Shown here: one piece after another, positions 1-64,000 of the stretch
How the letters are laid out: every line of letters begins with the position of its first letter
Numbering within the stretch: position 1 is the first letter of the stretch
Assembly: GCA_027486585.1 (NCBI GenBank)
Contig: JAIXOU010000003.1
Coordinates: 1 to 64,000, forward strand
DNA: 64,000 nt
DNA from: Verrucomicrobiaceae bacterium
GTDB lineage: Bacteria > Verrucomicrobiota > Verrucomicrobiia > Verrucomicrobiales > Verrucomicrobiaceae
Reading direction: 5' to 3'
Notes under the pieces: model-generated
Told to the model about the DNA's origin: nothing
Database searches by the model: none
Seen by the model: only the letters and a program-made list of their open reading frames with translations
Made by a program: the position numbers and the translations under genes

Positions 1-306
1 ATGACCAGCCCCGCCGCCTTTGCCGCGCTCGTTTCCCAAAGCCCACTACCCATCGTCATCGACTTCTGGGCCGCCTGGTGCGGTCCCTGCCAGATGATGG
101 CCCCCGAGTTCGCCAAAGCGGCTGCGCAAGCCGCCGGCGAGGCCGTCTTCATCAAAGTAAACACTGACGAGCAGCCGCAAATCGCCGGACAATTCCGCAT
201 CCAAGGAATCCCCGCCTTCGCATTGATGCGTAACGGCAAAGTCACCGCTCAAACCAGCGGCTTCCAGCCTGCGGCACGCTTGCTGGCGTGGATGCGGCAG
301 GGTTAG
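1..306 (+). CDS. Thioredoxin domain protein (TrxC-like), probably 5'-truncated by the window edge
   Basis: Thiol-disulfide reductase of the thioredoxin fold. The visible 101 residues carry the active site WCGPC at residues 27-31, preceded by the strand IVIDFWA and followed by MMAPEF. The cis-proline loop GIPAF is near residue 74. The wording of the C-terminal half (FRIQGIPAF, then a hydrophobic last helix) resembles thioredoxin 2 (TrxC). TrxC proteins usually have an extra N-terminal zinc-ribbon segment of about 40 residues, which would lie before base 1. An ATG happens to occupy bases 1-3, so whether this is the true start cannot be decided here. It converges on the histidine phosphatase gene; the 171 bases between them hold no gene I can support. 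Confidence 0.85.
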   Translation: MTSPAAFAALVSQSPLPIVIDFWAAWCGPCQMMAPEFAKAAAQAAGEAVFIKVNTDEQPQIAGQFRIQGIPAFALMRNGKVTAQTSGFQPAARLLAWMRQG

Positions 307-477
307 GGGCTGGAGGTCAGATGGGGATGGAATCGGGCAGGACCGGGAACATGAAGGAGTTTCGGCTTCAAATGTCCAATGCAGTCCATTTATGTCCGAT
401 TAGGACCGTTTCCTGCACCTAGCCTCGCCCCATTTCGGCATGTCCTGAACGGCGAATTTCGTGGGCTCGTGGCGGGA

Positions 478-1095
478 TTAGGCAACGGCGGGTGGATGAG
501 TCGTGGGTGGCTCGGCGGGCGGTGGGGTATTCCATTGCTGGATGATAGGCACCTCGGGGTGATGAGGATCGCTGCTGAGGAGGCTGAGGGAGGCGGTGCT
601 GAGGGGGAAATGCTGGGCCTCGATGACGGTGAGGCCGATCCAGCGGCCTGCGAGCACGCCGCCGAATTGGCCGTGAGAAAAGAGCGCGACGCGGCCCTTC
701 AGCGTGCGCAGATGGGCAATGAGCCGGTCAGCGCGGGCGGTGACTTGCCTGGGGGATTCGCCATTCGGGCAGCCATCGCGAAAGAGGTTCCAGCTAGGCC
801 GGGCGATGCAGATGTCCACGGAGCGCTGGCCTTCGTAGTCGCCGTAGTCCCACTCGGCGAGGTCGGGCTCGATCTGCGCGGTTTGGCTCAAGCCGCAGAG
901 CTCACAGGTGCGGCGGGCGCGTTGCAGTGGGCTGGTCAGCACATGATCAAAGCTGATGCGGCTGAGATGCGTGGCCCATAGCTGCGACTCGTGCTCGCCC
1001 TGCGCGGTGAGTGGGATGTCCGTGCGTCCGGTGTGGCGGCTGGTGAGTGCCCATTCGGTTTCGCCATGGCGGATGAGGTGGACGATCGGCGGCAT
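478..1095 (-). CDS. Histidine phosphatase family protein (phosphoglycerate mutase-like)
   Basis: 205-residue member of the RHG phosphatase superfamily, probably a cytosolic sugar-phosphate or small-molecule phosphatase. The signature LIRHGETEW is at residues 8-16, with the phospho-accepting His at 10. The acidic motif EWDYGDYEG is near 81-89. The second His motif SHGQFGG has its His at 141. The last ~25 residues are proline-rich and probably disordered. The frame stays open further upstream, but the start at 1095 puts the RHG motif at the usual distance from the N-terminus and lies 7 bases after the aldolase stop, so I prefer it. It is the last gene of a packed minus-strand group (PRC-barrel, aldolase, phosphatase). 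That suggests a role in sugar-phosphate metabolism, but the substrate is not shown by sequence. Confidence 0.85.
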   Translation of the reverse strand: MPPIVHLIRHGETEWALTSRHTGRTDIPLTAQGEHESQLWATHLSRISFDHVLTSPLQRARRTCELCGLSQTAQIEPDLAEWDYGDYEGQRSVDICIARPSWNLFRDGCPNGESPRQVTARADRLIAHLRTLKGRVALFSHGQFGGVLAGRWIGLTVIEAQHFPLSTASLSLLSSDPHHPEVPIIQQWNTPPPAEPPTTHPPAVA

Positions 1096-1102
1096 CACGG
1101 GA

Positions 1103-2140
1103 TCAAGTGGCGGCGTGCGTCTCCGAGGCCTCGCTCCACTCGCCACGGCGGGCGGCGCGGTTGCACCGGGTGCGATGCCGCAGCGCCTGCTGGGCGGCTT
1201 TGTCATTCGCTGCATCACCACGCCAGATTTCCAAAGCAGGCTGCTGAAGGGCACGAGAAAAGGAAAACGACAGCGCCCAAGGTGCGCGTGATTTGAAGCG
1301 GAGGTTCATCGCATTCAGTCGCGCGGTGGCGAGGGCGCAGGGCTGGCCGCCGGATAGGAAAGCGATGCCCGGCACGGCTGCGGGAACGGTTTCGCGCAGG
1401 CAGTTCACCGTCGCGTCTGCCACCTCGTCCACGCTGGCCTGGGTGGCGCAGCTCAGGCCGGGCAGCACCATGTTGGGCTTCAGGATCAGGCCTTCCAGCA
1501 GCACGCGCTGGCAGTTGAGCTGGATGAAGACATTGCGCCAAACTTCACGCGTGACCTTGAGGCAGCGCTGCATGGAGTGATCGCCCGTCATGAGCACCTC
1601 TGGCTCGACGATGGGCACCAGACCGGCCTCCTGACACAGCGCGGCGTAACGAGCCATGGCATGCGCATTCGACTCCAGACCGCTGCGGCTGGGCATGCCA
1701 TCGGCGATGGTGATGACGGCACGCCATTTGGCAAATCGGGCACCCATCTTCGAATACTCCGCCAGCCGCTCGCGCAAGCCATCGAGCCCCTCGGTGATGG
1801 TCTCTCCGGGATGACCCGCGAGGGCCTTCGCCCCAAGGTCCACTTTGATGCCGGGGATGATGCCAGCCGCGACGAGCACGCTGAGAAAGGACGCACCGTC
1901 GCGGGTCTGCTGACGAATCGTTTCATCATAGAGGATCGCGCCGCTGATGCTCTCGCCGAGCTGCGGCGTGGTCACGAGCAGCTCACGATACGCCCGCCGT
2001 GACTCGACCGTCTGCGGGATGCCGAGTGCGGCAAAGCGCCCGTCGCAGGTGCCGTTGCTCTCATCCATGGCAAGGATGCCTTTGTCATCAGCGACGAGCG
2101 CCTGCGCGGTGTCGAGAAGACCTTGTTGGTGCGGTGTCAT
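1103..2140 (-). CDS. Class I fructose-bisphosphate aldolase
   Basis: Reversibly splits fructose 1,6-bisphosphate to dihydroxyacetone phosphate and glyceraldehyde 3-phosphate by a Schiff-base mechanism, in the cytosol. The 345-residue length matches eukaryote-type class I aldolases. Visible motifs are GILAMDESNGT (residues 21-31), KWRAVI near 138, IVEPEVL near 177, and the Schiff-base lysine K221 within LILKPNMVLPG. The SGGQ phosphate-binding stretch is further on. The ATG at 2140 overlaps the stop of the upstream PRC-barrel gene as ATGA (2137-2140), which fixes the start and suggests translational coupling. A longer upstream frame exists but runs inside the PRC-barrel gene. Together with the phosphoketolase and acetate kinase about 8 kb away it points to flexible sugar-phosphate use. 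Confidence 0.95.
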   Translation of the reverse strand: MTPHQQGLLDTAQALVADDKGILAMDESNGTCDGRFAALGIPQTVESRRAYRELLVTTPQLGESISGAILYDETIRQQTRDGASFLSVLVAAGIIPGIKVDLGAKALAGHPGETITEGLDGLRERLAEYSKMGARFAKWRAVITIADGMPSRSGLESNAHAMARYAALCQEAGLVPIVEPEVLMTGDHSMQRCLKVTREVWRNVFIQLNCQRVLLEGLILKPNMVLPGLSCATQASVDEVADATVNCLRETVPAAVPGIAFLSGGQPCALATARLNAMNLRFKSRAPWALSFSFSRALQQPALEIWRGDAANDKAAQQALRHRTRCNRAARRGEWSEASETHAAT

Positions 2141-2910
2141 GGCTGTGTGGAGGTGAGGCGATCTGTTTCGTGTGCCCAGTAGCCGTCGCGGCCATAGTGG
2201 CGGAAGAGGCCACTCTCGTAGTCGCGAGAGACGAGGGCTTCGTCCGTGTATTCGGGTGAGGCCTTGATGGCTTCGCGGGTGAGTTTGACGTGGACTTTCA
2301 GCTCGGTCCAGCTCACACGCTCGATCCACTCCGGTGAGATCAGCACCTTCTTCCCCGGCCACCAGTTCCGCGTATCCACGACTAGGTAGCGGATGGCCCA
2401 GGTCTCATCATCGATGATGAAGTCCACCACATGACCGATCTCGCCATCCGTCGCCTGGAGGTTGTTTCCCGTCACCGCATCCGTGCTGCGCAGATGCGCA
2501 TCCCAGGACTTCTCCGCGTCCGTCGGCGTGTTCCACTGATTCGGGTCACGCATCAGGAAGGGATAGGCACCCCACATGTAGGGACCGCCCCAATACATCG
2601 GCCAGCCGTAGTAGCCGTTGTAGTCCAGCTCAAACTGGCGTGACACAGGCTTGTCCGTGTCTTGACCAGGGCTGTCCTGGATCTGCTTTTTGGTCAGATT
2701 CACCGCGATGGCGTCGTCCTCCCGCACCGCGCCGACGAGGGCATACGGCGAGATCAAAACCAGCCTGCCCGTGAGCCAGCCGCCCGTGTCCGCCACGAGG
2801 TAGCGGATGACCCAGTGCCGATCATCGAAGTAAAATTCACTGACCTCGCCGATCTCACCATCGAGACAGTCGAGTTTGAATCCTTTGAGCGCGTTTGCTT
2901 TGAGTAACAT
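2137..2910 (-). CDS. PRC-barrel domain protein with two PRC-barrel repeats
   Basis: 257 residues with two related beta-barrel modules. The first begins ALKGFKLDCLDGEIGEV and contains the strand pattern DRHWVIRYLVADT. The second contains DGEIGHVVDFIIDDET and WAIRYLVVDT. These are typical of stand-alone bacterial PRC-barrel proteins, which are often stress-related but biochemically undefined. The linker is rich in Tyr, Trp, Gly and Pro (GWPMYWGGPYMWGAYP). The start MLLKANAL at 2910 is preferred over an upstream ATG at 2955 because it places the first barrel at the N-terminus. It is first in a minus-strand group and overlaps the aldolase start by four bases. No signal peptide or membrane segment is seen. 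The link with the aldolase is by position only. Confidence 0.8.
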   Translation of the reverse strand: MLLKANALKGFKLDCLDGEIGEVSEFYFDDRHWVIRYLVADTGGWLTGRLVLISPYALVGAVREDDAIAVNLTKKQIQDSPGQDTDKPVSRQFELDYNGYYGWPMYWGGPYMWGAYPFLMRDPNQWNTPTDAEKSWDAHLRSTDAVTGNNLQATDGEIGHVVDFIIDDETWAIRYLVVDTRNWWPGKKVLISPEWIERVSWTELKVHVKLTREAIKASPEYTDEALVSRDYESGLFRHYGRDGYWAHETDRLTSTQP

Positions 2911-3227
2911 AAGAGTGTGGATGGGTGTTTTGCCTGCACGGATGGGCAGCACCACGCTGGGCCACCGCCCAGCGCATCGCTATGGGGCGAAACCCCACCT
3001 CGGTTCGAGAAAGGTTCACCGGCGACAAATTCACGCCTCTTGGCTGCTGAATGCCGAGTATGCGAAGGATTGGCAGCAGTTTCAGCGCGAACTCGGCAAT
3101 GGGTTTGAGCAACATCCACACGGCTCGTGAGCGTAGACTCAGAACGTGGCGACACAAAATGAGCCCACGATATAAAAATGTGTTAAATACGGCGCATTCG
3201 CGGAGATGACTCTTGTTGTCCATCTTC
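2911..3227. other. Divergent intergenic region with two GC-rich hairpins
   Basis: About 317 bases separate the minus-strand PRC-barrel gene from the plus-strand sigma factor gene. I see no supportable gene. Two compact inverted repeats are present: CGCTGGGC-CACC-GCCCAGCG at 2955-2974 (8-bp perfect stem) and TGGGG-cgaaa-CCCCA at 2983-2997. The last ~60 bases before the sigma gene turn AT-rich (ATATAAAAATGTGTTAAAT around 3170-3190), as expected for a promoter, but no convincing -35/-10 pair could be chosen. Confidence 0.4.
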
Positions 3228-3761
3228 ATGTCTCCATCCGAAATCGAGCTTCACCGTCGTTTCTTGCGTCTCTTCACGGCGCATGAAGAGGCCGTGCGGG
3301 CGTTTGTACGGCGGCTGGTGCCGACGAGAGCGGATGCGGATGATGTGATGCAGGACGTGAGTGTGGTGCTTTGGGAGAAGTTCGAGTCGTTTCGTGATGG
3401 CGCGGATTTTCGGGCATGGGCGTTCGGCGTGGCGCGGTTTGAGGCACTGGGATGGTTGCGCGATAAAGGGCGTGATCGGCTGGTCCTGAACGAGGATGTC
3501 GTGTTGAAGCTCGCGGAGGAGTCCGCGCAGGATGAGCCGAAGCTGGAGCAGCAGCGGGAGGCGCTGGAGCGTTGCATGGCAAAGGTGCCAGCAGAGCACC
3601 GAGAGCTGCTGATGCAGGCCTACCAGCCCGAAGTGCGCATTCAAGAGGTGGCGCAGGGCAGTGGCCGCTCGGTGCCAGGTTTTTATCAATGGCTGCACCG
3701 CATGAGGCGGATGCTGCTGGATTGCATTCGCCGCGCACTCACCCAGGAGGCATCATCATGA
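3228..3761 (+). CDS. ECF-type RNA polymerase sigma factor of the Rhodopirellula/Verrucomicrobium group
   Basis: Directs RNA polymerase to a specific promoter set. The 177 residues show a region-2 block ([23 protein letters not shown], then LWEKFESF and [14 protein letters not shown]) and a weaker region-4 block near the C-terminus ([27 protein letters not shown]). The pattern matches the sigma family named after Rhodopirellula and Verrucomicrobium (TIGR02989, from memory). An upstream start at 3213 would add five residues; MSPSEIEL at 3228 is preferred. Its stop overlaps the next start as ATGA (3758-3761). It heads an operon with a FecR/LamG membrane protein, a PSCyt1-DUF1549-DUF1553 protein and a DUF1501 protein. 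It probably controls this operon in response to an envelope signal; that is inference. Confidence 0.88.
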
Positions 3762-5269
3762 ACCCGGAACTCGAATCGCTCACCCACCGCTATCTGGATG
3801 GCAGCATCTCCGCTGAGGAGATGGCACGGCTCAATCACTTGCTCAGTGAGAGCGCGGAGGCACGGCGTGAGTTCGTGGAACTACTCAATCTCGACTCAGC
3901 AGTGGCAGCGAGTGCCGCTGGCTGGGAACGGCCGGAGAAGGCAGTGAGTTTGAGGCAAGAAGATTCCAGTCCCGTTTTCTTGCCTTCTTCTCTGCCTCGA
4001 AGAAGTGCTCCGAAGGCCAGCTTCATGCATTCATGGACATGGGCCGCAGCAGCTTGCCTGGCCTTGATGCTGTCGGCGTGGTGGTGGCAGGGCAGTCAGC
4101 GTGTGCTTGCTACTGTGGTGAATGATGCGGGAGTGGAGGAACTCTCGAACGGCACCAAGCTGAGGGGCGAGACGTACTCGCTCAAAGGCGGAAGTGTGGA
4201 ACTTGTTAGCGCCCGAGGGGCACACATTGTCATTGAGGCTCCGGCGGTGTTTCGATTCGAATCTGAGCAACGATTGCGCGTAATGCGTGGGCGTCTCTCG
4301 GCAGAGGTGCCGCCAGCGGCGAAGGGGTTCACGGTGATCACGCCTTCGGGTGATGCGGTGGATCTGGGCACACGGTTTGGTGTGGATGTGCCAGCGAGCG
4401 GCGCGGCAGAGATTCATGTATTTCAGGGCGAGGTAATCGCCAAGGCGTCTGGCAATGTATCCAACCAAAGCCTGCGTGGCGGTGACGCGGTGGCGATGGA
4501 TGGAGGTGCGAGCACGGCGCGTGAGCTTCGCTCTTCGGCGTTCATTCAGCCCGATGAGATGAACGGACTGACCGCAGGGCTGGCGGCAGGTCAGCGGTCG
4601 CGTTCGGAGGCGGCGCTCACGGGCATTCGGAATGATCCCGCCCTCATCGCACTGCTCGATTTTGAGTCAGGCGAGGCGCAGCCCGGTGTCTTCCGCACGG
4701 TGCAGGGCCGCTGGCCAGGGTCGCGTGCACCGGAGTTTGTTCATGTGGGCGATCACTTGAAACTCGACGTTGGCGGCGAACGCGAATGGCCACAGATCAC
4801 CCTCGCAGCGTGGGTGCGTCTTGATCGGCTCGGTGCTCCGTATCAATCCTTGCTGCACACCGATGGCTGGAACGACGACCGCCCGGGGCAGCTCCACTGG
4901 ATGGTCACGCGGCACACAACGATGCGTCTTGCACTGCGTGGCAACACGCTCGCCCCCGGCTCCGAGGAGCAGGAGATGTTCCCTGACTCAAAAACCTCCG
5001 TTTTGCCAGAGCAGGGCCGCTGGATGCATTTGGCAACGGTTTACGATGCGGGGGCCAAAACCGTACGCTTTTACCTCAATGGCCGTTTTGACAAAGAAAC
5101 CCTTCAAAGCATCGCGCATCCTGCGAAACTCGGCGCGGCGCAAATCGGCAATTGGGATCGCCAGGACCGAAAGCTGAGTGGCCGCGTGGATGAACTGCTC
5201 CTGCTCGGTCGCGCGATGAGCGATGACGAAGTGCGTGCGCTCTATGAAGCAGGCAACCCCTACCGCTGA
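3758..5269 (+). CDS. FecR-domain/LamG-domain membrane protein, probable anti-sigma factor
   Basis: 503 residues. The cytosolic N-terminal part ([15 protein letters not shown]...) looks like a short anti-sigma zinc-finger-less domain. A single membrane segment follows at about 93-112 ([18 protein letters not shown]). A FecR-like domain (about 115-270, with [19 protein letters not shown]) comes next. The C-terminal third (about 335-500) is a concanavalin-like LamG fold ([42 protein letters not shown]). The start ATG overlaps the sigma stop and has a perfect AGGAGG at 3745-3750, seven bases upstream. Family knowledge suggests it senses something, perhaps a polysaccharide, through LamG and holds the sigma factor inactive. 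The ligand is unknown. Confidence 0.83.
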
Positions 5270-5275
5270 AATGCT

Positions 5276-8113
5276 ATGACCACCCCACTCACGCTTCGAT
5301 TCATTATTGGCCTTTCCCTAGCTGCATCGTCCGCCTCCGCCGCTCCGGTGGACTTCGTCCGCGAGGTTCGGCCCATCTTTGAAAAGCACTGCTACGAGTG
5401 CCACGGAGAGACGAAACGCAAAGGTGGCTTGCGTCTCGACGTGAAAGCGGCGGCGCTAAAGGGCGGCGACAATCACGGGCCGAATATCATTCCGGGAAAG
5501 GCTGTGGAAAGCTCCCTGATTCATTTCGTCACTTCGAGCGATGATGATGAAGTGATGCCGCCGAAGGGTGATCGGCTGTCCGCAGAACAGATCGCGACAT
5601 TGACGAGGTGGATCAATGAAAGCGCGACGTGGCCGGATGGCGTGGACATGGTGAAGCTGAAGGACACGCGCGACCACTGGAGCTTCAAGCCGCTCAAAGT
5701 GGCTTCGGCTTTAGCCGAATCTTTGCGGCTGAAGCCGCAGTCACTTTCTATCGACTCCTTCATTGACGCTACACTCGCGGAAAAAGGGCTGCGTCGTTCA
5801 CCGCCAGCAGATCGCATATCGTGGTTGCGCCGGGTTTCGTTCGATCTCACGGGATTGCCGCCAACACCGGAGCAGGCAAAGGCTTTCACCAAAGACACCC
5901 GCAGCGATGCCTTCGAGCTCGTCGTGGATGCGTTGCTGGACTCCCCGCGTTATGGCGAGCGCTGGGCGCAGCACTGGCTGGATGTCGTGCGCTATGCGGA
6001 CACGCATGGTTTTGAAGTGAACACCGAGCGTCCGCACGCCTGGCCCTACCGCGACTACGTCATCCGTGCCTTCAATACCGACCTGCCTTACGATGAGTTC
6101 ATCCGCCAGCAGATCGCTGGTGATGCGCTGGGCGTGGATGAGGCGACGGGCTTTCTCGTCACCGCTTCCGTGCTGCTGCCGGGCCAGATCGGCAAAGATG
6201 CGCCCTCCATTCGACTCGCACGTCAGGATTCGATCGATGAGATGGTCGTGAATATCGGCCAAACGTTTCTCGGGCTGAGCATCGGCTGCGCACGCTGCCA
6301 CGATCACAAGTTTGATCCCATCAGCGCCAAAGACTACTACGCCATGCAGGCCTTCGTGGCCGGTGTGGAATACGGGGACCGTGAGCTGAGGACGCCAGAT
6401 GCTTTGGCGAAGAAAAAGGAAGCCGCCGAGGCTCGTGTGCGCGATGTGAAGATCGTCGAGCGGCTCACGCAGCTCTCGCCCGTGGCCACACCTGATCGCA
6501 AAGACGGCGTGCAACGCCCCACCGTGCGTGCAACGACGAATATCGACCGCATCACGCCTGTGCGCACGAAACGCCTGCGTTTCACCATTCGCGAGACGAA
6601 CAGCCTGGAGCCCTGCATCGATGAGCTGGAGGTCTTTAACAGCGCAAGCGTCAATGTGGCCCTCAAGGCCAACTTGAAGACTTCGGGAGATAAAATCTCG
6701 CGCAATCGGCACGAGCCGCAGTTCATCCACGATGGACGCTACGGCAATGAGCGGAGCTGGATGTCATCCGAGCGCGGCAAGGGCTGGGTGGAGCTGGAGT
6801 TTGCCCACGAGGAGGAGATCACGCGTGTCGTCTGGAGCCGCGACCGTCTGGGCAAACTCGTGGACCGGGTGGCGCTCGATTACAGCATCGAAGTGGCTCA
6901 TGCGGACCAATGGCAAGTCGTGGCAGATGCCAGTGATCGTGCTTCTCATCTCGTCGGACTCGGCGCAGGCCCCGAGTTCATCTTTAAAGGGCTGCCAGAA
7001 GACCAAGCGAAGGAAGTGCGCACCCTTCTCAACGAGCACGGTGCTCTCGCCAAGAAGATCAAAGTCGGAGAGCAAGGCCAGCTCGCCTTTGCAGGCACCT
7101 TCCGTGAGCCGGACATGATTCATGTGCTCAATCGCGGTGATCCCGAGCAGCCGAAGGAACCCGTTACACCCGCCGTGCTCAGTGCGCTTGGCGATTTGAA
7201 GATGACGAACAAAACGCCCGAGCAGCAGCGCCGCATGGCTTTGGCAAAGTGGATCGCCAGCCCGCAGAACCCGCTCACTGCCCGCGTGATGATGAACCGC
7301 ATTTGGCAGGGCCACTTCGGCACGGGCCTGGTCCAGACGCCGAGTGACTTCGGCAACAACGGCACCAACCCCACGCATCCTGAACTGCTCGACTGGCTCG
7401 CCGGTGAGTTCATCCGCAGCGGGTGGAGCGTGAAACACATGCACCGGCTCATCGTGTTGAGCGAGGCGTTTCGGCAGAGGAGTGATGGAGAGTTGGAGTC
7501 ATGGAGTGTTGGAAATGGCCAGCCAGCTCTCCAGCGCTCCACCACTCCAGCCCCCCACGAGATCGACTCCGACGTGCGGTTTCTCTGGCGTTTCCCCTCC
7601 CGCCGTCTCGAAGCCGAAGCGGTTCGTGATTCCATGCTCGCCGTCAGCGGTCAGCTCAATCTCACGATGTATGGCCGCGGCTTCGATCTCTTCGACAAGC
7701 GCGGCGGCCTCAGCGGCTTCAATCCCGTGGAAACATTCTTGCCGGAGAACCAACGGCGTATGATTTATGCACACAAAGTCCGTCGTGAGCCCGAGGCCGT
7801 CTTTGGAGCGTTCGACTGCCCCGATGCCGGACAAAGCACAGCCGCACGTCGCACGAGCACCACGCCGATCCAGGCGCTCAATCTTTTCAATAGCCGTTTC
7901 ACGCTCGCACAGTCGGAAGCCTTCGCTGCCCGCGTGAAGAAGGAAGCTGGCGACGACGCTGCGAATCAAATACGCCGCGCCTATCAGCTCGCGCTCAATC
8001 GTGAACCCACCGCCGATGAGTTGGGCGACACCATGCCATTCATCCAGCAACACGGTCTCGCCGTCCTCTGCCGCGCCCTCTTCAACAGCAACGAGTTCCT
8101 TTTTCAGCCATGA
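5276..8113 (+). CDS. PSCyt1-DUF1549-DUF1553 secreted protein (planctomycete-type cytochrome C domain)
   Basis: 945-residue protein with a signal peptide (to about residue 22, ending SASAAP). The N-terminal planctomycete cytochrome C domain has the haem-binding motif CYECH at residues 39-43. The DUF1549 domain carries a second CARCH motif at 338-342. A discoidin-like insert (roughly 445-560, starting near [19 protein letters not shown]) follows. DUF1553 fills the last third ([24 protein letters not shown], later [15 protein letters not shown]). Such proteins are abundant in Planctomycetes and Verrucomicrobia, usually paired with DUF1501 proteins, and are proposed to act in polysaccharide breakdown or surface redox chemistry without proven activity. 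Its stop overlaps the DUF1501 start (ATGA, 8110-8113). Two palindromic repeats are inserted in frame, at 5699-5744 and 7487-7556. Confidence 0.9.
5699..5744. repeat. Intragenic REP-like double hairpin, in frame
   Basis: Two back-to-back hairpins: TTCGGCT-tt-AGCCGAA (5704-5719) and TGCGGCT-ga-AGCCGCA (5724-5739). The whole 46-bp unit is itself an inverted repeat. It starts GTGGCTTCGGCTT and, read from the other strand, starts GTGACTGCGGCTT, with most positions matching. It encodes [17 protein letters not shown] between the cytochrome C and DUF1549 domains without breaking the frame. Confidence 0.8.
7487..7556. repeat. Intragenic GGAGT-rich inverted repeat, in frame
   Basis: The left arm (7487-7520, built from TTGGAGTCATGGAGTGTTGG) pairs imperfectly with the right arm (7521-7556), whose complement reads CTGGAGTGGTGGAGCGCTGG. 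It encodes the low-complexity stretch [19 protein letters not shown] and neighbours in a loop of DUF1553, just before the conserved block [20 protein letters not shown]. It looks like an inserted palindromic repeat tolerated in a surface loop. Confidence 0.7.
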
Positions 8114-9585
8114 AGCACCACGCCGAACACCTCTCCATTACGGGCCGCGCGCTGCTTGATCGCCGCCAGTTTCTATCGAATAGCGCCAACGCGCTCGGCT
8201 CCATCGCGCTGACGAATCTGCTCGGCCTCGATGGCTTGCTCGGTGCGGAGCATCCTGGCCCCATCATCGACCCAGCTCGACCGTTCGCACCGAGACAGCC
8301 CCATTTTCCGGCGAAAGCGAAGAACGTCGTCGTCATCTTCTGTGCGGGCGCGGTCAGCCAGCTCGAGACCTGGGACTACAAGCCCGAGCTGATCAAATGG
8401 GACGACAAACCGCTGCCTGGTGGACCAGCGGTGACGTTTCAAGGCCCCGCAGGCAATCTCGCACGACCGCAATACACCTTCCGACCACGCGGGCAGACCG
8501 GCAAATGGGTGAGTGACATGATTCCGCACCTCGCGGAGCTGACGGATGACATCGCCTTCGTGCATTCGCTCACCAGCAAATCGAACACGCATGGTCCTGC
8601 GGAGAATTTTCTTTCCACCGGGTTCGTGCTCGATGGCTTCCCATCGCTCGGCTCGTGGGTGACGTATGCGCTTGGCAGCGAGAGTCAGGAGCTGCCTTCC
8701 TATGTCGCCATCCCCGATCCACGCGGTGTGCCTCAGAACGGAGCCAACAACTGGGGCCCCGGCTTTCTTCCCGCTGCCTTCCAAGGGACCACGATGAGCT
8801 CCAAGAACCCCGTGCGCCACCTCGCGGCTGTCGGCGTCTCTGCGGATGCCGACCGCGCCGCACGCTCGCTCTTGCAGAAGATGAACGCTCGCCATCTCGA
8901 AGCCCATCCCGGTGACAGCAAGCTCGCCGCCCGCATCGCTAGCTATGAGCTCGCCGCGCGAATGCAGCTCAGCGTGCCCGAGATCAACGACCTCAGTACC
9001 GAGCCCGCGCATATCTTGAAAATGTATGGTGCCGACGACACGCAGAACAAGGACAAGGCCGCGTTTGCGAAGAACTGCATCCTTGCCCGTCGCCTGATCG
9101 AGAAGGGCGTCCGCTTCGTGCAGCTCTTCAACGGCGCGTATGCCAGCGGAGGAGCACTGAACTGGGATGGCCACAGCAAGCTCAAGGAGCAATACGACAC
9201 TCATTCCGCCATCCTCGATCAGCCCGCCGCAGCGCTTATTCGCGACCTCAAGCAACGCGGCCTGCTGGAGGACACGCTAGTCGTTTGGTGCACCGAGTTT
9301 GGCCGCATGCCCTTCTTCCAAAAAGGTGCCAAAGGCCGCGACCACAACCCTGATGGCTTCACCTGCTGGATGACCGGCGCAGGCGTGAAGCCCGGCGTCA
9401 GCCACGGTGTCACCGACGATCTCGGCCAAAAAGCCATCGAAGACATTCATCCGCTCTACCACTTCAACGCGACGATCCTACACCTGCTCGGACTCGACTT
9501 CGAGCGCCTCAGCTTTGAGCACAATGGCATCCAACGCCGCCTGACGAATGTGGAAGGAAAGTTGATTCCCGACATCCTCGCATGA
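8110..9585 (+). CDS. DUF1501 domain protein (sulfatase/phosphatase-like fold), operon partner of the DUF1549 protein
   Basis: 491 residues. The N-terminus has a Tat-like motif ([22 protein letters not shown]), suggesting folded export. The DUF1501 core shows [23 protein letters not shown] near 73, [35 protein letters not shown] near 345, [12 protein letters not shown] near 390 and [19 protein letters not shown]. These His/Asp/Glu-rich motifs resemble alkaline-phosphatase-superfamily metal sites, so sulfatase-like hydrolysis is plausible but unproven for the family. The start overlaps the DUF1549/DUF1553 stop, so the two are almost certainly co-translated. Two other DUF1501 proteins occur in this window without such a partner. 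Confidence 0.9.
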
Positions 9586-9591
9586 ACCAAC

Positions 9592-9759
9592 ATGCCCAGC
9601 GCTTCAGACAACCACGAAGCCCACGACTACGCCGAGCGCATCGTAATGCATTCAGCTTTCCGTCACGTTGCCGCTGCGGTCATTGAGCAGTCCACTTCCA
9701 ATCACGCACCTCGGGCATGTCCTGGCCGTTTTGGTCGATGTAGTGCTTGTGCTCGATGA
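9592..9759 (+). other. Small ORF after the DUF1501 gene, possible gene remnant
   Basis: 55 codons, running from the gap behind the DUF1501 gene into the antisense of the phosphoketolase 3' end. The first ~30 codons (MPSASDNHEAHDYAERIVMH...) have the strong C/G third-position bias of real genes here. The rest is antisense to a conserved gene. It may be the 5' stump of a gene whose 3' part was lost. No family recognised. Confidence 0.2.
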
Positions 9760-12046
9760 GCTTAGCTTTGAGCTGTTCTTTGAGGGCGTGGCCTCTTTCG
9801 CCGGTTTGGGGCAGGCGGTCGAGGGTGTCCATGACGAGGTGGAAACGGTCGAGGTCGTTCAGCACGGTCATGTCAAAGGGCGTGGTGATGGTGCCTTCTT
9901 CTTTGTAGCCACGGACGTGGATGTTGTCGTGATTTGTGCGGCGATAGGTGAGGCGGTGGATCAACCAGGGGTAGGCGTGGAAGGCGAAGATGACCGGCTT
10001 GTCCTGAGTGAAGAGGGCGTCGAAATCAGTGTCGCTGAGGCCGTGCGGATGCTCCAGCTCGGGCTGGAGTCGCATGAGGTCCACGACATTGACCACGCGG
10101 ATCTTTAGCTCGGGCAGATGCTGCCGCAGGATGGAGACGGCTGCGAGGGTCTCCAGCGTGGGCACATCACCGCAGCAGGCCATGACGACATCGGGCTCGC
10201 CGCCGGCGTCGTTGCTGGCCCAGTGCCAGATGCCGATGCCTGCTGTGCAGTGCGCGGTGGCGGCTTCCACGCTCAGCCATTGCGGTGCGGGGTGCTTGCC
10301 AGCGATGATGACATTGACGTAGTGCCGACTGCGCAGGCAGTGATCCATGACGGAGAGCAGGCAGTTCGCATCTGGCGGCAGATAGACGCGCACGACGGAG
10401 GCTTTTTTGTTCATGACAACGTCGATAAAGCCGGGGTCCTGATGCGTGAAGCCATTGTGATCCTGCCGCCAGACGTGCGACGCGAGCAGGTAGTTCAGCG
10501 AGGCAATCGGCTGCCGCCAAGGCAGGTGCGCGGTGACCTTCAGCCACTTGGCATGTTGGTTAAACATGGAGTCGATGATGTGGATGAAGGCCTCGTAGCA
10601 GTTGAAGACGCCGTGGCGACCGGTGAGCAGGTAGCCTTCGAGCCAGCCTTCGCACTGGTGCTCGCTGAGCATCTCCATGACGCGGCCGCTGGGGGCGAGC
10701 CATTGGTCGTTCGCCTCCGTGGCGGCATCCCACTGGCGTGAGGTCGTCTCAAAGAGTGCCTCCAGGCCGTTGGAGATCGTCTCGTCCGGGCCAAAGACGC
10801 GGACGTTTTTCTGCTCGTCGTTGAGCCTGGCCACGTCACGGAGGAACGGCCCGAGCACCCGCGTATCGCCGATGCCGAGCACGCCAGGCGAGGTCACTTT
10901 CACGGCGTAGTCGCGGAAGTCTGGCATCTGCAAATCACGCAGCAAAAGACCGCCGTTTGCATGCGGGTTGGCACCCATGCGCCGTGGGCCTTGTGGGGCG
11001 AGTTCGGCCAGTTCAGGCTTCAGTTTGCCCTGCGCATCGAAAAGTTCTTCAGGGCGATAGCTGCGCAGCCAGTCTTCCAGTTGTTGAAGCTGCTCGGGAT
11101 GCCCTGCGGGATGCAGCGGCACCTGATGGGCGCGAAAAGTGCCCTCCACTTGCAGGCCTGCGACCCACTCTGGTCCGGTCCAGCCTTTGGGTGAATTGAG
11201 CACGATCATCGGCCAGCGTGGTCGTATCTGACGGCCACGCTCGCGAGCCTCAAGCTGGATGCGCTGGATGTCTGCCACCACGGCATCGAGCGTCGCCGCC
11301 ATGGCCTGATGCATGGCTTCGTTGTCATCCTGATACTCGACAAAATAAGGCGTCCAGCCGTAGCCGCGCATGAGCTGATCCAGCTCCTCCCGCGTGATGC
11401 GGGCAAGCACGGTGGGATTGGCGATCTTGTAGCCATTGAGGTGCAAAATAGGCAACACCGCGCCGTCCGTGGCCGCATTGAGAAACTTATTCGAATGCCA
11501 CGCCGTGGCCAGCGGTCCGGTTTCCGCTTCGCCATCGCCCACGACGCAGGCGACGATGAGATCGGGATTATCAAACACCGCGCCGAAGGAATGGCTGAGC
11601 GAATACCCAAGCTCGCCGCCTTCATGAATGGAACCCGGCGTTTCCGGCGAAACATGACTCGGGATGCCGCCGGGAAAGGAGAACTGCTTGAAGAGCTTTT
11701 GCAGCCCGGCTTCGTCCTGCGTGATGTATGGATAAACCTCGCTGTAGGTGCCTTCGAGGTAAGTATTGCCCACCACCGCCGGACCTCCATGTCCAGGGCC
11801 GGAGACATAGATCATGTCGAGGTCATGCGCTTTGATGACGCGGTTCAGGTGTGCATAGATGAAGTTCTGCCCCGGCGTCGTGCCCCAGTGCCCGAGCAGC
11901 ATGTGCTTGATGTCCGTGAGCGCGAGCGGTCGCTTCAGCAGCGGATTATTCGCGAGGAAAATCTGCCCCACCGAGAGATAGTTCGCAGCACGCCAGTAGG
12001 CGTCGATGCGCTGGAGTTGGTCGGGAGACAGGGAGTGGTTTTTCAT
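9680..12046 (-). CDS. xfp: Phosphoketolase (xylulose 5-phosphate/fructose 6-phosphate)
   Basis: Thiamine-diphosphate enzyme that cleaves xylulose 5-phosphate or fructose 6-phosphate with inorganic phosphate to acetyl phosphate plus glyceraldehyde 3-phosphate or erythrose 4-phosphate. The 788 residues match the usual ~790. Seen are the N-terminal signature [60 protein letters not shown], the ThDP motif [19 protein letters not shown], and [14 protein letters not shown] in the second half. The ATG at 12046 is chosen. A TTG at 12094 overlapping the DUF302 stop would add 16 residues lacking family similarity. It is last in a minus-strand group after acetate kinase and DUF302. Acetate kinase turns its acetyl phosphate into acetate and ATP, a bifid-shunt-like route. 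Confidence 0.96.
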
Positions 12047-12090
12047 GGATGATTGGGCTGCGGCTCTTTTGGATAATGGCGACAGCTCGT

Positions 12091-12477
12091 TCAAACCGAG
12101 GCCGCAGCCGTCATGATCGTGAGAAGCGAATCCTCCACTTCTTGAGCCACGCCGTTGAGCTGCGGCGTGTTGAACATGGCCAGCAGCGTCGTGGGCTTGA
12201 GGCTGGCGAGAGTGGTTTTGCCGCCTTCTTCATAGATGGAGATGCGGCAGGGCAGCGCGGTGGAGATGCTCATATTCGCATCCAGCACCTTTTTGGCTTG
12301 CTGGGGCTGGCAGACCTCAAAGATCAGGCATTCGTGAGCGATCTCGACGCCCTTTTTCCACATGGTCTCGCGGAGGTCATGCACCTGCATGACACCGAAG
12401 TGATGAGCCTCGACGGCGATGTGCAGCGCCTCGGCAGCTTCCTTGACTGTCTTATCTGTGGTTAGTTGGATTAACAT
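12091..12477 (-). CDS. DUF302 domain protein
   Basis: 128 residues. The DUF302 pattern is visible: [34 protein letters not shown], then [46 protein letters not shown]. The family forms a small alpha/beta fold of unknown function. Cysteines occur at CLIFEVC and LPC. No signal peptide is visible, so it is probably cytosolic. A start three codons upstream (12486) is possible; MLIQL at 12477 is preferred. It lies between acetate kinase and phosphoketolase on the same strand, a placement that suggests a link to acetyl-phosphate metabolism or its redox setting. No mechanism can be read from the sequence. Confidence 0.75.
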
Positions 12478-12578
12478 GATGTGCATTGTTTCTTGCTACT
12501 CAGTCCAGCTTCCCAAAATGAAGGTCCCCGCGCCGACCTGCCATGGGGTGATGTCCTACTGGTGAGTGACCTCGCCGC

Positions 12579-13778
12579 TTATTTGGATGTAGAGAGCCCA
12601 ATGGCCCGACACACCGAGCGTGCGATCATGAGTTCCTCATCGGTGCTGATCACTCGCACTGTGGCGCGGCTGTTTTCCGTGGAAATCACCGGCGCGGAGA
12701 TGGCATTGCGCTTTTCGTCGAGTTCGATGCCGAGGAAGTCCAGCCCCTGGCAGATGCGGGTGCGCACCTGCGGTAAATTTTCACCGATGCCACCGGAGAA
12801 GACCAGCGTATCAAGCCCATCCAGCACAGCGGAGAAGGCACCGATCCACTTCTTTGCCTGATAGCAAAACAGCGCCACCGCCTCCGCGGAACGCACATCC
12901 GTGGCCTCCTGCTCCAGTAGATCACGCATGTCCGAGCTGGTCTCCGAAATGCCCAACATGCCGGACTCGTGATTCACCATGTGCTGAAACTGTGCGGTCG
13001 TCATACCCTCGGCATCGGCCAGATAGTGGATCAGACCTGGGTCGATGTCACCCGTGCGCGTGCCCATCACCAGACCAGAGGAAGGCGTGAAGCTCATGCT
13101 CGTGTCGAGGCTCTCGCCATCACGCACTGCCGCCAGGCTGGCTCCATTGCCCAGATGAGCTAGGATCACGCGACCCTTCCTTGCCGCAGAATCATTCATG
13201 CGCACGAGTTCCTCCATCAGATAAGCATAGGACAAGCCATGGAAGCCGTAGCGTTGCACGCCAAGCGCCTGGTAGCGTCGAGGGATGGGCAGCATCTTCG
13301 CCACCCGTGGCATCGTGCAGTGAAAGGAAGTGTCAAAGCAGGCCACTTGCGGCAACTCAGGATGCCTGGATTGCAAAGCCTGAAAAAGGCCAAGCTCCTG
13401 CGGCAAATGATTCGGAGCGTAGGGCGTGATGCGGTGCAGTTCGCCGACCAGCTTTGTGGTGATGAGGGCTGGCTCGGCGTGAGCCATCCCATGGACCATT
13501 CGATGACCCACGGCTTTGACCGAGTCAAAGACCTGCCTTTCCTCCAGCCACTGCATCAGGAACTGGGTGGCCGCCGCATGGTCAGGCGCGACCATCGGCA
13601 GGCTTTCCTGCTGATCTGCGGCCGTGTGTTGGAAGATCAAATGCGTGCCCTCCAGGCCAATGCGATCCACCTTCCCGTGCAATTCCAGCGACAAGGGCTC
13701 GCCAACTCGATAGACGGCAAATTTGATGCTCGACGAACCGGCATTGATCGTCAGCACGCGTGGCGGGCTCGTCTTCAT
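12579..13778 (-). CDS. ackA: Acetate kinase
   Basis: Converts acetyl phosphate and ADP to acetate and ATP (reversible), cytosolic. The 399 residues are full length for the ASKHA-fold family. Motifs are VLTINAGSSSIK near the N-terminus, AVGHRMVHG, CFDTSFH, YGFHGLSY, ILAHLGNGAS, TPSSGLVMGTRTGDIDP, and LVFSGGIGEN with ISTDEE near the C-terminus. It is first of the minus-strand group ackA-DUF302-xfp, separated from DUF302 by about 100 bases that hold nothing recognisable. With the phosphoketolase it yields one ATP per acetyl phosphate. No phosphotransacetylase gene is in view. Confidence 0.96.
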   Translation of the reverse strand: MKTSPPRVLTINAGSSSIKFAVYRVGEPLSLELHGKVDRIGLEGTHLIFQHTAADQQESLPMVAPDHAAATQFLMQWLEERQVFDSVKAVGHRMVHGMAHAEPALITTKLVGELHRITPYAPNHLPQELGLFQALQSRHPELPQVACFDTSFHCTMPRVAKMLPIPRRYQALGVQRYGFHGLSYAYLMEELVRMNDSAARKGRVILAHLGNGASLAAVRDGESLDTSMSFTPSSGLVMGTRTGDIDPGLIHYLADAEGMTTAQFQHMVNHESGMLGISETSSDMRDLLEQEATDVRSAEAVALFCYQAKKWIGAFSAVLDGLDTLVFSGGIGENLPQVRTRICQGLDFLGIELDEKRNAISAPVISTENSRATVRVISTDEELMIARSVCRAIGLSTSK

Positions 13779-13871
13779 GACGCACCTTCATTCATCAAGC
13801 CATCGGCTCGGTTGGTAGATCGGGAGTAACTCAGCACCCGAGACGATGAAGCCCCTCCACCGATCTCTAAA

Positions 13872-13887
13872 TGGGGTTTTCACCCCA
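13872..13887 (-). terminator. Hairpin after the rhodanese gene, weak terminator candidate
   Basis: TGGGG-ttttca-CCCCA, about 11 bases past the rhodanese stop and upstream of ackA. On the minus strand the stem is followed only by ATTTAG, so the T-run is poor. It could equally be a regulatory hairpin. Confidence 0.3.
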
Positions 13888-13897
13888 AAAAGTTTCA

Positions 13898-14314
13898 TCA
13901 TTGGCTATCCGGTTTCCACGACATGTAGCCACGGTGGATGTGCTGGATATTTTTGAAGCCAATCTGCTTCATGCGAGCGACGGCTTTGCGACTGCGGAAG
14001 CCTCCGGCGCAATAAACTAGGACGGGCTTGGCTTTGTCGAGTGCGCCGACCTTCGAATCAAAGGCTTCATCGCCGATAGAAATGTTCACCGCCTTTGGCA
14101 GTGCACCGTCGTCAAACTCATCTTTGGAGCGCACATCGACCACCTGCGTCTCGGGATGCTCTCGCAGCCAGGCATTCGCCTGATCGGCGTTTAGATTTTC
14201 GCAGACGCAGCCCGGCGCGGCATTAAAGAGGCCGCGATCCCAGCCGCCTTCAAACCAATACCAGAGACCGACAACCGCGGCGATGATGTCGATAAGGATG
14301 AGAAAGCGTGTCAT
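13898..14314 (-). CDS. Membrane-anchored rhodanese-like sulfurtransferase
   Basis: 138 residues. An N-terminal hydrophobic segment (residues 3-20, FLILIDIIAAVVGLWYW) is a membrane anchor or uncleaved signal. A rhodanese domain follows, with VVDVRSKDEFDDGALPKAVNI (58-78) and the active-site loop CAGGFRSR holding catalytic Cys102. A CVC pair at 36-38 precedes the domain. Family members transfer sulfane sulfur or act on persulfides. It is divergently arranged with an ArsR-type regulator gene across about 210 bases. ArsR-family proteins such as BigR control rhodaneses, so a sulfur-sensing pair is plausible. The start at 14314 places the hydrophobic segment at the N-terminus; an earlier in-frame start lies inside a repeat. 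Confidence 0.83.
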   Translation of the reverse strand: MTRFLILIDIIAAVVGLWYWFEGGWDRGLFNAAPGCVCENLNADQANAWLREHPETQVVDVRSKDEFDDGALPKAVNISIGDEAFDSKVGALDKAKPVLVYCAGGFRSRKAVARMKQIGFKNIQHIHRGYMSWKPDSQ

Positions 14315-14328
14315 GGTGTTGCTTGGAT

Positions 14329-14396
14329 GTAGCCTAGCCTTTCTAGGCTGGGCTTGATTGAGGACATTCGGCACAGGCTAGAAAGCCTATGCTACG
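14329..14396. repeat. REP-like inverted pair with GTAG-led hairpins
   Basis: The arm at 14329-14353 reads GTAGcctAGCCTttctAGGCT. The complement of the arm at 14372-14396 reads GTAGcatAGGCTttctAGCCT. Each arm is a hairpin (5-bp stem, TTCT loop) preceded by GTAG, and the arms face each other across 18 bases. This is the architecture of REP doublets mobilised by RAYT transposases in other bacteria. It lies between the divergent rhodanese and ArsR genes. Confidence 0.7.
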
Positions 14397-14453
14397 ATCA
14401 GCCACAGCAGTGGCACGGCCATGCGGGTGATTCGAGATTGACGATTGAGGGCT

Positions 14454-14497
14454 TTGAAGGATAATGAAATGTAACTATATGAGTCTATGCGCATATA
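14454..14497 (+). promoter_or_regulatory. Candidate promoter and operator of the ArsR-type regulator
   Basis: TTGAAG (14454-14459) and TATATG (14476-14481) are 16 bases apart. The latter is also the left half of an inverted repeat TATATG-N10-CATATA (14476-14497), about 28 bases before the regulator start. A half-palindromic TGCGCA occurs twice nearby (14488-14493 and 14505-14510). AT-rich inverted repeats over the -10 box are usual ArsR-family operators, so autoregulation is likely. Confidence 0.4.
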
Positions 14498-14525
14498 AAA
14501 TTGCTGCGCAAATACTTTCCTTACC

Positions 14526-14876
14526 ATGGCAACTCGTTCGAAAAAAACTCCGCCTCCCCTGTCCGAAGAAGCGCTCATCTTGATCGCATCTTGGTTTCGC
14601 ACCCTCGCTGAGCCCAGCCGCTTAAAGATCTTGAGGGCACTGGAGGAAAAAGAGAAGAATATCACCGAACTCGTCGAGGCCACTGGGCTCACGCAAGCGA
14701 ATGTGTCGCGTCATGTACAATCACTGGTCGATGCAGGCATGGTGGGTCGGCGGCGTGAGGGGCTGACGGCTATCTGTTTCATCGCCGATCCCAGCATCAT
14801 GGAACTTTGTGACAACGTTTGCAATAATCTGCTAAAGCGTCTGTCGCAGCAGGTGAAGAAGCTTGGCGGCTCCTGA
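14526..14876 (+). CDS. ArsR-family winged-helix transcriptional regulator
   Basis: 116 residues. Winged-helix core with FRTLAEPSRLKILRALEE (25-41), recognition helix TQANVSRHVQSLVDAGMV (about 56-73) and wing GRRREGLTAICF. The classic metal site ELCVCDL in the third helix is absent. Cysteines are at 84, 95 and 99, the last two in the C-terminal helix (LCDNVCNN), so a thiol or persulfide switch is as plausible as metal binding. It is divergent from the rhodanese gene and has a candidate operator just upstream, which supports a thiol/persulfide-responsive repressor. That function is inference. Confidence 0.85.
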   Translation: MATRSKKTPPPLSEEALILIASWFRTLAEPSRLKILRALEEKEKNITELVEATGLTQANVSRHVQSLVDAGMVGRRREGLTAICFIADPSIMELCDNVCNNLLKRLSQQVKKLGGS

Positions 14877-14988
14877 GCTCCCAGCGAAGAAGGCACAAAA
14901 GTAGTGAGATCCCACTGTGTCACAGCTTGACCATGCAAGAGGCTTCCGCTAGCCTGAGGGTCTAACCAAAACTCTTCATCCGCACACT

Positions 14989-16146
14989 ATGGAAACCGTC
15001 AGACTTGGCATCGTTGGACTCGGCAATATGGGCAAGGCCCATCTCGGAAATATTCGCGCCGGCAAGGTCCCCGGACTTAAAGTCACCTGCGTCTGCGAAA
15101 GCCACGGCACCATCCCACCGCTTCAGGAGGGCGAGCAGGCTTTCACCGATGTCAGTCTCATGATCAAGTCGGGCCTCATCGACGCCATTCTCATCTGCAC
15201 GCCGCATTTCAGCCACACCACCATCGGTATCGAGGCGTTAGGCGCTGGACTGCATGTGCTCGTTGAGAAGCCCATTTCCGTTCATAAAGCCGATTGCGAG
15301 CGACTCATCGCAGCGCACACGGACAAAACGAAAATCTTTGCGGCCATGTTCAACATGCGCACCAATGCCTGCTTTAAAAAGGTGAAGGACCTCATCGACA
15401 GCGGCGAGCTTGGCACCGTGCGTCGCATCCATTGGGAAGTCACCAATTGGTTCCGCACGAACTACTACTACGCCACCGGCGGCTGGCGCGGCACATGGAA
15501 AGGCGAGGGCGGTGGCGTTCTCATGAACCAGTGCCCACACAATCTGGATCTCTTCCAGTGGATGTTTGGCATGCCGCAAAAAGTCCGTGGTTTCTGCCAG
15601 TTCGGCCGCTTCCATGAGATCGAAGTCGAAGACGACGTGACCGCTGTGCTACAATACGACAACGGCACCACCGCCACCTTTGTCACCTCCACCGGCGAGG
15701 CCCCAGGCGTGAACAAGCTGGAAATCACCGGCGAACAGGGTCGCCTCACCGTCACCGACGGCAGCAAAATTCACTTCCAGCGGAATCGCCAACCCATGAG
15801 CAAGTTCTGCATGGAAGCCGAAGCTGCCTTTGCCATGCCGGAATCCTGGCACATGGAAATCCCCGTCGCTGAGACCGGTGGCCAGCATGTGGAGATCCTG
15901 CAAAACTTCACCAACGCCATCCTCAAAGGTGAAAAGCTCCTCTCTCCCGCCGAGCAGGGCATTTACAGCGTCGAGCTGGCGAACGCCATTCTCCTCAGCA
16001 CCTGGCAGGACAAAGCCATCGACCTCCCCATGAGCAGTGCCGATTACGAGCGCCTCCTCATCGAGAAAGGCGAAAAAAGCACCTTCCAGAAAACCAAAGT
16101 CGTGGCCAAAGCCAGCTCCGACGACTTCGCGAAGAGCTTCCGCTAA
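14989..16146 (+). CDS. Gfo/Idh/MocA family NAD(P)-dependent oxidoreductase
   Basis: 385 residues. The N-terminal Rossmann fold has VRLGIVGLGNMGKAHLGNI. The DAILICTPHFSH loop and the EKPIS motif (catalytic lysine, about residue 93) follow. The C-terminal alpha/beta domain has GGVLMNQCPHNLDLFQWMFG, where the His of HNLD is the usual catalytic residue. Such enzymes oxidise or reduce sugars, inositols or related polyols; the substrate cannot be told from sequence. No Tat signal is seen, so it is cytosolic. It stands alone, with a strong terminator 23 bases downstream. Confidence 0.92.
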   Translation: METVRLGIVGLGNMGKAHLGNIRAGKVPGLKVTCVCESHGTIPPLQEGEQAFTDVSLMIKSGLIDAILICTPHFSHTTIGIEALGAGLHVLVEKPISVHKADCERLIAAHTDKTKIFAAMFNMRTNACFKKVKDLIDSGELGTVRRIHWEVTNWFRTNYYYATGGWRGTWKGEGGGVLMNQCPHNLDLFQWMFGMPQKVRGFCQFGRFHEIEVEDDVTAVLQYDNGTTATFVTSTGEAPGVNKLEITGEQGRLTVTDGSKIHFQRNRQPMSKFCMEAEAAFAMPESWHMEIPVAETGGQHVEILQNFTNAILKGEKLLSPAEQGIYSVELANAILLSTWQDKAIDLPMSSADYERLLIEKGEKSTFQKTKVVAKASSDDFAKSFR

Positions 16147-16168
16147 TCCCACAAAACTCCCCTCCCCT

Positions 16169-16201
16169 GCCCCGATGCGCCACAAGCCATCGGGGCTTTT
16201 T
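16169..16201 (+). terminator. Rho-independent terminator of the Gfo/Idh/MocA gene
   Basis: Perfect 9-bp stem GCCCCGATG/CATCGGGGC with a 10-base loop, followed by TTTTT (16197-16201). Confidence 0.88.
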
Positions 16202-16212
16202 GCTAAATTGCA

Positions 16213-16530
16213 ATGAACCCAAAGCACTCGAAAAACTTTCTCGAATGGAGCCACGGCCTCCTGATGATGTCTGCTCTTCTGTGGGCCTTGGCAGGGATTG
16301 GATGGTTCTTGAATGATCTGATTCCATTAATCGGCACCACATGTTTTTTCGCAGCTATTTTTTCTCTGGTAGCATGCCCTTTAGCATTGGTGGCAGGAAT
16401 ACTTGCTGTGATTTTCGATGTTCGGAGCCGGATGGCGTGGTTTACGGTTCTTCTCGTTCTGCTCACGACAGCAGCATTTTTTGCAATCTGTGCGTATGTG
16501 TTTCGCGGACTAGGTGCTGGCGTCGCCTAG
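16213..16530 (+). CDS. Small three-helix membrane protein, unknown function
   Basis: 105 residues. Hydrophobic segments are at about 15-33 (GLLMMSALLWALAGIGWFL), 40-68 and 74-100. The N-terminus is short, charged and probably cytosolic. No family recognised. The base composition is more AT-rich than flanking genes. It sits alone between the oxidoreductase terminator and mnmG. The start at 16213 lies just behind the terminator, with no strong ribosome-binding site. Confidence 0.5.
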   Translation: MNPKHSKNFLEWSHGLLMMSALLWALAGIGWFLNDLIPLIGTTCFFAAIFSLVACPLALVAGILAVIFDVRSRMAWFTVLLVLLTTAAFFAICAYVFRGLGAGVA

Positions 16531-16534
16531 CTTC

Positions 16535-16548
16535 GTTCCACATGGAAC
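16535..16548. promoter_or_regulatory. Degenerate parS-like site
   Basis: GTTCCACATGGAAC differs by one base (CACATG instead of CACGTG) from the perfect palindrome at 17502-17515. It lies in the gap before mnmG. Confidence 0.4.
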
Positions 16549-16647
16549 ATTCCCCGTCTTTGTGCTAGCCTTCCCTGCCCTCTTTCTCTTCGCTTGACCG
16601 AGCGACGATGAGCACGTCATCCTTCACCTTTCAGTCTTCATCCTTTC

Positions 16648-18627
16648 ATGTACACCTTTCCCAAACACTACGATGTGATCGTCTGCGGCGCTGGCCATGC
16701 GGGCGTGGAGGCAGCGATGGCTGCGGCTCGGCTCGGTTGCCAGACGGCGATCCTCACGCAGAATCTCGATACGATCTCGCAGATGTCCTGCAACCCCGCC
16801 ATCGGCGGCTTGGCTAAAGGGCACGTGGTCCGCGAGATCGATGCCCTGGGTGGTGTGATGGGTTTGAACACGGACGCTACGGGCATCCAGTTCCGAATGC
16901 TCAACGCCAAAAAAGGCCCCAGCGTCCAGGCCCCTCGGGCTCAGTGCGACAAAAAAGCTTACCAGTTCCGCATGAAATGGTTGATCGAAAATCAACCCAA
17001 CCTCGACATGCATCAAGGCAACGCCGCTGAAATCCTGGTCGAAAACGATGTCGTCACCGGCATCCGCACCAGCCTCGGCATGATCTATCGGGCCAAATCC
17101 GTCATCATTTCCTCTGGCACGTTCATGCGCGGACTGCTCCATGTCGGTCTGCAAAACCAAGCGGGCGGACGCATGGGCGACAGCATTTCCACCCTTTCCG
17201 ACAGCCTGGCCCATCTCGGATTCGAGATCAAACGCTTCAAAACCGGCACCCCCTGCCGTATTAACAGCCGCAGCATCGACTTCTCCAAGTGCGAAATCCA
17301 GCCCGGCGATACCCCCGCCCCGGCGTTTAGCTATCTCTCGGGTATCGTTGAGGAAGATCGAGAATGGCAGATGGAGGATAGAGCAAACGACCCAGAAAGC
17401 GGCTCGCCGCCATCCTCAATCCTCAATTCTCCATCTTCGTTCTCCCGCCTTCCATCTTCCGGCCCACCCCAGTTCACTCTGAACTCCTGGCGGCCTGAAA
17501 CGTTCCACGTGGAACAAATCCCCTGCTGGATCACCTACACGAACCCGCAAACGCACGACATAATCCGGGCGAATCTGGACAAGTCGCCGATGTATTGTGG
17601 CCGGATCGAGGGTGTTGGGCCGCGTTATTGCCCGTCGATCGAGGACAAGGTGGTGCGCTTTGCGGAGAAGGAACGGCACCAAGTTTTCCTGGAACCTGAG
17701 GGTCGCCACACCCGCGAGTTCTACATCAATGGGGTCTCCACTTCCTTGCCCTATGAGGTGCAGCACGATTTCATCCGCAGCATCACGGGCTTGGAAAAGG
17801 CCGAAATCATCCGTCCCGGCTACGCGGTGGAATATGATTACTGCCCACCCACCCAGCTTTATCCGACGCTGGAAACGAAACGTGTCTCCGGCCTTTACTT
17901 CGCTGGCCAGATCAATGGCACCTCCGGTTACGAAGAGGCAGCCGGTCAGGGCCTGCTCGCGGGGGCCAATGCAGCTCTGAAAGTGCAGGGCAAAGCGCCC
18001 TTCATCCTCAGTCGCAGCGAGGCCTATCTCGGTGTGCTCATCGACGATCTCGTGACCAAGGGTGTGACCGAACCCTACCGCCTCTTCACCTCCCGCGCTG
18101 AGTATCGACTCCTGCTTCGTCAGGACAATTGCGACCTGCGCCTGACTCCACGCGCCGCCGAGATCGGCCTCACCTGCCCCACTCGGAATCGCCTCACTCA
18201 GGAAAAAGCCGACCTACTGGTCAAAGCTCATCACTTTGCCCAGACCGCCAGTCACGAGGGCATGAAGCTGCATTCCTGGATTCGCCGCACCGAAAACGAC
18301 CACAGCAAGCTGCCCACAGAGCTGCGCGCCGAGTTCCCGGATCCCGTCTGGCAGCAGCTGGATTACAGCCTGAAATACGAAGGCTACGTCCAGCGCCAGG
18401 AAGTCATGATCGGCAAAACCGCCCGCATGGACGGTCACGCCATCCCGCCCGACTTCGATTACACAAAGGTCCACAGCCTGAAAAAAGAAGCCCAACTTCG
18501 CCTCACCGAGATCCGCCCCACCACCCTCGGCCAAGCCGCAAGGATTCAGGGGGTCACACCAGCTGAGATTTCGTTGATCGCCGTCATGCTACGGAAAGCA
18601 GGCGCGGCGGAGATGAATGACGCGTAA
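16648..18627 (+). CDS. mnmG: tRNA uridine-5-carboxymethylaminomethyl modification enzyme MnmG (GidA)
   Basis: With MnmE, adds the carboxymethylaminomethyl group at U34 of certain tRNAs, using FAD and folate. 659 residues. The N-terminal FAD motif is [23 protein letters not shown]. Family blocks are [78 protein letters not shown] and [21 protein letters not shown]. It is longer than the usual ~620-630 because of a low-complexity insert (about residues 230-285) before QIPCWIT, created by a palindromic repeat followed by a parS-like palindrome. Conserved blocks on both sides are intact, so it is probably functional. It overlaps the next gene by 11 bases. Confidence 0.96.
17352..17460. repeat. 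Palindromic element inserted in frame in mnmG
   Basis: The ends match as GGAAGAT/ATCTTCC, and the interior arms are related purine-rich GGAGGAT-type strings. The exact middle holds a perfect GCGGC-tc-GCCGC hairpin (17399-17410). It encodes a Ser/Pro-rich stretch ([19 protein letters not shown]) absent from typical MnmG. The architecture suggests an inserted mobile palindromic repeat kept in frame. Confidence 0.7.
17502..17515. promoter_or_regulatory. parS-like centromere site inside mnmG
   Basis: GTTCCACGTGGAAC is a perfect 14-bp palindrome identical to the core of the Pseudomonas parS site and two symmetric changes from the general GTTTCACGTGAAAC consensus. It encodes FHVE just before the conserved QIPCWIT block of MnmG. 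mnmG lies near oriC and parAB in many bacteria. ParB binding is inferred. Confidence 0.6.
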
Positions 18628-20137
18628 AGGATTAACCACGGACATGGCACTTCAAGGATTACTCATTGTTCCATTCTTATGCATCGTGGTATGTGCTGTG
18701 CTGAGAAGAAAGTCATGCTGGTACCTTGCTGCTTGGATACCATTGACGATTTTCACTCTTATCGGCCTATTCGGCTTGCTACGGTCTTGTTCCAGTTCAG
18801 TGGGGAATGGACCTGAAGCAGGCTTTGCGGCCCTTGGCAACGGGTTGGCCTTCTTGACTCTTTTACCAAGCGCTCTTGCCGCGCCGATCCTCTGGATAGC
18901 ACGCCCTAAGGATCACCCAGGTCAAACAATCTTGCCATTGATGACTGGAATTCTCATCTCAGCCGTTACCTTATTTGGGTATGGCTTGGCGACTCAGGTC
19001 AAGATACCCGTCAATGTTTTCGATGGTTCAGGCAAGCCAGTGCCAAATCAATTCATTTACCAAACAACCACCATCGATGGAATCTCCCGTGATGGTCCCT
19101 CCATCACAACAGATGCTCAAGGCTTCGCGTGGTTAGAAAGCAAAAGCTGGCAAACTTCGACTTTTAAGACCACTCACTTGGGCGGATATAGCTTAGAAGT
19201 GACTTGGCAAAGCTTGTCGAGAGGTCAGGGCAGATGGAGCTACCGTTGGAGTGGTGGCTTGAGATTTGGACTAGACATGGATCCACATACACTAACAACT
19301 AGTCCACCTCCTGTTTTGAATCTTTATTTAAGAAGATGGAATGAATTGGAAATGCCTATCATTGTCGATAAAATTCGACTTCTTCTTGAGCAAGCAAAGC
19401 AGGCAAGCACTGCCGCAGTGCCAAATTTTGGGGATTGCCCCGAGAGTCTCCAATTTATTCAGGAATTGGGAGATCTAAGCCGAGATAATTCTGCACAGCG
19501 CTCCAGCATTTCAGCAATCTTGAGCTCTCAGGCTGCGATGATTGGTAGCTTTCGAGAAATCACAAAGTCTCATTTAACCGGTAAAGCAGAACGATCTCCT
19601 AATTACACGATCAAAGCACTTATCGCTTGGGCGACTCAACAGGATCAAGTATCTGCCGAATCTCTACGTGCCCTCGATCTGAAACTCACGCAAATAGGGC
19701 GCCGAATTCTGGAGACAGCCCTGCCACTTGTCGGAGATAGCAACAGCAGCAGTCCAGCCTTTTCACATCTAAAAGATCTAGCAACCCCCTATCTTCCTCA
19801 GATTCTAGAACGTTTCCCATCAGCTGAAGAAAGTGATCAATTAATGATGTTGCAACTTTTTAGCGACCTACGTCTTGGTTTTCAACAACTGGGGCCATTG
19901 GCAAAAGATGCACCTCCAGGCTTTGCCATGTCAATTTTGATGGCCGTGCGGCAATGGCAAGACGTAGAGGAGATCCATGAGGCATTCGTCATCGTGGAAA
20001 ACAAAGAAAAAGAATTTCAGAGCATAGAAAGCTCAAACAGAGTTGCTGTAGAGGCATCCTTCCATTTTATGCGGAAACAGCTACAAATCAGTGCAACAAA
20101 ACTGGGCAGCGCAAGTTCGATGAAGCCCAAAGGTTAA
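18617..20137 (+). CDS. Membrane protein with regulatory-like Ig domain, unknown function
   Basis: 506 residues. Four hydrophobic segments lie in the first ~130 residues ([74 protein letters not shown]). A short beta-rich region (about 132-200) follows, with the carboxypeptidase-regulatory-like string [14 protein letters not shown]. The C-terminal ~290 residues are predicted helical, without recognised family. The DNA is clearly more AT-rich than mnmG, with which it overlaps by 11 bases; starting at the second Met (18644) removes the overlap. The compositional shift and lack of family suggest recent acquisition. Function unknown. Confidence 0.6.
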
Positions 20138-20200
20138 AGTGTTCTTATGAACTCATTCTTTGCCCCGATAGAGCATACTGTTTTCACGCATCGCCTACCC

Positions 20201-20474
20201 GTGGCTTCCGACTTTTCAGAATGAACGCCAAACTCGTTTCGAAGCACTTCCGAATTTTCGGAATGGCCGTCCATGAAGTTCTCCTGTCGTTCGGAGTTTC
20301 AGAGATGCTTCCGTAACCTTTCCCCGAGACCTCCGGATTTTGGGAACGACTTCCCAAACGTTTTTCCACGACCTCTAGTTTTCAGAAATGCCATCCAACG
20401 CGTTTCCCGAGGGTTCTGATTTTTCGGAGGGGCTTCCGAAACGGTTGAGCGGGCATTCTGCGTTTTCGGAAAGA
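20201..20474. repeat. Degenerate tandem array, seven units of 41-42 bp
   Basis: Aligning on TTTTC(A/G)GA gives unit anchors at 20213, 20255, 20296, 20338, 20379, 20421 and 20463, so the steps are 42, 41, 42, 41, 42 and 42. Units share a pattern of CTTCCGA, TTTTCGGAA, and a CG-TTT-C-CGA end. Some contain perfect palindromes, e.g. TTCCGAATTTTCGGAA at 20248-20263. The array fills most of the 457-base gap between the membrane protein and the nucleotidyltransferase. The rest (20475-20595) shows nothing recognisable. No open frame crosses all units. Confidence 0.8.
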
Positions 20475-20595
20475 AAAGACTGGGGCGATCAAAGCTGAAT
20501 GACGGGCCAGAGGGGCTTTTTCGAAGAAACCTTGTGAAACCAAGCGCTGGCGCAACTCAACGATCTTTGATTCCCGGCTCTAGGTTTAGCGAGGT

Positions 20596-21045
20596 TCATG
20601 GCAGTTCTTCCAGGTCTTGAAGATCCTTGAGTCTGCCGCTGGCACGCTTGTTCGCTTTCAGGTCTTCAAGCCCGATGAAGGGCACCTGCATGCGCCCAAT
20701 CTTCACCAGGACTCGGTGTTCGTAGCATTTGGCAAATTCTACTCCTGGAATGCGTGTGAAAAGTTCCAAGCGCATGGGTTCGAAGCCCATGCGAATGATC
20801 TCTTTCTGTTCCGTGATCATGGCGGTGGTGACATCGTCTCCCCCAAATCCAAAAGCGCGCAATACTTTCACCACACGCACTGCATTTTCATCCGATGGCT
20901 CTACCCAGAGATCGAGATCGCCCGTGTAGCGGGGGCGTGAGTGATGCACCACGGCATAGTCGCCGATCACCAGGAGCCGCAGATCATGGCTGAGGCACAA
21001 GCTCAAGAAATCTTTGAAGTCTTCGGCTAGCTTGATCTTGGCCAT
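20596..21045 (-). CDS. Nucleotidyltransferase-fold protein (toxin-like, MNT/AbiEii-related)
   Basis: 149 residues. The N-terminus matches stand-alone minimal nucleotidyltransferases: EDFKDFLSLCLSHDLRLLVIGDYAVVHHSRPRYTGDLDLWVEPS, where GD-Y and DLDLWV give the metal-binding acidic residues (here with a GDY variant of the usual GGYA). The C-terminal part (FIGLEDLKANKRASGRLKDLQDLEEL) is also typical. The start MAKIKL at 21045 is chosen from the family start. It overlaps the upstream small gene by 62 bases. Such pairs are annotated as toxin-antitoxin-like modules or orphan transferases; activity is unproven. It is downstream of the array on the minus strand. Confidence 0.78.
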   Translation of the reverse strand: MAKIKLAEDFKDFLSLCLSHDLRLLVIGDYAVVHHSRPRYTGDLDLWVEPSDENAVRVVKVLRAFGFGGDDVTTAMITEQKEIIRMGFEPMRLELFTRIPGVEFAKCYEHRVLVKIGRMQVPFIGLEDLKANKRASGRLKDLQDLEELP

Positions 21046-21208
21046 ACAGTTGTTCGCGCAGGGTTTCGAGACCATTGAGCCGCTCAGCCGGTGTCGCTGC
21101 GTGCCAATAGGCGCGGGTCTGCGCCTCAGCCTCAGCAAAGCTAGATACCTTGTCCAGCTTCCAGGTGAAGCTGCGGCGTTTAGCACGTTCTTGGGCGGCT
21201 TTAGTCAT
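20984..21208 (-). CDS. Small helical partner of the nucleotidyltransferase (antitoxin-like)
   Basis: 74 residues: an N-terminal basic helix, then SFAEAEAQTRAYWHAATPAERLNGLETLREQLYG and ASRRLQRFLELV. This A-E-R-L/LREQLYG pattern is seen in small proteins encoded just before nucleotidyltransferase genes. It is probably the partner or neutraliser of the downstream protein. The 62-base overlap with that gene implies tight translational coupling. No DNA-binding motif is evident. Confidence 0.7.
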   Translation of the reverse strand: MTKAAQERAKRRSFTWKLDKVSSFAEAEAQTRAYWHAATPAERLNGLETLREQLYGQDQASRRLQRFLELVPQP

Positions 21209-21247
21209 GCTGAAATAAATAAGGAGTGCGGCAGAAATGTCCAGTGG

Positions 21248-21364
21248 TCACTCATCACGGGTATCTTCCACGTCCAAACAGTGATCGCGACCGCGGACAA
21301 AGGCAGCACATTTCCGGACCTTGCCTTCGTCGCAGAGCATGAGCCAAAAGTCGTTGTACTCCAT
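21248..21364 (-). CDS. 38-residue ORF upstream of the nucleotidyltransferase pair
   Basis: The frame starts MEYNDFWLMLCDEGKVR and continues with three cysteines and an acidic end (VEDTRDE). Codon use looks like real genes here, but there is no ribosome-binding site and no family. It may be a gene fragment or a very small protein. The remainder of the 21209-21461 gap shows nothing else. Confidence 0.3.
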   Translation of the reverse strand: MEYNDFWLMLCDEGKVRKCAAFVRGRDHCLDVEDTRDE

Positions 21365-21461
21365 TGTGGAGCCGACGGAGCCGGTGCTGGAGGACTATCC
21401 TTCCGCACCGAGATGATAAAAATTGGTCAGACACTTCACAGATGTGTGATACACAGCCTTG

Positions 21462-22208
21462 ATGAAACAGCGACTCCTCACGCTCCTCTGCCTTGCCATA
21501 ACCCAAGCAGTCTTGGCCGCAGACACACTGGAATACGATGGCGCGCTGTATCATGTCTATCGGGTGCCAGTCGCACAGCAATCGAGGCTGCATCTGCGCT
21601 GGTTGGGTCAGGCGGGGAAGCCGCTGTCGAACTTTGGGGCGCTGCAGGATGAGCTCGGACGCGAGGGGAAGAAGATCGCCTTTGCCACGAATGCGGGGAT
21701 CTATGCGCATGGACCGACGCCTTGTGGGCTGATGATTTGTGATGGCAAGGAACAGGTGCCGCTGAACCTCGCAGACGGCGATGGCAATTTTTTCTTGAAG
21801 CCGAACGGGGTGTTTTATCTGGATGACGTGACAGGGCCTGGGATTGTGGAGGCGAGCGAGTATCCCGCGCTCACCATCAAGCCGCGCTTGGCCAATCAGT
21901 CAGGTCCTCTGCTGCTACGGAAGGGTGTCATCCATCCGGCCTTTCGAGAGAACTCGCCGAATCTGAGGCAGCGCAGTGCGGTGGGAATCGTGACGAAGAC
22001 CCGAGAGATCGTGTTTGTGATGAGTGATCGCGAAGATCGGGTGAAGGGACGCGTCACCTTCCATCAGCTCGCACGTTTGTTTCTGCATCTCGGCTGCCAA
22101 GATGCATTGTATCTGGATGGCGACATCTCCCAGATGATCACCTCCCCTGCCCCAGGCACGCAGTTTAGACCGAACACGTTTGCGGGAATGTTTGTGGTCA
22201 CTGATTGA
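21462..22208 (+). CDS. Phosphodiester glycosidase family protein (NAGPA-like, DUF2233)
   Basis: 248 residues with a signal peptide (MKQRLLTLLCLAITQAVLAAD), so periplasmic or secreted. The NAGPA-like core has FATNAGIYAHGPTPCGLMICDGKE near 72-95, FFLKPNGVFYLDD, then SGPLLLRKGVIHPAF, LRQRSAVGIVTKTREIVFVMSD and CQDALYLDGDISQMI. The family includes the human enzyme that uncovers mannose 6-phosphate and bacterial proteins acting on glycan phosphodiesters; the substrate here is unknown. The ATG at 21462 is preceded in frame by TTG, which I reject. It stands alone. Confidence 0.85.
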   Translation: MKQRLLTLLCLAITQAVLAADTLEYDGALYHVYRVPVAQQSRLHLRWLGQAGKPLSNFGALQDELGREGKKIAFATNAGIYAHGPTPCGLMICDGKEQVPLNLADGDGNFFLKPNGVFYLDDVTGPGIVEASEYPALTIKPRLANQSGPLLLRKGVIHPAFRENSPNLRQRSAVGIVTKTREIVFVMSDREDRVKGRVTFHQLARLFLHLGCQDALYLDGDISQMITSPAPGTQFRPNTFAGMFVVTD

Positions 22209-22303
22209 ATCAGCCCAACACTCCAGAAATCATCGGCCAAGAAACCCATAAACTGAACCCATCGCTTGCACAATGGGCTAGAGTCCGCATGAAGTAAGGT
22301 ACT

Positions 22304-24463
22304 TTGGAAACCGAACTCCCCACTGCCGAATCCACCCCGATCCACGATGCCCGCGAGGCCTTGCGGAAGTACTTTGGCTTTCGCGAGTTTCTGGATGGCC
22401 AAGAGACGGTGATGGCCAACATCCTGAGCGGTCGTGACACGCTAGTGATCATGCCGACAGGCGGCGGGAAGTCGCTGTGCTACCAGCTGCCAGCCATGGT
22501 GATGGAAGGCGTGACGATCGTGGTCAGTCCACTGATCGCTCTGATGAAAGATCAAGTGGATGCTCTCGAGCGACGCGGCATTCCGGCGACGGTGATCAAC
22601 AGCACCCTTTCCCTGAGCGAGCAGCAAGACCGCATCGCCTCCCTCAAACGCGGTGAGTACAAGCTCGTCTATGTGGCCCCAGAGCGCTTCCGCAGTCGCA
22701 TGTTTCTCAATGCCATGCAGCAGGTCGAGATCGGCCTCTTTGCCGTGGATGAGGCACACTGCCTTTCGCAATGGGGCCATGATTTTCGTCCTGACTACTT
22801 TCGGTTAGGCGAGGCACTGGAACAACTGGGGCGTCCGCAAGTCGTGGCTCTCACCGCCACCGCCACACCCGAGGTGCGGGCCGACATCGCCCGCGTGCTG
22901 GATCTGCGTGATCCCTTCATCACCATCCGCGGCTTTCAGCGGCCAAATCTCAGCCTGAATGTCACGCACACGAAAAAGGCCGACGAAAAGTACGCGCGCC
23001 TGAAACAGATCATCAAAGAATTCAAAACGGGCATCATTTACTGCTCGACACGAAAGAAGGTCGAAGAAGTCGGTGAAACCCTGCGTGAGATGAAGGTGAA
23101 GGCCATCCAGTATCACGGCGGACTCGATGACACTGAGCGTGAGGATCGACAAAACAAATTCATCAGCAAGAAACACGACGTCGCGGTGGCCACAAATGCC
23201 TTTGGCATGGGCATCGACCGCAGTGATGTACGATTCGTCGTGCATTACGACATCCCCGGCAGTGTGGAGGCCTATTACCAAGAAGCCGGTCGCGCGGGTC
23301 GTGATGGTGAACCATCGTGGTGCGAGCTGTTCTTTAATTTTGCCGACACCAAAACGCAGGACTTTTTCATCGACGGAGCCAATCCCACCGCTGAGGTCAT
23401 CACCAGCATTTATCAGGCCCTTTTGAATAAGGCCGACAGCAACCATGAAGTCGAAGCCAGCATTGATGATCTCACCGACTATGCCGGCTTAAAAAACAGC
23501 ATGGCCGTCAGCTCCGCCCTCGGCCATCTCTCACGTGCAGGCTACATCGAGCGTTATGACATCCCGGGCCGTCGCATCCGCGGCACACGCTTGCTGCAGC
23601 CGAACGTTTTGGCACGACACTTGAAGCTGGATGCTACCGCCCTGCGTGACAAAGAGCGTCGGGATCGCGGGAAGCTCAAGGCCATGATCGATCTCTGTTA
23701 CGACGAGCAGCGTTGCAGGCAGCAGCAGATCCTGGCTTACTTTGGCGAGACCGAAAGCCACCCCTGCGGCACCTGCGACATCTGTCAGCGCAGCGGCGTG
23801 CAGACCGTGCGTGACGGCAATGCCGAAGAAGTCGTCATCCTCCGACAAGTCCTCAGTGGCATCGCCCGCATGTCCACCAAGCAGGCCGATGGCTCGTGGG
23901 AAGGGCGCTTTGGCAAAGGCCGCATCATTCAGATGCTCGTCGGCAGCAAATCGAAGGAAATCATCGATGCTGGTTTGGACAAGCTCACCACCTATGGCTT
24001 GCTCAAGCGCATCGGCACCAACGCGCTGCATCCTTTGTTCGGCGAGTTAGAGAAACAAGGCCTCATCGAAACCAGCACTGGCGAGTATCCCCTCGTCTCT
24101 CTGACGATCAAAGGTAACGAAATCATGCGCAGCGGCGGCAATGTACGCATGATGTGGCCAAGCACCGCGCCTGCCGCATCACAACCTACCAAACCAGGCA
24201 CGCAACTCACCGCAGCCGAAGTTTCCACACATGAGTTAGGTTTTGATGACGCCCTGTTTGAAAAGCTCAAGAAACACCGCAACGCCATCGCCCAATCCGA
24301 AGGCGTTCCAGCGTATGTCGTCTTCAGCAATCAAACGCTCGAGTTCCTCACCCGGCTCAAACCCAAGAGTGTCGAAGCAGCCTTAAAGATCCGTGGAGTG
24401 GGTGAAAAGAAGGCTGTGAGCTATTTGCCTGAGTTCATTCAAGTGATCAAGAAGCATGGATAA
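22304..24463 (+). CDS. recQ: ATP-dependent DNA helicase RecQ
   Basis: 3'-5' helicase of recombination and repair. 719 residues. Motif I is MPTGGGKS (Walker A, 52-57), motif II DEAHC at 149-153, [11 protein letters not shown] follows, and motif VI is [12 protein letters not shown]. The zinc-binding RQC region has C-DEQRC and [10 protein letters not shown] winged helix follows, and the HRDC domain fills the last ~80 residues ([27 protein letters not shown]). The start must be a non-ATG codon: TTG at 22304, with TAAGG about eight bases upstream. The next in-frame Met would remove the N-terminal helicase residues. Its stop is two bases from the convergent AarF/UbiB-like gene. Confidence 0.96.
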
Positions 24464-24465
24464 CC

Positions 24466-26130
24466 TCAATCCTTTGAGTTAATATTCCCCGACTTCCGAA
24501 TGGCACGCATCAGACGCCAGCCGAGGAAGAGGCTGAGGAGATAGCCGAGGGCACCGAAGATGGAAATGCCCCAGACCAGGGGTTTGGCCTCACGACTCCA
24601 AAGCTCCGATGAACCCAGGAAGATGGCGGCAGTCAGGACGCCTAACACCAAACGATTCACGATGGGATCAAGATGACGATGATCGAGATGCACGGTCAGT
24701 GAACCATCGCGAAACCTAGCCAAAAGATCGACAAGATCACGCGGCAGCGCCGCGATCAAACGATCCCAGTCACGATAAGCTCGGCGAGCCCGACGAACGA
24801 TGCGGTTAGGGGCAAATCGACGCAACAACATTCGCTGACAGAAAGGCTGCATCAGCTCAGCCAGACTCACTTCTGGACTGAAGCGACGACTGGTGCCTTC
24901 CAGCACGATGATCGTTTTCAAAAGCATGGCCAACGGCGGCGGCAGCGTGATGTGATAACGGCGGATGATCTCGATCAATGAACTCAGAGCCGAACCCACA
25001 TTGATCTCGCTGAGGGGATGCCCCACAAAGTCCGCCATGAAATCATCCAGATCCGCACGCAGTCGATCCTGTGGACAGTCATGCGGCACCGAACCAAGAC
25101 GCAGGACTTGTTCCGTCACTTGCTCGGCATCGTTTTCCACAATGCCGAGGAGCAGAGCCTCGACTTCATCACGCAAGTCGTCATCGATGCGGCCAACCTG
25201 CCCGCAATCCACGACACCGACGACGTTTCCGGGCAGCAAAATCAAATTACCGGGATGCGGATCCGAATGATAGAAGCCATCGCGGAAGACCATTTCCAAA
25301 TACATGTTAGCGCCGCGCCGAGCAAACTCAGCCAAGTCTTCACCCGAGGCCTTGAGCGCCTCAATGTCGGTGCCTGGAATGCCCTCAAGTCGATCCATCG
25401 TGATGATCTGGTGGGAGCATAGATCCGCATAGACTCGTGGAATGCAGATATTGGGATCTTCCTCAAAATGCAGGGCAAACTCCTCGAGATTTCTCTTCTC
25501 ATACGTGAAGTCCAGCTCACGCATCAAGGTGCGCCGAAACTGCCTGACAATGGCCACCGGCTGATAAGCACGCACCGACGCCGACTGACTCTCGATGAGT
25601 TCCGCCAGCAACTGCACAATCTCTAAATCCGTGATCACACGGCTCTCAATGCCTGTGCGCCGCAGCTTCACGGCCACGCGTTCACCACTGGGTAAGACGG
25701 CTCCATAAACCTGTGCAATGGAGGCTGCCGCCATGGGTGTCTCATCAAAGGCGGCAAACAATTCTTCCAAGGTCGCCCCGAGATCTTTTTCAATCAACTC
25801 GCGCGCTGATTCAGCGGACTCTGCGGGCACATTGGACTGCAATTCCGCCAGCTCCGCCGTCATGTCTGGTCCGATCAAATCTGCACGCGTGCTAAGCATC
25901 TGGCCCAGTTTAATAAACGTGGTCCCAAGCTCCGTCATCGCCATACGAACGCGGGCTGCGGTGGTCACACCCGCCAGAGCTTGGCCATCTGCGCTGCGCA
26001 GACGATCATTCAGCCAGGGGTAGTCAAGACTGCCAAAGAGATCTGCCAATCCATATTTACCTAACACCGTGGCAATCTCACCGAGACGCAGTGCATGGCG
26101 TTCCAGTCGCGCTATAACATCCAATTTCAT
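24466..26130 (-). CDS. AarF/ABC1/UbiB-family atypical kinase or ATPase
   Basis: 554 residues. Family hallmarks are KLGQ at 74-77 (FIKLGQMLSTRADLI), the alanine-rich loop AAASIAQVY at 134-142, VAVK with Lys155, catalytic HSDPHPGN with Asp290, and DCG in place of DFG at 308-310 (VVDCGQ). Two hydrophobic segments near the C-terminus (about 495-545) anchor it in the inner membrane. UbiB/Coq8 members support quinone synthesis by an ATPase activity, so a quinone or lipid role is likely, but no ubi or men gene is adjacent. Convergent with recQ; 37 bases after the helicase gene. Confidence 0.9.
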   Translation of the reverse strand: MKLDVIARLERHALRLGEIATVLGKYGLADLFGSLDYPWLNDRLRSADGQALAGVTTAARVRMAMTELGTTFIKLGQMLSTRADLIGPDMTAELAELQSNVPAESAESARELIEKDLGATLEELFAAFDETPMAAASIAQVYGAVLPSGERVAVKLRRTGIESRVITDLEIVQLLAELIESQSASVRAYQPVAIVRQFRRTLMRELDFTYEKRNLEEFALHFEEDPNICIPRVYADLCSHQIITMDRLEGIPGTDIEALKASGEDLAEFARRGANMYLEMVFRDGFYHSDPHPGNLILLPGNVVGVVDCGQVGRIDDDLRDEVEALLLGIVENDAEQVTEQVLRLGSVPHDCPQDRLRADLDDFMADFVGHPLSEINVGSALSSLIEIIRRYHITLPPPLAMLLKTIIVLEGTSRRFSPEVSLAELMQPFCQRMLLRRFAPNRIVRRARRAYRDWDRLIAALPRDLVDLLARFRDGSLTVHLDHRHLDPIVNRLVLGVLTAAIFLGSSELWSREAKPLVWGISIFGALGYLLSLFLGWRLMRAIRKSGNINSKD

Positions 26131-26167
26131 GACCCAGCATACACTCGGAAATCACGCTGTCGAAGAC

Positions 26168-27394
26168 TCACAAGCGAGCTGCCGCTTCCCGCAGTTTATC
26201 CTTCTTGCTCTTACGCCGGCCTTTAATGCCGCCGTTGCTCGGAGAGGGCGCTGGAACTACATCCTTCGGTTCAAAGCCCGGAATCTGTTCTCGTGGCAGG
26301 CTCAGATGGTGGCGCTTTTCGATCAAACAGAAATGGGCGTGGGATTCTGCCGTGATGAAGCTCACCGCGACACCGGACTCCCCAGCGCGACCCGTGCGAC
26401 CGATGCGGTGCGTGTAGTCCACCGCAGAGCGAGGCAAATCGTAATTCACCACCGCTGGCAGTTGCACGATGTCTAATCCTCGACAGGCCAGATCCGTGGC
26501 CACTAGCACCTGAAACTGAGAATCTTTAAAGTCCGCCAAGGCCTGCCAGCGAGCCCCCTGACTAAGTTCCCCATGAAAAGCGACAGCGCTGATGCCGTGT
26601 CGTCTCAGTTTGTCAGCGACATGCTCGGCCGTGTATTGTTTGGCCACAAAGACCAGCACACGCGACCAGCCTTCCGTCTTGATCAAATGACGAAGTAGAG
26701 GTGTGCGCTGGGCTGTGTCGACTTCGATCGCGCGCTGCTCAATGACAGGCATTTCCGTTGGTGCGCTTTCGACCTCAATCCGAGTTGTCTCATGAAATAT
26801 CTGGTTCGCCAGCTCCTGCACCGACTCAGGAAACGTCGCCGAGAATAACAAATTCTGCCGATGCTTGGGAAGCAAGGCCAACACACGTGCAAGCTCATCG
26901 GCAAAGCCTAGATCCAAGAGACGATCCGCCTCATCCAGCACCAGCGCAGCCACATGATTGAGATGCAGAGCATTGTGATCTACCAGATCTAGCAGACGAC
27001 CCGGCGTGGCGATGACAAAGTCGGCTCCGCCCCGCAGCGCCATCATTTGCGGATTGATGGAAACGCCGCCAAACGCGCTCACCACCTTGATGCGTTCGGG
27101 TAGATGCACCGAACAGCGCAGAACTTCCTTGGTGACTTGCGCCGCCAGTTCACGGGTGGGCACTAGGATCAACGTATGGACTTTTCTCGGCTTCTCGATC
27201 CGTGTCGCCAGCCATTGCTGAATCAGCGGCAACACATAGGCCAGTGTTTTACCCGACCCTGTTTGCGCCGTGACCAGCACGTCCCCACCTTTCAGCACCA
27301 CCGGAATCGACGCCGCCTGCACGGGAGTCGGGGCCACGTATTGGCTGAGGGCACTGACAAGCGGAGCGGAGAGACCGAGAGAGGAAAAAGGCAT
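26168..27394 (-). CDS. DEAD-box RNA helicase (RhlE-like)
   Basis: 408 residues. It has the Q-motif region (F-LGLSAPLVSAL...YVAPTPVQAASIP), Walker A AQTGSGKT, PTRELAAQV, VIATPGRLLDL, DEAD (VLDEADRLLDLGF), SAT (LFSATFP), VLVATDLACRGLDI and HRIGRTGRAG. The short basic C-terminal tail (GGIKGRRKSKKDKLREAAARL) probably binds RNA. It unwinds short RNA duplexes in ribosome assembly or mRNA decay, often cold-induced. A perfect hairpin lies 14 bases before the start. Same orientation as the UbiB-like gene. Confidence 0.93.
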   Translation of the reverse strand: MPFSSLGLSAPLVSALSQYVAPTPVQAASIPVVLKGGDVLVTAQTGSGKTLAYVLPLIQQWLATRIEKPRKVHTLILVPTRELAAQVTKEVLRCSVHLPERIKVVSAFGGVSINPQMMALRGGADFVIATPGRLLDLVDHNALHLNHVAALVLDEADRLLDLGFADELARVLALLPKHRQNLLFSATFPESVQELANQIFHETTRIEVESAPTEMPVIEQRAIEVDTAQRTPLLRHLIKTEGWSRVLVFVAKQYTAEHVADKLRRHGISAVAFHGELSQGARWQALADFKDSQFQVLVATDLACRGLDIVQLPAVVNYDLPRSAVDYTHRIGRTGRAGESGVAVSFITAESHAHFCLIEKRHHLSLPREQIPGFEPKDVVPAPSPSNGGIKGRRKSKKDKLREAAARL

Positions 27395-27407
27395 GGCTGA
27401 CCCTATA

Positions 27408-27422
27408 AGCCCATTCTGGGCT
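27408..27422 (-). promoter_or_regulatory. 5' leader hairpin of the DEAD-box helicase gene
   Basis: AGCCCA-ttc-TGGGCT, a perfect 6-bp stem with a 3-base loop, 14 bases before the ATG. It may affect ribosome access or RNA stability. The rest of the 216-base gap to the next gene is AT-rich and shows nothing else. Confidence 0.35.
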
Positions 27423-27610
27423 GGATAAAACTTGGATTATAAAGTCACCCAAGAGTCGGTAAAACTGCGGCAATAGGCCAAACAACTTCAAAACAAGTTC
27501 GTACCTGTTCTAGCAGCAGACGTGTTGTAATCGACTTTCCATTTCACGTCCTACGTGATCGCGATTGGTAATTTCAGAGTCCTTATGGCATATAACCGAT
27601 TAAACACAGC

Positions 27611-28036
27611 ATGACTCCTCACATCGACGAAGAGACTTTTGAGTTCAAACGCCTTCCAAACCGACACATTTTTGCCTGGAGCATTTTGTACACTCTTCAT
27701 CTAATCTTTAATGTTCGCCCTTGGTATGTAGGCATCTCTTTAGCCAGTCTTGTCTCGGGTTATTGGCTTTGGGTATGGCTTAGACCAGCACGTGTTCTTT
27801 CCATTTCAAAAACAGAGATCATCACCACAGGCGGTTTAAAGATTGCTCGGAACCAAGTCCAAGAAATCTCCCCTTCGCCCAAAGGCCTACTCATTGCATG
27901 GCAAAGGAATGGCTTGGCTCACTACACGGAACTCTTTGAATCTCAATTCGACGAAAACGTTTGGCCAAATCTATATCGAGCTTTAAAAACCTGGGCCGCT
28001 GAACCCATTCCAAAACAAACTAGTTTGTCAGTGTAA
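27611..28036 (+). CDS. Small membrane protein with a PH-like C-terminal part, unknown function
   Basis: 141 residues. Two close hydrophobic segments lie at about 20-35 and 41-57 (WSILYTLHLIFNV, GISLASLVSGYWLWVWL). A soluble part follows (VLSISKTEIITTGGLKIARNQVQEISPSPKGLLIAWQRNG) that resembles bacterial PH-like domains of membrane proteins. AT-rich compared with its surroundings. It stands alone, about 100 bases before the kinase gene. Not recognised as a named family. Confidence 0.5.
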   Translation: MTPHIDEETFEFKRLPNRHIFAWSILYTLHLIFNVRPWYVGISLASLVSGYWLWVWLRPARVLSISKTEIITTGGLKIARNQVQEISPSPKGLLIAWQRNGLAHYTELFESQFDENVWPNLYRALKTWAAEPIPKQTSLSV

Positions 28037-28135
28037 AGTGAGGAAGATCACACTCTAAACATCTTTCCTCTGGTATCTGGAGCGATTCTCAGCGTAACTT
28101 TGCTGGCTATCCAGACGATGGATCTAGCCTGATGC

Positions 28136-31100
28136 ATGTCGATTGATCCTCACGATTCAGAAATTCCGCAAACGCCACCTGAGGCGGAGGGGATGACTTT
28201 TCCTTCGTTGGAGGAGCTGGCGAATCTGTTACCGCAGTACGAGGTGCATGAGATCATTGGGGTCGGGGGCATGGGTGCAGTTTATAAAGGCCGTCAAATG
28301 GCGCTGGATCGTTGGGTGGCTATCAAAGTGCTGCCAATAGCGGCATCGCAAAATGCTGAAGATACTCAGCGCTTCATCACTGAAGCACGGGCGATGGCCA
28401 AACTGGTGCATCCGCATATCGTGGCAGTGTTTGACTTTGGTCAGACCTTTCAGCGCCACCTATTCCTGGTCATGGAGTACGTGGAGGGCATGGATTTGCA
28501 TCTGCGCACGAAGGCGGGTGAAATCACGCCACAACGCGCCAGAGAAGTCATCGCCCAACTCTGTGATGCGCTTCAGTTTGCCCATGATCACGGCGTTGCG
28601 CATCGGGACATCAAACCAGCCAACATTCTCATCACCAATGATTGGAAGGTGAAAGTGGCCGACTTTGGTCTGGCTCGTGATTTGACGACGCAGCCCAATT
28701 CGGATGAGCCTGAATACGGCACGCCGGATTACACCGCTCCTGAGCGGCTCATTATTGGTGCCGTCGTGGATCATCGAGCAGACATCTATTCCCTCGGTGT
28801 AGTCATTCACGAAATGCTCACAGGCAAAACACCAGCGGCTGCAGGAAAGGAAGCTGGCAAAGGACTGCCAGACGGCTTTGCAGGAGTCATTTCAAAATGC
28901 CTGATGAGCGAGCCAGAGCGCCGCTATGAAAAGGCCAGTGATGTCAAAATAGCCCTTTTAACCGCCACTTCGGAAAAGGCCATTCAAACAGAGGCCCTCC
29001 GCAGCCAAGCATCGGCACAATCTGATACCAAGCCGACGGCATTTTCGAGCTATCAACCGCCACAATTTGGCAGGCTCAAACGTGGACTGGCTTCCGTAGG
29101 CTGGGGATTGGCTTGCGTGATCCTGGTGGGTGTTTTCGCTTGGTTTGCCCTCAAAGATAAAGTCAGCTTTGAGACGGAAAAACCGGAGGTCGCAACGACC
29201 ACTCCCCCACCCGTGATCGAGCCGCCTGCACCAACGCCGGAGATGACGCCTCCAGTTATTGTCGAAAAGGAGGTCACGCCTGCACCCGCAGTGCCGACAC
29301 CACCGATGACAACGCCGAAGGTCACCAAGGATATGGAAGACCCGACGCTGACGCCGAAAGACATGCCTAGAGCAGCTCCTTACAGCGTGCCAGATGGCCC
29401 TGTGGGTGGAGTGGCTAAGCTGAATGGCCATGACAGTGCCGTTTATGACATTGAGCTGCTCCAGGACGAGCACCGTGTTGTCTCTGTCGGCATGGATGGC
29501 ACGTTGCGTGTGTGGGATCTGCATACTCAAAAGGAAATTCTGCAGGTCGATGCAGACATGGATCAACTGCCAAGGCTACAGGTCGATACGGATGATTCAC
29601 GAGCCTTGATCGTTAGTTATAAAACAGATCAACTAGCCATGGTGGATCTGACGACGGGGCAGCTCACGCATCAGGTACAGTTTCCTGATGACACCCTATC
29701 GAACGCGATCCTGATGCCCCAAGCTAAAGCAGTGCTAGTCGCTGGGTCTCACAAGGAAGGAACCAACAATCTTTATCTCTGGCGGCCCGAGGAGGGAGAG
29801 GGTCTGAAGGCCGTAGAAGGTTATCTGGGACGGCCTTATGGCATGGCGCTTCATCCCGATGGCAAAAGTGTGATCATCAATGCATCCCGCGTTTTAGATC
29901 CGGAAAAAAACACCTTCCAAGCGGTGAACGAAGTTTACTCCGCTGAGTCAGGTCAATTCACGACCTTGGACGTCAAGAACCTGGGTTACATCACCCGGTT
30001 CTACGAAGTGCGCGGTGCCACAACCTTGCTGGCACGTGGGACGACAACCGTCGTTGCCAGCCTGCCGGATCTCTCCGTCAGTCTTTCACTGCCTGCCTTT
30101 AAAGCCAATGAGCCAGTGATCCTCACCGGACAAGTCACCGATGGCGGGCGCCTGCTTTTGACAAGCTGGACAGACAGCACACTGCGCGTCCATGAAGTGA
30201 GTCGTGGTGAAGAGATCTGGCGCCAGACAACCCCTGAGCCAGTGACTGATATCAGTCTCAGTCAAGACCAGCGCTGGGGCGTCTTCAGCACACGCTACAA
30301 AGATCCTAAAAATCAAACGGAAGGCGACTTTGATCTGCTCGTCTGGCGCATGCCAAAGTGGTCCGAACTGGAAAGCGTAAGGAGTGTTCAGGCCACGATC
30401 GCCAGTCAGATGATAGATCTGGCCAAGCATGATCCTGAGCTGGCCACCATGCGGGAAAATCTCCGGGCCTCTTTCCCGCCGCCAAATGAAGCCGAGTTCA
30501 CGGCCGAGAAACAGAAACTGGATGCACTCTACGTCGGAGCGCTACGACGCCAGATTCCGAGCCTGGCGCCAACCGAACAAAATGCCATGAAACAAGAGGT
30601 CGAAGTGATTGCTCTCGGCACTCCATTGCCAGATAAGAGCAACGATTTCTATTTGCCCCAAGGAGTGCAGAAGCTGCGAGGCATCTACCGAGCCCAGCTT
30701 CAATCGCTCCTGGATAAAAAAGCGCAATCTTTGGCCAAAGGTGCCCAAACCGTCGAAGCCTACCTGAATCCTCTCAAACAAAAGCGCGAATCAGCCAATG
30801 ATCGTCTGGGTGTAGGCCGCGTCATGGAAGTGCTGAAAGAGTGGACTCTGACAAGCCCAGCAAAAACAGGCTCTGAAACAGCACCGACAGGCACCACAGC
30901 TTCACCGACGACATCGACCCCGACCCAAAGGCCAGATCGTCCAGGAAGTGTCATCGCGATTCAGCGAGTCGCGCAAAACACCAGCCCCATGATGCCGACT
31001 CCCGAAGTGGGCCGAGTGCCGCGTGATTTGGGTCCGGTCGTCGCCATCGCCGGCGGCGCAGATCATGTGATCGCTCTTCTACCAGACGGCCGCTTGCGTG

Positions 31101-31825
31101 CTTGGGGAAGTTGGGAAGGCCAACCAGCTGCGACACCGAGCGAGGCTACGGATGTCGTCCAAATCGACAGTACCGATTTGACCGCCGTCGCCCTTCGCAA
31201 AGATGGCCAAGTGTGGTGTTGGGGTGCCAGCACCGCTACGACACCGACGCAATGGGAAGCTCCGAGAGGAAAGACGCCTTTACACGTTTATGCAGGCATC
31301 ACTCAGACAGGCTATGTCTTGTGCACGGATGGAAGTCTTGAACCTATCGGCTCAATCAATCCTGCTGCACCCACAGCTCTAGGCCCCGTGGCCAAGCTTC
31401 AATACATCCCCACCACGGGTGGCTGGTGCGCCCTATTGTCAAAGGGTGGCGAGCCCGTTTATTGGGGCACCATGCAGTCACCCATCACTCCCCTGCCCGC
31501 TGAGATGCGTGATTTGATCAGTGTTGGCCTTTCACCCAGCTATGGGGTGGCTCTGCAGAGGGACGGAACCCTGACAGGCTGGGGACAGTTGGCCCAAGAT
31601 CAGCGATTTAGAACCCGCAAATTCACGGGCGGAATCGACATCTGCCATGATTACTCAGGACGCGTCTTTCCCGTGCATCGTTCTGATCACTCCTGGGAAC
31701 TTGTACCCAACCCAAGTGTCCCAGAATATGTAGCCGAAGATCGCAGCAGTGTGCTCGAAGGAAGACTCCGCAGCTGCATTGATGCTGTATTCACCAAAGA
31801 GTTCGTCATCGGCCTAAAGCCGTAA
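28136..31825 (+). CDS. Transmembrane Ser/Thr protein kinase fused to WD40-like and RCC1-like repeats
   Basis: 1,229 residues. The cytosolic PASTA-less kinase domain (about 35-290) is intact: IGVGGMGAVYKG (41-52), VAIK with Lys64, HRDIKPAN with catalytic Asp158, DFGLAR (176-181) and TPDYTAPE. A membrane segment (about 318-340, LACVILVGVFAWFALK) follows. A Pro/Thr-rich linker leads to a WD40-like propeller (starting LNGHDSAVYDIELL...LRVWDL, about 430-760), a helical spacer, and RCC1-like repeats (about 965-1225, AGGADHVIALLPDGRLRAWG, LRKDGQVWCWG, LQRDGTLTGWG). Probably an envelope-sensing kinase whose extracytoplasmic propellers bind a partner. No cognate phosphatase or substrate gene is adjacent. 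Confidence 0.9.
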   Translation: MSIDPHDSEIPQTPPEAEGMTFPSLEELANLLPQYEVHEIIGVGGMGAVYKGRQMALDRWVAIKVLPIAASQNAEDTQRFITEARAMAKLVHPHIVAVFDFGQTFQRHLFLVMEYVEGMDLHLRTKAGEITPQRAREVIAQLCDALQFAHDHGVAHRDIKPANILITNDWKVKVADFGLARDLTTQPNSDEPEYGTPDYTAPERLIIGAVVDHRADIYSLGVVIHEMLTGKTPAAAGKEAGKGLPDGFAGVISKCLMSEPERRYEKASDVKIALLTATSEKAIQTEALRSQASAQSDTKPTAFSSYQPPQFGRLKRGLASVGWGLACVILVGVFAWFALKDKVSFETEKPEVATTTPPPVIEPPAPTPEMTPPVIVEKEVTPAPAVPTPPMTTPKVTKDMEDPTLTPKDMPRAAPYSVPDGPVGGVAKLNGHDSAVYDIELLQDEHRVVSVGMDGTLRVWDLHTQKEILQVDADMDQLPRLQVDTDDSRALIVSYKTDQLAMVDLTTGQLTHQVQFPDDTLSNAILMPQAKAVLVAGSHKEGTNNLYLWRPEEGEGLKAVEGYLGRPYGMALHPDGKSVIINASRVLDPEKNTFQAVNEVYSAESGQFTTLDVKNLGYITRFYEVRGATTLLARGTTTVVASLPDLSVSLSLPAFKANEPVILTGQVTDGGRLLLTSWTDSTLRVHEVSRGEEIWRQTTPEPVTDISLSQDQRWGVFSTRYKDPKNQTEGDFDLLVWRMPKWSELESVRSVQATIASQMIDLAKHDPELATMRENLRASFPPPNEAEFTAEKQKLDALYVGALRRQIPSLAPTEQNAMKQEVEVIALGTPLPDKSNDFYLPQGVQKLRGIYRAQLQSLLDKKAQSLAKGAQTVEAYLNPLKQKRESANDRLGVGRVMEVLKEWTLTSPAKTGSETAPTGTTASPTTSTPTQRPDRPGSVIAIQRVAQNTSPMMPTPEVGRVPRDLGPVVAIAGGADHVIALLPDGRLRAWGSWEGQPAATPSEATDVVQIDSTDLTAVALRKDGQVWCWGASTATTPTQWEAPRGKTPLHVYAGITQTGYVLCTDGSLEPIGSINPAAPTALGPVAKLQYIPTTGGWCALLSKGGEPVYWGTMQSPITPLPAEMRDLISVGLSPSYGVALQRDGTLTGWGQLAQDQRFRTRKFTGGIDICHDYSGRVFPVHRSDHSWELVPNPSVPEYVAEDRSSVLEGRLRSCIDAVFTKEFVIGLKP

Positions 31826-31835
31826 CTTTAAGACC

Positions 31836-32615
31836 CTACTGAGCAGTGGCAGCCTTGCGATTCTGATAGAAGACGCTGCGGACGGAAACGTAGGGATCCA
31901 CAGAGTTGGCGCGTGAGCTATCATACTTTTCGAGCTGATCAGGAAGTGAGCGGACCGTATTCGCAGCTGAAGGAATCCACTCCGTCTTTTCTGCACCCCC
32001 ACGCAGCTTAAACAGCCAGTTCACCGGATTCAAAGCGTAATCGCCTGCCAAGCCAACCGCTTCACGAGCACTGCTTGGTCCAAAGACTGGAAGCACAAGA
32101 AAAGGACCGTGACCGATCCCCCAGGTCGCCAATGTTTGCCCAGAATCTTCGGAAGGAACATCGGCCAAGGAAGAGATGCGGTCCGACTGTTTGATGAGTC
32201 CGCCAAATCCCGCGAAGGTGTTCACGCCAAACTTCTGCACCTCTTTACCCGCACGATCAAACTTGCCTTGAAGGCTACTATTCACGAAGCGGACGGGAAA
32301 CTTGGCGTTTTCAAACGCATTATCCACGCCTTGGCGGAACGGCTTTGGCGTCACAGTGGTGTAGCCTTTAGCAATGGGTCGGAAGAGGGCGTTATAAATG
32401 CCGTGGTTGAGTGTAAACGTGGCCCGATTAAGCGGCTCCAAAGGATCAGAAACCTGAACGGCATCATAATCATCCAAGGCGTCTGTGGCTGTGCCGCCAG
32501 CAGTAGCTGCGGTTGCTGTGGTAGCGGAGGCAGTGGTTGTAGCCGTTTTGGTTGAAGTACAGTCTGCCAGGAAGACAGCGGCAGCCGGCAGGAGAAGGCG
32601 GAAGTTGATTTTCAT
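31836..32615 (-). CDS. mlaA: MlaA family outer-membrane lipoprotein (VacJ)
   Basis: 259 residues with a lipoprotein signal (lipobox LADC, Cys19) followed by an Ala/Thr-rich linker. The MlaA core has DPLEPLNRATFTLNHGIYNALFRPIAKGY, FENAKFPVRFVNSSLQGKF, FGVNTFAGFGGL and LATWGIGHGPFLVLPVFGPSSAREAVG. MlaA removes phospholipids from the outer leaflet and passes them to MlaC. It is the last gene of a minus-strand mlaEFDCA operon and overlaps mlaC by four bases. Ten bases separate its stop from the convergent kinase gene. Confidence 0.93.
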   Translation of the reverse strand: MKINFRLLLPAAAVFLADCTSTKTATTTASATTATAATAGGTATDALDDYDAVQVSDPLEPLNRATFTLNHGIYNALFRPIAKGYTTVTPKPFRQGVDNAFENAKFPVRFVNSSLQGKFDRAGKEVQKFGVNTFAGFGGLIKQSDRISSLADVPSEDSGQTLATWGIGHGPFLVLPVFGPSSAREAVGLAGDYALNPVNWLFKLRGGAEKTEWIPSAANTVRSLPDQLEKYDSSRANSVDPYVSVRSVFYQNRKAATAQ

Positions 32616-33196
32616 TTGGGGCGGGAGACGGATTGTTCGAGTGAGCTGATGACGGCAGGAGCGCCACCACTTTTAAACTTAGCATCCAACTGCGTGCGGT
32701 AATTGGCGATGAGGCTGACACCTTCAATCACGACGTCCGTGATCTTCCAGCTGCCTTCCTGCTCCAGACGATAGGTGACACTGTAGCGGCTGCCTTGGTA
32801 AACCAACTTGGTCGGCACGTCCACTCGACCTGCGGCAGGGGTTACCGCTGCCAGATAGCTCATCACGGGGCGCTCACCCGGGGTGAACTTGCTGCTGTAA
32901 GTACGGATCACGAGGGTCGTGAAAAGCTGCGTAGCTTTTCGTTGCTGATCAGGCGTGAACTGCCGCCAACCTGGACCCACGGCACGTCGTGCCATGGTTT
33001 CAAAACTGATGTAGCGTTGCAGAATCGGACGCACCTTTTCTGCTAGGGCAGATGAATTAGCCGCACGATCAGAAGTCGCCAAAACTTCATCGACAGCCTT
33101 TTTCAAAAACTGCTCTGCCTCGGTTGCAGGCGCACTCCAAGAAATGGATGAGAACGAAAAACAACATACTAGGGGCAATAGACTACGGCGATTCAT
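32612..33196 (-). CDS. mlaC: MlaC family periplasmic phospholipid shuttle
   Basis: 194 residues. A signal peptide (to about SWSA at residue 22) is followed by an MlaC/Ttg2D domain: FLKKAVDEVLATSD, ISFETMARRAVGPGWRQFTPDQQRKATQLFTTLVIRTYSSKF, then YRLEQEGSWKITDVVIEGVSLIANYRTQL. Carries lipid between MlaA and the inner-membrane MlaFED complex. ATGA overlaps with both neighbours (mlaD at 33193-33196, mlaA at 32612-32615) show translational coupling. Confidence 0.9.
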   Translation of the reverse strand: MNRRSLLPLVCCFSFSSISWSAPATEAEQFLKKAVDEVLATSDRAANSSALAEKVRPILQRYISFETMARRAVGPGWRQFTPDQQRKATQLFTTLVIRTYSSKFTPGERPVMSYLAAVTPAAGRVDVPTKLVYQGSRYSVTYRLEQEGSWKITDVVIEGVSLIANYRTQLDAKFKSGGAPAVISSLEQSVSRPK

Positions 33197-33675
33197 GGCG
33201 CAGGTGCTGGGGTAGAGGGGTTATCCTTGTCAACGCTTCCGAAGGCCATTTTCCCGATCAATCCTTCCAGATCAACTGCTGATTCTGTCATTGTGATACG
33301 ATTTCCTGGGGCCAAATACGTCTCATCGGCTCCTGGAGCCAAGGCAATGAACTTATCGCCAATCAAACCTGTCGTCTTGATTGAAGCCATCGAGTCCGTT
33401 GGCAATTTCACATCGTCAGTCACACGAAAGGAGACAATCGCCGTATAATCCGTGGGCTCCATGCGGATGGACTCGACGCGACCAACCGCTACGCCAGCGA
33501 CCACCACGTTGCTGCCCATATTGAGGCCACCGACGTTGGTAAAGCGAGCTTCCAGCGTGTAGGTGCCACCGCCGAGCAGAGAACCTGCACCGAGCTTGAT
33601 GGTGAGATAGGCGACTGCGATGAGTCCGATCAGGACAAAGACACCGACGAGGAGTTCCAGCTTGGTTTGTTTCAT
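33193..33675 (-). CDS. mlaD: MlaD family MCE-domain protein
   Basis: 160 residues. An N-terminal membrane helix (LELLVGVFVLIGLIAVAYLTIKLG) is followed by an MCE domain (YTLEARFTNVGGLNMGSNVVVAGVAVGRVESI, then TGLIGDKFIALAPG). It forms the hexameric lipid channel of the MlaFEDB transporter. Typical length. Six bases after mlaF and overlapping mlaC. Confidence 0.93.
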   Translation of the reverse strand: MKQTKLELLVGVFVLIGLIAVAYLTIKLGAGSLLGGGTYTLEARFTNVGGLNMGSNVVVAGVAVGRVESIRMEPTDYTAIVSFRVTDDVKLPTDSMASIKTTGLIGDKFIALAPGADETYLAPGNRITMTESAVDLEGLIGKMAFGSVDKDNPSTPAPAP

Positions 33676-33681
33676 GAGAAA

Positions 33682-34488
33682 TCAGTCTTCTGTGGGCAAA
33701 GAGCCGCCGTGACGCAGAGAGGCAAGAGCAGTGCCAAGTGCTACGGCACTGTCACGAAAACTTGTGACCACGGCATCTGTGGACTGGGCAAACTCGGCGG
33801 GAGTGCCCTGAAAATGCATGCGACCTTGATCCAGCAATGCCACGCGATCACTGGCAGCCATGGCTTCCTGCACGTCATGAGTCACAATGACGGCGGTGAA
33901 ACCGAATTGTCTCTGATACTTAGCGATCATCAAAAACACCGCATTTCTCCGCAACGGATCCAGACCCGCCGTCGGTTCATCAAAAAGCACCAGTTCAGGG
34001 CGGGTCACGATAGCACGCGCCAAGGCCAAACGCTTCTGCATGCCGCCAGACATCTGGCTGGGATAACTGTGCAAATGCTGCTCTAGCTCAAGCTGACGCA
34101 GCGCCTCAAGACTGCGTTCCTGGATCTCCGCATCTGAGGCATCACTGGTTTGTTCCAATGGCAGACGCACGTTCTCCAGAGCTGTCAGGGAATCAAACAG
34201 CGCGTTGCTTTGAAAAAGAAAACTGCAACGCCGACGAAACTCTGCACGAGTCACCGGATCAGCCGCAGTCAGTAGCTTCCCATCAAACAAGACCTGCCCT
34301 TCATCGGCGGGCATGATGTCAGCCAGGCATTTCAGAAAGACCGACTTCCCAGTGCCACTGCGCCCGAGAACCGTCACCAGACTGCCTCTCGGCACATCGA
34401 GATCCGTGCCGGAAAGCACGATGTTATCGCCGAAGCGCTTATGCACGCCTTTGACTTGCAGGAGAAGAGAGGGAGGAGCTTCAGCCAT
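33682..34488 (-). CDS. mlaF: MlaF family ABC transporter ATP-binding protein
   Basis: 268 residues. Walker A is GRSGTGKS. The Q-loop is in FLFQSNALF, the ABC signature MSGGMQKRLALARA, Walker B LVLFDEPTAGLD, and the H-loop VTHD. It drives lipid transport through MlaE/MlaD. It lies two bases after mlaE. No mlaB (STAS protein) is present in the operon, as in many bacteria outside the Enterobacteria. Confidence 0.94.
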   Translation of the reverse strand: MAEAPPSLLLQVKGVHKRFGDNIVLSGTDLDVPRGSLVTVLGRSGTGKSVFLKCLADIMPADEGQVLFDGKLLTAADPVTRAEFRRRCSFLFQSNALFDSLTALENVRLPLEQTSDASDAEIQERSLEALRQLELEQHLHSYPSQMSGGMQKRLALARAIVTRPELVLFDEPTAGLDPLRRNAVFLMIAKYQRQFGFTAVIVTHDVQEAMAASDRVALLDQGRMHFQGTPAEFAQSTDAVVTSFRDSAVALGTALASLRHGGSLPTED

Positions 34489-34490
34489 GG

Positions 34491-35267
34491 TCAGACGAGG
34501 AAAGAAGTGATCACATAATCCGCCGCCAACACCAAAATGGAGGATTGCACCACTGCACGTGTCGTCGAGGCGCTGACGCCGCGTGCCCCGCTGGCGCTGC
34601 GATTGCGGTGGGTGTTAAAGCCGTGGTAGCAGCATAAAGCGATGGTGAGCAAACCAAAAGTGGCCGCTTTGATGAAGCACTCATTCACATCCTGAGAAGC
34701 CACCGCGCGCTCTACCGCCGACCAATATACCCCCGGTTGAATCCCCAATAAAAGGGAGCCCGAAAGCGAGCCGCCCCACAGACCGACGGTGACAAACAGA
34801 GCCGTCTGCATCGGATACACCACGAGGGCGGCGATCAGGCGCGGAGTGATCAGGTAGCCAAGACTATTCACGCCCATGGTTTCCAGAGCAGCGATCTGCT
34901 CGGAGTTCCGCTGAATGCCTAACTCAGCCGCTAATGCCGAACCCGCCTGCCCGACCAGCATCAGCGCAGCCAAAACCGGACCTAATTCACGCACAAGACT
35001 CAGTGACACTAGAGCCCCCAGAAGACTTTCAGAGCCAAAGCGGTTTAGCACATAATACCCCTGAAGACCGAGCACCAAGCCAGTGAACATGCCCACAATG
35101 AGAATCACGGGCAAACAACGTACACCCTGCTCAAATCCAGCGCGCGCAATGCGGCGTAGCAATCGCCTCGATCCGAAGACCGCCTGGAAAGATCGGAGAG
35201 TAAAAAGCGCAAAATCACCCAACCCGTGAACGAGCGTGAGCGTTTGTTTTCCGAGAAAGCTTACCAT
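34491..35267 (-). CDS. mlaE: MlaE family ABC transporter permease
   Basis: 258 residues with several membrane helices. The MlaE family core is present (PVILIVGMFTGLVLGLQGYYVL, LVRELGPVLAALMLVGQAGSALAAELG, QIAALETMGVNSLGYLITPRLIAALVVYP). It is first in the mlaEFDCA operon. Divergent from the methyltransferase gene across 97 bases that probably hold both promoters; no clear boxes were chosen. Confidence 0.94.
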   Translation of the reverse strand: MVSFLGKQTLTLVHGLGDFALFTLRSFQAVFGSRRLLRRIARAGFEQGVRCLPVILIVGMFTGLVLGLQGYYVLNRFGSESLLGALVSLSLVRELGPVLAALMLVGQAGSALAAELGIQRNSEQIAALETMGVNSLGYLITPRLIAALVVYPMQTALFVTVGLWGGSLSGSLLLGIQPGVYWSAVERAVASQDVNECFIKAATFGLLTIALCCYHGFNTHRNRSASGARGVSASTTRAVVQSSILVLAADYVITSFLV

Positions 35268-35364
35268 AGGACAATGCCGTCAGTCTTCTAAATGAAAAGC
35301 CACGCGGATGCAAACACACTCCGCATTTCTTGCGAGGATGCACGGACTGCGCTAGGCACCCAAG

Positions 35365-36147
35365 ATGCAGATCACCAGCTCCAGCAATGAACGAATCAAG
35401 CACGCCCGCCGAGTACGTGAAGGCCGCGAGTCGGGGCTCATTTTCATCGAAGGGCTTCGCCTGGCTGAAGAGGCCGTGAACTCTGGACTGATCATCGAAT
35501 CATGTTTCAGCATACCTACTGAGGATCAACGAACAATCACACTGCTCAGCAAGCTAAACGATCGCGACATCCCTATCTACCTGACGTTACCAAGCATCCT
35601 AGAGTCCCTCGGAGATACCGTGCAGACACAGGGAGTCATATTCATCGCGCAAAGACCGCAGCTGGCCGCAGCGGATTTGTTTCAGCAGCGCGGCAGCCTT
35701 TATCTGGCGCTGGATCGAGTGCAGGATCCCGGAAACATGGGCACTCTACTGCGCACGGCAGAAGCGGCTGGCACTAATGGCGTCATGACACTTGGAGGCA
35801 GTGTGGATGTCTTTTCACCCAAAGTGCTGCGCAGTTCCATGGGCTCTGCTTTCCGCCTGCCCGTGCTGACTCAGGTCACTTCAGAATCGCTGATGGCGCT
35901 CAAAGCAGAACATCATCTGCAACTCGTGGCAGCGGCTGGAGAAGGAGATTTAGATTACACCGACTACGATTGGAGTCAGCCCACGCTTCTCATTCTGGGC
36001 AATGAAGGGCGCGGAGTGAATCCAGACATCATGCAGCAATGTGATGCTCTTTTACGCATTCCGATGGCTCCGCAAGTGGAGTCTCTCAATGTGGCCACAG
36101 CCGGTGCCGTCATGCTGTTTGAAGCAGCTCGGCAGCGGCGCAAGTGA
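35365..36147 (+). CDS. SpoU/TrmH-family RNA 2'-O-methyltransferase
   Basis: 260 residues. The N-terminal substrate-binding domain (MQITSSSNERIKHARRVREGRESGLIFIEGLRL) is followed by the knotted SPOUT domain with motif 1 LDRVQDPGNMGTLLRTAEA, motif 2 LILGNEGRGV and motif 3 IPM...SLNVATAGAVMLFE. Uses S-adenosylmethionine to methylate a ribose in rRNA or tRNA; the target base is not shown by sequence. Cytosolic. 45 bases before the DUF1501 gene on the same strand. Confidence 0.93.
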   Translation: MQITSSSNERIKHARRVREGRESGLIFIEGLRLAEEAVNSGLIIESCFSIPTEDQRTITLLSKLNDRDIPIYLTLPSILESLGDTVQTQGVIFIAQRPQLAAADLFQQRGSLYLALDRVQDPGNMGTLLRTAEAAGTNGVMTLGGSVDVFSPKVLRSSMGSAFRLPVLTQVTSESLMALKAEHHLQLVAAAGEGDLDYTDYDWSQPTLLILGNEGRGVNPDIMQQCDALLRIPMAPQVESLNVATAGAVMLFEAARQRRK

Positions 36148-36192
36148 TCTAAATCGAAAGCTCGCTCTGGGAAAGACCGTATTCGTTCGATC

Positions 36193-37659
36193 ATGAATCC
36201 CTTGCTCGATTACCATCGCCTCCAGACGCGCCGCCAATTCTTTGGGGACACAGGGCTGCGCGTGGGTGGGATCGCCCTAGCTTCCATGATGGGCCATGAG
36301 CTGGCTTCTGCTGCACCTGCAAAAGGGCTGGTGCACCCGCCAATGCCAGGACTGCCCCATTTTGCGCCGAAAGCAAAACGCCTGATCTACCTGCACATGA
36401 ATGGGGCACCGTCCCAGCTGGACCTCTGGGATCACAAGCCGCAGCTGAAGGCGTTTTTTGATAAAGATCTTCCAGAAAGTGTTCGCAATGGACAGCGCAT
36501 CACCACCATGACCAGTGGTCAGTCGAGGCTGGCCGTGGCACCATCCATGTTCAATTTTCAGCAACATGGCAAAAGCGGCACCTGGGTAAGTGAGCTGATG
36601 CCATACACCGCCAAAATTGTCGATGAACTGGCGCTCATCAAAACCGTCAACACCACTGCGATCAATCATGATCCGGCCTGCACCTTTGTCATGACTGGAA
36701 GCGAGGTGCCAGGCAAGGCCAGCATCGGATCATGGCTGGCCTACGGACTTGGCAGCCTCAGCAATGATCTACCGGCCTTTGTCGTCTTCACGCCCAGCTT
36801 CCCTGCCGCCAGCCAGGCACAGGCTTTGTTTACCCGCATGTGGAGCAGTGGTTACCTGCCCACCAAATACACCGGCGTCGCTCTGCGCGGCCAGGGTGAT
36901 CCGGTGCTCTACGTCAAGAACCCGCCGGGCGTCAATGCCAGTGATCGGCGCACCATGCTGGATGCTCTAAACCAGCTCAACCACATCCAGCACGACCGCA
37001 TTGGCGACCCTGAAATCCAGACTCGAATCGCTCAATACGAAATGGCTTTTCGCATGCAGAGCAGTGTCCCAGAGCTCACCGACCTAGCGGGCGAGAGCAA
37101 AGCCACGCTAGAGATGTATGGGGCGGATGTTCACCGCTCTGGCAGCTTCACTCACAGCGCCATCATGGCCCGGCGACTGATTGAACGTGGCACTCGCGTG
37201 GTGCAGATTCTGCATCGTGGTTGGGATCAGCACAACAGTCTGCCCAAGCTCCTGCGTGGTCAGATTCAGGACACCGATCAGGCCTGTTCGGCCCTTGTCA
37301 TGGACCTCAAAGAACGCGGCCTGCTAGAAGACACCCTCGTCGTCTGGGGAGGCGAGTTTGGCAGAACCGTTTACTCCCAGGGCACACTCACGAAAGACAA
37401 CTACGGCCGTGATCATCATCCGCGCAATTTCTGCATGTGGATGGCTGGCGGCGGAGTCAAAGGCGGCACCGTTTATGGAGAAACGGATGACTTCAGCTAC
37501 AACATCGTGAAAGACCCCGTCAACATCAATGACCTCAATGCCACAATCCTGCATCTCATGGGCATCGATCACTCACGATTCAGCTTCAAATTCCAAGGCC
37601 TCGATCAGCGACTCACCGGCGTCGAAGAACATCACGTCGTCAAAGGTGTGCTGGCTTAG
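36193..37659 (+). CDS. DUF1501 domain protein (sulfatase-like fold), second copy
   Basis: 488 residues. Tat-type signal ([26 protein letters not shown]). Core motifs are [70 protein letters not shown] and [21 protein letters not shown]. Unlike the copy at 8110 it has no DUF1549/DUF1553 neighbour. Its TAG stop spans the left junction of a MITE-like element: T and A come from the TTA target duplication and G is the element's first base. Before insertion the stop would have been TAA. Confidence 0.9.
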
Positions 37660-37817
37660 GGACTCTGACAGAATTTATTATCCAAATTTACTTGGTCATT
37701 AAACCTCTGGCTTCGTTGCGCCTCAGTTACAGATCGCTCAGATATGCTCCTTCGTTGCGCCTTGCCAGAGGCTCAAATACCAGCGCAGCTTTAGATAATT
37801 AATTCTGTCCGAGTCCC
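37659..37817. mobile_element. 159-bp MITE-like element between convergent genes
   Basis: Terminal inverted repeats at 37659-37686 and 37790-37817 match at 25 of 28 positions (GGGACTC-GACAGAATT...). The flanks TTA (37656-37658) and TTA (37818-37820) form a 3-bp target-site duplication. Inside is a second perfect inverted repeat, CCTCTGGC/GCCAGAGG (37704-37711 and 37764-37771), and a direct repeat CTTCGTTGCGCCT (37711-37723 and 37750-37762). There is no coding capacity, so a parent transposase would be needed in trans. It may also terminate transcription from both sides. Confidence 0.8.
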
Positions 37818-38459
37818 TTAATCCTCACCCAAGTGACTGGCCAGATGCTTTCGAAGCTCGGTCCGTGCTCGGAACAGTAAGCTCTTCACCGCTGGCAGTG
37901 ACATGTTTAAAACGTCACAAATCTGTTCATACGGCAGATCCTGCTGCTGCCGCATGATCACTGCCAAACGCTGCTTTTCGGGAAGCGCAGCGATAGCCCG
38001 ATCCAGCGCCTTTTCGAGCTCATCCTGCTGCGTGATGTGGTCTGGGGCAGGCGCTGTGTGATCCGTGTATTGACGCTGCGGCATCTCATCGTCTGCATCT
38101 GTTTCCAGAGGCACTTCCTTCCGGCGGGTGCGGCGGCGGCTCTCGTTAAAAACAAGATTCCGCATGATGGTGAAGAGCCAAGTCGTGAACTTTGCCGTCG
38201 GCTCATAGCGCGGCGCACTTTTCCAAACCCGAATGAACACCTGCTGAGCGATGTCATGCGCATCATCCAGGTTCCCGAGCATGCGAGATGCCGTGCCGAT
38301 CATGATGCCTTGATGCAGTTCGACCAGTCGTTCAAAGGCTCGAATATCCCCTTCTTTGACCCGCAGCATGAGCCGTACACTCTCTTCATCGCATGAAGAG
38401 TCCTCCGTGGCGGCAGTCACGTTGAGCGGGGTAGGGACGGGCCATTCCGGATCCGGCAT
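37818..38459 (-). CDS. ECF-type RNA polymerase sigma factor
   Basis: 213 residues. Region 2 is clear (EGDIRAFERLVELHQGIMIGTASRMLG, DDAHDIAQQVFIRVWKS, FTTWLFTIMRNLVFNESRRR). So is region 4 (LEKALDRAIAALPEKQRLAVIMRQQQDLPYEQICDVLNMSLPAVKSLLFRAR). It is RpoE-like, distinct from the sigma at 3228. The start at 38459 is preferred; upstream ATGs at 38501 and 38513 add non-conserved residues. The TAA stop is the TTA target duplicate of the adjacent MITE-like element. No anti-sigma gene is adjacent. Divergent from the PIG-L gene across about 146 bases. Confidence 0.88.
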   Translation of the reverse strand: MPDPEWPVPTPLNVTAATEDSSCDEESVRLMLRVKEGDIRAFERLVELHQGIMIGTASRMLGNLDDAHDIAQQVFIRVWKSAPRYEPTAKFTTWLFTIMRNLVFNESRRRTRRKEVPLETDADDEMPQRQYTDHTAPAPDHITQQDELEKALDRAIAALPEKQRLAVIMRQQQDLPYEQICDVLNMSLPAVKSLLFRARTELRKHLASHLGED

Positions 38460-38605
38460 GACAAAGGAGGGCAGAAGACTCACGACGCTAGCGGCAGTCA
38501 TGACCCACTTCAACCTCGCTCAGCCAGATGGGTTGCGTAAAAAGTTGGCCCTCGATCCTGCCTGATCTCTTGCGTGCACGCTTCCCATGCGCTTAGTGCC
38601 TTGAA

Positions 38606-39454
38606 GTGAAATTCCGCCATCCCAAACACGACGTTTTCATCCCCGATCAAACGGAACCCTTTACCGCCCTGCGCCGCGTCACGCATCTGGGCATTGTTTC
38701 TCATCAGGACGATCTGGAAATCGCTGCCTACCATGGCATCACCGAGTGCTTTAAAACCGAGGACAAATGGTTCGGAGGTGTCGTCGTCACCGACGGCTCC
38801 GGCAGCCCGCGCAAAGGTCCGTATGAAAAATACACCGATGACGAGATGCAGCAGGTGCGCTTGATCGAACAGCGCAAAGCCGCCTATGTCGGTGAATACA
38901 GCTTCATGGCCCAGCTCGGTTATCCAAGTGAAGAAGTCAAAGAACAGCGGAACGGTCCCGTCGTCGAGGATATCAAATTCATCCTGGAACATACCCAGCC
39001 GCAGATCGTCTATCTGCACAATCCCTGTGACCGCCATGACACCCATGTGGCTACCTTCCTACGCTGCCTCGAAGCCATCCGCGCGCTGCCCGCCGATATG
39101 CGCCCAAAGAAAGTCTATGGCTGCGAAGTCTGGCGGAAGCTCGACTGGCTGCTGAAGGAGGATAAAATCATGCTCTGGGTGGATAAGCATCCCCACATGC
39201 TGCGTCCTCTTCTGGGTGTCTTTGACAGCCAGATCAGTGGTGGCAAGCGCTACGATCTTGCCGAAGAAGGCCTACGCCATGCCAATGCCACCTACTTCGA
39301 CTCCCACACGACCGATAAAACCAGCCTACTCTCCTTTGCCCTGGATCTCACACCACTTGTCGAAGACGATCAACTGGATGTGCAGGAATACACCCTCGGT
39401 TATGTGCGCCGATTGGAAAAGGACGTGGCTGAGCGCATGAAGCGCTTTGTATAA
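38606..39454 (+). CDS. PIG-L family deacetylase
   Basis: 282 residues. Zinc-site motif SHQDDLE (32-38; the usual form is HPDDxE), and later NPCDRHDTHVATF with the distal histidines. Family members remove acetyl groups from N-acetylglucosaminyl substrates (glycolipids, bacillithiol or mycothiol precursors, or antibiotics). The substrate is not identifiable. The start is GTG at 38606; no ATG lies near enough. Cytosolic. Ten bases before the protease gene, so possibly co-transcribed. Confidence 0.87.
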   Translation: MKFRHPKHDVFIPDQTEPFTALRRVTHLGIVSHQDDLEIAAYHGITECFKTEDKWFGGVVVTDGSGSPRKGPYEKYTDDEMQQVRLIEQRKAAYVGEYSFMAQLGYPSEEVKEQRNGPVVEDIKFILEHTQPQIVYLHNPCDRHDTHVATFLRCLEAIRALPADMRPKKVYGCEVWRKLDWLLKEDKIMLWVDKHPHMLRPLLGVFDSQISGGKRYDLAEEGLRHANATYFDSHTTDKTSLLSFALDLTPLVEDDQLDVQEYTLGYVRRLEKDVAERMKRFV

Positions 39455-39463
39455 TCGACGGCT

Positions 39464-40471
39464 ATGCATCCATTAGCCGCTACCCTACGACTCGCCTTAG
39501 CGGCTATCCTGACGTCTAGCTGCAGCCAAATGAATGGTCATGGTCCCATCAGTGCTGGGACCCTGCAGAAGCTACAATCTCGTAGCATGACAAAGGCAGA
39601 CTTTATCGGCCAACTCAAAGTCATGGACCCAAACATACGGTCCACCCTCCCGATCGGCAAAGTCTCTCTGCCCTTTGATTTTAAAACCAAGACACCCGTC
39701 ATCCAAGCGGCAGGCCCCGGTGATAAGGCACTTTCCATGCTCTTCGATACAGGTGCTGCGCGCACGGTTCTTGGCGCTAGCACTGCCGTGAAGAGCAAAG
39801 TCCACACCATTCACGCTCAGGAGGCCATGTCCACCATGCTCGGTGTTGTTGGCAATGAACAGGGGCTTGTCGGCGTCATCCGCCCGTTACGGCTGGGTTC
39901 CTGGACCTTACCCGCCTATCCCTGCTTTGTGCGACTGCATGAATCCTTTGGTGAGGGCATTGCCTATCCTTCTGACATTCTCGGCTTTGACATTCCAGCA
40001 CGTTACTGCTCACAGCTCACCTTTGATTATCCGAATGAACGGATCATCTTATCCTTCCAGGAAAACTTTAAACTCAGGGATGGCATGCACTCGGCCTCCG
40101 TGCCCTTCACCATCGAAAAAGGCGTCCCCTTTGTCAAAGTACAGGCCAAAGGCGTGACATGGACCAGCCTCATTGATACCGGATCTTTTAACGGCGTCGA
40201 AATCAATGAAGCCGTGGCCAAACAACTCGGTGTCCAGGATCAAGGCATCATCGTCGAAGGCCTCACCCTCGTCGCCGTCGGCGGCATGATCAGTTCAGAC
40301 AAAGCCAAGCTGCGCACCGTCAAACTGCCTGAAATCAAACTACTGGGCGGTACCTATAAACAGGCCGAAGTCGATATTTCCCCCGGCCCACCGCGCATTG
40401 GTTCGTTCTTCCTCAAGGACTACCGAGTCACCTTTGATTTCCGAACCCATCGCCTCTGGCTGGAGTGGTGA
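39464..40471 (+). CDS. Lipoprotein-type aspartic protease with two retropepsin-like lobes
   Basis: 335 residues. Lipoprotein-like signal (LAAILTSSC, Cys20). Two separate clan-AA active-site motifs are seen: MLFDTGAARTVLGA (Asp near 95) and SLIDTGSFNGVEI (Asp at 238), each followed by a hydrophobic-hydrophobic-Gly strand (LGSWTLPAYPCF, and GGMISSDK with RIGSFFLKDYRVTFDF). One chain could thus form a pseudo-dimeric retropepsin-like enzyme at the cell envelope. The targets are unknown. Its stop abuts, without overlap, the convergent DUF1501 stop at 40472. Confidence 0.8.
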   Translation: MHPLAATLRLALAAILTSSCSQMNGHGPISAGTLQKLQSRSMTKADFIGQLKVMDPNIRSTLPIGKVSLPFDFKTKTPVIQAAGPGDKALSMLFDTGAARTVLGASTAVKSKVHTIHAQEAMSTMLGVVGNEQGLVGVIRPLRLGSWTLPAYPCFVRLHESFGEGIAYPSDILGFDIPARYCSQLTFDYPNERIILSFQENFKLRDGMHSASVPFTIEKGVPFVKVQAKGVTWTSLIDTGSFNGVEINEAVAKQLGVQDQGIIVEGLTLVAVGGMISSDKAKLRTVKLPEIKLLGGTYKQAEVDISPGPPRIGSFFLKDYRVTFDFRTHRLWLEW

Positions 40472-41737
40472 TCAGCTAAACAGGGCCGACACTGCTTTAC
40501 CCCCATCTGTAATCGGCACAGGCCGAGTCCCATCCATGAGTTCCTTGCTTGGATCAATGCCCATCGCTGCATGGATCGTCGCATGAAAGTCCACCAAGGG
40601 CACAGGATTCTCCACGGGCTTTTTAGAAAGCTCATCGGTGACACCGTAAGCACCGCAGTGCTTCAAACCGCCACCCGCAAGCACCATGGAAAACGTCGTG
40701 CCCTGATGACCACGACCACCACGTCCATCAAATTCAGGTGGCCGCCCAAACTCTGTGCCCACGACGACCAGCGTCTTGTCTAAAAGATTGTTTTTCTTCA
40801 GATCCCGAATCAATGCTGCCAATGCCGTGTCCAGTTCCTGAATGAGCAAATGTTGATTTTGAAACCCTTCGTTATGAATGTCCCAACCCGTGCCATTCAT
40901 GAAGTTCAAATTGTGCGACACCTCAATAAAACGCACCCCAGCCTGCACCAGGCGGCGTGACAATAAGCAACGCTGGCCGAACTCACCACCATACTCATTG
41001 CGCAGAGTGTCAGATTCTTCCTTGAGATTGAAATGACGCATGAATTTCGGTCCCGCAAGACGCAAGGCCTCCTGCTGTGCCTGCTCATAATCTGCGGCTG
41101 CTGAACCCTTCACGGTCCTTGCCATCAAAGGCCTCAGCAACTGATGCCGGACCTCCGCCCGTTTCTCATCCACATATTCAGGTCGTGTAAACCCAGAAGG
41201 CCCCGTGTTGGTATCCGTCAAATAGACATAGCCACTTTTGGCTCCCAGAAAACCTGGGCCGCGGCTGACATTGGGATAACCAATCAACATGTAAGCCGGC
41301 ACATCCGCACTAGCCGCACCACGCTGATTGGCGATGATGGAGCCAATGCTCGGATACACCACATTGCCAGAAATCATGCGACCCGTATGCACAATGTTCG
41401 TGGCAAAAGCATGCTCATCGATCACGTGATGATTCACCGTCCGCATCACCGTCACATGCTCCATGACCTTGGCCGTGCGACTCAGATGCTCCGTCACTTG
41501 CACACCCTTCACACTGGTATCGATCGACTTATAAAGCGACCCCGCCTTCTGCGGCTTACCGAGGTTGTCGCCCAGATTCTTGGGATCAAACGTATCAATT
41601 TGTGCCATCCCCCCACCCAACCAAATAAAGATGCAATGCTCCGCCTTTCCCTTCGGCACATGCACAGGCGTTTGATTCGCCAGCAACGGCGCAGCAGCAA
41701 AGGCAGCAGAGGAAGAAAGAAAGGAACGGCGTTTCAT
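40472..41737 (-). CDS. DUF1501 domain protein (sulfatase-like fold), third copy
   Basis: 421 residues. Tat-type signal ([20 protein letters not shown]). Core motifs are [59 protein letters not shown] and [22 protein letters not shown]. Shorter than the other two copies in this window and clearly divergent from them. No DUF1549/DUF1553 gene is adjacent. Exported and possibly hydrolytic; the function of the family is not established. Confidence 0.9.
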
Positions 41738-41849
41738 ATCAACCTATTAAACGCTGCTGTTAGCCTCTTTTCACTCCAACAATCACCTCACTTTCGTGGG
41801 GGTATCCAAATCCCTTGGATGATCCACTAACCTGAATATGTTCTGATTC

Positions 41850-42287
41850 ATGGCCGCCATTCTAGGATCATCTGTCTTTTGCGTGCTACTCTGGCTGATG
41901 TTTGAAAACAGAGAATGCTTTCTGGGTGCATGGAAGTCTAGACATTGGAAATCAACCAGTGCTGAAATCATAGATCTTCAAGATCACACTTACCTATCAG
42001 ATGTGTTTACTAAATATTCAGGCTAGTCTGTTGTAGAGCGCAAAAGTCGAACATACACCTTTTGTTATGTTGTAATCGACGCCTCCTATCAATCTAATCG
42101 ATATGCTTTTGATGATTCGTTAATCAAAGGAGAATCCGACATACGCAAAGGAGACAAAGTAACGATTTTCTATGACCCAATCAACCCCCAGGAATCTGTA
42201 GTGATACGCGGCCTGTCTTTGAATATAGTGCGGATGCCCCTACTAGCGCTCTACGTGCTATTATGGACACTTTGGCATACTGTGTGA
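41850..42287 (+). pseudogene. DUF3592-like membrane protein gene interrupted by one amber codon
   Basis: One frame runs from ATG 41850 to TGA 42285-42287 (146 codons) with a single in-frame TAG at 42024-42026. The 58 residues before it contain a membrane segment (ILGSSVFCVLLWLMF) and WKSTSAEIIDL. The part after it gives RTYTFCYVVIDASYQSNRYAF, then RKGDKVTIFYDPINPQESVV, and a C-terminal membrane segment (MPLLALYVLLWTLW). This is the DUF3592 layout. AT-rich. Single-codon inactivation suggests a young pseudogene, but read-through or a sequencing error are alternatives. The rest of the 41738-42410 gap holds only a small hairpin at 41804-41820. Confidence 0.7.
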
Positions 42288-42341
42288 AATGTTACCGTCT
42301 TTAGTTTCAATGATCCTTCACAGCACTTGCGCGCGCTGGCG

Positions 42342-42385
42342 AAAAAATGATCAGCACTTCTCAAAAACAACCTCTTTTCAAGAAG
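42342..42385 (-). terminator. Terminator candidate after the giant gene
   Basis: On the minus strand, CUUCUUGAAAA pairs with UUUUUGAGAAG (11 bp including two G-U pairs, 7-base loop), followed after 9 bases by a run of six U. It lies about 26 bases past the giant gene's stop. Confidence 0.4.
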
Positions 42386-42410
42386 CACCGTGATCTATAA
42401 ATGCCGCCGT

Positions 42411-45400
42411 TTAAGGAGCTCTGAGCTCGACAACGCCGCTCAGTCTAGGTGCTGTGGTGACTTTCTCCGTGCCTACAGGAACTTTCGGCAGGTGGAAGAA
42501 ACCGTAACCTTGAGTAACCGTGCCCACTTTCACGATCATGCCCTCATAAGTGGCAGGACGATTCAATAGTGCAGTGGTTCCGGCTAGGGTGAAGCTACCG
42601 CTGAAGGTACCAGTGGCGGCATCGAGCTTGGCGACTTTAAGGCCATTCGCAGCAGTGGGTGGAACACTGGCGGTGTTAGTGAGGCCAGTTGGGCTTGGAT
42701 TAACGATGGTGATGGGCTGGCTCCAGCCTTCACTGAGAGCACCGAGACGGAAGTCCAGAAGGGCATTGTCGCTGGTAGCGGGCAGACCCAGCAAGCGCTG
42801 ACCAGCAGCGGGCCGGACATACGCCGAGCCCTCGACCTTAACCGAGAGCGGGGCGAATCCATCTTTGTAGATCAGGTCCGTTGTGACGCGAGGCTTCGAC
42901 CAGGAAAGGAGTCCCGTAAGGAGATTTGTCGTCACAGGAACAGCTCGGGTAATGTCAAACTGACCCACAAGACTGCCCGCATTTTTGTAAAGAGTCTGGA
43001 AAACAAGCACTTGGCCTCTCGATCCGACAAAACCACCAGCGGTAATAATATTGCCATCGGGGAGTTTGCCCGAAAGTTTCACGATGCCATCAGCACCAAT
43101 GCTGAAGGATGCAAAGCCATAGCCATCCGGTGAAGTTTCACCCCCTTGACCAGCGTCCAATCGAAGGGTGTAATTGGTCGCATAAGCAGATGCGGTGAGG
43201 GTCTTGGTCCAAGGATTCCGCCAGGCTGGAATGACGAGTTGGGTGCCATTCGGATGCGTCAGAGTCAGGCGCGCTGTTTGGTCAGCAACGTAGACCTCGA
43301 CCAGCGCAGCCAGGGGCGTTTTGGCAGTGTCGGCCATGGCGATGCCGGTGATGTTGCCTGTCAACACTTGATCACCCGCGCCACCGACCTGCAGCAGCAT
43401 ATTAGCGAAGCTGATCTTTGCCCGCGCACCAAGCGTGACACTGCCGGAGAAGGTGCCCGTGGGGTTGGTAGTGAGATCGAAACGACCACCAAGATTGCCA
43501 TTGAGCGCTGAGCGTGGAGCAGGTCCGGCGAAGGTGCCGATAGCATTCGGGTCGATCGCGTTGACCAGCAAGGTCCGCTTCACCTCAGCACTGCTGAGTT
43601 TGCCGGCGATAGCTTTAAAGGCGAGTAAGTAGCCACCGATCGTCGTGGTGGTAGGGCGTCCACTTAGCACGCCGGTGGTCGTATTCAAGTTAATGCCAGC
43701 AGGCAAGACACCAGACACACTGAAGCCAGTAGCCGCTGCACCAGCAATAGGCAGCACGGGCAGCTGATAGTAGTAGCTCTGACCGATAAAGGCCGTAGGC
43801 AAGCTGATGGCTCCAAGTGTGGGCGCTCTGCTGTTGACGTTGAGCGTGGTGTTGAAGCCATTGACAATGCTGCCACTGGGGCCCGTGACTTCACAGGTGT
43901 AGAGGCCCGCATCGGCCAGAGTCAGCGGTCTGATCACAAACGTGTTCGCTGTGGTGCTGAGGGCAGAGTTGCCGAGACGCCATACATAAGTGAGGTTATT
44001 GCCCGCAGCGTTGATCCTTGGAGTGAAGGTGCCACCAGCGAGCATGTTTACGGTCAGTGGTCGATTATCCACCACGCCAACTTCAGCAGCGATGCTGGTG
44101 ACGCTGATAGCACCAGCCTTCACCACGCAGGTGTAGGCTCCGGCGTTAGCCAGAGTCGTGCTGACGAAGGTGAGGTTCGGCCTAGTAGCTCCGCCCACGG
44201 CTTTGCCATTGAGCAGCCACTGATAGGTCAATGCGGATGTGTTGGGGCCGATGGCGACGACGCTGAGCGTGTAGCTACTGCCTAGTGCAATCATTGCTCC
44301 ACGCGGTTGACGCACGATGCTGAGCTGCGGTGTGCCAATGGTGAGGCTGGCTGGCTGGCTGATCGTCATGCCGGGTTCCATGGTCACATTGGTCAGGAAG
44401 ATGTCGCCGGTAGAGGAGCCTTCGGTGACGACGACATCATACACGCCGCGGTCTCCCGAGGTCGCGGAGCTAATGGAGTAGATAGGACCGATGGCACCAC
44501 TGATGTCCACACCGTCTTGACGCCACTGGTAGAAAACACCACCGCTCACGGCATTCGCTGCTGCAACGAAGCGCACGGAGGCTCCTGAGGCGATAGCGGC
44601 AGGAATGGGCTGTGTGACGAGGGTGATGTTGGTCACGATCTTGATGCCTCCAGGATTTTGCGTGCCATCCAGCGTGACATTGGTGCGTGAAGCCAGCGGG
44701 CCTTGGGTCAAGGTGAGGGTGTTCGTGGTGGCGGTGCTGCCATTGAAGATGGCACGATCAAAGAGAATGGTCGCACCGCTCTCCGCATCCCGCACAGCTT
44801 CGCGCAAGGAATAGCCTGCGCCGATAACACCGACAGGATCAAATTCATCCAGCGCTGTCGTGACGATCAGCACACGGCCTTCCACCGCGCCGATGTCGGG
44901 ATTGATGCCGAGTGGGCGTGGGAAGCCGCGTTGATCTGCAACGGGTGAGGTCGTGGCCAGAGCCTGGTCCACAGCAGGGCTGCCAACGCTGGGAACAAAG
45001 GTCAGCGTAGGACCGCCGTAGTCACCCAGCGCACTGAGCAATGGCGAGCTGGTGATGGGTGCGTTGCCGCTGGCAGTGATGCCTGTGACATTAAGCACGA
45101 TGTTGCTGCCTGCGTAGCTGAGTCTCAGGGCACCCGTGCTGTCGATGTCGCTTCCTGAGTTCAGGGCGATGATGCTGTTCTCCACGTTCAGCGTGCCGCT
45201 GCTGCGCACGGTGCCACCGATATTTGCGGAAAGCGTGCTAAAGACGATGCTTGCCGTGCCTTCATTGAAGACAGCGCCACCTTGAGAAGTAGCTGTGTTC
45301 TGCGCGAAGGTGCTTTGCAGGATCGTGGCCGTGCCCGTGCTATGGATGGCTCCACCACTAGCAGCTTGGTTATCTAGCAAGGTGCAGCGCTCCACTCGCA

Positions 45401-48400
45401 GTGTGCCTGCGTTTTGAATCGCACCACCGTTGCTGGTAAAGCTGGTGCCGCCACCATCCTTCAGCGTCACGCAAATCAGAGTTAGGCTGCTATTCGCGGC
45501 GACTTCAAAAAGGCGATGATTGCCATTGCCTTCGATGATGAGTCCTTGCGGCAAAGCAGAGCCATCAATGATGACGCCGTTTGGATCGTTGATCACCAGC
45601 GCGCTGCTGAGGCGCAAAGTTTGGCCGCTCATGGAGGCGGGGATGGCGATGACATCTGGCCCGCCATTGAGTGCGGCGGCGGCGACCATGCCGCGCAGAG
45701 AGCCAGTGCCGCTGTCGGTGAGATTCGTGATGCTGCGTAGCACATCGACGGTGTAGGTCATCGTCTTGCTGCCGTCCTCGGACGTCACATCGATCACGAT
45801 CTGTGTGCTACCAGAGTTCAGTGTGAGCACTTGGCTGAGCGTGCCAGAGGCCACATCTTGGCCATTGACCTTGATCTTGCTAAAGGGGTCCAAAGCGGTC
45901 GGCACCAACGTGATCGTTGTTTGCTCAGCAGGCACAGCCGTTTGATAACCCAGCGTGGCCATGGCAAACACGGGCGAGAGCGTGCCGCCAGTCACGGCGA
46001 GGTCGCTAAGGCCAGTCACGTTGGAAAGCGGACGTGTGCCAGCCAGCACGAAGACGGAGCGATTGTTTCCCTGATTAGGTTCACTGGCGATCATGATTTC
46101 ATTGGCGATCATCTCCAGCTCACGGCGGCCCGAGCTGCCCACCGTGCCAGCGGGGAACTGGATGAGCATCTCCATGCTGGCCAGCGGAGTCAAAGCTGGT
46201 ACAGACACAGTGGTGAGGGGATTCGCGCCACGAGTGGGTGCGTCCCAGACCTGTACTTCCGTGCCGGCGGAGATCGGTGAGCCGACGTTGGTCACACGCA
46301 CTCGGGCATTGGCACTGCCATCAGCCATGACATCGCTACCGAGGTATTCGAGGTAGAGATCAGGCCCACCCACACGCTTGGAGAGGCGGTTGTTGGTCTC
46401 GTCATTCTCGATGATGATGTTCTGCGGATCCATCACGGCAAAGACCGTATGCAAGTCTTCGCTATCACTCGGCATGGTCCAGTCCAGAGTCACCTCAGCC
46501 GAGGTGCCGCCTTTGAATTCACCCGGCACGGTGCTGGTGCCGATGAGGGTGCCGCCGGTGGCAGGATCACCATCGTAGAAGGCCAGCGCCGCATTCATCA
46601 CGGGCTTGTCACCGGTGTTCAAGGCGGTAGCTTTCAGGGTGACGATGCTGCCAGGTCCCCAGGAATTGGCCGTGGCGATGAGGCTCTCTGCTTCCACACT
46701 GAGTTCCGTGATCATGCGACGACGTGCCAGCAGGAGGTCCGTGCGGCCCGGGCGTAGCGCGCCATCCACGATGGTCTTGCTGCCATCGTCATTCTCTGCC
46801 TCGACGGTGACTTGATTCATCTCCGTGTTCAAATAAGCGATCAAAAGGTTGCCTTGAGCATCCAAAATCGGGGCCAGGAAGCGCTCTTGTTCGGCATCGT
46901 TGGAGAGGCGCACGTCTTCACTCCAACTGTCCGCGCTTGGCGTGTAGAGGCGGTAAGCCACATCGGGTGATTCATCGCCGAAGACGCCTTCCCACAGCAC
47001 CATGAGCTGATTCTCTGGCCCCATGGTCAGCGCGAAGTTGTCCGGTGTGCCGGGCAGATCTTTCGGGCGGACGATGCTTGGTTCACCAGTGAAGTTGGAC
47101 TGCATCACTAGATCACCATCGCGCAGCCACAGGGCATAGGCATCGCCCTGCGGTGTGAGGGCCAGCCTCACATCGGTATCCCGCACGGCATCATCGGTCA
47201 CACGCACGGGCGCGGCCCAAGTGCCACTGGTCCAGGTCTGGGAGTAAAGTTCATCGCTGGATTTGTCCCCCGCTGTCATGGTCTGCACCCAAGCGACCAC
47301 CGCCTTTTCACCATTGGCTGTGAAGTCCATCTGCGCGGTGCCAGTGATGCCGCTATGCACGAGTGCACCTGGGCCCCAGGAAGCGGTCGCCGCATCCCAG
47401 CGTGCTGCGAAGAGAGAGTCGGGATCGTCCGTGGTGCCGGAGATGACGTTGCCTGCATTGCTGACCCAGGTGAGCATCAGGTCACCATCGCTGAGCTTAC
47501 CACTCAGCACGGTGCGGTGATCCAGGATGTTGTTGTCCGTGATGGCTACAGGCGTGCTCCAGGCTCCGGTGCTGGCGTTCCAGTTGGCACTGACGATTTC
47601 AATCAAGGCGTTCTGACCTTCGATCAAACCCAGGCCATTCCAATTGGCGTCCTTGATACGTGACCACACGGCCACGGCATTGCCATTGCCATCAAAAGCG
47701 AGCTGCGGTGTCATCTGCGCGCGGGAGTCCACCGCGATGGGGCCGGGGATGGTCCAGGAGGTGCCATCGTAGTAGGTGAAGGCGACTTCAGAGAACTGGT
47801 AAGCATTCGCCGCACCGGTATCGCGGACGTAGAGCAGCATGATCTTGCCATCCTTCTCCGCCATCACGGGGCGGGAGCGTGGGAAGACATTGGAGATCAG
47901 CGGCAGCACGGCCTGTGTGGGTACGGGGTCGCTAGAGATGATCCGAGCGATGCCTATATCACCTTTGCCATCTTTCTTTTGAACGGGCACGTCAGCCTTC
48001 ACAGCGGGCCGACTCATGCGGTTAAAGGCGGTGAGTTCAGGAACGTTTGCCGTATTCTCAGGTGCGGCAGCAGCGACAGCACTTGTACGATTCATGCGGG
48101 CATTGCGTGCCTGCTGGATGGTGCTGGGGGAGGCCACATCCGCGAGTTCAAAACTCTCCGCGCCGTAGTCACGCCAACGCCGAGTCATCGGGCCGATGCC
48201 GCGAGAGCGAGTGCCCACCACTTGCAGCGGGGGCAGGGAGAAGTTCACGCCATCCTTGCTGTTGGCGGGTGCAGGGGCACCGAACATCTTGGCGAGCTGC
48301 GAGCTGGAAGTCGATGCGGCAGGGGCTTTCGGCGCATTGGGATCGTTCTTTGCGGAGTAGTTGAAGTGGCCGAGCGTGACCTCACCCTCATCATCAACGA

Positions 48401-51400
48401 AGCCGACCCACCACTCGTAGCCTGCTTGGACTTTCAGGTCCACCTCTCGCAGCAGCGGTGCGGGGTAGCCCACACGCGCAAAGCCACGACCACCGACCCA
48501 GACTTCGGCACCAGCCAACTTCGCATCTAGGGAGAGCGTGGCCCGCACCTCCAGCGCACCCGAGATGGTGGCATCCTTCAGGCGATAGCTGAGCACATCC
48601 TTAAACTGAGCAGAGCCCTTCTTCGGCGCAAAGCGTGCGCTGCCTCCCAGATCGGTGCCAGCGCTGAGGGTGAGAGTGAGGTCCACGAACTCTGCCACAG
48701 GCTGCATGCCTGGGATGGAGTCCAGCACGCCGACCTCACCGATGGGGCCGTAGCTGCGCTGGATCACGGCACCTTCCACATCCGGCAGGGTCCAGCCTGT
48801 GGTAGGGTCGAGTGTGCCGATGGCACGGGCAAAGAAAGCGGCCTCGCGAATGTCTTCACCCAAGAAAAGGGCGATCTTGCCCTGATCATCGTCATCTGGC
48901 AGCGCGAGGAAGAACTTGTTCGTGAACCAGGCTTTGTCCTTCGCGGCCTGCTCCTCGATCTTGGCCTTGGGGCGGGTGAAGAACTTGTGGCTCTTGGTCT
49001 GGTTGCCGAAGCGCGTCTGATCTCCACCTCGGTAGGCCAGTTCCCAGTTCGCATCATTGACGGTGTAGTCAAAGCTGCCCGTGGTGCCAAAGACCACGCC
49101 CCATTTGCCGATGAGGCGGTTCTCGATGGTGTAGTTGAAGTCGGTGGAGCCGAAGTTGAAACCGAAGTGATTCGCTGAATAGCTCTCAAAGCCATTGGGG
49201 CTCGACCAGGTTGATTTCGGCTGGAATAGCTTGATGAGCGGATGCAGCGGCAAGTAGGTCACGGACAGCTTCTCCAAGGTGGACTGCAAGCCGAGGTCGT
49301 TCTTCGCCTGCACCCCGATCCAGTTGTTCCCCGGTATCATGCTTGGAGTGAGGATGGACTGGAGGCTGTAGGCGCTGGAGGTGAAGTTGTAGCTTGTCTG
49401 GTGGGTGAACTTGTTGAGCTGGCGACCGTTCGCACTGACATCCACTTCAAACAAATGCGGGAAGGCAAAGATGCCGTTGGTGTTCCAACTGATGTTTGCG
49501 CCGACGGTAGAGGTGATTGGCACCTCGCTGAGGAAGGCGGGTGACTTGCCTGCGCTAAGGGAGATGCTGTTGACCACGGGCGGCTCCGTGTTTGGCGTGA
49601 GACGCAATGTAGGCATCGCCACGCCTTGGCCGCGATCTGGGGCTGCTACATCAATGTCATAGCCGCAGAAGTTCGGGTGACTGGTGGTGAGCTTGCCCGG
49701 TGCGGCGTTGGCGATGAAGTAGTAGCCTTTCGTATCCGTCACCGCCGTGCGCGTGCCGATTTGCAGCTTCACATCCGGCCAGCCCATGTTCCGCAGCTTG
49801 TTGGTCACGATACCGGAGATCATCAGCGGGCCATCGAAGCGGGTGTCCACCGTAACATAACCGGAAGAAGTGCCGGGGACCGTGCCCACATCCCTGGTCC
49901 TAGTCGCGCCATTGGTGCCACTGACCATGGTCAGACGGAATCTGCCGTTTTGAATGAACTGCTGATCAAAGTCCTTGCCCACATCCCACTCGATGTGGCG
50001 GTCGTTGCTAACCTGATAGCCACCCACGTATTCGAAGCCCGATTTGACTTTGGCGAACCCCGTAGCAAGCTGGGCCAGACGGAACAGTTCGCGATAGGTG
50101 CCTTCCAGCGGATGCAAATCATCGCGCGGTTCCTTGCGAGCCCCGAAGAGATTGCCAGACACCACACCGACATCACCTTTCACACTGGTGCAGGTGCGCC
50201 AGGTGGCACCGTTGTCAGGGGAGAACTCCAAGCTCACGGTGGCAGTGGGGCTATCAATGTCCTGCGCGGCATAGAAGATGTCCATCAGCTTCGCTCCTGG
50301 GCGCTGCACCGCAGACGGGAACTCCCCAAAGACCGGGGCCTCATCCACGGGCGAGATGTCCACCTCGACGGTGGCAACGGCACGGCCGATGCCCACGTCG
50401 AACCATTTATCGCCACGTTTCGTTACGTTATAGGCATTCGCTTTGAAGGAGAAACGCTTCTTGGCCGAATCGAAGTCTGCCAGCCCTCTGAACATCACCT
50501 TGTTGGTTTGGCCTTCAATGTAGAACATGTGGCTGTCGTCTCCCTCTACCGGACCATAGAAGCGTTGAATGATTTCATAGGCCATGGGCGTGCCATCTTC
50601 ATCTGTAGAACTGAGCGTGCCGATCTGCCGTGGCGCGGTGTTGGGTGGGCGGGTGGCGTCGTGGTTGCCCTCGGGCAGTCCAGTGAAGGTGAAGACGGGG
50701 CGCGTCGGCGGATCATTGCGATCACGCACGGGCACTTTGAGTTCCTTCACCATCGTCTGCGGAGGATTGCCATTGTCCGTGACTTGCACGCGGAGGGACA
50801 GCGCCGGCGTGACCTCGAAGTTGTAGCTACCATTGGCGATGAGTTCGTTACCGTTCGTCAGCGTGACGGTGCTGTTGTGCGTGTCGCCTGCGCCCGCTAC
50901 AAGGGCGAAGGAATGGCTCTGCAAGCGTTCAGGATCCACCGCCACGAGCTTGCCCACCAGCAAGCCTTGTCCGCCATTTTCCTCCACGCCGAGGCCGAAG
51001 GTCACATCCGTGGCGGGTTCATTCAGATCCCGCAGCGTGATGGTGAAGCTCTTCTCAAATGAAGCCGCTCCCTGAGTGCTTCTGTCTGTAGTCCTGATGC
51101 GGACGTGGTAGGACGAAGCGGTCTCGAAGTTCGGCCTGTCCTTCCACCGCAAGGTGCTTCCGTTGACTGTGAAAAGGCCATTCGCCGTGGCTTCGCGTCC
51201 AGTCCAATCCACGAAGGAGTAGCTATGTGTGTCTGTGGTGTCAGGATCCGTGGTGGTGAGCGTGCCGATGTCCAGGTTTGTCACATTCTCATCCGTCACG
51301 GCATTGCTCAGGACGATGTCGGTGGGTGCGCGGTTGGAGGAGATGTTCACCGTACAAGTGCGGCTCACGGTGCTGACCACGTTGCTGCCATTCATCTCTC

Positions 51401-54400
51401 GTCCGGTCAGAGTGAGAATGGTGGAGCCTTTGATGCCTGAATTCGCGGCGAGCAGGGTGAGCAGATTGAAGTTGTAACTGACGCTGGAAACCATGGTGGT
51501 GGGCTTATCCACACTGACAGCCCAAGTGAAGGTGCGGCCCAACGTATCTTCATTCGGTCCAGCGCTGAGGTTGGAGACGAAGTTCGATACGTTTTGAGTG
51601 CCGATGGCTGCCACCGAGAGGGTGGCAGGCAGATCAAAGCTCATCGGATCATCCACTGGCGCGACGGTGAGGGTGAAGCTCTTCGATGACGCGAGCACAC
51701 CATCGGAGGCAGTGACGGTGATGATGGAGCTGCCAAACTGATTGAGCGACGGCGTGAGCTGAATCGTGCGAGCCCCAGCACTGCCGCCGAGCAAGATGCC
51801 TGCGGGTGGGACGAGTGCAGGGTTGCTGGAGGTGGCGGTAACAACCATGCGGGTGAGATCGCCAGCATCTTCATCCGTGATGGTAAAGGGAATCACTGCT
51901 GAAGCGGTGTCCTCATTGATGCTCTGATTCGCCAAAGCATTGATGACTGGCGCATCTGGCTTGTCCTTGATGAGGACGGTGAAGTCCTTTTCAATCGCCG
52001 CTGCGCCGTTGCCTGCACGCACGCGGATTTTGTATTGGCTCTTCGTCTCGAAGTTCTTCCAGCCCGGCGTTTGCAGCGTGACGCTGCGTCCCGTGGGATT
52101 GCGCGTGTAGAACAGGCCGCTGTCATCGTTGCCGTCATAGACCAAGGAGATGTCACCAACTGTGTCGGGATCACCCACCACACTGAGCGTGCCCACATCG
52201 ACGCTGGCCCCGAGATCGGGGAATGTGTTCATGCTGCCAAGGATTTCCTGATACTTGCCGAAGTTCTCATCCAGTTGGTTCGGTGTGAGCGTGATGTCGG
52301 TGGCAGGCTCATCGACATCGGTGATGCGGACGGTGAAGGTCTGCTCCACGGACTTCACGGGGTAGCCATTGTCCGTGCTGGAGAGGCGAAGGTTCAGCGT
52401 GGTGCGCGTCTCGAAGTCGGCACTCTGATTCAGCGTGAGCGCACTGCCCTTGATGGCAAAGCGGGCGTTGTCACCATCGCCCAGGCCAGATACGAGCGCG
52501 TAGGTGTGCGACTGGCCATTGGTGATGTCGGGATCCGTGGTGGTAAGCGCGCCGACGATACCGTTCGGCGCGTTGCCTTCTGCGATGGTGTTGTTGTCCA
52601 GCGTGATGGCGCTGGGCGCGGTGTTCAGCGTGCTGCCAGCGAAGCGCAGACCCAGGGCGTAGAGGTGCAGGCTAGCGCCGTTGTTGTTCGCCTGGGCGAT
52701 GGTGATGCTGCGCGTGGGCTTGTCAGCCGTGAAACTGTATTCCACCCGCAGACCGCCATTGCTGCCGAACTGGCTCTGATCCACCTGGACCGCATCCGAG
52801 CCACTGCCGAAGTGCAGCACGCGCTGGCCAGCCGTGTCCGCATCCCACCCGACGGTGAGCAGAGTCAGCACATACTCCTGGCCCACGCCCAAGCCTTTGA
52901 GCTGAATCTTCGTGGGATTGCCGCCCCAGAAGAAGCTGCCCGCCAGTGTGGCACTGCCGCCACCTGCGCTGGTGAGGGTGTTCGTATCGCTGGGGAAGAG
53001 CTGCGGGGAGTCCAAATCGAAGTCCTGGTTGTTGCCCGTCATGTTGGTGATGCCAGGCACACTCACGTTGTTCACCGTGGCAGGCGCGGTGCTGCCAAAG
53101 TGCCGCGCCCAGAGCGTGCGACCTGGGACGATGCCAGAGGTGCTGTCATCCGTCCATGCCGCCGTGCTCCAGGTTCCGCGGCTGTCGTCATTGCGCAGCC
53201 TCACGATGAAGGTCTGCGTGGCACTGGTGTCCACACCACCACTGGCGGTGCCGCCATCGTCTTGCAAACTCACCGTCACCGTGGCCTGACCTGGGGTGAT
53301 GCCAGGGGCAAAGGTCAGTGTGCCATTGCGGCTGATACTGGGTAGCGTGCGGAAGAGCGCATTATTGTCCGTGGTGATGACGAAGCTCACCGTCTGGTTC
53401 GCTTCATTTGTGCCAGGGGAGATGCTTTTGGCAAAGGCAGGCATGGTGACGGTGCCTGAGCCAGGCAGCAGCTCCAACACGGGTGAGGTGGTGCCCACCG
53501 ACTTCCATCCTAAAGGACCGTCAGCACCCGCATACAGGGTGAGACCATCCGCACTCATCGCGAGACTGCTCCACCCTATGGAGGCGGAACTCGACTGCTC
53601 CACCCAGGTATCACCCGCATTCGCAGAGATCCAGATCTTAGTGTCAACCCCTGCTGCGGCGAGCACGCGGCCATCTGCCGAGGCGGCTACGGCTTTCCAA
53701 TTGCGCCCAGGGCTAGCCAAGCGGGAGATCCATGACTTACCCGAGTCGCTAGAGATCCACAGCCCGCCATTCAAGGTGGCCCCGAGGATGACATTGCCAT
53801 TCTTCGAGTAAGCAAGTGCGGACCAGAACTGAGAGCGGGGGCCTGAGCGCTTCAGCCACGTATCGCCACCGTTCTCCGTGGTGTAGAGTTCGTAGCTGCT
53901 GCCAGCCACAGCCTTCATGCCGTCGCCGGAGCAGGCGATGGCTTTCCAGTCCTCCTCGGTCGCCCGCACGGCCCAACCGGTGCCGGCATTGACGAGGATG
54001 TTCGTGAACTTCGATCCACCACCGATCAAGTAAACGCGGGAAGCGGTATCGGAGATAGCGAGCTTTGGCTCGGGACTGCGATCCCCGTTCCAGATGTAAC
54101 TCATGCCCACTGAGGTCCCGCCATTGCCTGAGCCAATGACATAACTGGAAGACCCACTTGCACCGCCTGCATACAGCACATTGGCATTGTCTGACATGGC
54201 GACGGAACTCATCGAGCCACCAAATTCATTGCGGAAGGGGCGTGGGGTGAAGCTGGTGCCGCCGTTGGTGGACGTGAGCATCTTTGCCCCATCACCAATC
54301 AAGAGCCTGGTGCCATCATCCGAGCAATCCACCAGTGAGAAGCCTTGGGCGAGCTGCGTCCAACTGCCGCCCGCAGGCAGCACGGTGCCCGGTGGCAGCG

Positions 54401-57400
54401 TGAAGCTTGGCGGTAAGTTCGGTGCGCCGGTGCCAGTGGCGAAGCTGCTGACCGCGCTGTAGCCAGTGCCTGCGCTATTGGTGGCGTAGGCTTTGAAGGT
54501 GTAGTTTGAGGTGGCGGCCAAACCGGTGACCGCTGCGGTGAAGACACCTGGGGCCATGCCGCCCGCGACGACCTTCGTGACGCCAGAGCCGCCGATGATA
54601 GGATTGTTGTTCGCGCTGGTGAGTGCATAGACGATGCCGCGCTCAGTGATGGTTGCGCCATTTTCGGCAGTGATGTTGCCACCGAGCGTAGCGGTGGTGG
54701 CGAGCACGGCTGTGCGGGTAGCCTCCGGTGCCAGCAAGGGTGCGCGTGGTGCGCGGGTCACGGCAAGGGTGTAGGTCTTCGTAGCGCTGCCATCGCGTGC
54801 GGTGACGAGGAGGGTCACGGTGTTCACGCCAGCGCCGAGGCGGATCGGGCGACTGATGTTGCCGGAGACGACGGTTTCATTGTTCACGAGGATCCTGGCA
54901 CCGGCTTCGGTGACGGTGGGCGTGAGGTTTAGCTCGGTGGCATCCACCGTGGTGGTGTAGTTCTCTGTGGCGGCAGCAAAGGCAGGTGAAAGCGTGCCGA
55001 GGCTGAGCGTGAGGGCGCTCAGCGTGGCATCCGCCGAGAGCGTGCTGAAGATCTCTACATCGCTGTAACTGGTGCCTGCACTGTTCGTGGCATAGCCGCG
55101 CAGCGCGTAACGGCTGTTCGCGGTGAGACCCGTGGCACTGGCGGTGAAGAAATTCCCGAAGACATCGCTGGGAGTGAAGGCCGTGACTCCCGTGCCGCCG
55201 ATGGTTGGGTTGTTATTCGTGGCGGACAAAGCGATGACGATGCCGCGTGCGGTCGCGGCGGCCCCCCCCGTGAATGCGATTCTGCCGCGCACGGTGGTGC
55301 TGTTCGCCGTGGTCGCTGCAAACTGCATCCGATCCAGCGTGGGCAGACCAGCCGCCCTTATCACGGTGATGGTGTAGGTCTTGGTGACGCTAGGGTCCTG
55401 CGCGGTGACGCGGACGGTGATCGTGTTGCTGCCCACCCCCAAGTATCCGCCGTCCACTTTGATCGTGGCATCGGCTTGAGCTGTGCTGCTGAAGACGTTG
55501 ACATTACCGACGCTGTTCGCCACACTCGCGGTGTAGTTCGTGGTCGCTGCCGAGAAAGCGGGTGACAGTGTGCTGGATGACAGGCTCAACGCGCTGAGGT
55601 CTGCATTCCGACTCACCGTGGTGAAGCTGGCGACGGGCGAGTATGCCGTGCCGATGTTATTCGTGACAAAAGCGCGGAAGCTGTAAGCACTGCCATGAGC
55701 CAAACCACTGACGTTCGCGGTGAAGCTAGCGCTAACCTGCGTGACACCACTGCCACCGATCTGTGGGTCGGCATTGGCACTGGTCAGTGCATAGACGAAG
55801 CCGCTTGCACTGATGCTGGCCCCGCCATTGCTGGCCAGGCGTCCGTTCAGGGTCGCGCTCAGGCTGCCCACGTTCGTCGCGCTGGAAAGGCCGAGCAGAG
55901 GCAGGCTGGCTGGCAGCTCAAACGCGCCGATGTCTGGCGTGCTCAGGATGGCTTGGCCGCGCTGATCGCTGGTGATGCTGCTGCCCACAGCAGCATTGAT
56001 CGCAGGGCTGCCAGCTTGCAGTCCCATGGTGCGTGTCGTCCCGCCATTTGCGGCAAGACCGGTGAGCAAGGGATCACTGGCGAGGAGGATGCCGAGGCCA
56101 CTCACATTGAAGTTTAAAGACACCATGGGCACGATGCTGGCCCCCAAACGAGTGATGGAGGCTTGATCGTTGTGGATGTCGAAGCCCTGAGCAGCGCTGT
56201 TGCCAGCGACGATGCTGTTCTCCAGGGTCATGGCTTTGTTCAAGCGTATGCCGCCGCCGAGGGTCGTCGCACTGTTTCCAGCGAGGGTGCTGTGCCGCAC
56301 CATGAGCGCGCCATCATTAAAGATCGCACCGCCGCTGCTGGCACTGTTGGAAGCTAAGGTGGACTGCGTGACGGTGAGCGTGCCGTTGTCATTGTAGATC
56401 GCACCGCCAAGGACACCGGTGTTGTTGTTCAGCGTGCAGCGCTCCACGTTCAGCGTACCAGAGCTAAAGATGGCACCGCCAGACAGGTCTCCACCTGCAT
56501 TTTGAATCGTCAGGCCCCGCAAAGTGAGCGTGCCACTACGCAGGTAGAACACACGGCAGCTCAAACGAAAGTCCGCACGACTGAGCGTGAGGCCATTGCC
56601 CTCCAAGGTGACGCCGCCAAGATCATCAATGACGAAGGCACTGTCATCGTCCGTGCCTGCAACGACGGCTGGATTTAAGCGCAAGGTCTGCGTGGCCAGT
56701 GCTGGGGCAAAGGTGATGACATTTGGCCCAGCGCAGTCGGCTGCGGCACGCAGGGCTTCACTCAGTGAGCCGGTGCCTGTGGCTGCGGTACTGGTGACGC
56801 CGAGATCGACATAGCGGAAGGCATTCCGCGCGGTGCCACTGCCGATGCTGGTGGTGACCACGATGTCCTTCCCGCCCAGCGTGCCAGCTGGCAGGGTGGC
56901 CGTGACCGAGGTGTCATCCAGCACGGTGATGTTCGTGGCAGGGACACCGCCAATGGTGATGGCTGTGGCTCCTGTGAAGTAGCGCCCACGCAGGCCAATG
57001 CTGCCACCGCCCGCAATCAAGCTAGCCACTGGCTGCACACCCGTAATCTCTGGCCGCGTGATGAGCAGGGTCTTGAAGGTAAGCACCGAGCTATAAGCTG
57101 TGCCCACGCCATTGGTCGCATAGGCTTTTACCGTGTAGTCGCTGTTTTCGACAAGATCCGTGAGGTCAGCCGTGAAGCTGCTGCTGCTAGAGATGAACCG
57201 GGTCACGTTCGTGCCGCCGAGGATCGGGTCTGCATTCGCTGAAGTCAGCGCAAACACAAAGCCGCGCTCTGTGACCGCACTGCCGCCATCCGCCGTTTGC
57301 GTGGCGGTGAGGCTGGCCGTGATCGCGCTGATGTTGGAGAGACCAAGCTGCGTCACCGTGGCTAGGATCGGCGTGCGGGTGACGACGATGCTGTAAGGCT

Positions 57401-60400
57401 TTGTTCGCGTGCCGGAGGCGTTGCTGACCGTAACGACTAGGGTGTTGGGACCATAGGCGAGTGGCAACGCAGTACTGGTGGTACCGGAAGCGAGGCTGCT
57501 GCCATTCACGCTGAGCCTCATCGCTGCGTCGGCGAGGGTCGGTGTGAGGGTGACGCTGGTGACGGTGTCCGCCACGCTGGCCGTGTAGCTCGTGGTGGCC
57601 GCAACAAAGGCTGGCGCGAGTGTTCCCGTGGAGATCGTGAGTGAGGCGAGATCCAGATTGGGCGCTGCCGTGAGAGTGAAGGTAAAGGTCTGTGCCGCGC
57701 TGCTGTTCACGCCGCCTTCCGCCGTGCCGCCATTGTCCTGGGCGATGATGCTGACCGTCGCCGTGCCAGTGCCACTTGCCGCAGGCGTATAAGTGAGCGA
57801 ACCATTCGCCGCGATGCTGGGCTGCACACTGAAAAGCGCATTATTGGTGTTCGTGACGTTGAAGCTGACCGTTTGTGTGGCCTCACTGGCGCGGGTGCCT
57901 GGGGAGATATTCCTCACAAAGTTGGGCACCGTTTGCTGCGGATCACCCGCGGCGGCGGTCTGGGTGGAGGAGCTGCTGGCTTCACTGGTATGCAGCACCT
58001 CAGTCATGGCTGCGAGGCTGGTGCCGTTTCCTGAGAGGCGGAGCTGGCTGGCGATGCCAATGGGCCGTGCTGCGGTTTGCACCCAGGTCACGCCGCTATC
58101 ACTGCTGGTATAGACGAGGCCTTCTTTATCCAGGCAAGCCGCGCGGGTGCCATCGCTGGAGCAAGTCACACTGTTGATGCCGGTATTTGGCCCCACTCGG
58201 GTGAAGGAGGTGCCGCTCGTGGTGGAGAGAAAGATTTGGCCCGTGGCGCCTTCATTCACCGCGCAGAGGATCAGGTTGCCATTCGCACTCATAGCGAGGT
58301 CGCGCATCCCTGGGTGAGCAAAGTTGGTGGAGGTCCATGAGGTACCGCCATTGCTGCTGACCTGTAACCTGCCACCTGTGACAAAGCCTGCGAGTCGGTT
58401 CCCATCTGCCGAGGAAGCGAGATTCAACGAACGTGGCAGCGTGCGTGTGGTCCATGCTAGCCCCTGATTCGTGGAGGTGTAGCTGACGCCACCAAAGCTA
58501 TGGTTCGAGGTAAAGAGTCTCAGGCCCGTACTGTCACAAGTGATGGCACCCCAGTCGCCAATCGGTACGCCCGTGCGCTCGGTCCATGTCAAACCGCTAT
58601 TGCCACTGATCCATATTCTACCACCCACGGCGGTAGCCGCCAGCCGCGTGCCATCGGCCGAGCTACAAATGCCACTCCATGAGCGAGTGCCTGCCGAAGT
58701 GCGCTCTGTCCAGCTCACCCCGCCATCCACACTGGTCCAAATGCTGCCGCCGTTTGCGCAGGCAGCGATGCGCTGGCCGTCTGCGGATAAAGCAATGCCG
58801 CGCCAGACGCGGTTCGCATCATTCAACCGCTGCGTCCAGGTGGCTCCCAGCACACTGCCGCTGGCGGTCGGGATGACGAAGCTCGGCGCGGTATTTGGGA
58901 AGTCCGCGCGGGTGACGGTAATGGCGTAATTCCGCGTGACACTCGTGTCCTGTGCCGTGACCAGCACGTTGATCACGTTCGCGCCGATGTTCAGGGTCAC
59001 GGGCTGGTTGCTGCCGTTCACAGTCACGGTCGCATCGGCTTGTGCCACGGTCGGGGTGACTGTGAGGCTCGTCGTCGCGTTTGGCACGGCAACCGTGTAG
59101 GTCGTCTGCGCAGCGGAGAAGGCTGGCGTGAGTGTGCCTGTGGACACGGTGAGTGCCGAGAGATCAGCAATGATCGAAGCCTGGCGCGTGGCGAGGATTT
59201 GATAGTCCTTCATGCTGCCATCCTGCGCGGTAACGCGCACCAAGATGGCATTTTCTCCGACATTCAGCTCCAACGGCGCGGAGGCCGTGCCAGAAGTCAC
59301 AGGCGCGAAACCACTCGTGTTCACCCGCACCTGAATCGTGGCCAGCGGATGAGTGCGCGTCGGCGTCAGAGTCATGCTGGTCGTGCTATGCAGCAGCGTC
59401 ATCGTGTAAGCAGTCGTGCCCGTGGCAAAGGCAGGGCTAAGTATGCCGCTGGAGGTCGCAAGCGTGGTGAGATCCGCGTTATTACTCGGCGTGATGAAGG
59501 TGCCAGTGCTGCTATAGCTGGTGCCGCCGCTATTGGTCGCATACGCCTTGAAGGTGTAGGCGGTACCACCCGTAAGTCCCGTGGCATTTGCATTGAAAGC
59601 TCCCGAGCTGAGGCCAGAGGCGACGAACCTCAGCACGCCAGGTCCACCGACGAAGGGATTCGGATTCGTCAAGGTGGAAGACACAACCACGCCGCGCTCG
59701 CTGAGTGCGCCCTGGCTGGCGACGGTACCGCCCAGGGTGATCGTGGTGGCCAGAGGCACGCCCCTCACCGGTTCTGTGACACTCGGTGGGTCGGTATCAC
59801 TGCCCACGCCCGTGAGTGCGATGTTGATAGTGCCTTCATCACTATCATTGTTCACGATGCGCAGTGTGGTGGCTCGATCACCCGTTCCGCCGGGGTTAAA
59901 AACAACGGTAAACGTGGTGCTGCCTAGTCCAGGCACAGTGCTCAACATGCCACTCGTGCTGACCACGTATTCGGCGGCTTTGTCTCCCGTCGTGATGACG
60001 CTGCTGATGGTCAGCGCACCGTTGCCTTGGTTCTGAATGGTGAACGTGCGCGGTGAACCGGCCACACCCATACGTTGCAAACCAAAGTCCTGTGCGCTGC
60101 TCGGCGTGACGTTGATCTCTGGCGGCTGCACCGTGGTGTTAAAAGTGCCGACGCTGCTGTAACTGGTGCCCTGACTATTAGTCGCATACGCCTTGAAGCT
60201 GTAGGCGCTGCCTGCGCTGAGGCCAGTGACGTTTTGCGTGAACACGCCCGTGCTGGTGCCGCTGGCCACGGTCTTCGTCACGCCACTGCCGCTAATGAGC
60301 GGGTCGTTGTTCGCGCTGGTGAGGGAGTAAACCACACCGCGCTCTGTGAGAGCTGCCGCACCATTGCTGGTCACGTTACCACCGAGCGTGGCGATGGTGA

Positions 60401-62957
60401 AACTGACCGCACTGCTGGTCGGCGTGGTAACGGTGGGCCTGTTGATTTGGCTTTCAAAAGCGCCGATGTCTGCGCCCTCAAAGATGGGAGAGCCGCGCTG
60501 ATCACTGGTGATACTGCTGCCGACAGCGGCATTGATCGCTGGGCTACCTGCCAGCAGTGGGAAGGTCTTCGTGGGTCCACCATGGGTGCTAAAGGTGCCG
60601 AGCAGGGGATCACTGGCGATGATGCTGCCGCTTCCTGCAAGGCCGGAGTTCGTGTGCAGGTTGGGGATGATGTTGGCACCGACGCGGGTGAGAGTGGGGC
60701 CATTGAGGATGTTAAGGCCAGCGTTAGCCATGTTGCCTGCCACGATGCTGTTTTCCAGGGTCATGCCGGTTTGCATAAAGATGCCACCACCTGCATTGGC
60801 CGTGTTTCCCGCGATGGTACAATGCCGCACGGTAAGGGTGCCGTTGTTATGAATGCCAGCCCCATTGCCCGCCACGTTGCCGGTGAGGGTACACTGCACT
60901 AGGGTGGCTGTGCTGTAGTTGTAAATGGCACCACCTTCCTGGCCAGCGGCGCTGTTGTTGTTCAGTGTGCATCTCTCCAGGGTGATCGTGGCGCTGCTAA
61001 AGATGCCGCCGCCGGGCATGGCACCACCGGCATTGGCGATGGTGAGGTTTCTCAAGGTCAGCGAGCCGGTGCGCGCATAGAAAATACGGGTGTTGGTCAG
61101 GTTCGTCGTCAGCGTGAGACCGTTGGCTAGGCTGCTAGCATCCAGAATCACGCCCCCAGTGTCATCGGTGACGAAACCACTGCCCACAACTATGGGCGTC
61201 GTGGTGAGGGTGATCGTCTGTCCCGAAATGCCAGCAGCAAAGGTAATGGTGTTCGCGCCTGACAAAGTTTGCGCATCGCTGAGTGCCTCGCGCAAGGTGC
61301 CGCTGCCCGTATCTGCCGTGCTGGTGACGATGAGGTCGGTGTAGCGGTAGCCATTGGTCAGGGTGGCACTGCCGTTCGCATTCGTGACCACGATGTTCTT
61401 TGTTCCCACGCTGCCTAAGGGTGCGGTGCAGGTGATGGTGGTGCTGTTGACCACTACAACGTTGGTGGCAGCGACACCGCCGATGGTCACGGTCGGTGTA
61501 CCCGAGAAATCCGTTCCAGTGAGTGTGACCGCGCCACCCGCAGGCAAGGACAGATTTGGCTGCACAGTGGTGATACTCGGCGGTGCAGGCACGGTGCGGA
61601 TACTGAGGTTCGCGGCGCTGACGCTGGCGGTGAAGGCATTATTAATGAAGTCCGTAAAACGAAGCTTCCAGGTGCCGTTCGGTGCTTTGCTGCCAAAGCT
61701 GGTGCGGAAAGAACGGGCTGTGTTGGAATACTCAGGCCGGTAGTTTCCCGCTGCTGCACTGCCACTCGGCGTGCTGGCCACCACGTTGCTGAGTAGCGTG
61801 GAGTAAGCATCGTTAAAGACATAGGGACCCGCGATGTCGGTATCATCCACGACATGGGCGCGGAAGACATCACAGAGCGTGTTGTCCGGCGCGATGAGTT
61901 CGACAGACAACTCATGCGCATTTCCTTGTGCGGGGCTAAGCGTCCAGTCAAGGGTGACATCACTCACGACGCCCGTTTTGCCAGTCACGGTAAAGGTCAC
62001 TTCACGCGGAGAGGCACTGGAGATAGCCCCAAGATTGGCCCCAGGGAACTCGCTAGCATAGAACTGGATGTCGCTGATGCCCGTGTTGCCTGATCCTCCC
62101 GTGACATCGTAGCGCACGTAGCGCGCGGTGATGGGGGCGGCGAAGTTGTCCGAGGCGGTCCAGGACGAGGCTTTGCTGTAGCTGCGAGTGGCCACGGGCG
62201 AGGACATGTCCGCGTTGTTGGAGAAGATCAGGTCAAAGCTTGTCGCGCGCTCCGCATCAAAGAGGCGATCAAACATGTCGAAGCCCGTGATCGCCCGCTG
62301 ACTGCCGAGGTCGAAGTCCACATACGCATTCGCGTTCTGGCCCAGGCTGGCATACTCCACGCCCGCCACCATCCCAATGCCTGCGATGCCATTCGCGGCA
62401 TTCGCTGCCGCATATTGCGAGCTGAATGGGGTGGCCGAGCCGATCACCGTCACGCCTGTGATTGGCACCGTGGCCGCATTCGTGCTCAGGAAGCTGATCT
62501 CCGTGGTGCCCACCAGCGAAGGCGAGCCGACCACTGCCAGCACCTCCCAGCGCACCCTTTGCGCTGTCACGGCCCTGAAGCGCTGAATGAAGCCCTGTCC
62601 CTGTGACCCCGTCTGTGCTTGGGTAAAGCTAATGACTGTGTCCGTCGCCGCATTAAAGCCCGCCGTGCCATCCGTATCAAAGATCAGCCGATTCGCGCCG
62701 ATACTGCGTTGAGCCAGATTAAGCGTCACATTCACAAAGCCATCCACCGTCCGCGCTGAGCCGAAGTCGAACTCCAGAAAAGTATTCGTGCCCTGCTCAG
62801 AAAGGAACTCAGACAGCCCTTGGCCCACCGCATTGCTGCCCACATAAATACCCTGGAAGCCGGGAGAGGAACTCGTCACCGTGGGCGCCGGCAGCACTGT
62901 GGCAGAAAGTGGCAAGACGAAAGCCAGCGTGAGCGCGAAGTGGATGAGCTTTTGCAT
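42411..62957 (-). CDS. Giant secreted multidomain beta-rich protein (6,848 residues), probable surface or matrix protein
   Basis: Signal peptide (MQKLIHFALTLAFVLPLSAT). Rough order of domains by residue: two discoidin-like domains (25-300); proprotein-convertase P-like domain (303-455); TIG/IPT (457-540); right-handed beta helix (540-840); choice-of-anchor D (943-1052); a section alternating Fn3-like modules (marker TERG-VYALTSAN, six copies) with cadherin-like beta-sandwich modules (marker L-SLGTLSPAFA, six copies), interrupted by BNR-type propellers (1360-1650, 2845-3160), a second TIG (1965-2052) and a second beta helix (2052-2352); jelly-roll-like (3255-3442); cadherin repeats (3448-4210); carboxypeptidase-regulatory-like (4365-4440); propeller-like (4985-5400); CARDB-type (5400-5640); third beta helix (5740-6030); Ig-like (6105-6460); a C-terminal ~390-residue Gly-rich domain. 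No catalytic domain, anchor or sorting motif recognised. Confidence 0.92.
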   Translation of the reverse strand: MQKLIHFALTLAFVLPLSATVLPAPTVTSSSPGFQGIYVGSNAVGQGLSEFLSEQGTNTFLEFDFGSARTVDGFVNVTLNLAQRSIGANRLIFDTDGTAGFNAATDTVISFTQAQTGSQGQGFIQRFRAVTAQRVRWEVLAVVGSPSLVGTTEISFLSTNAATVPITGVTVIGSATPFSSQYAAANAANGIAGIGMVAGVEYASLGQNANAYVDFDLGSQRAITGFDMFDRLFDAERATSFDLIFSNNADMSSPVATRSYSKASSWTASDNFAAPITARYVRYDVTGGSGNTGISDIQFYASEFPGANLGAISSASPREVTFTVTGKTGVVSDVTLDWTLSPAQGNAHELSVELIAPDNTLCDVFRAHVVDDTDIAGPYVFNDAYSTLLSNVVASTPSGSAAAGNYRPEYSNTARSFRTSFGSKAPNGTWKLRFTDFINNAFTASVSAANLSIRTVPAPPSITTVQPNLSLPAGGAVTLTGTDFSGTPTVTIGGVAATNVVVVNSTTITCTAPLGSVGTKNIVVTNANGSATLTNGYRYTDLIVTSTADTGSGTLREALSDAQTLSGANTITFAAGISGQTITLTTTPIVVGSGFVTDDTGGVILDASSLANGLTLTTNLTNTRIFYARTGSLTLRNLTIANAGGAMPGGGIFSSATITLERCTLNNNSAAGQEGGAIYNYSTATLVQCTLTGNVAGNGAGIHNNGTLTVRHCTIAGNTANAGGGIFMQTGMTLENSIVAGNMANAGLNILNGPTLTRVGANIIPNLHTNSGLAGSGSIIASDPLLGTFSTHGGPTKTFPLLAGSPAINAAVGSSITSDQRGSPIFEGADIGAFESQINRPTVTTPTSSAVSFTIATLGGNVTSNGAAALTERGVVYSLTSANNDPLISGSGVTKTVASGTSTGVFTQNVTGLSAGSAYSFKAYATNSQGTSYSSVGTFNTTVQPPEINVTPSSAQDFGLQRMGVAGSPRTFTIQNQGNGALTISSVITTGDKAAEYVVSTSGMLSTVPGLGSTTFTVVFNPGGTGDRATTLRIVNNDSDEGTINIALTGVGSDTDPPSVTEPVRGVPLATTITLGGTVASQGALSERGVVVSSTLTNPNPFVGGPGVLRFVASGLSSGAFNANATGLTGGTAYTFKAYATNSGGTSYSSTGTFITPSNNADLTTLATSSGILSPAFATGTTAYTMTLLHSTTSMTLTPTRTHPLATIQVRVNTSGFAPVTSGTASAPLELNVGENAILVRVTAQDGSMKDYQILATRQASIIADLSALTVSTGTLTPAFSAAQTTYTVAVPNATTSLTVTPTVAQADATVTVNGSNQPVTLNIGANVINVLVTAQDTSVTRNYAITVTRADFPNTAPSFVIPTASGSVLGATWTQRLNDANRVWRGIALSADGQRIAACANGGSIWTSVDGGVSWTERTSAGTRSWSGICSSADGTRLAATAVGGRIWISGNSGLTWTERTGVPIGDWGAITCDSTGLRLFTSNHSFGGVSYTSTNQGLAWTTRTLPRSLNLASSADGNRLAGFVTGGRLQVSSNGGTSWTSTNFAHPGMRDLAMSANGNLILCAVNEGATGQIFLSTTSGTSFTRVGPNTGINSVTCSSDGTRAACLDKEGLVYTSSDSGVTWVQTAARPIGIASQLRLSGNGTSLAAMTEVLHTSEASSSSTQTAAAGDPQQTVPNFVRNISPGTRASEATQTVSFNVTNTNNALFSVQPSIAANGSLTYTPAASGTGTATVSIIAQDNGGTAEGGVNSSAAQTFTFTLTAAPNLDLASLTISTGTLAPAFVAATTSYTASVADTVTSVTLTPTLADAAMRLSVNGSSLASGTTSTALPLAYGPNTLVVTVSNASGTRTKPYSIVVTRTPILATVTQLGLSNISAITASLTATQTADGGSAVTERGFVFALTSANADPILGGTNVTRFISSSSSFTADLTDLVENSDYTVKAYATNGVGTAYSSVLTFKTLLITRPEITGVQPVASLIAGGGSIGLRGRYFTGATAITIGGVPATNITVLDDTSVTATLPAGTLGGKDIVVTTSIGSGTARNAFRYVDLGVTSTAATGTGSLSEALRAAADCAGPNVITFAPALATQTLRLNPAVVAGTDDDSAFVIDDLGGVTLEGNGLTLSRADFRLSCRVFYLRSGTLTLRGLTIQNAGGDLSGGAIFSSGTLNVERCTLNNNTGVLGGAIYNDNGTLTVTQSTLASNSASSGGAIFNDGALMVRHSTLAGNSATTLGGGIRLNKAMTLENSIVAGNSAAQGFDIHNDQASITRLGASIVPMVSLNFNVSGLGILLASDPLLTGLAANGGTTRTMGLQAGSPAINAAVGSSITSDQRGQAILSTPDIGAFELPASLPLLGLSSATNVGSLSATLNGRLASNGGASISASGFVYALTSANADPQIGGSGVTQVSASFTANVSGLAHGSAYSFRAFVTNNIGTAYSPVASFTTVSRNADLSALSLSSSTLSPAFSAATTNYTASVANSVGNVNVFSSTAQADATIKVDGGYLGVGSNTITVRVTAQDPSVTKTYTITVIRAAGLPTLDRMQFAATTANSTTVRGRIAFTGGAAATARGIVIALSATNNNPTIGGTGVTAFTPSDVFGNFFTASATGLTANSRYALRGYATNSAGTSYSDVEIFSTLSADATLSALTLSLGTLSPAFAAATENYTTTVDATELNLTPTVTEAGARILVNNETVVSGNISRPIRLGAGVNTVTLLVTARDGSATKTYTLAVTRAPRAPLLAPEATRTAVLATTATLGGNITAENGATITERGIVYALTSANNNPIIGGSGVTKVVAGGMAPGVFTAAVTGLAATSNYTFKAYATNSAGTGYSAVSSFATGTGAPNLPPSFTLPPGTVLPAGGSWTQLAQGFSLVDCSDDGTRLLIGDGAKMLTSTNGGTSFTPRPFRNEFGGSMSSVAMSDNANVLYAGGASGSSSYVIGSGNGGTSVGMSYIWNGDRSPEPKLAISDTASRVYLIGGGSKFTNILVNAGTGWAVRATEEDWKAIACSGDGMKAVAGSSYELYTTENGGDTWLKRSGPRSQFWSALAYSKNGNVILGATLNGGLWISSDSGKSWISRLASPGRNWKAVAASADGRVLAAAGVDTKIWISANAGDTWVEQSSSASIGWSSLAMSADGLTLYAGADGPLGWKSVGTTSPVLELLPGSGTVTMPAFAKSISPGTNEANQTVSFVITTDNNALFRTLPSISRNGTLTFAPGITPGQATVTVSLQDDGGTASGGVDTSATQTFIVRLRNDDSRGTWSTAAWTDDSTSGIVPGRTLWARHFGSTAPATVNNVSVPGITNMTGNNQDFDLDSPQLFPSDTNTLTSAGGGSATLAGSFFWGGNPTKIQLKGLGVGQEYVLTLLTVGWDADTAGQRVLHFGSGSDAVQVDQSQFGSNGGLRVEYSFTADKPTRSITIAQANNNGASLHLYALGLRFAGSTLNTAPSAITLDNNTIAEGNAPNGIVGALTTTDPDITNGQSHTYALVSGLGDGDNARFAIKGSALTLNQSADFETRTTLNLRLSSTDNGYPVKSVEQTFTVRITDVDEPATDITLTPNQLDENFGKYQEILGSMNTFPDLGASVDVGTLSVVGDPDTVGDISLVYDGNDDSGLFYTRNPTGRSVTLQTPGWKNFETKSQYKIRVRAGNGAAAIEKDFTVLIKDKPDAPVINALANQSINEDTASAVIPFTITDEDAGDLTRMVVTATSSNPALVPPAGILLGGSAGARTIQLTPSLNQFGSSIITVTASDGVLASSKSFTLTVAPVDDPMSFDLPATLSVAAIGTQNVSNFVSNLSAGPNEDTLGRTFTWAVSVDKPTTMVSSVSYNFNLLTLLAANSGIKGSTILTLTGREMNGSNVVSTVSRTCTVNISSNRAPTDIVLSNAVTDENVTNLDIGTLTTTDPDTTDTHSYSFVDWTGREATANGLFTVNGSTLRWKDRPNFETASSYHVRIRTTDRSTQGAASFEKSFTITLRDLNEPATDVTFGLGVEENGGQGLLVGKLVAVDPERLQSHSFALVAGAGDTHNSTVTLTNGNELIANGSYNFEVTPALSLRVQVTDNGNPPQTMVKELKVPVRDRNDPPTRPVFTFTGLPEGNHDATRPPNTAPRQIGTLSSTDEDGTPMAYEIIQRFYGPVEGDDSHMFYIEGQTNKVMFRGLADFDSAKKRFSFKANAYNVTKRGDKWFDVGIGRAVATVEVDISPVDEAPVFGEFPSAVQRPGAKLMDIFYAAQDIDSPTATVSLEFSPDNGATWRTCTSVKGDVGVVSGNLFGARKEPRDDLHPLEGTYRELFRLAQLATGFAKVKSGFEYVGGYQVSNDRHIEWDVGKDFDQQFIQNGRFRLTMVSGTNGATRTRDVGTVPGTSSGYVTVDTRFDGPLMISGIVTNKLRNMGWPDVKLQIGTRTAVTDTKGYYFIANAAPGKLTTSHPNFCGYDIDVAAPDRGQGVAMPTLRLTPNTEPPVVNSISLSAGKSPAFLSEVPITSTVGANISWNTNGIFAFPHLFEVDVSANGRQLNKFTHQTSYNFTSSAYSLQSILTPSMIPGNNWIGVQAKNDLGLQSTLEKLSVTYLPLHPLIKLFQPKSTWSSPNGFESYSANHFGFNFGSTDFNYTIENRLIGKWGVVFGTTGSFDYTVNDANWELAYRGGDQTRFGNQTKSHKFFTRPKAKIEEQAAKDKAWFTNKFFLALPDDDDQGKIALFLGEDIREAAFFARAIGTLDPTTGWTLPDVEGAVIQRSYGPIGEVGVLDSIPGMQPVAEFVDLTLTLSAGTDLGGSARFAPKKGSAQFKDVLSYRLKDATISGALEVRATLSLDAKLAGAEVWVGGRGFARVGYPAPLLREVDLKVQAGYEWWVGFVDDEGEVTLGHFNYSAKNDPNAPKAPAASTSSSQLAKMFGAPAPANSKDGVNFSLPPLQVVGTRSRGIGPMTRRWRDYGAESFELADVASPSTIQQARNARMNRTSAVAAAAPENTANVPELTAFNRMSRPAVKADVPVQKKDGKGDIGIARIISSDPVPTQAVLPLISNVFPRSRPVMAEKDGKIMLLYVRDTGAANAYQFSEVAFTYYDGTSWTIPGPIAVDSRAQMTPQLAFDGNGNAVAVWSRIKDANWNGLGLIEGQNALIEIVSANWNASTGAWSTPVAITDNNILDHRTVLSGKLSDGDLMLTWVSNAGNVISGTTDDPDSLFAARWDAATASWGPGALVHSGITGTAQMDFTANGEKAVVAWVQTMTAGDKSSDELYSQTWTSGTWAAPVRVTDDAVRDTDVRLALTPQGDAYALWLRDGDLVMQSNFTGEPSIVRPKDLPGTPDNFALTMGPENQLMVLWEGVFGDESPDVAYRLYTPSADSWSEDVRLSNDAEQERFLAPILDAQGNLLIAYLNTEMNQVTVEAENDDGSKTIVDGALRPGRTDLLLARRRMITELSVEAESLIATANSWGPGSIVTLKATALNTGDKPVMNAALAFYDGDPATGGTLIGTSTVPGEFKGGTSAEVTLDWTMPSDSEDLHTVFAVMDPQNIIIENDETNNRLSKRVGGPDLYLEYLGSDVMADGSANARVRVTNVGSPISAGTEVQVWDAPTRGANPLTTVSVPALTPLASMEMLIQFPAGTVGSSGRRELEMIANEIMIASEPNQGNNRSVFVLAGTRPLSNVTGLSDLAVTGGTLSPVFAMATLGYQTAVPAEQTTITLVPTALDPFSKIKVNGQDVASGTLSQVLTLNSGSTQIVIDVTSEDGSKTMTYTVDVLRSITNLTDSGTGSLRGMVAAAALNGGPDVIAIPASMSGQTLRLSSALVINDPNGVIIDGSALPQGLIIEGNGNHRLFEVAANSSLTLICVTLKDGGGTSFTSNGGAIQNAGTLRVERCTLLDNQAASGGAIHSTGTATILQSTFAQNTATSQGGAVFNEGTASIVFSTLSANIGGTVRSSGTLNVENSIIALNSGSDIDSTGALRLSYAGSNIVLNVTGITASGNAPITSSPLLSALGDYGGPTLTFVPSVGSPAVDQALATTSPVADQRGFPRPLGINPDIGAVEGRVLIVTTALDEFDPVGVIGAGYSLREAVRDAESGATILFDRAIFNGSTATTNTLTLTQGPLASRTNVTLDGTQNPGGIKIVTNITLVTQPIPAAIASGASVRFVAAANAVSGGVFYQWRQDGVDISGAIGPIYSISSATSGDRGVYDVVVTEGSSTGDIFLTNVTMEPGMTISQPASLTIGTPQLSIVRQPRGAMIALGSSYTLSVVAIGPNTSALTYQWLLNGKAVGGATRPNLTFVSTTLANAGAYTCVVKAGAISVTSIAAEVGVVDNRPLTVNMLAGGTFTPRINAAGNNLTYVWRLGNSALSTTANTFVIRPLTLADAGLYTCEVTGPSGSIVNGFNTTLNVNSRAPTLGAISLPTAFIGQSYYYQLPVLPIAGAAATGFSVSGVLPAGINLNTTTGVLSGRPTTTTIGGYLLAFKAIAGKLSSAEVKRTLLVNAIDPNAIGTFAGPAPRSALNGNLGGRFDLTTNPTGTFSGSVTLGARAKISFANMLLQVGGAGDQVLTGNITGIAMADTAKTPLAALVEVYVADQTARLTLTHPNGTQLVIPAWRNPWTKTLTASAYATNYTLRLDAGQGGETSPDGYGFASFSIGADGIVKLSGKLPDGNIITAGGFVGSRGQVLVFQTLYKNAGSLVGQFDITRAVPVTTNLLTGLLSWSKPRVTTDLIYKDGFAPLSVKVEGSAYVRPAAGQRLLGLPATSDNALLDFRLGALSEGWSQPITIVNPSPTGLTNTASVPPTAANGLKVAKLDAATGTFSGSFTLAGTTALLNRPATYEGMIVKVGTVTQGYGFFHLPKVPVGTEKVTTAPRLSGVVELRAP

Positions 62958-63308
62958 AGTTTTTAAGTGAAACGTTAATCAAGAAAACAGACAGCTTACT
63001 CGTGAGCATTTTTGCTAATTATAGAAGATGCTCAATTCTTAGTAGCGGGTTAAGAAGGCACTTCCCTTTGTTTCATGTAACGTCAATCAGAATAATGTTA
63101 ATTAATTGACCTAACCCTTAACCCTTGATTTTGAAATTCTAGAAATTATTCTTGTTATAATTCCGTCTTCAAACAAACGCTCATACTAATCTGCATAAAA
63201 GCGACGACCATGAAGGAGTGAAGCGCATCTATAGATGGCTAGAGGTCGATTTCGTGCTCGAGATAGAACACGAATAAATCGCTCATTGAGGCATTATCAA
63301 TGGCAAGG
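62958..63308 (-). promoter_or_regulatory. AT-rich leader of the giant gene
   Basis: 351 bases without a gene. A candidate minus-strand promoter is TTGAAG (63167-63172) with AATAAT (63145-63150), 16 bases apart, about 190 bases before the start. Inverted repeats are GTCAAT/ATTGAC (63082-63087 and 63105-63110), CATCTATAGATG (63226-63237, perfect) and CGATTT-CGTG/CACGAATAAATCG (63247-63281). The last lies behind aroC and may end its transcript, though without a T-run. Confidence 0.35.
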
Positions 63309-64000
63309 CTAAATCGCAGTGTCAGGAGCCAGAGCACGCTGACGCAAAAAATGATCAGCAACGATCAAATGAACCATGGCCTCAATCATCGGCACAGCAC
63401 GAGGTAAGACGCAGGCGTCGTGACGTCCACGAGCTGAAAGTGTGGTATCTTCTCCTGTATTCGTGACGGTCTTTTGCTCTCGCAAGACAGTGGCTGTCGG
63501 TTTAAAAGCGACACGGAAGACGATTTCTTCGCCATTGCTGATGCCGCCCTGAATGCCACCACTGCGATTGCTGCGAGTGCGCACCTGTTGACCATCCATG
63601 TAAAACTCGTCGTTGTGCTCTAGACCGGTCATCAGCGTGCCTGCAAAGCCACTGCCGATTTCAAAGCCTTTCGTTGCTGGCAGACTCATCATGGCTTTGG
63701 CGAGATCTGCTTCAAGTTTATCAAAAACAGGTTCTCCTAGACCTGCGGGTACACCACGGACGACACATTCAATGACGCCACCAACGCTGTTCCCTTCACT
63801 CCGGACTTGTTCGATCAAGGAAATCATGCGCTCGGCTGCTTCGGCGTCACAGGTGCGAACGATATTGGACTCGATAATCTCCGAGGTCAGATCAGATCCA
63901 GAAGGCACAACAGCTTGAATATCCTTGATGGTCTTAACATAAGCTAAGCATTCATAGCCTTTTAAACTGTGCTGAAGGACCTTTCGGGCGATGGCCCCTG
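63309..64000 (-). CDS. aroC: Chorismate synthase, 3' part (5' end beyond the window)
   Basis: Makes chorismate from 5-enolpyruvylshikimate 3-phosphate with reduced FMN; last common step of the shikimate pathway. About 230 residues are visible. The frame runs to the window edge with GAIARKVLQ before [19 protein letters not shown], so no start is in view. Other family blocks are [54 protein letters not shown] and the C-terminal [18 protein letters not shown]. It precedes the giant gene on the same strand, separated by 351 bases. Confidence 0.97.

Follow-up and report, generated by a model that had tools for sequence, protein, structure and literature searches.

The giant protein encoded in the window (the whole stretch of 64,000 nucleotides of Verrucomicrobiaceae DNA analysed here) ends in a domain of about 384 residues that recurs at the C-termini of many other large proteins, in its own genome and elsewhere in the Verrucomicrobiota. 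Judged from the sequences, this recurrence strongly supports a domain that is portable, mostly terminal and linked to export. We consider the best explanation to be a portable C-terminal sorting or anchoring domain that works with partner machinery; we infer both the sorting function and the machine, and regard this explanation as probable with moderate confidence.

The giant gene and its modules

A single uninterrupted frame of 6,848 codons with an ATG start occupies positions 42411-62957 on the minus strand, and the plus strand across the same positions contains many stops. This bears out the 20.5 kb frame of 6,848 residues described in the earlier note. The flanking genes, encoding a chorismate synthase and a DUF1501 protein, lie on the same strand as the giant gene. 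The window holds DUF1501 genes at 36193-37659 and 40472-41737, with a third relative at 8110-9585, and at 28136-31825 a serine/threonine kinase is fused to WD40-like and RCC1-like repeats. The features of the giant gene are as follows.

42411..62957, minus strand: whole gene, 6,848-residue secreted mosaic protein (open frame)
62898..62957, minus strand: signal-peptide-like N-terminal stretch, about residues 1-20 (sequence, boundary by eye)
62073..62426, minus strand: discoidin-like F5/8 type C domain, residues 178-295 (Pfam, E 1.6e-8)
60108..61655, minus strand: duplicated block of TIG, beta helix and Fn3-like segment, copy 1, residues 435-950 (Pfam, NCBIfam, self comparison)
58008..58847, minus strand: propeller-like region 1, residues 1371-1650 (self comparison; NF045728 at 1494-1630, below its cut-off)
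55590..57116, minus strand: duplicated block, copy 2, residues 1948-2456 (self comparison)
53493..53990, minus strand: propeller-like region 2, residues 2990-3155 (self comparison; PF15902 at 3066-3126)
52320..52589, minus strand: cadherin domain PF00028, residues 3457-3546 (Pfam, E 2.5e-13)
46380..46682, minus strand: CARDB domain, residues 5426-5526 (Pfam, E 2e-9)
44865..45854, minus strand: beta helix 3, residues about 5702-6031 (NCBIfam, self comparison)
43605..43823, minus strand: He_PIG Ig-like domain directly before the C-terminal domain, residues 6379-6451 (Pfam)
42414..43565, minus strand: C-terminal domain, predicted to form three barrels, residues 6465-6848 (genome searches, profile, AlphaFold2 model)
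43209..43559, minus strand: predicted barrel 1 of the C-terminal domain, 8 strands (AlphaFold2 model)
42816..43196, minus strand: predicted barrel 2, 8 strands (AlphaFold2 model)
42414..42788, minus strand: predicted barrel 3, 8 strands (AlphaFold2 model; also folded alone)
42414..42449, minus strand: conserved last strand at the protein end, P-x-L-S-G-x-V-x-L or a variant in most copies (alignment)

Pfam identifies six Cadherin-like PF12733 stretches (five plus one), two TIG domains, one Cadherin, one F5/8 C (discoidin), one CARDB, and Ig and He_PIG modules. Comparison of the window against itself adds six Fn3-like segments that are alike among themselves (residues ~841-948, 1058-1163, 1867-1972, 2361-2456, 2547-2641 and 2746-2848), two propeller regions related to each other (1371-1650 and 2990-3155), and three beta-helix regions, the third being a more distant copy. 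Weak matches to Chlamydia PMP repeats in Pfam and NCBIfam fall inside this third helix. The counts of six Fn3-like modules, six cadherin-like modules and three beta helices given in the earlier note agree with these analyses. Of the other modules that it listed, the discoidin and CARDB domains were found by Pfam and its several propellers correspond to two related regions; its P-like domain was unmatched by Pfam at E 0.01. The suggestion that the protein grew by internal duplication of module groups is supported by a collinear repeat of about 510 residues, in which 435-950 corresponds to 1948-2456.

NCBIfam identifies three choice_anch_Q stretches (two plus one) and one choice_anch_D. The NCBI naming of these two families reflects their pairing with varied C-terminal anchors, and their presence in the window protein supports a sorting reading of its end.

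Recurrence of the C-terminal domain

Searching the last 390 residues against the organism's own genome (6.5 Mb in 147 contigs) gave 36 matches, and a profile of 22 sequences gave 43. The alignment behind the profile took 22 of 30 loci, leaving out three that are non-terminal (L013, L014, L027) and five that match partially (L015, L025, L028, L029, L030). We then located the domain within the frames using hmmsearch without filters. It ends 0-21 residues before the stop in 29 of the 33 own-genome frames inspected. One of the 29, on contig C51, has two copies, a partial terminal one (profile positions 9-241) and a fuller internal one. Three of the four exceptions are tandem paralogues of 1,829-2,105 residues on contig C115 (7726-25253; L073, L074, L093), which carry 107, 180 and 456 residues beyond the domain, Ig-like by eye. 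The fourth, C97|26999, continues for at least 190 residues beyond a partial domain match, and its frame is cut by the end of the stretch inspected. A position in the middle of other proteins, which the earlier note had named as counting against its proposal, is rare: the three paralogues, one internal full copy and one cut frame.

The 33 frames, some of which are cut, have a median length of 1,829 residues and span 495 to 8,883. Their N-terminal parts fall into 18 clusters, the largest with 14 members, when half coverage of the longer partner is required. Partner modules include He_PIG, Ig, Kelch, cadherin and Calx-beta in the frames scanned from this and two related species. A crude signal-peptide rule fits 27 of the 31 domain-bearing frames with an intact start, compared with 111 of 282 neighbouring genes (39%). 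In the alignment the domain is conserved up to its last strand. P, G and Y make up the invariant columns of the profile, and most of the nearly invariant columns hold G; this composition looks structural, not catalytic.

The earlier note recognised no known anchor or secretion signal in these residues. The 22 members gave a single weak match in Pfam (PF21461, E 0.058) and three in NCBIfam, each in a single member, with a best E of 0.01. No PDB sequence matches the domain, 20 members had no match in PHROGs, and the plasmid records, searched with the single window domain, gave none. Literature searches brought up no description of this domain among the papers listed. In one frame, L077:7614-10490, residues 890-923 inside the domain match TIGR04254 ('putative globular PEP-CTERM protein') below its cut-off, at E 0.0075, a possible distant link to a named family.

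A motif-led scan covered the genome contigs of 84,980 species from all phyla. With one conserved motif as its query, the scan misses relatives that lack it, and it confirmed 19 of 108 motif hits, every one in Verrucomicrobiota records. Nine of these 19 loci are titled Verrucomicrobiaceae, and bins of Prosthecobacter debontii and of Brevifollis gellanilyticus, now listed as Prosthecobacter gellanilyticus, are included. At the 19 named loci, all 20 domain-bearing frames end no more than 9 residues after the domain; L052 among them runs off its contig.

The domain is present in 33 of 68 genomes of the family. Within the genus the distribution is all or none: of 48 species, 23 each show 13 matches or more and 25 show zero, with about the best 28 matches scored per genome. 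Up to 51 matches were found in one genome. In a sample of the phylum, with four candidates scored per genome, 21 of 387 genomes match at 1e-10; five belong to the family, two to the rest of the order, three to the rest of the class and 11 to other classes. The terminal position was checked in 20 stretches from 13 genomes (two from the family, three from the rest of the order, three from the rest of the class and five from other classes). The domain ends no more than 49 residues before the frame end in all 21 frames concerned, at 31 residues or fewer in 19 of them and at 37 and 49 in two from one genome (G117); two are cut by a contig end and nine come from other classes. The domain is wider than one small lineage.

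Recurrence at the C-termini of many large secreted proteins, which the earlier note had proposed as its check, is thus found in the own genome, at the named loci and in other genomes. Its suggestion of a 'lineage-specific sorting domain' is partly supported: the domain recurs, but in several Verrucomicrobiota classes; sorting itself is the probable reading.

An rpoB tree of 20 relatives, which covers only part of the domain-positive genomes found by profile, groups five positive genus members (G000, G003, G005, G006, G009) with support of 92/92 and eight domain-negative genus members with 100/99; the positives G027 and G030 fall outside the genus. The all-or-none distribution also fits one gain or loss followed by gene-family expansion.

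Predicted fold and gene neighbourhood

AlphaFold2 was given an alignment that combined the window domain and the 19 named loci. The model has 382 residues, a pLDDT of 89.7, a pTM of 0.88 and 24 strands, which we read as three tandem eight-stranded beta-barrels. In the PDB, TbpB was the one structure that Foldseek matched at E 0.001 or better, and its TM-score of 0.22 is low. Using VIA-align, barrel 1 matches the C-barrel of fHbp (Z 8.9, rmsd 3.4, 104 aligned) and also TbpB and hemophilin at Z about 7.4-7.6; a quinohemoprotein dehydrogenase (Z 7.8) and a designed barrel (Z 7.5) score equally with the latter two. Barrel 3, folded alone from an alignment without L050, whose end is repeated, reached a pLDDT of 90.2, and its best structural matches are avidins (Z 7.0), with fHbp at Z 6.0. 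The model suggests a soluble-type eight-stranded barrel as the unit, and the matches to fHbp, TbpB and avidin are fold-level and do not prove kinship. Two points here count against a sorting reading: eight-stranded barrels are widespread as a fold, and the third barrel is closer to avidins than to any secretion handle. We also considered whether the three barrels arose by triplication of one. Profile comparison gave E 0.0018 over 35 columns with 15% probability for barrel 1 against barrel 3 and nothing for the other pairs; it is unconvincing, so a common origin of the barrels is unsupported.

Close to three domain genes of the own genome lies a secreted gene resembling TIGR02597, with gaps of 13, 67 and 314 bases. 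We take TIGR02597 to be the family of these three neighbours; its model matches the one on contig C45 below cut-off and leaves the other two unmatched at E 0.01. A profile built from the three was used to search relatives, and 20 further places were inspected. In domain-positive genomes, 10 of 16 neighbour-like genes are immediately adjacent to a domain gene and share its strand, four do not, and for two the end of the stretch or contig prevents judging; these counts partly reflect one conserved operon because the profile was built from own-genome neighbours. The four other places are in domain-negative genomes. At four places (in G018, G019, G005 and G009) the domain gene is followed by a related secreted protein of 650-700 residues, one member of which was tested and had no Pfam match. 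The order of TIGR02597-like gene, three-barrel gene and 650-700-residue family is kept at L204, L207, L209 and L210.

TIGR02597 is present in 27 of 37 genomes, domain-positive and domain-negative alike. In the domain-negative sister clade its match ends 0-14 residues before the stop in all eight large frames examined, which were chosen because of that match. Domain-negative genomes also contain five frames with lengths of 10,000-12,000 residues (G001:C28, G008:C24, G012:C92, G016:C1, G023:C2) that have only 80-93 residues after a partial TIGR02597-like match, and TIGR02597 matches are found in large frames of domain-positive genomes too. The family is often next to the domain in an operon, yet its occurrence in domain-negative genomes argues that it is not a dedicated partner.

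Export routes and known sorting systems

We propose that an N-terminal signal peptide would export a giant modular protein of adhesin type to the surface or the medium, and that the last ~384 residues would act as a portable recognition handle for Verrucomicrobiota outer-membrane machinery. This machinery would export the protein or hold it on the surface, leaving the N-terminal modules free to vary. More specifically, and as a tentative proposal, the three-barrel tail may be the recognition signal of an undescribed Verrucomicrobiota system for outer-membrane secretion or surface anchoring, which in some species would serve dozens of large proteins per genome; sister species in the genus lack the tail, and some of their large proteins end in a TIGR02597-type domain. 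We profiled four candidate families (Slam, SprA, GspD-like secretins and exosortase) and identified no partner machinery among them. SprA matched in none of 37 genomes, and its controls gave no match either. The distributions of the other three do not follow the domain.

An adhesive or ligand-binding tip (for glycan, heme or matrix) that is last by chance, on proteins exported by generic machinery, is rather unlikely in our view. Ligand binding is known for proteins with barrels of this size (barrel 3 resembles avidins; barrel 1 resembles fHbp, TbpB and hemophilin), and three paralogues tolerate extra modules beyond the domain. Against it, the domain is attached to varied partner proteins, with up to 51 matches per genome, is nearly always last and is conserved to the last strand. 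It is improbable that the proteins are passive cargo of a type II-like secretin route and the domain a folding cap without recognition. Every one of the 37 genomes does contain GspD-like secretins, with 2-13 matches that without exception score below the curated TIGRFAM cut-off, and in the own genome about 9.5 kb separate one of them, C88:45712-47769, from the start of the domain gene C88:57308-79567, just outside the stretch inspected; however, positives and negatives have secretins alike, and 20 secretin neighbourhoods of up to 20 kb each contain no domain-bearing frame.

We regard type 11 (Slam/DUF560) secretion, in which the terminal barrel would serve for targeting as it does in TbpB and fHbp, as very improbable. 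The layout is shared with the cargo described in PMC12282271, a variable N-terminal part followed by a C-terminal eight-stranded barrel, and barrel 1 fits best on the fHbp C-barrel; this likeness is weak evidence because the fold is generic and the model predicted. Against it, the terminal barrel is closer to avidins than to fHbp, and the Slam family PF04575 is over cut-off in none of 15 domain-positive genomes (two sub-threshold), nor in 14 control genomes. Its sole match over cut-off among the 37 genomes is in a domain-negative genome and holds stops. A self-inserting membrane barrel of autotransporter type would account for the C-terminal position, the repetitive passengers and the PMP repeat matches in the third beta helix. 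It is hardly credible, however: the model shows three small barrels, distinct from one another and most similar to soluble barrels, instead of one 12-stranded pore, and no autotransporter model matched the domain members.

A portable C-terminal sorting or anchoring domain thus remains our preferred reading. The recurrence of the three-barrel tail suggests a still undescribed way of sending proteins to the cell surface or holding them there; if correct, it points to a new route that brings giant proteins to the surface of Verrucomicrobiota. With dozens of copies in some species of the genus and none in their sisters, the domain lends itself well to tracing the machine through phylogenetic profiling, and a domain-positive named strain, Prosthecobacter gellanilyticus, makes the idea accessible to bench testing. 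Annotators could also use it to label many large proteins that end in sequence without a match in Pfam or NCBIfam.

Among known systems, type 9 secretion (T9SS) relies on a conserved C-terminal beta domain carried by many unrelated large secreted proteins of one genome, and the domain described here is likewise a conserved C-terminal beta domain on many large proteins of one genome. The T9SS tail is one small beta-sandwich, whereas the present domain is predicted to form three barrels, and at E 1 none of the 22 members matched a T9SS tail model. The PEP-CTERM signal consists of a short motif and a transmembrane helix. By eye, this combination is absent from the C-termini of 30 loci, and no model for it matched the 22 members. 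PEP-CTERM/exosortase is a C-terminal sorting class found in the same phylum, according to PMC4960237. Unlike the three-barrel domain, exosortase is found in all 24 genus members, with or without the domain (33 of 37 genomes overall); it was not found in G036, which has 19 domain matches. The type 11 cargo proteins TbpB, fHbp and hemophilin share with our domain a C-terminal eight-stranded barrel behind variable modules, and they provide top matches of barrel 1. They differ from its three tandem barrels; the TbpB and lipoprotein-C barrel families gave no sequence match in the 22 members, and Slam is missing over cut-off as above. The text of PMC12282271, which concerns Proteobacteria, contains no word starting 'Verrucomicrobi'. 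TIGR02597 resembles the domain in ending large proteins of the domain-negative sister clade and is often its operon neighbour, but the two lack profile similarity. Beyond the shared barrel fold, the domain falls into no named family by that family's own membership test. By analogy, it may nevertheless work like known C-terminal sorting domains, with which it shares their general trait, recurrence at the C-termini of many unrelated exported proteins.
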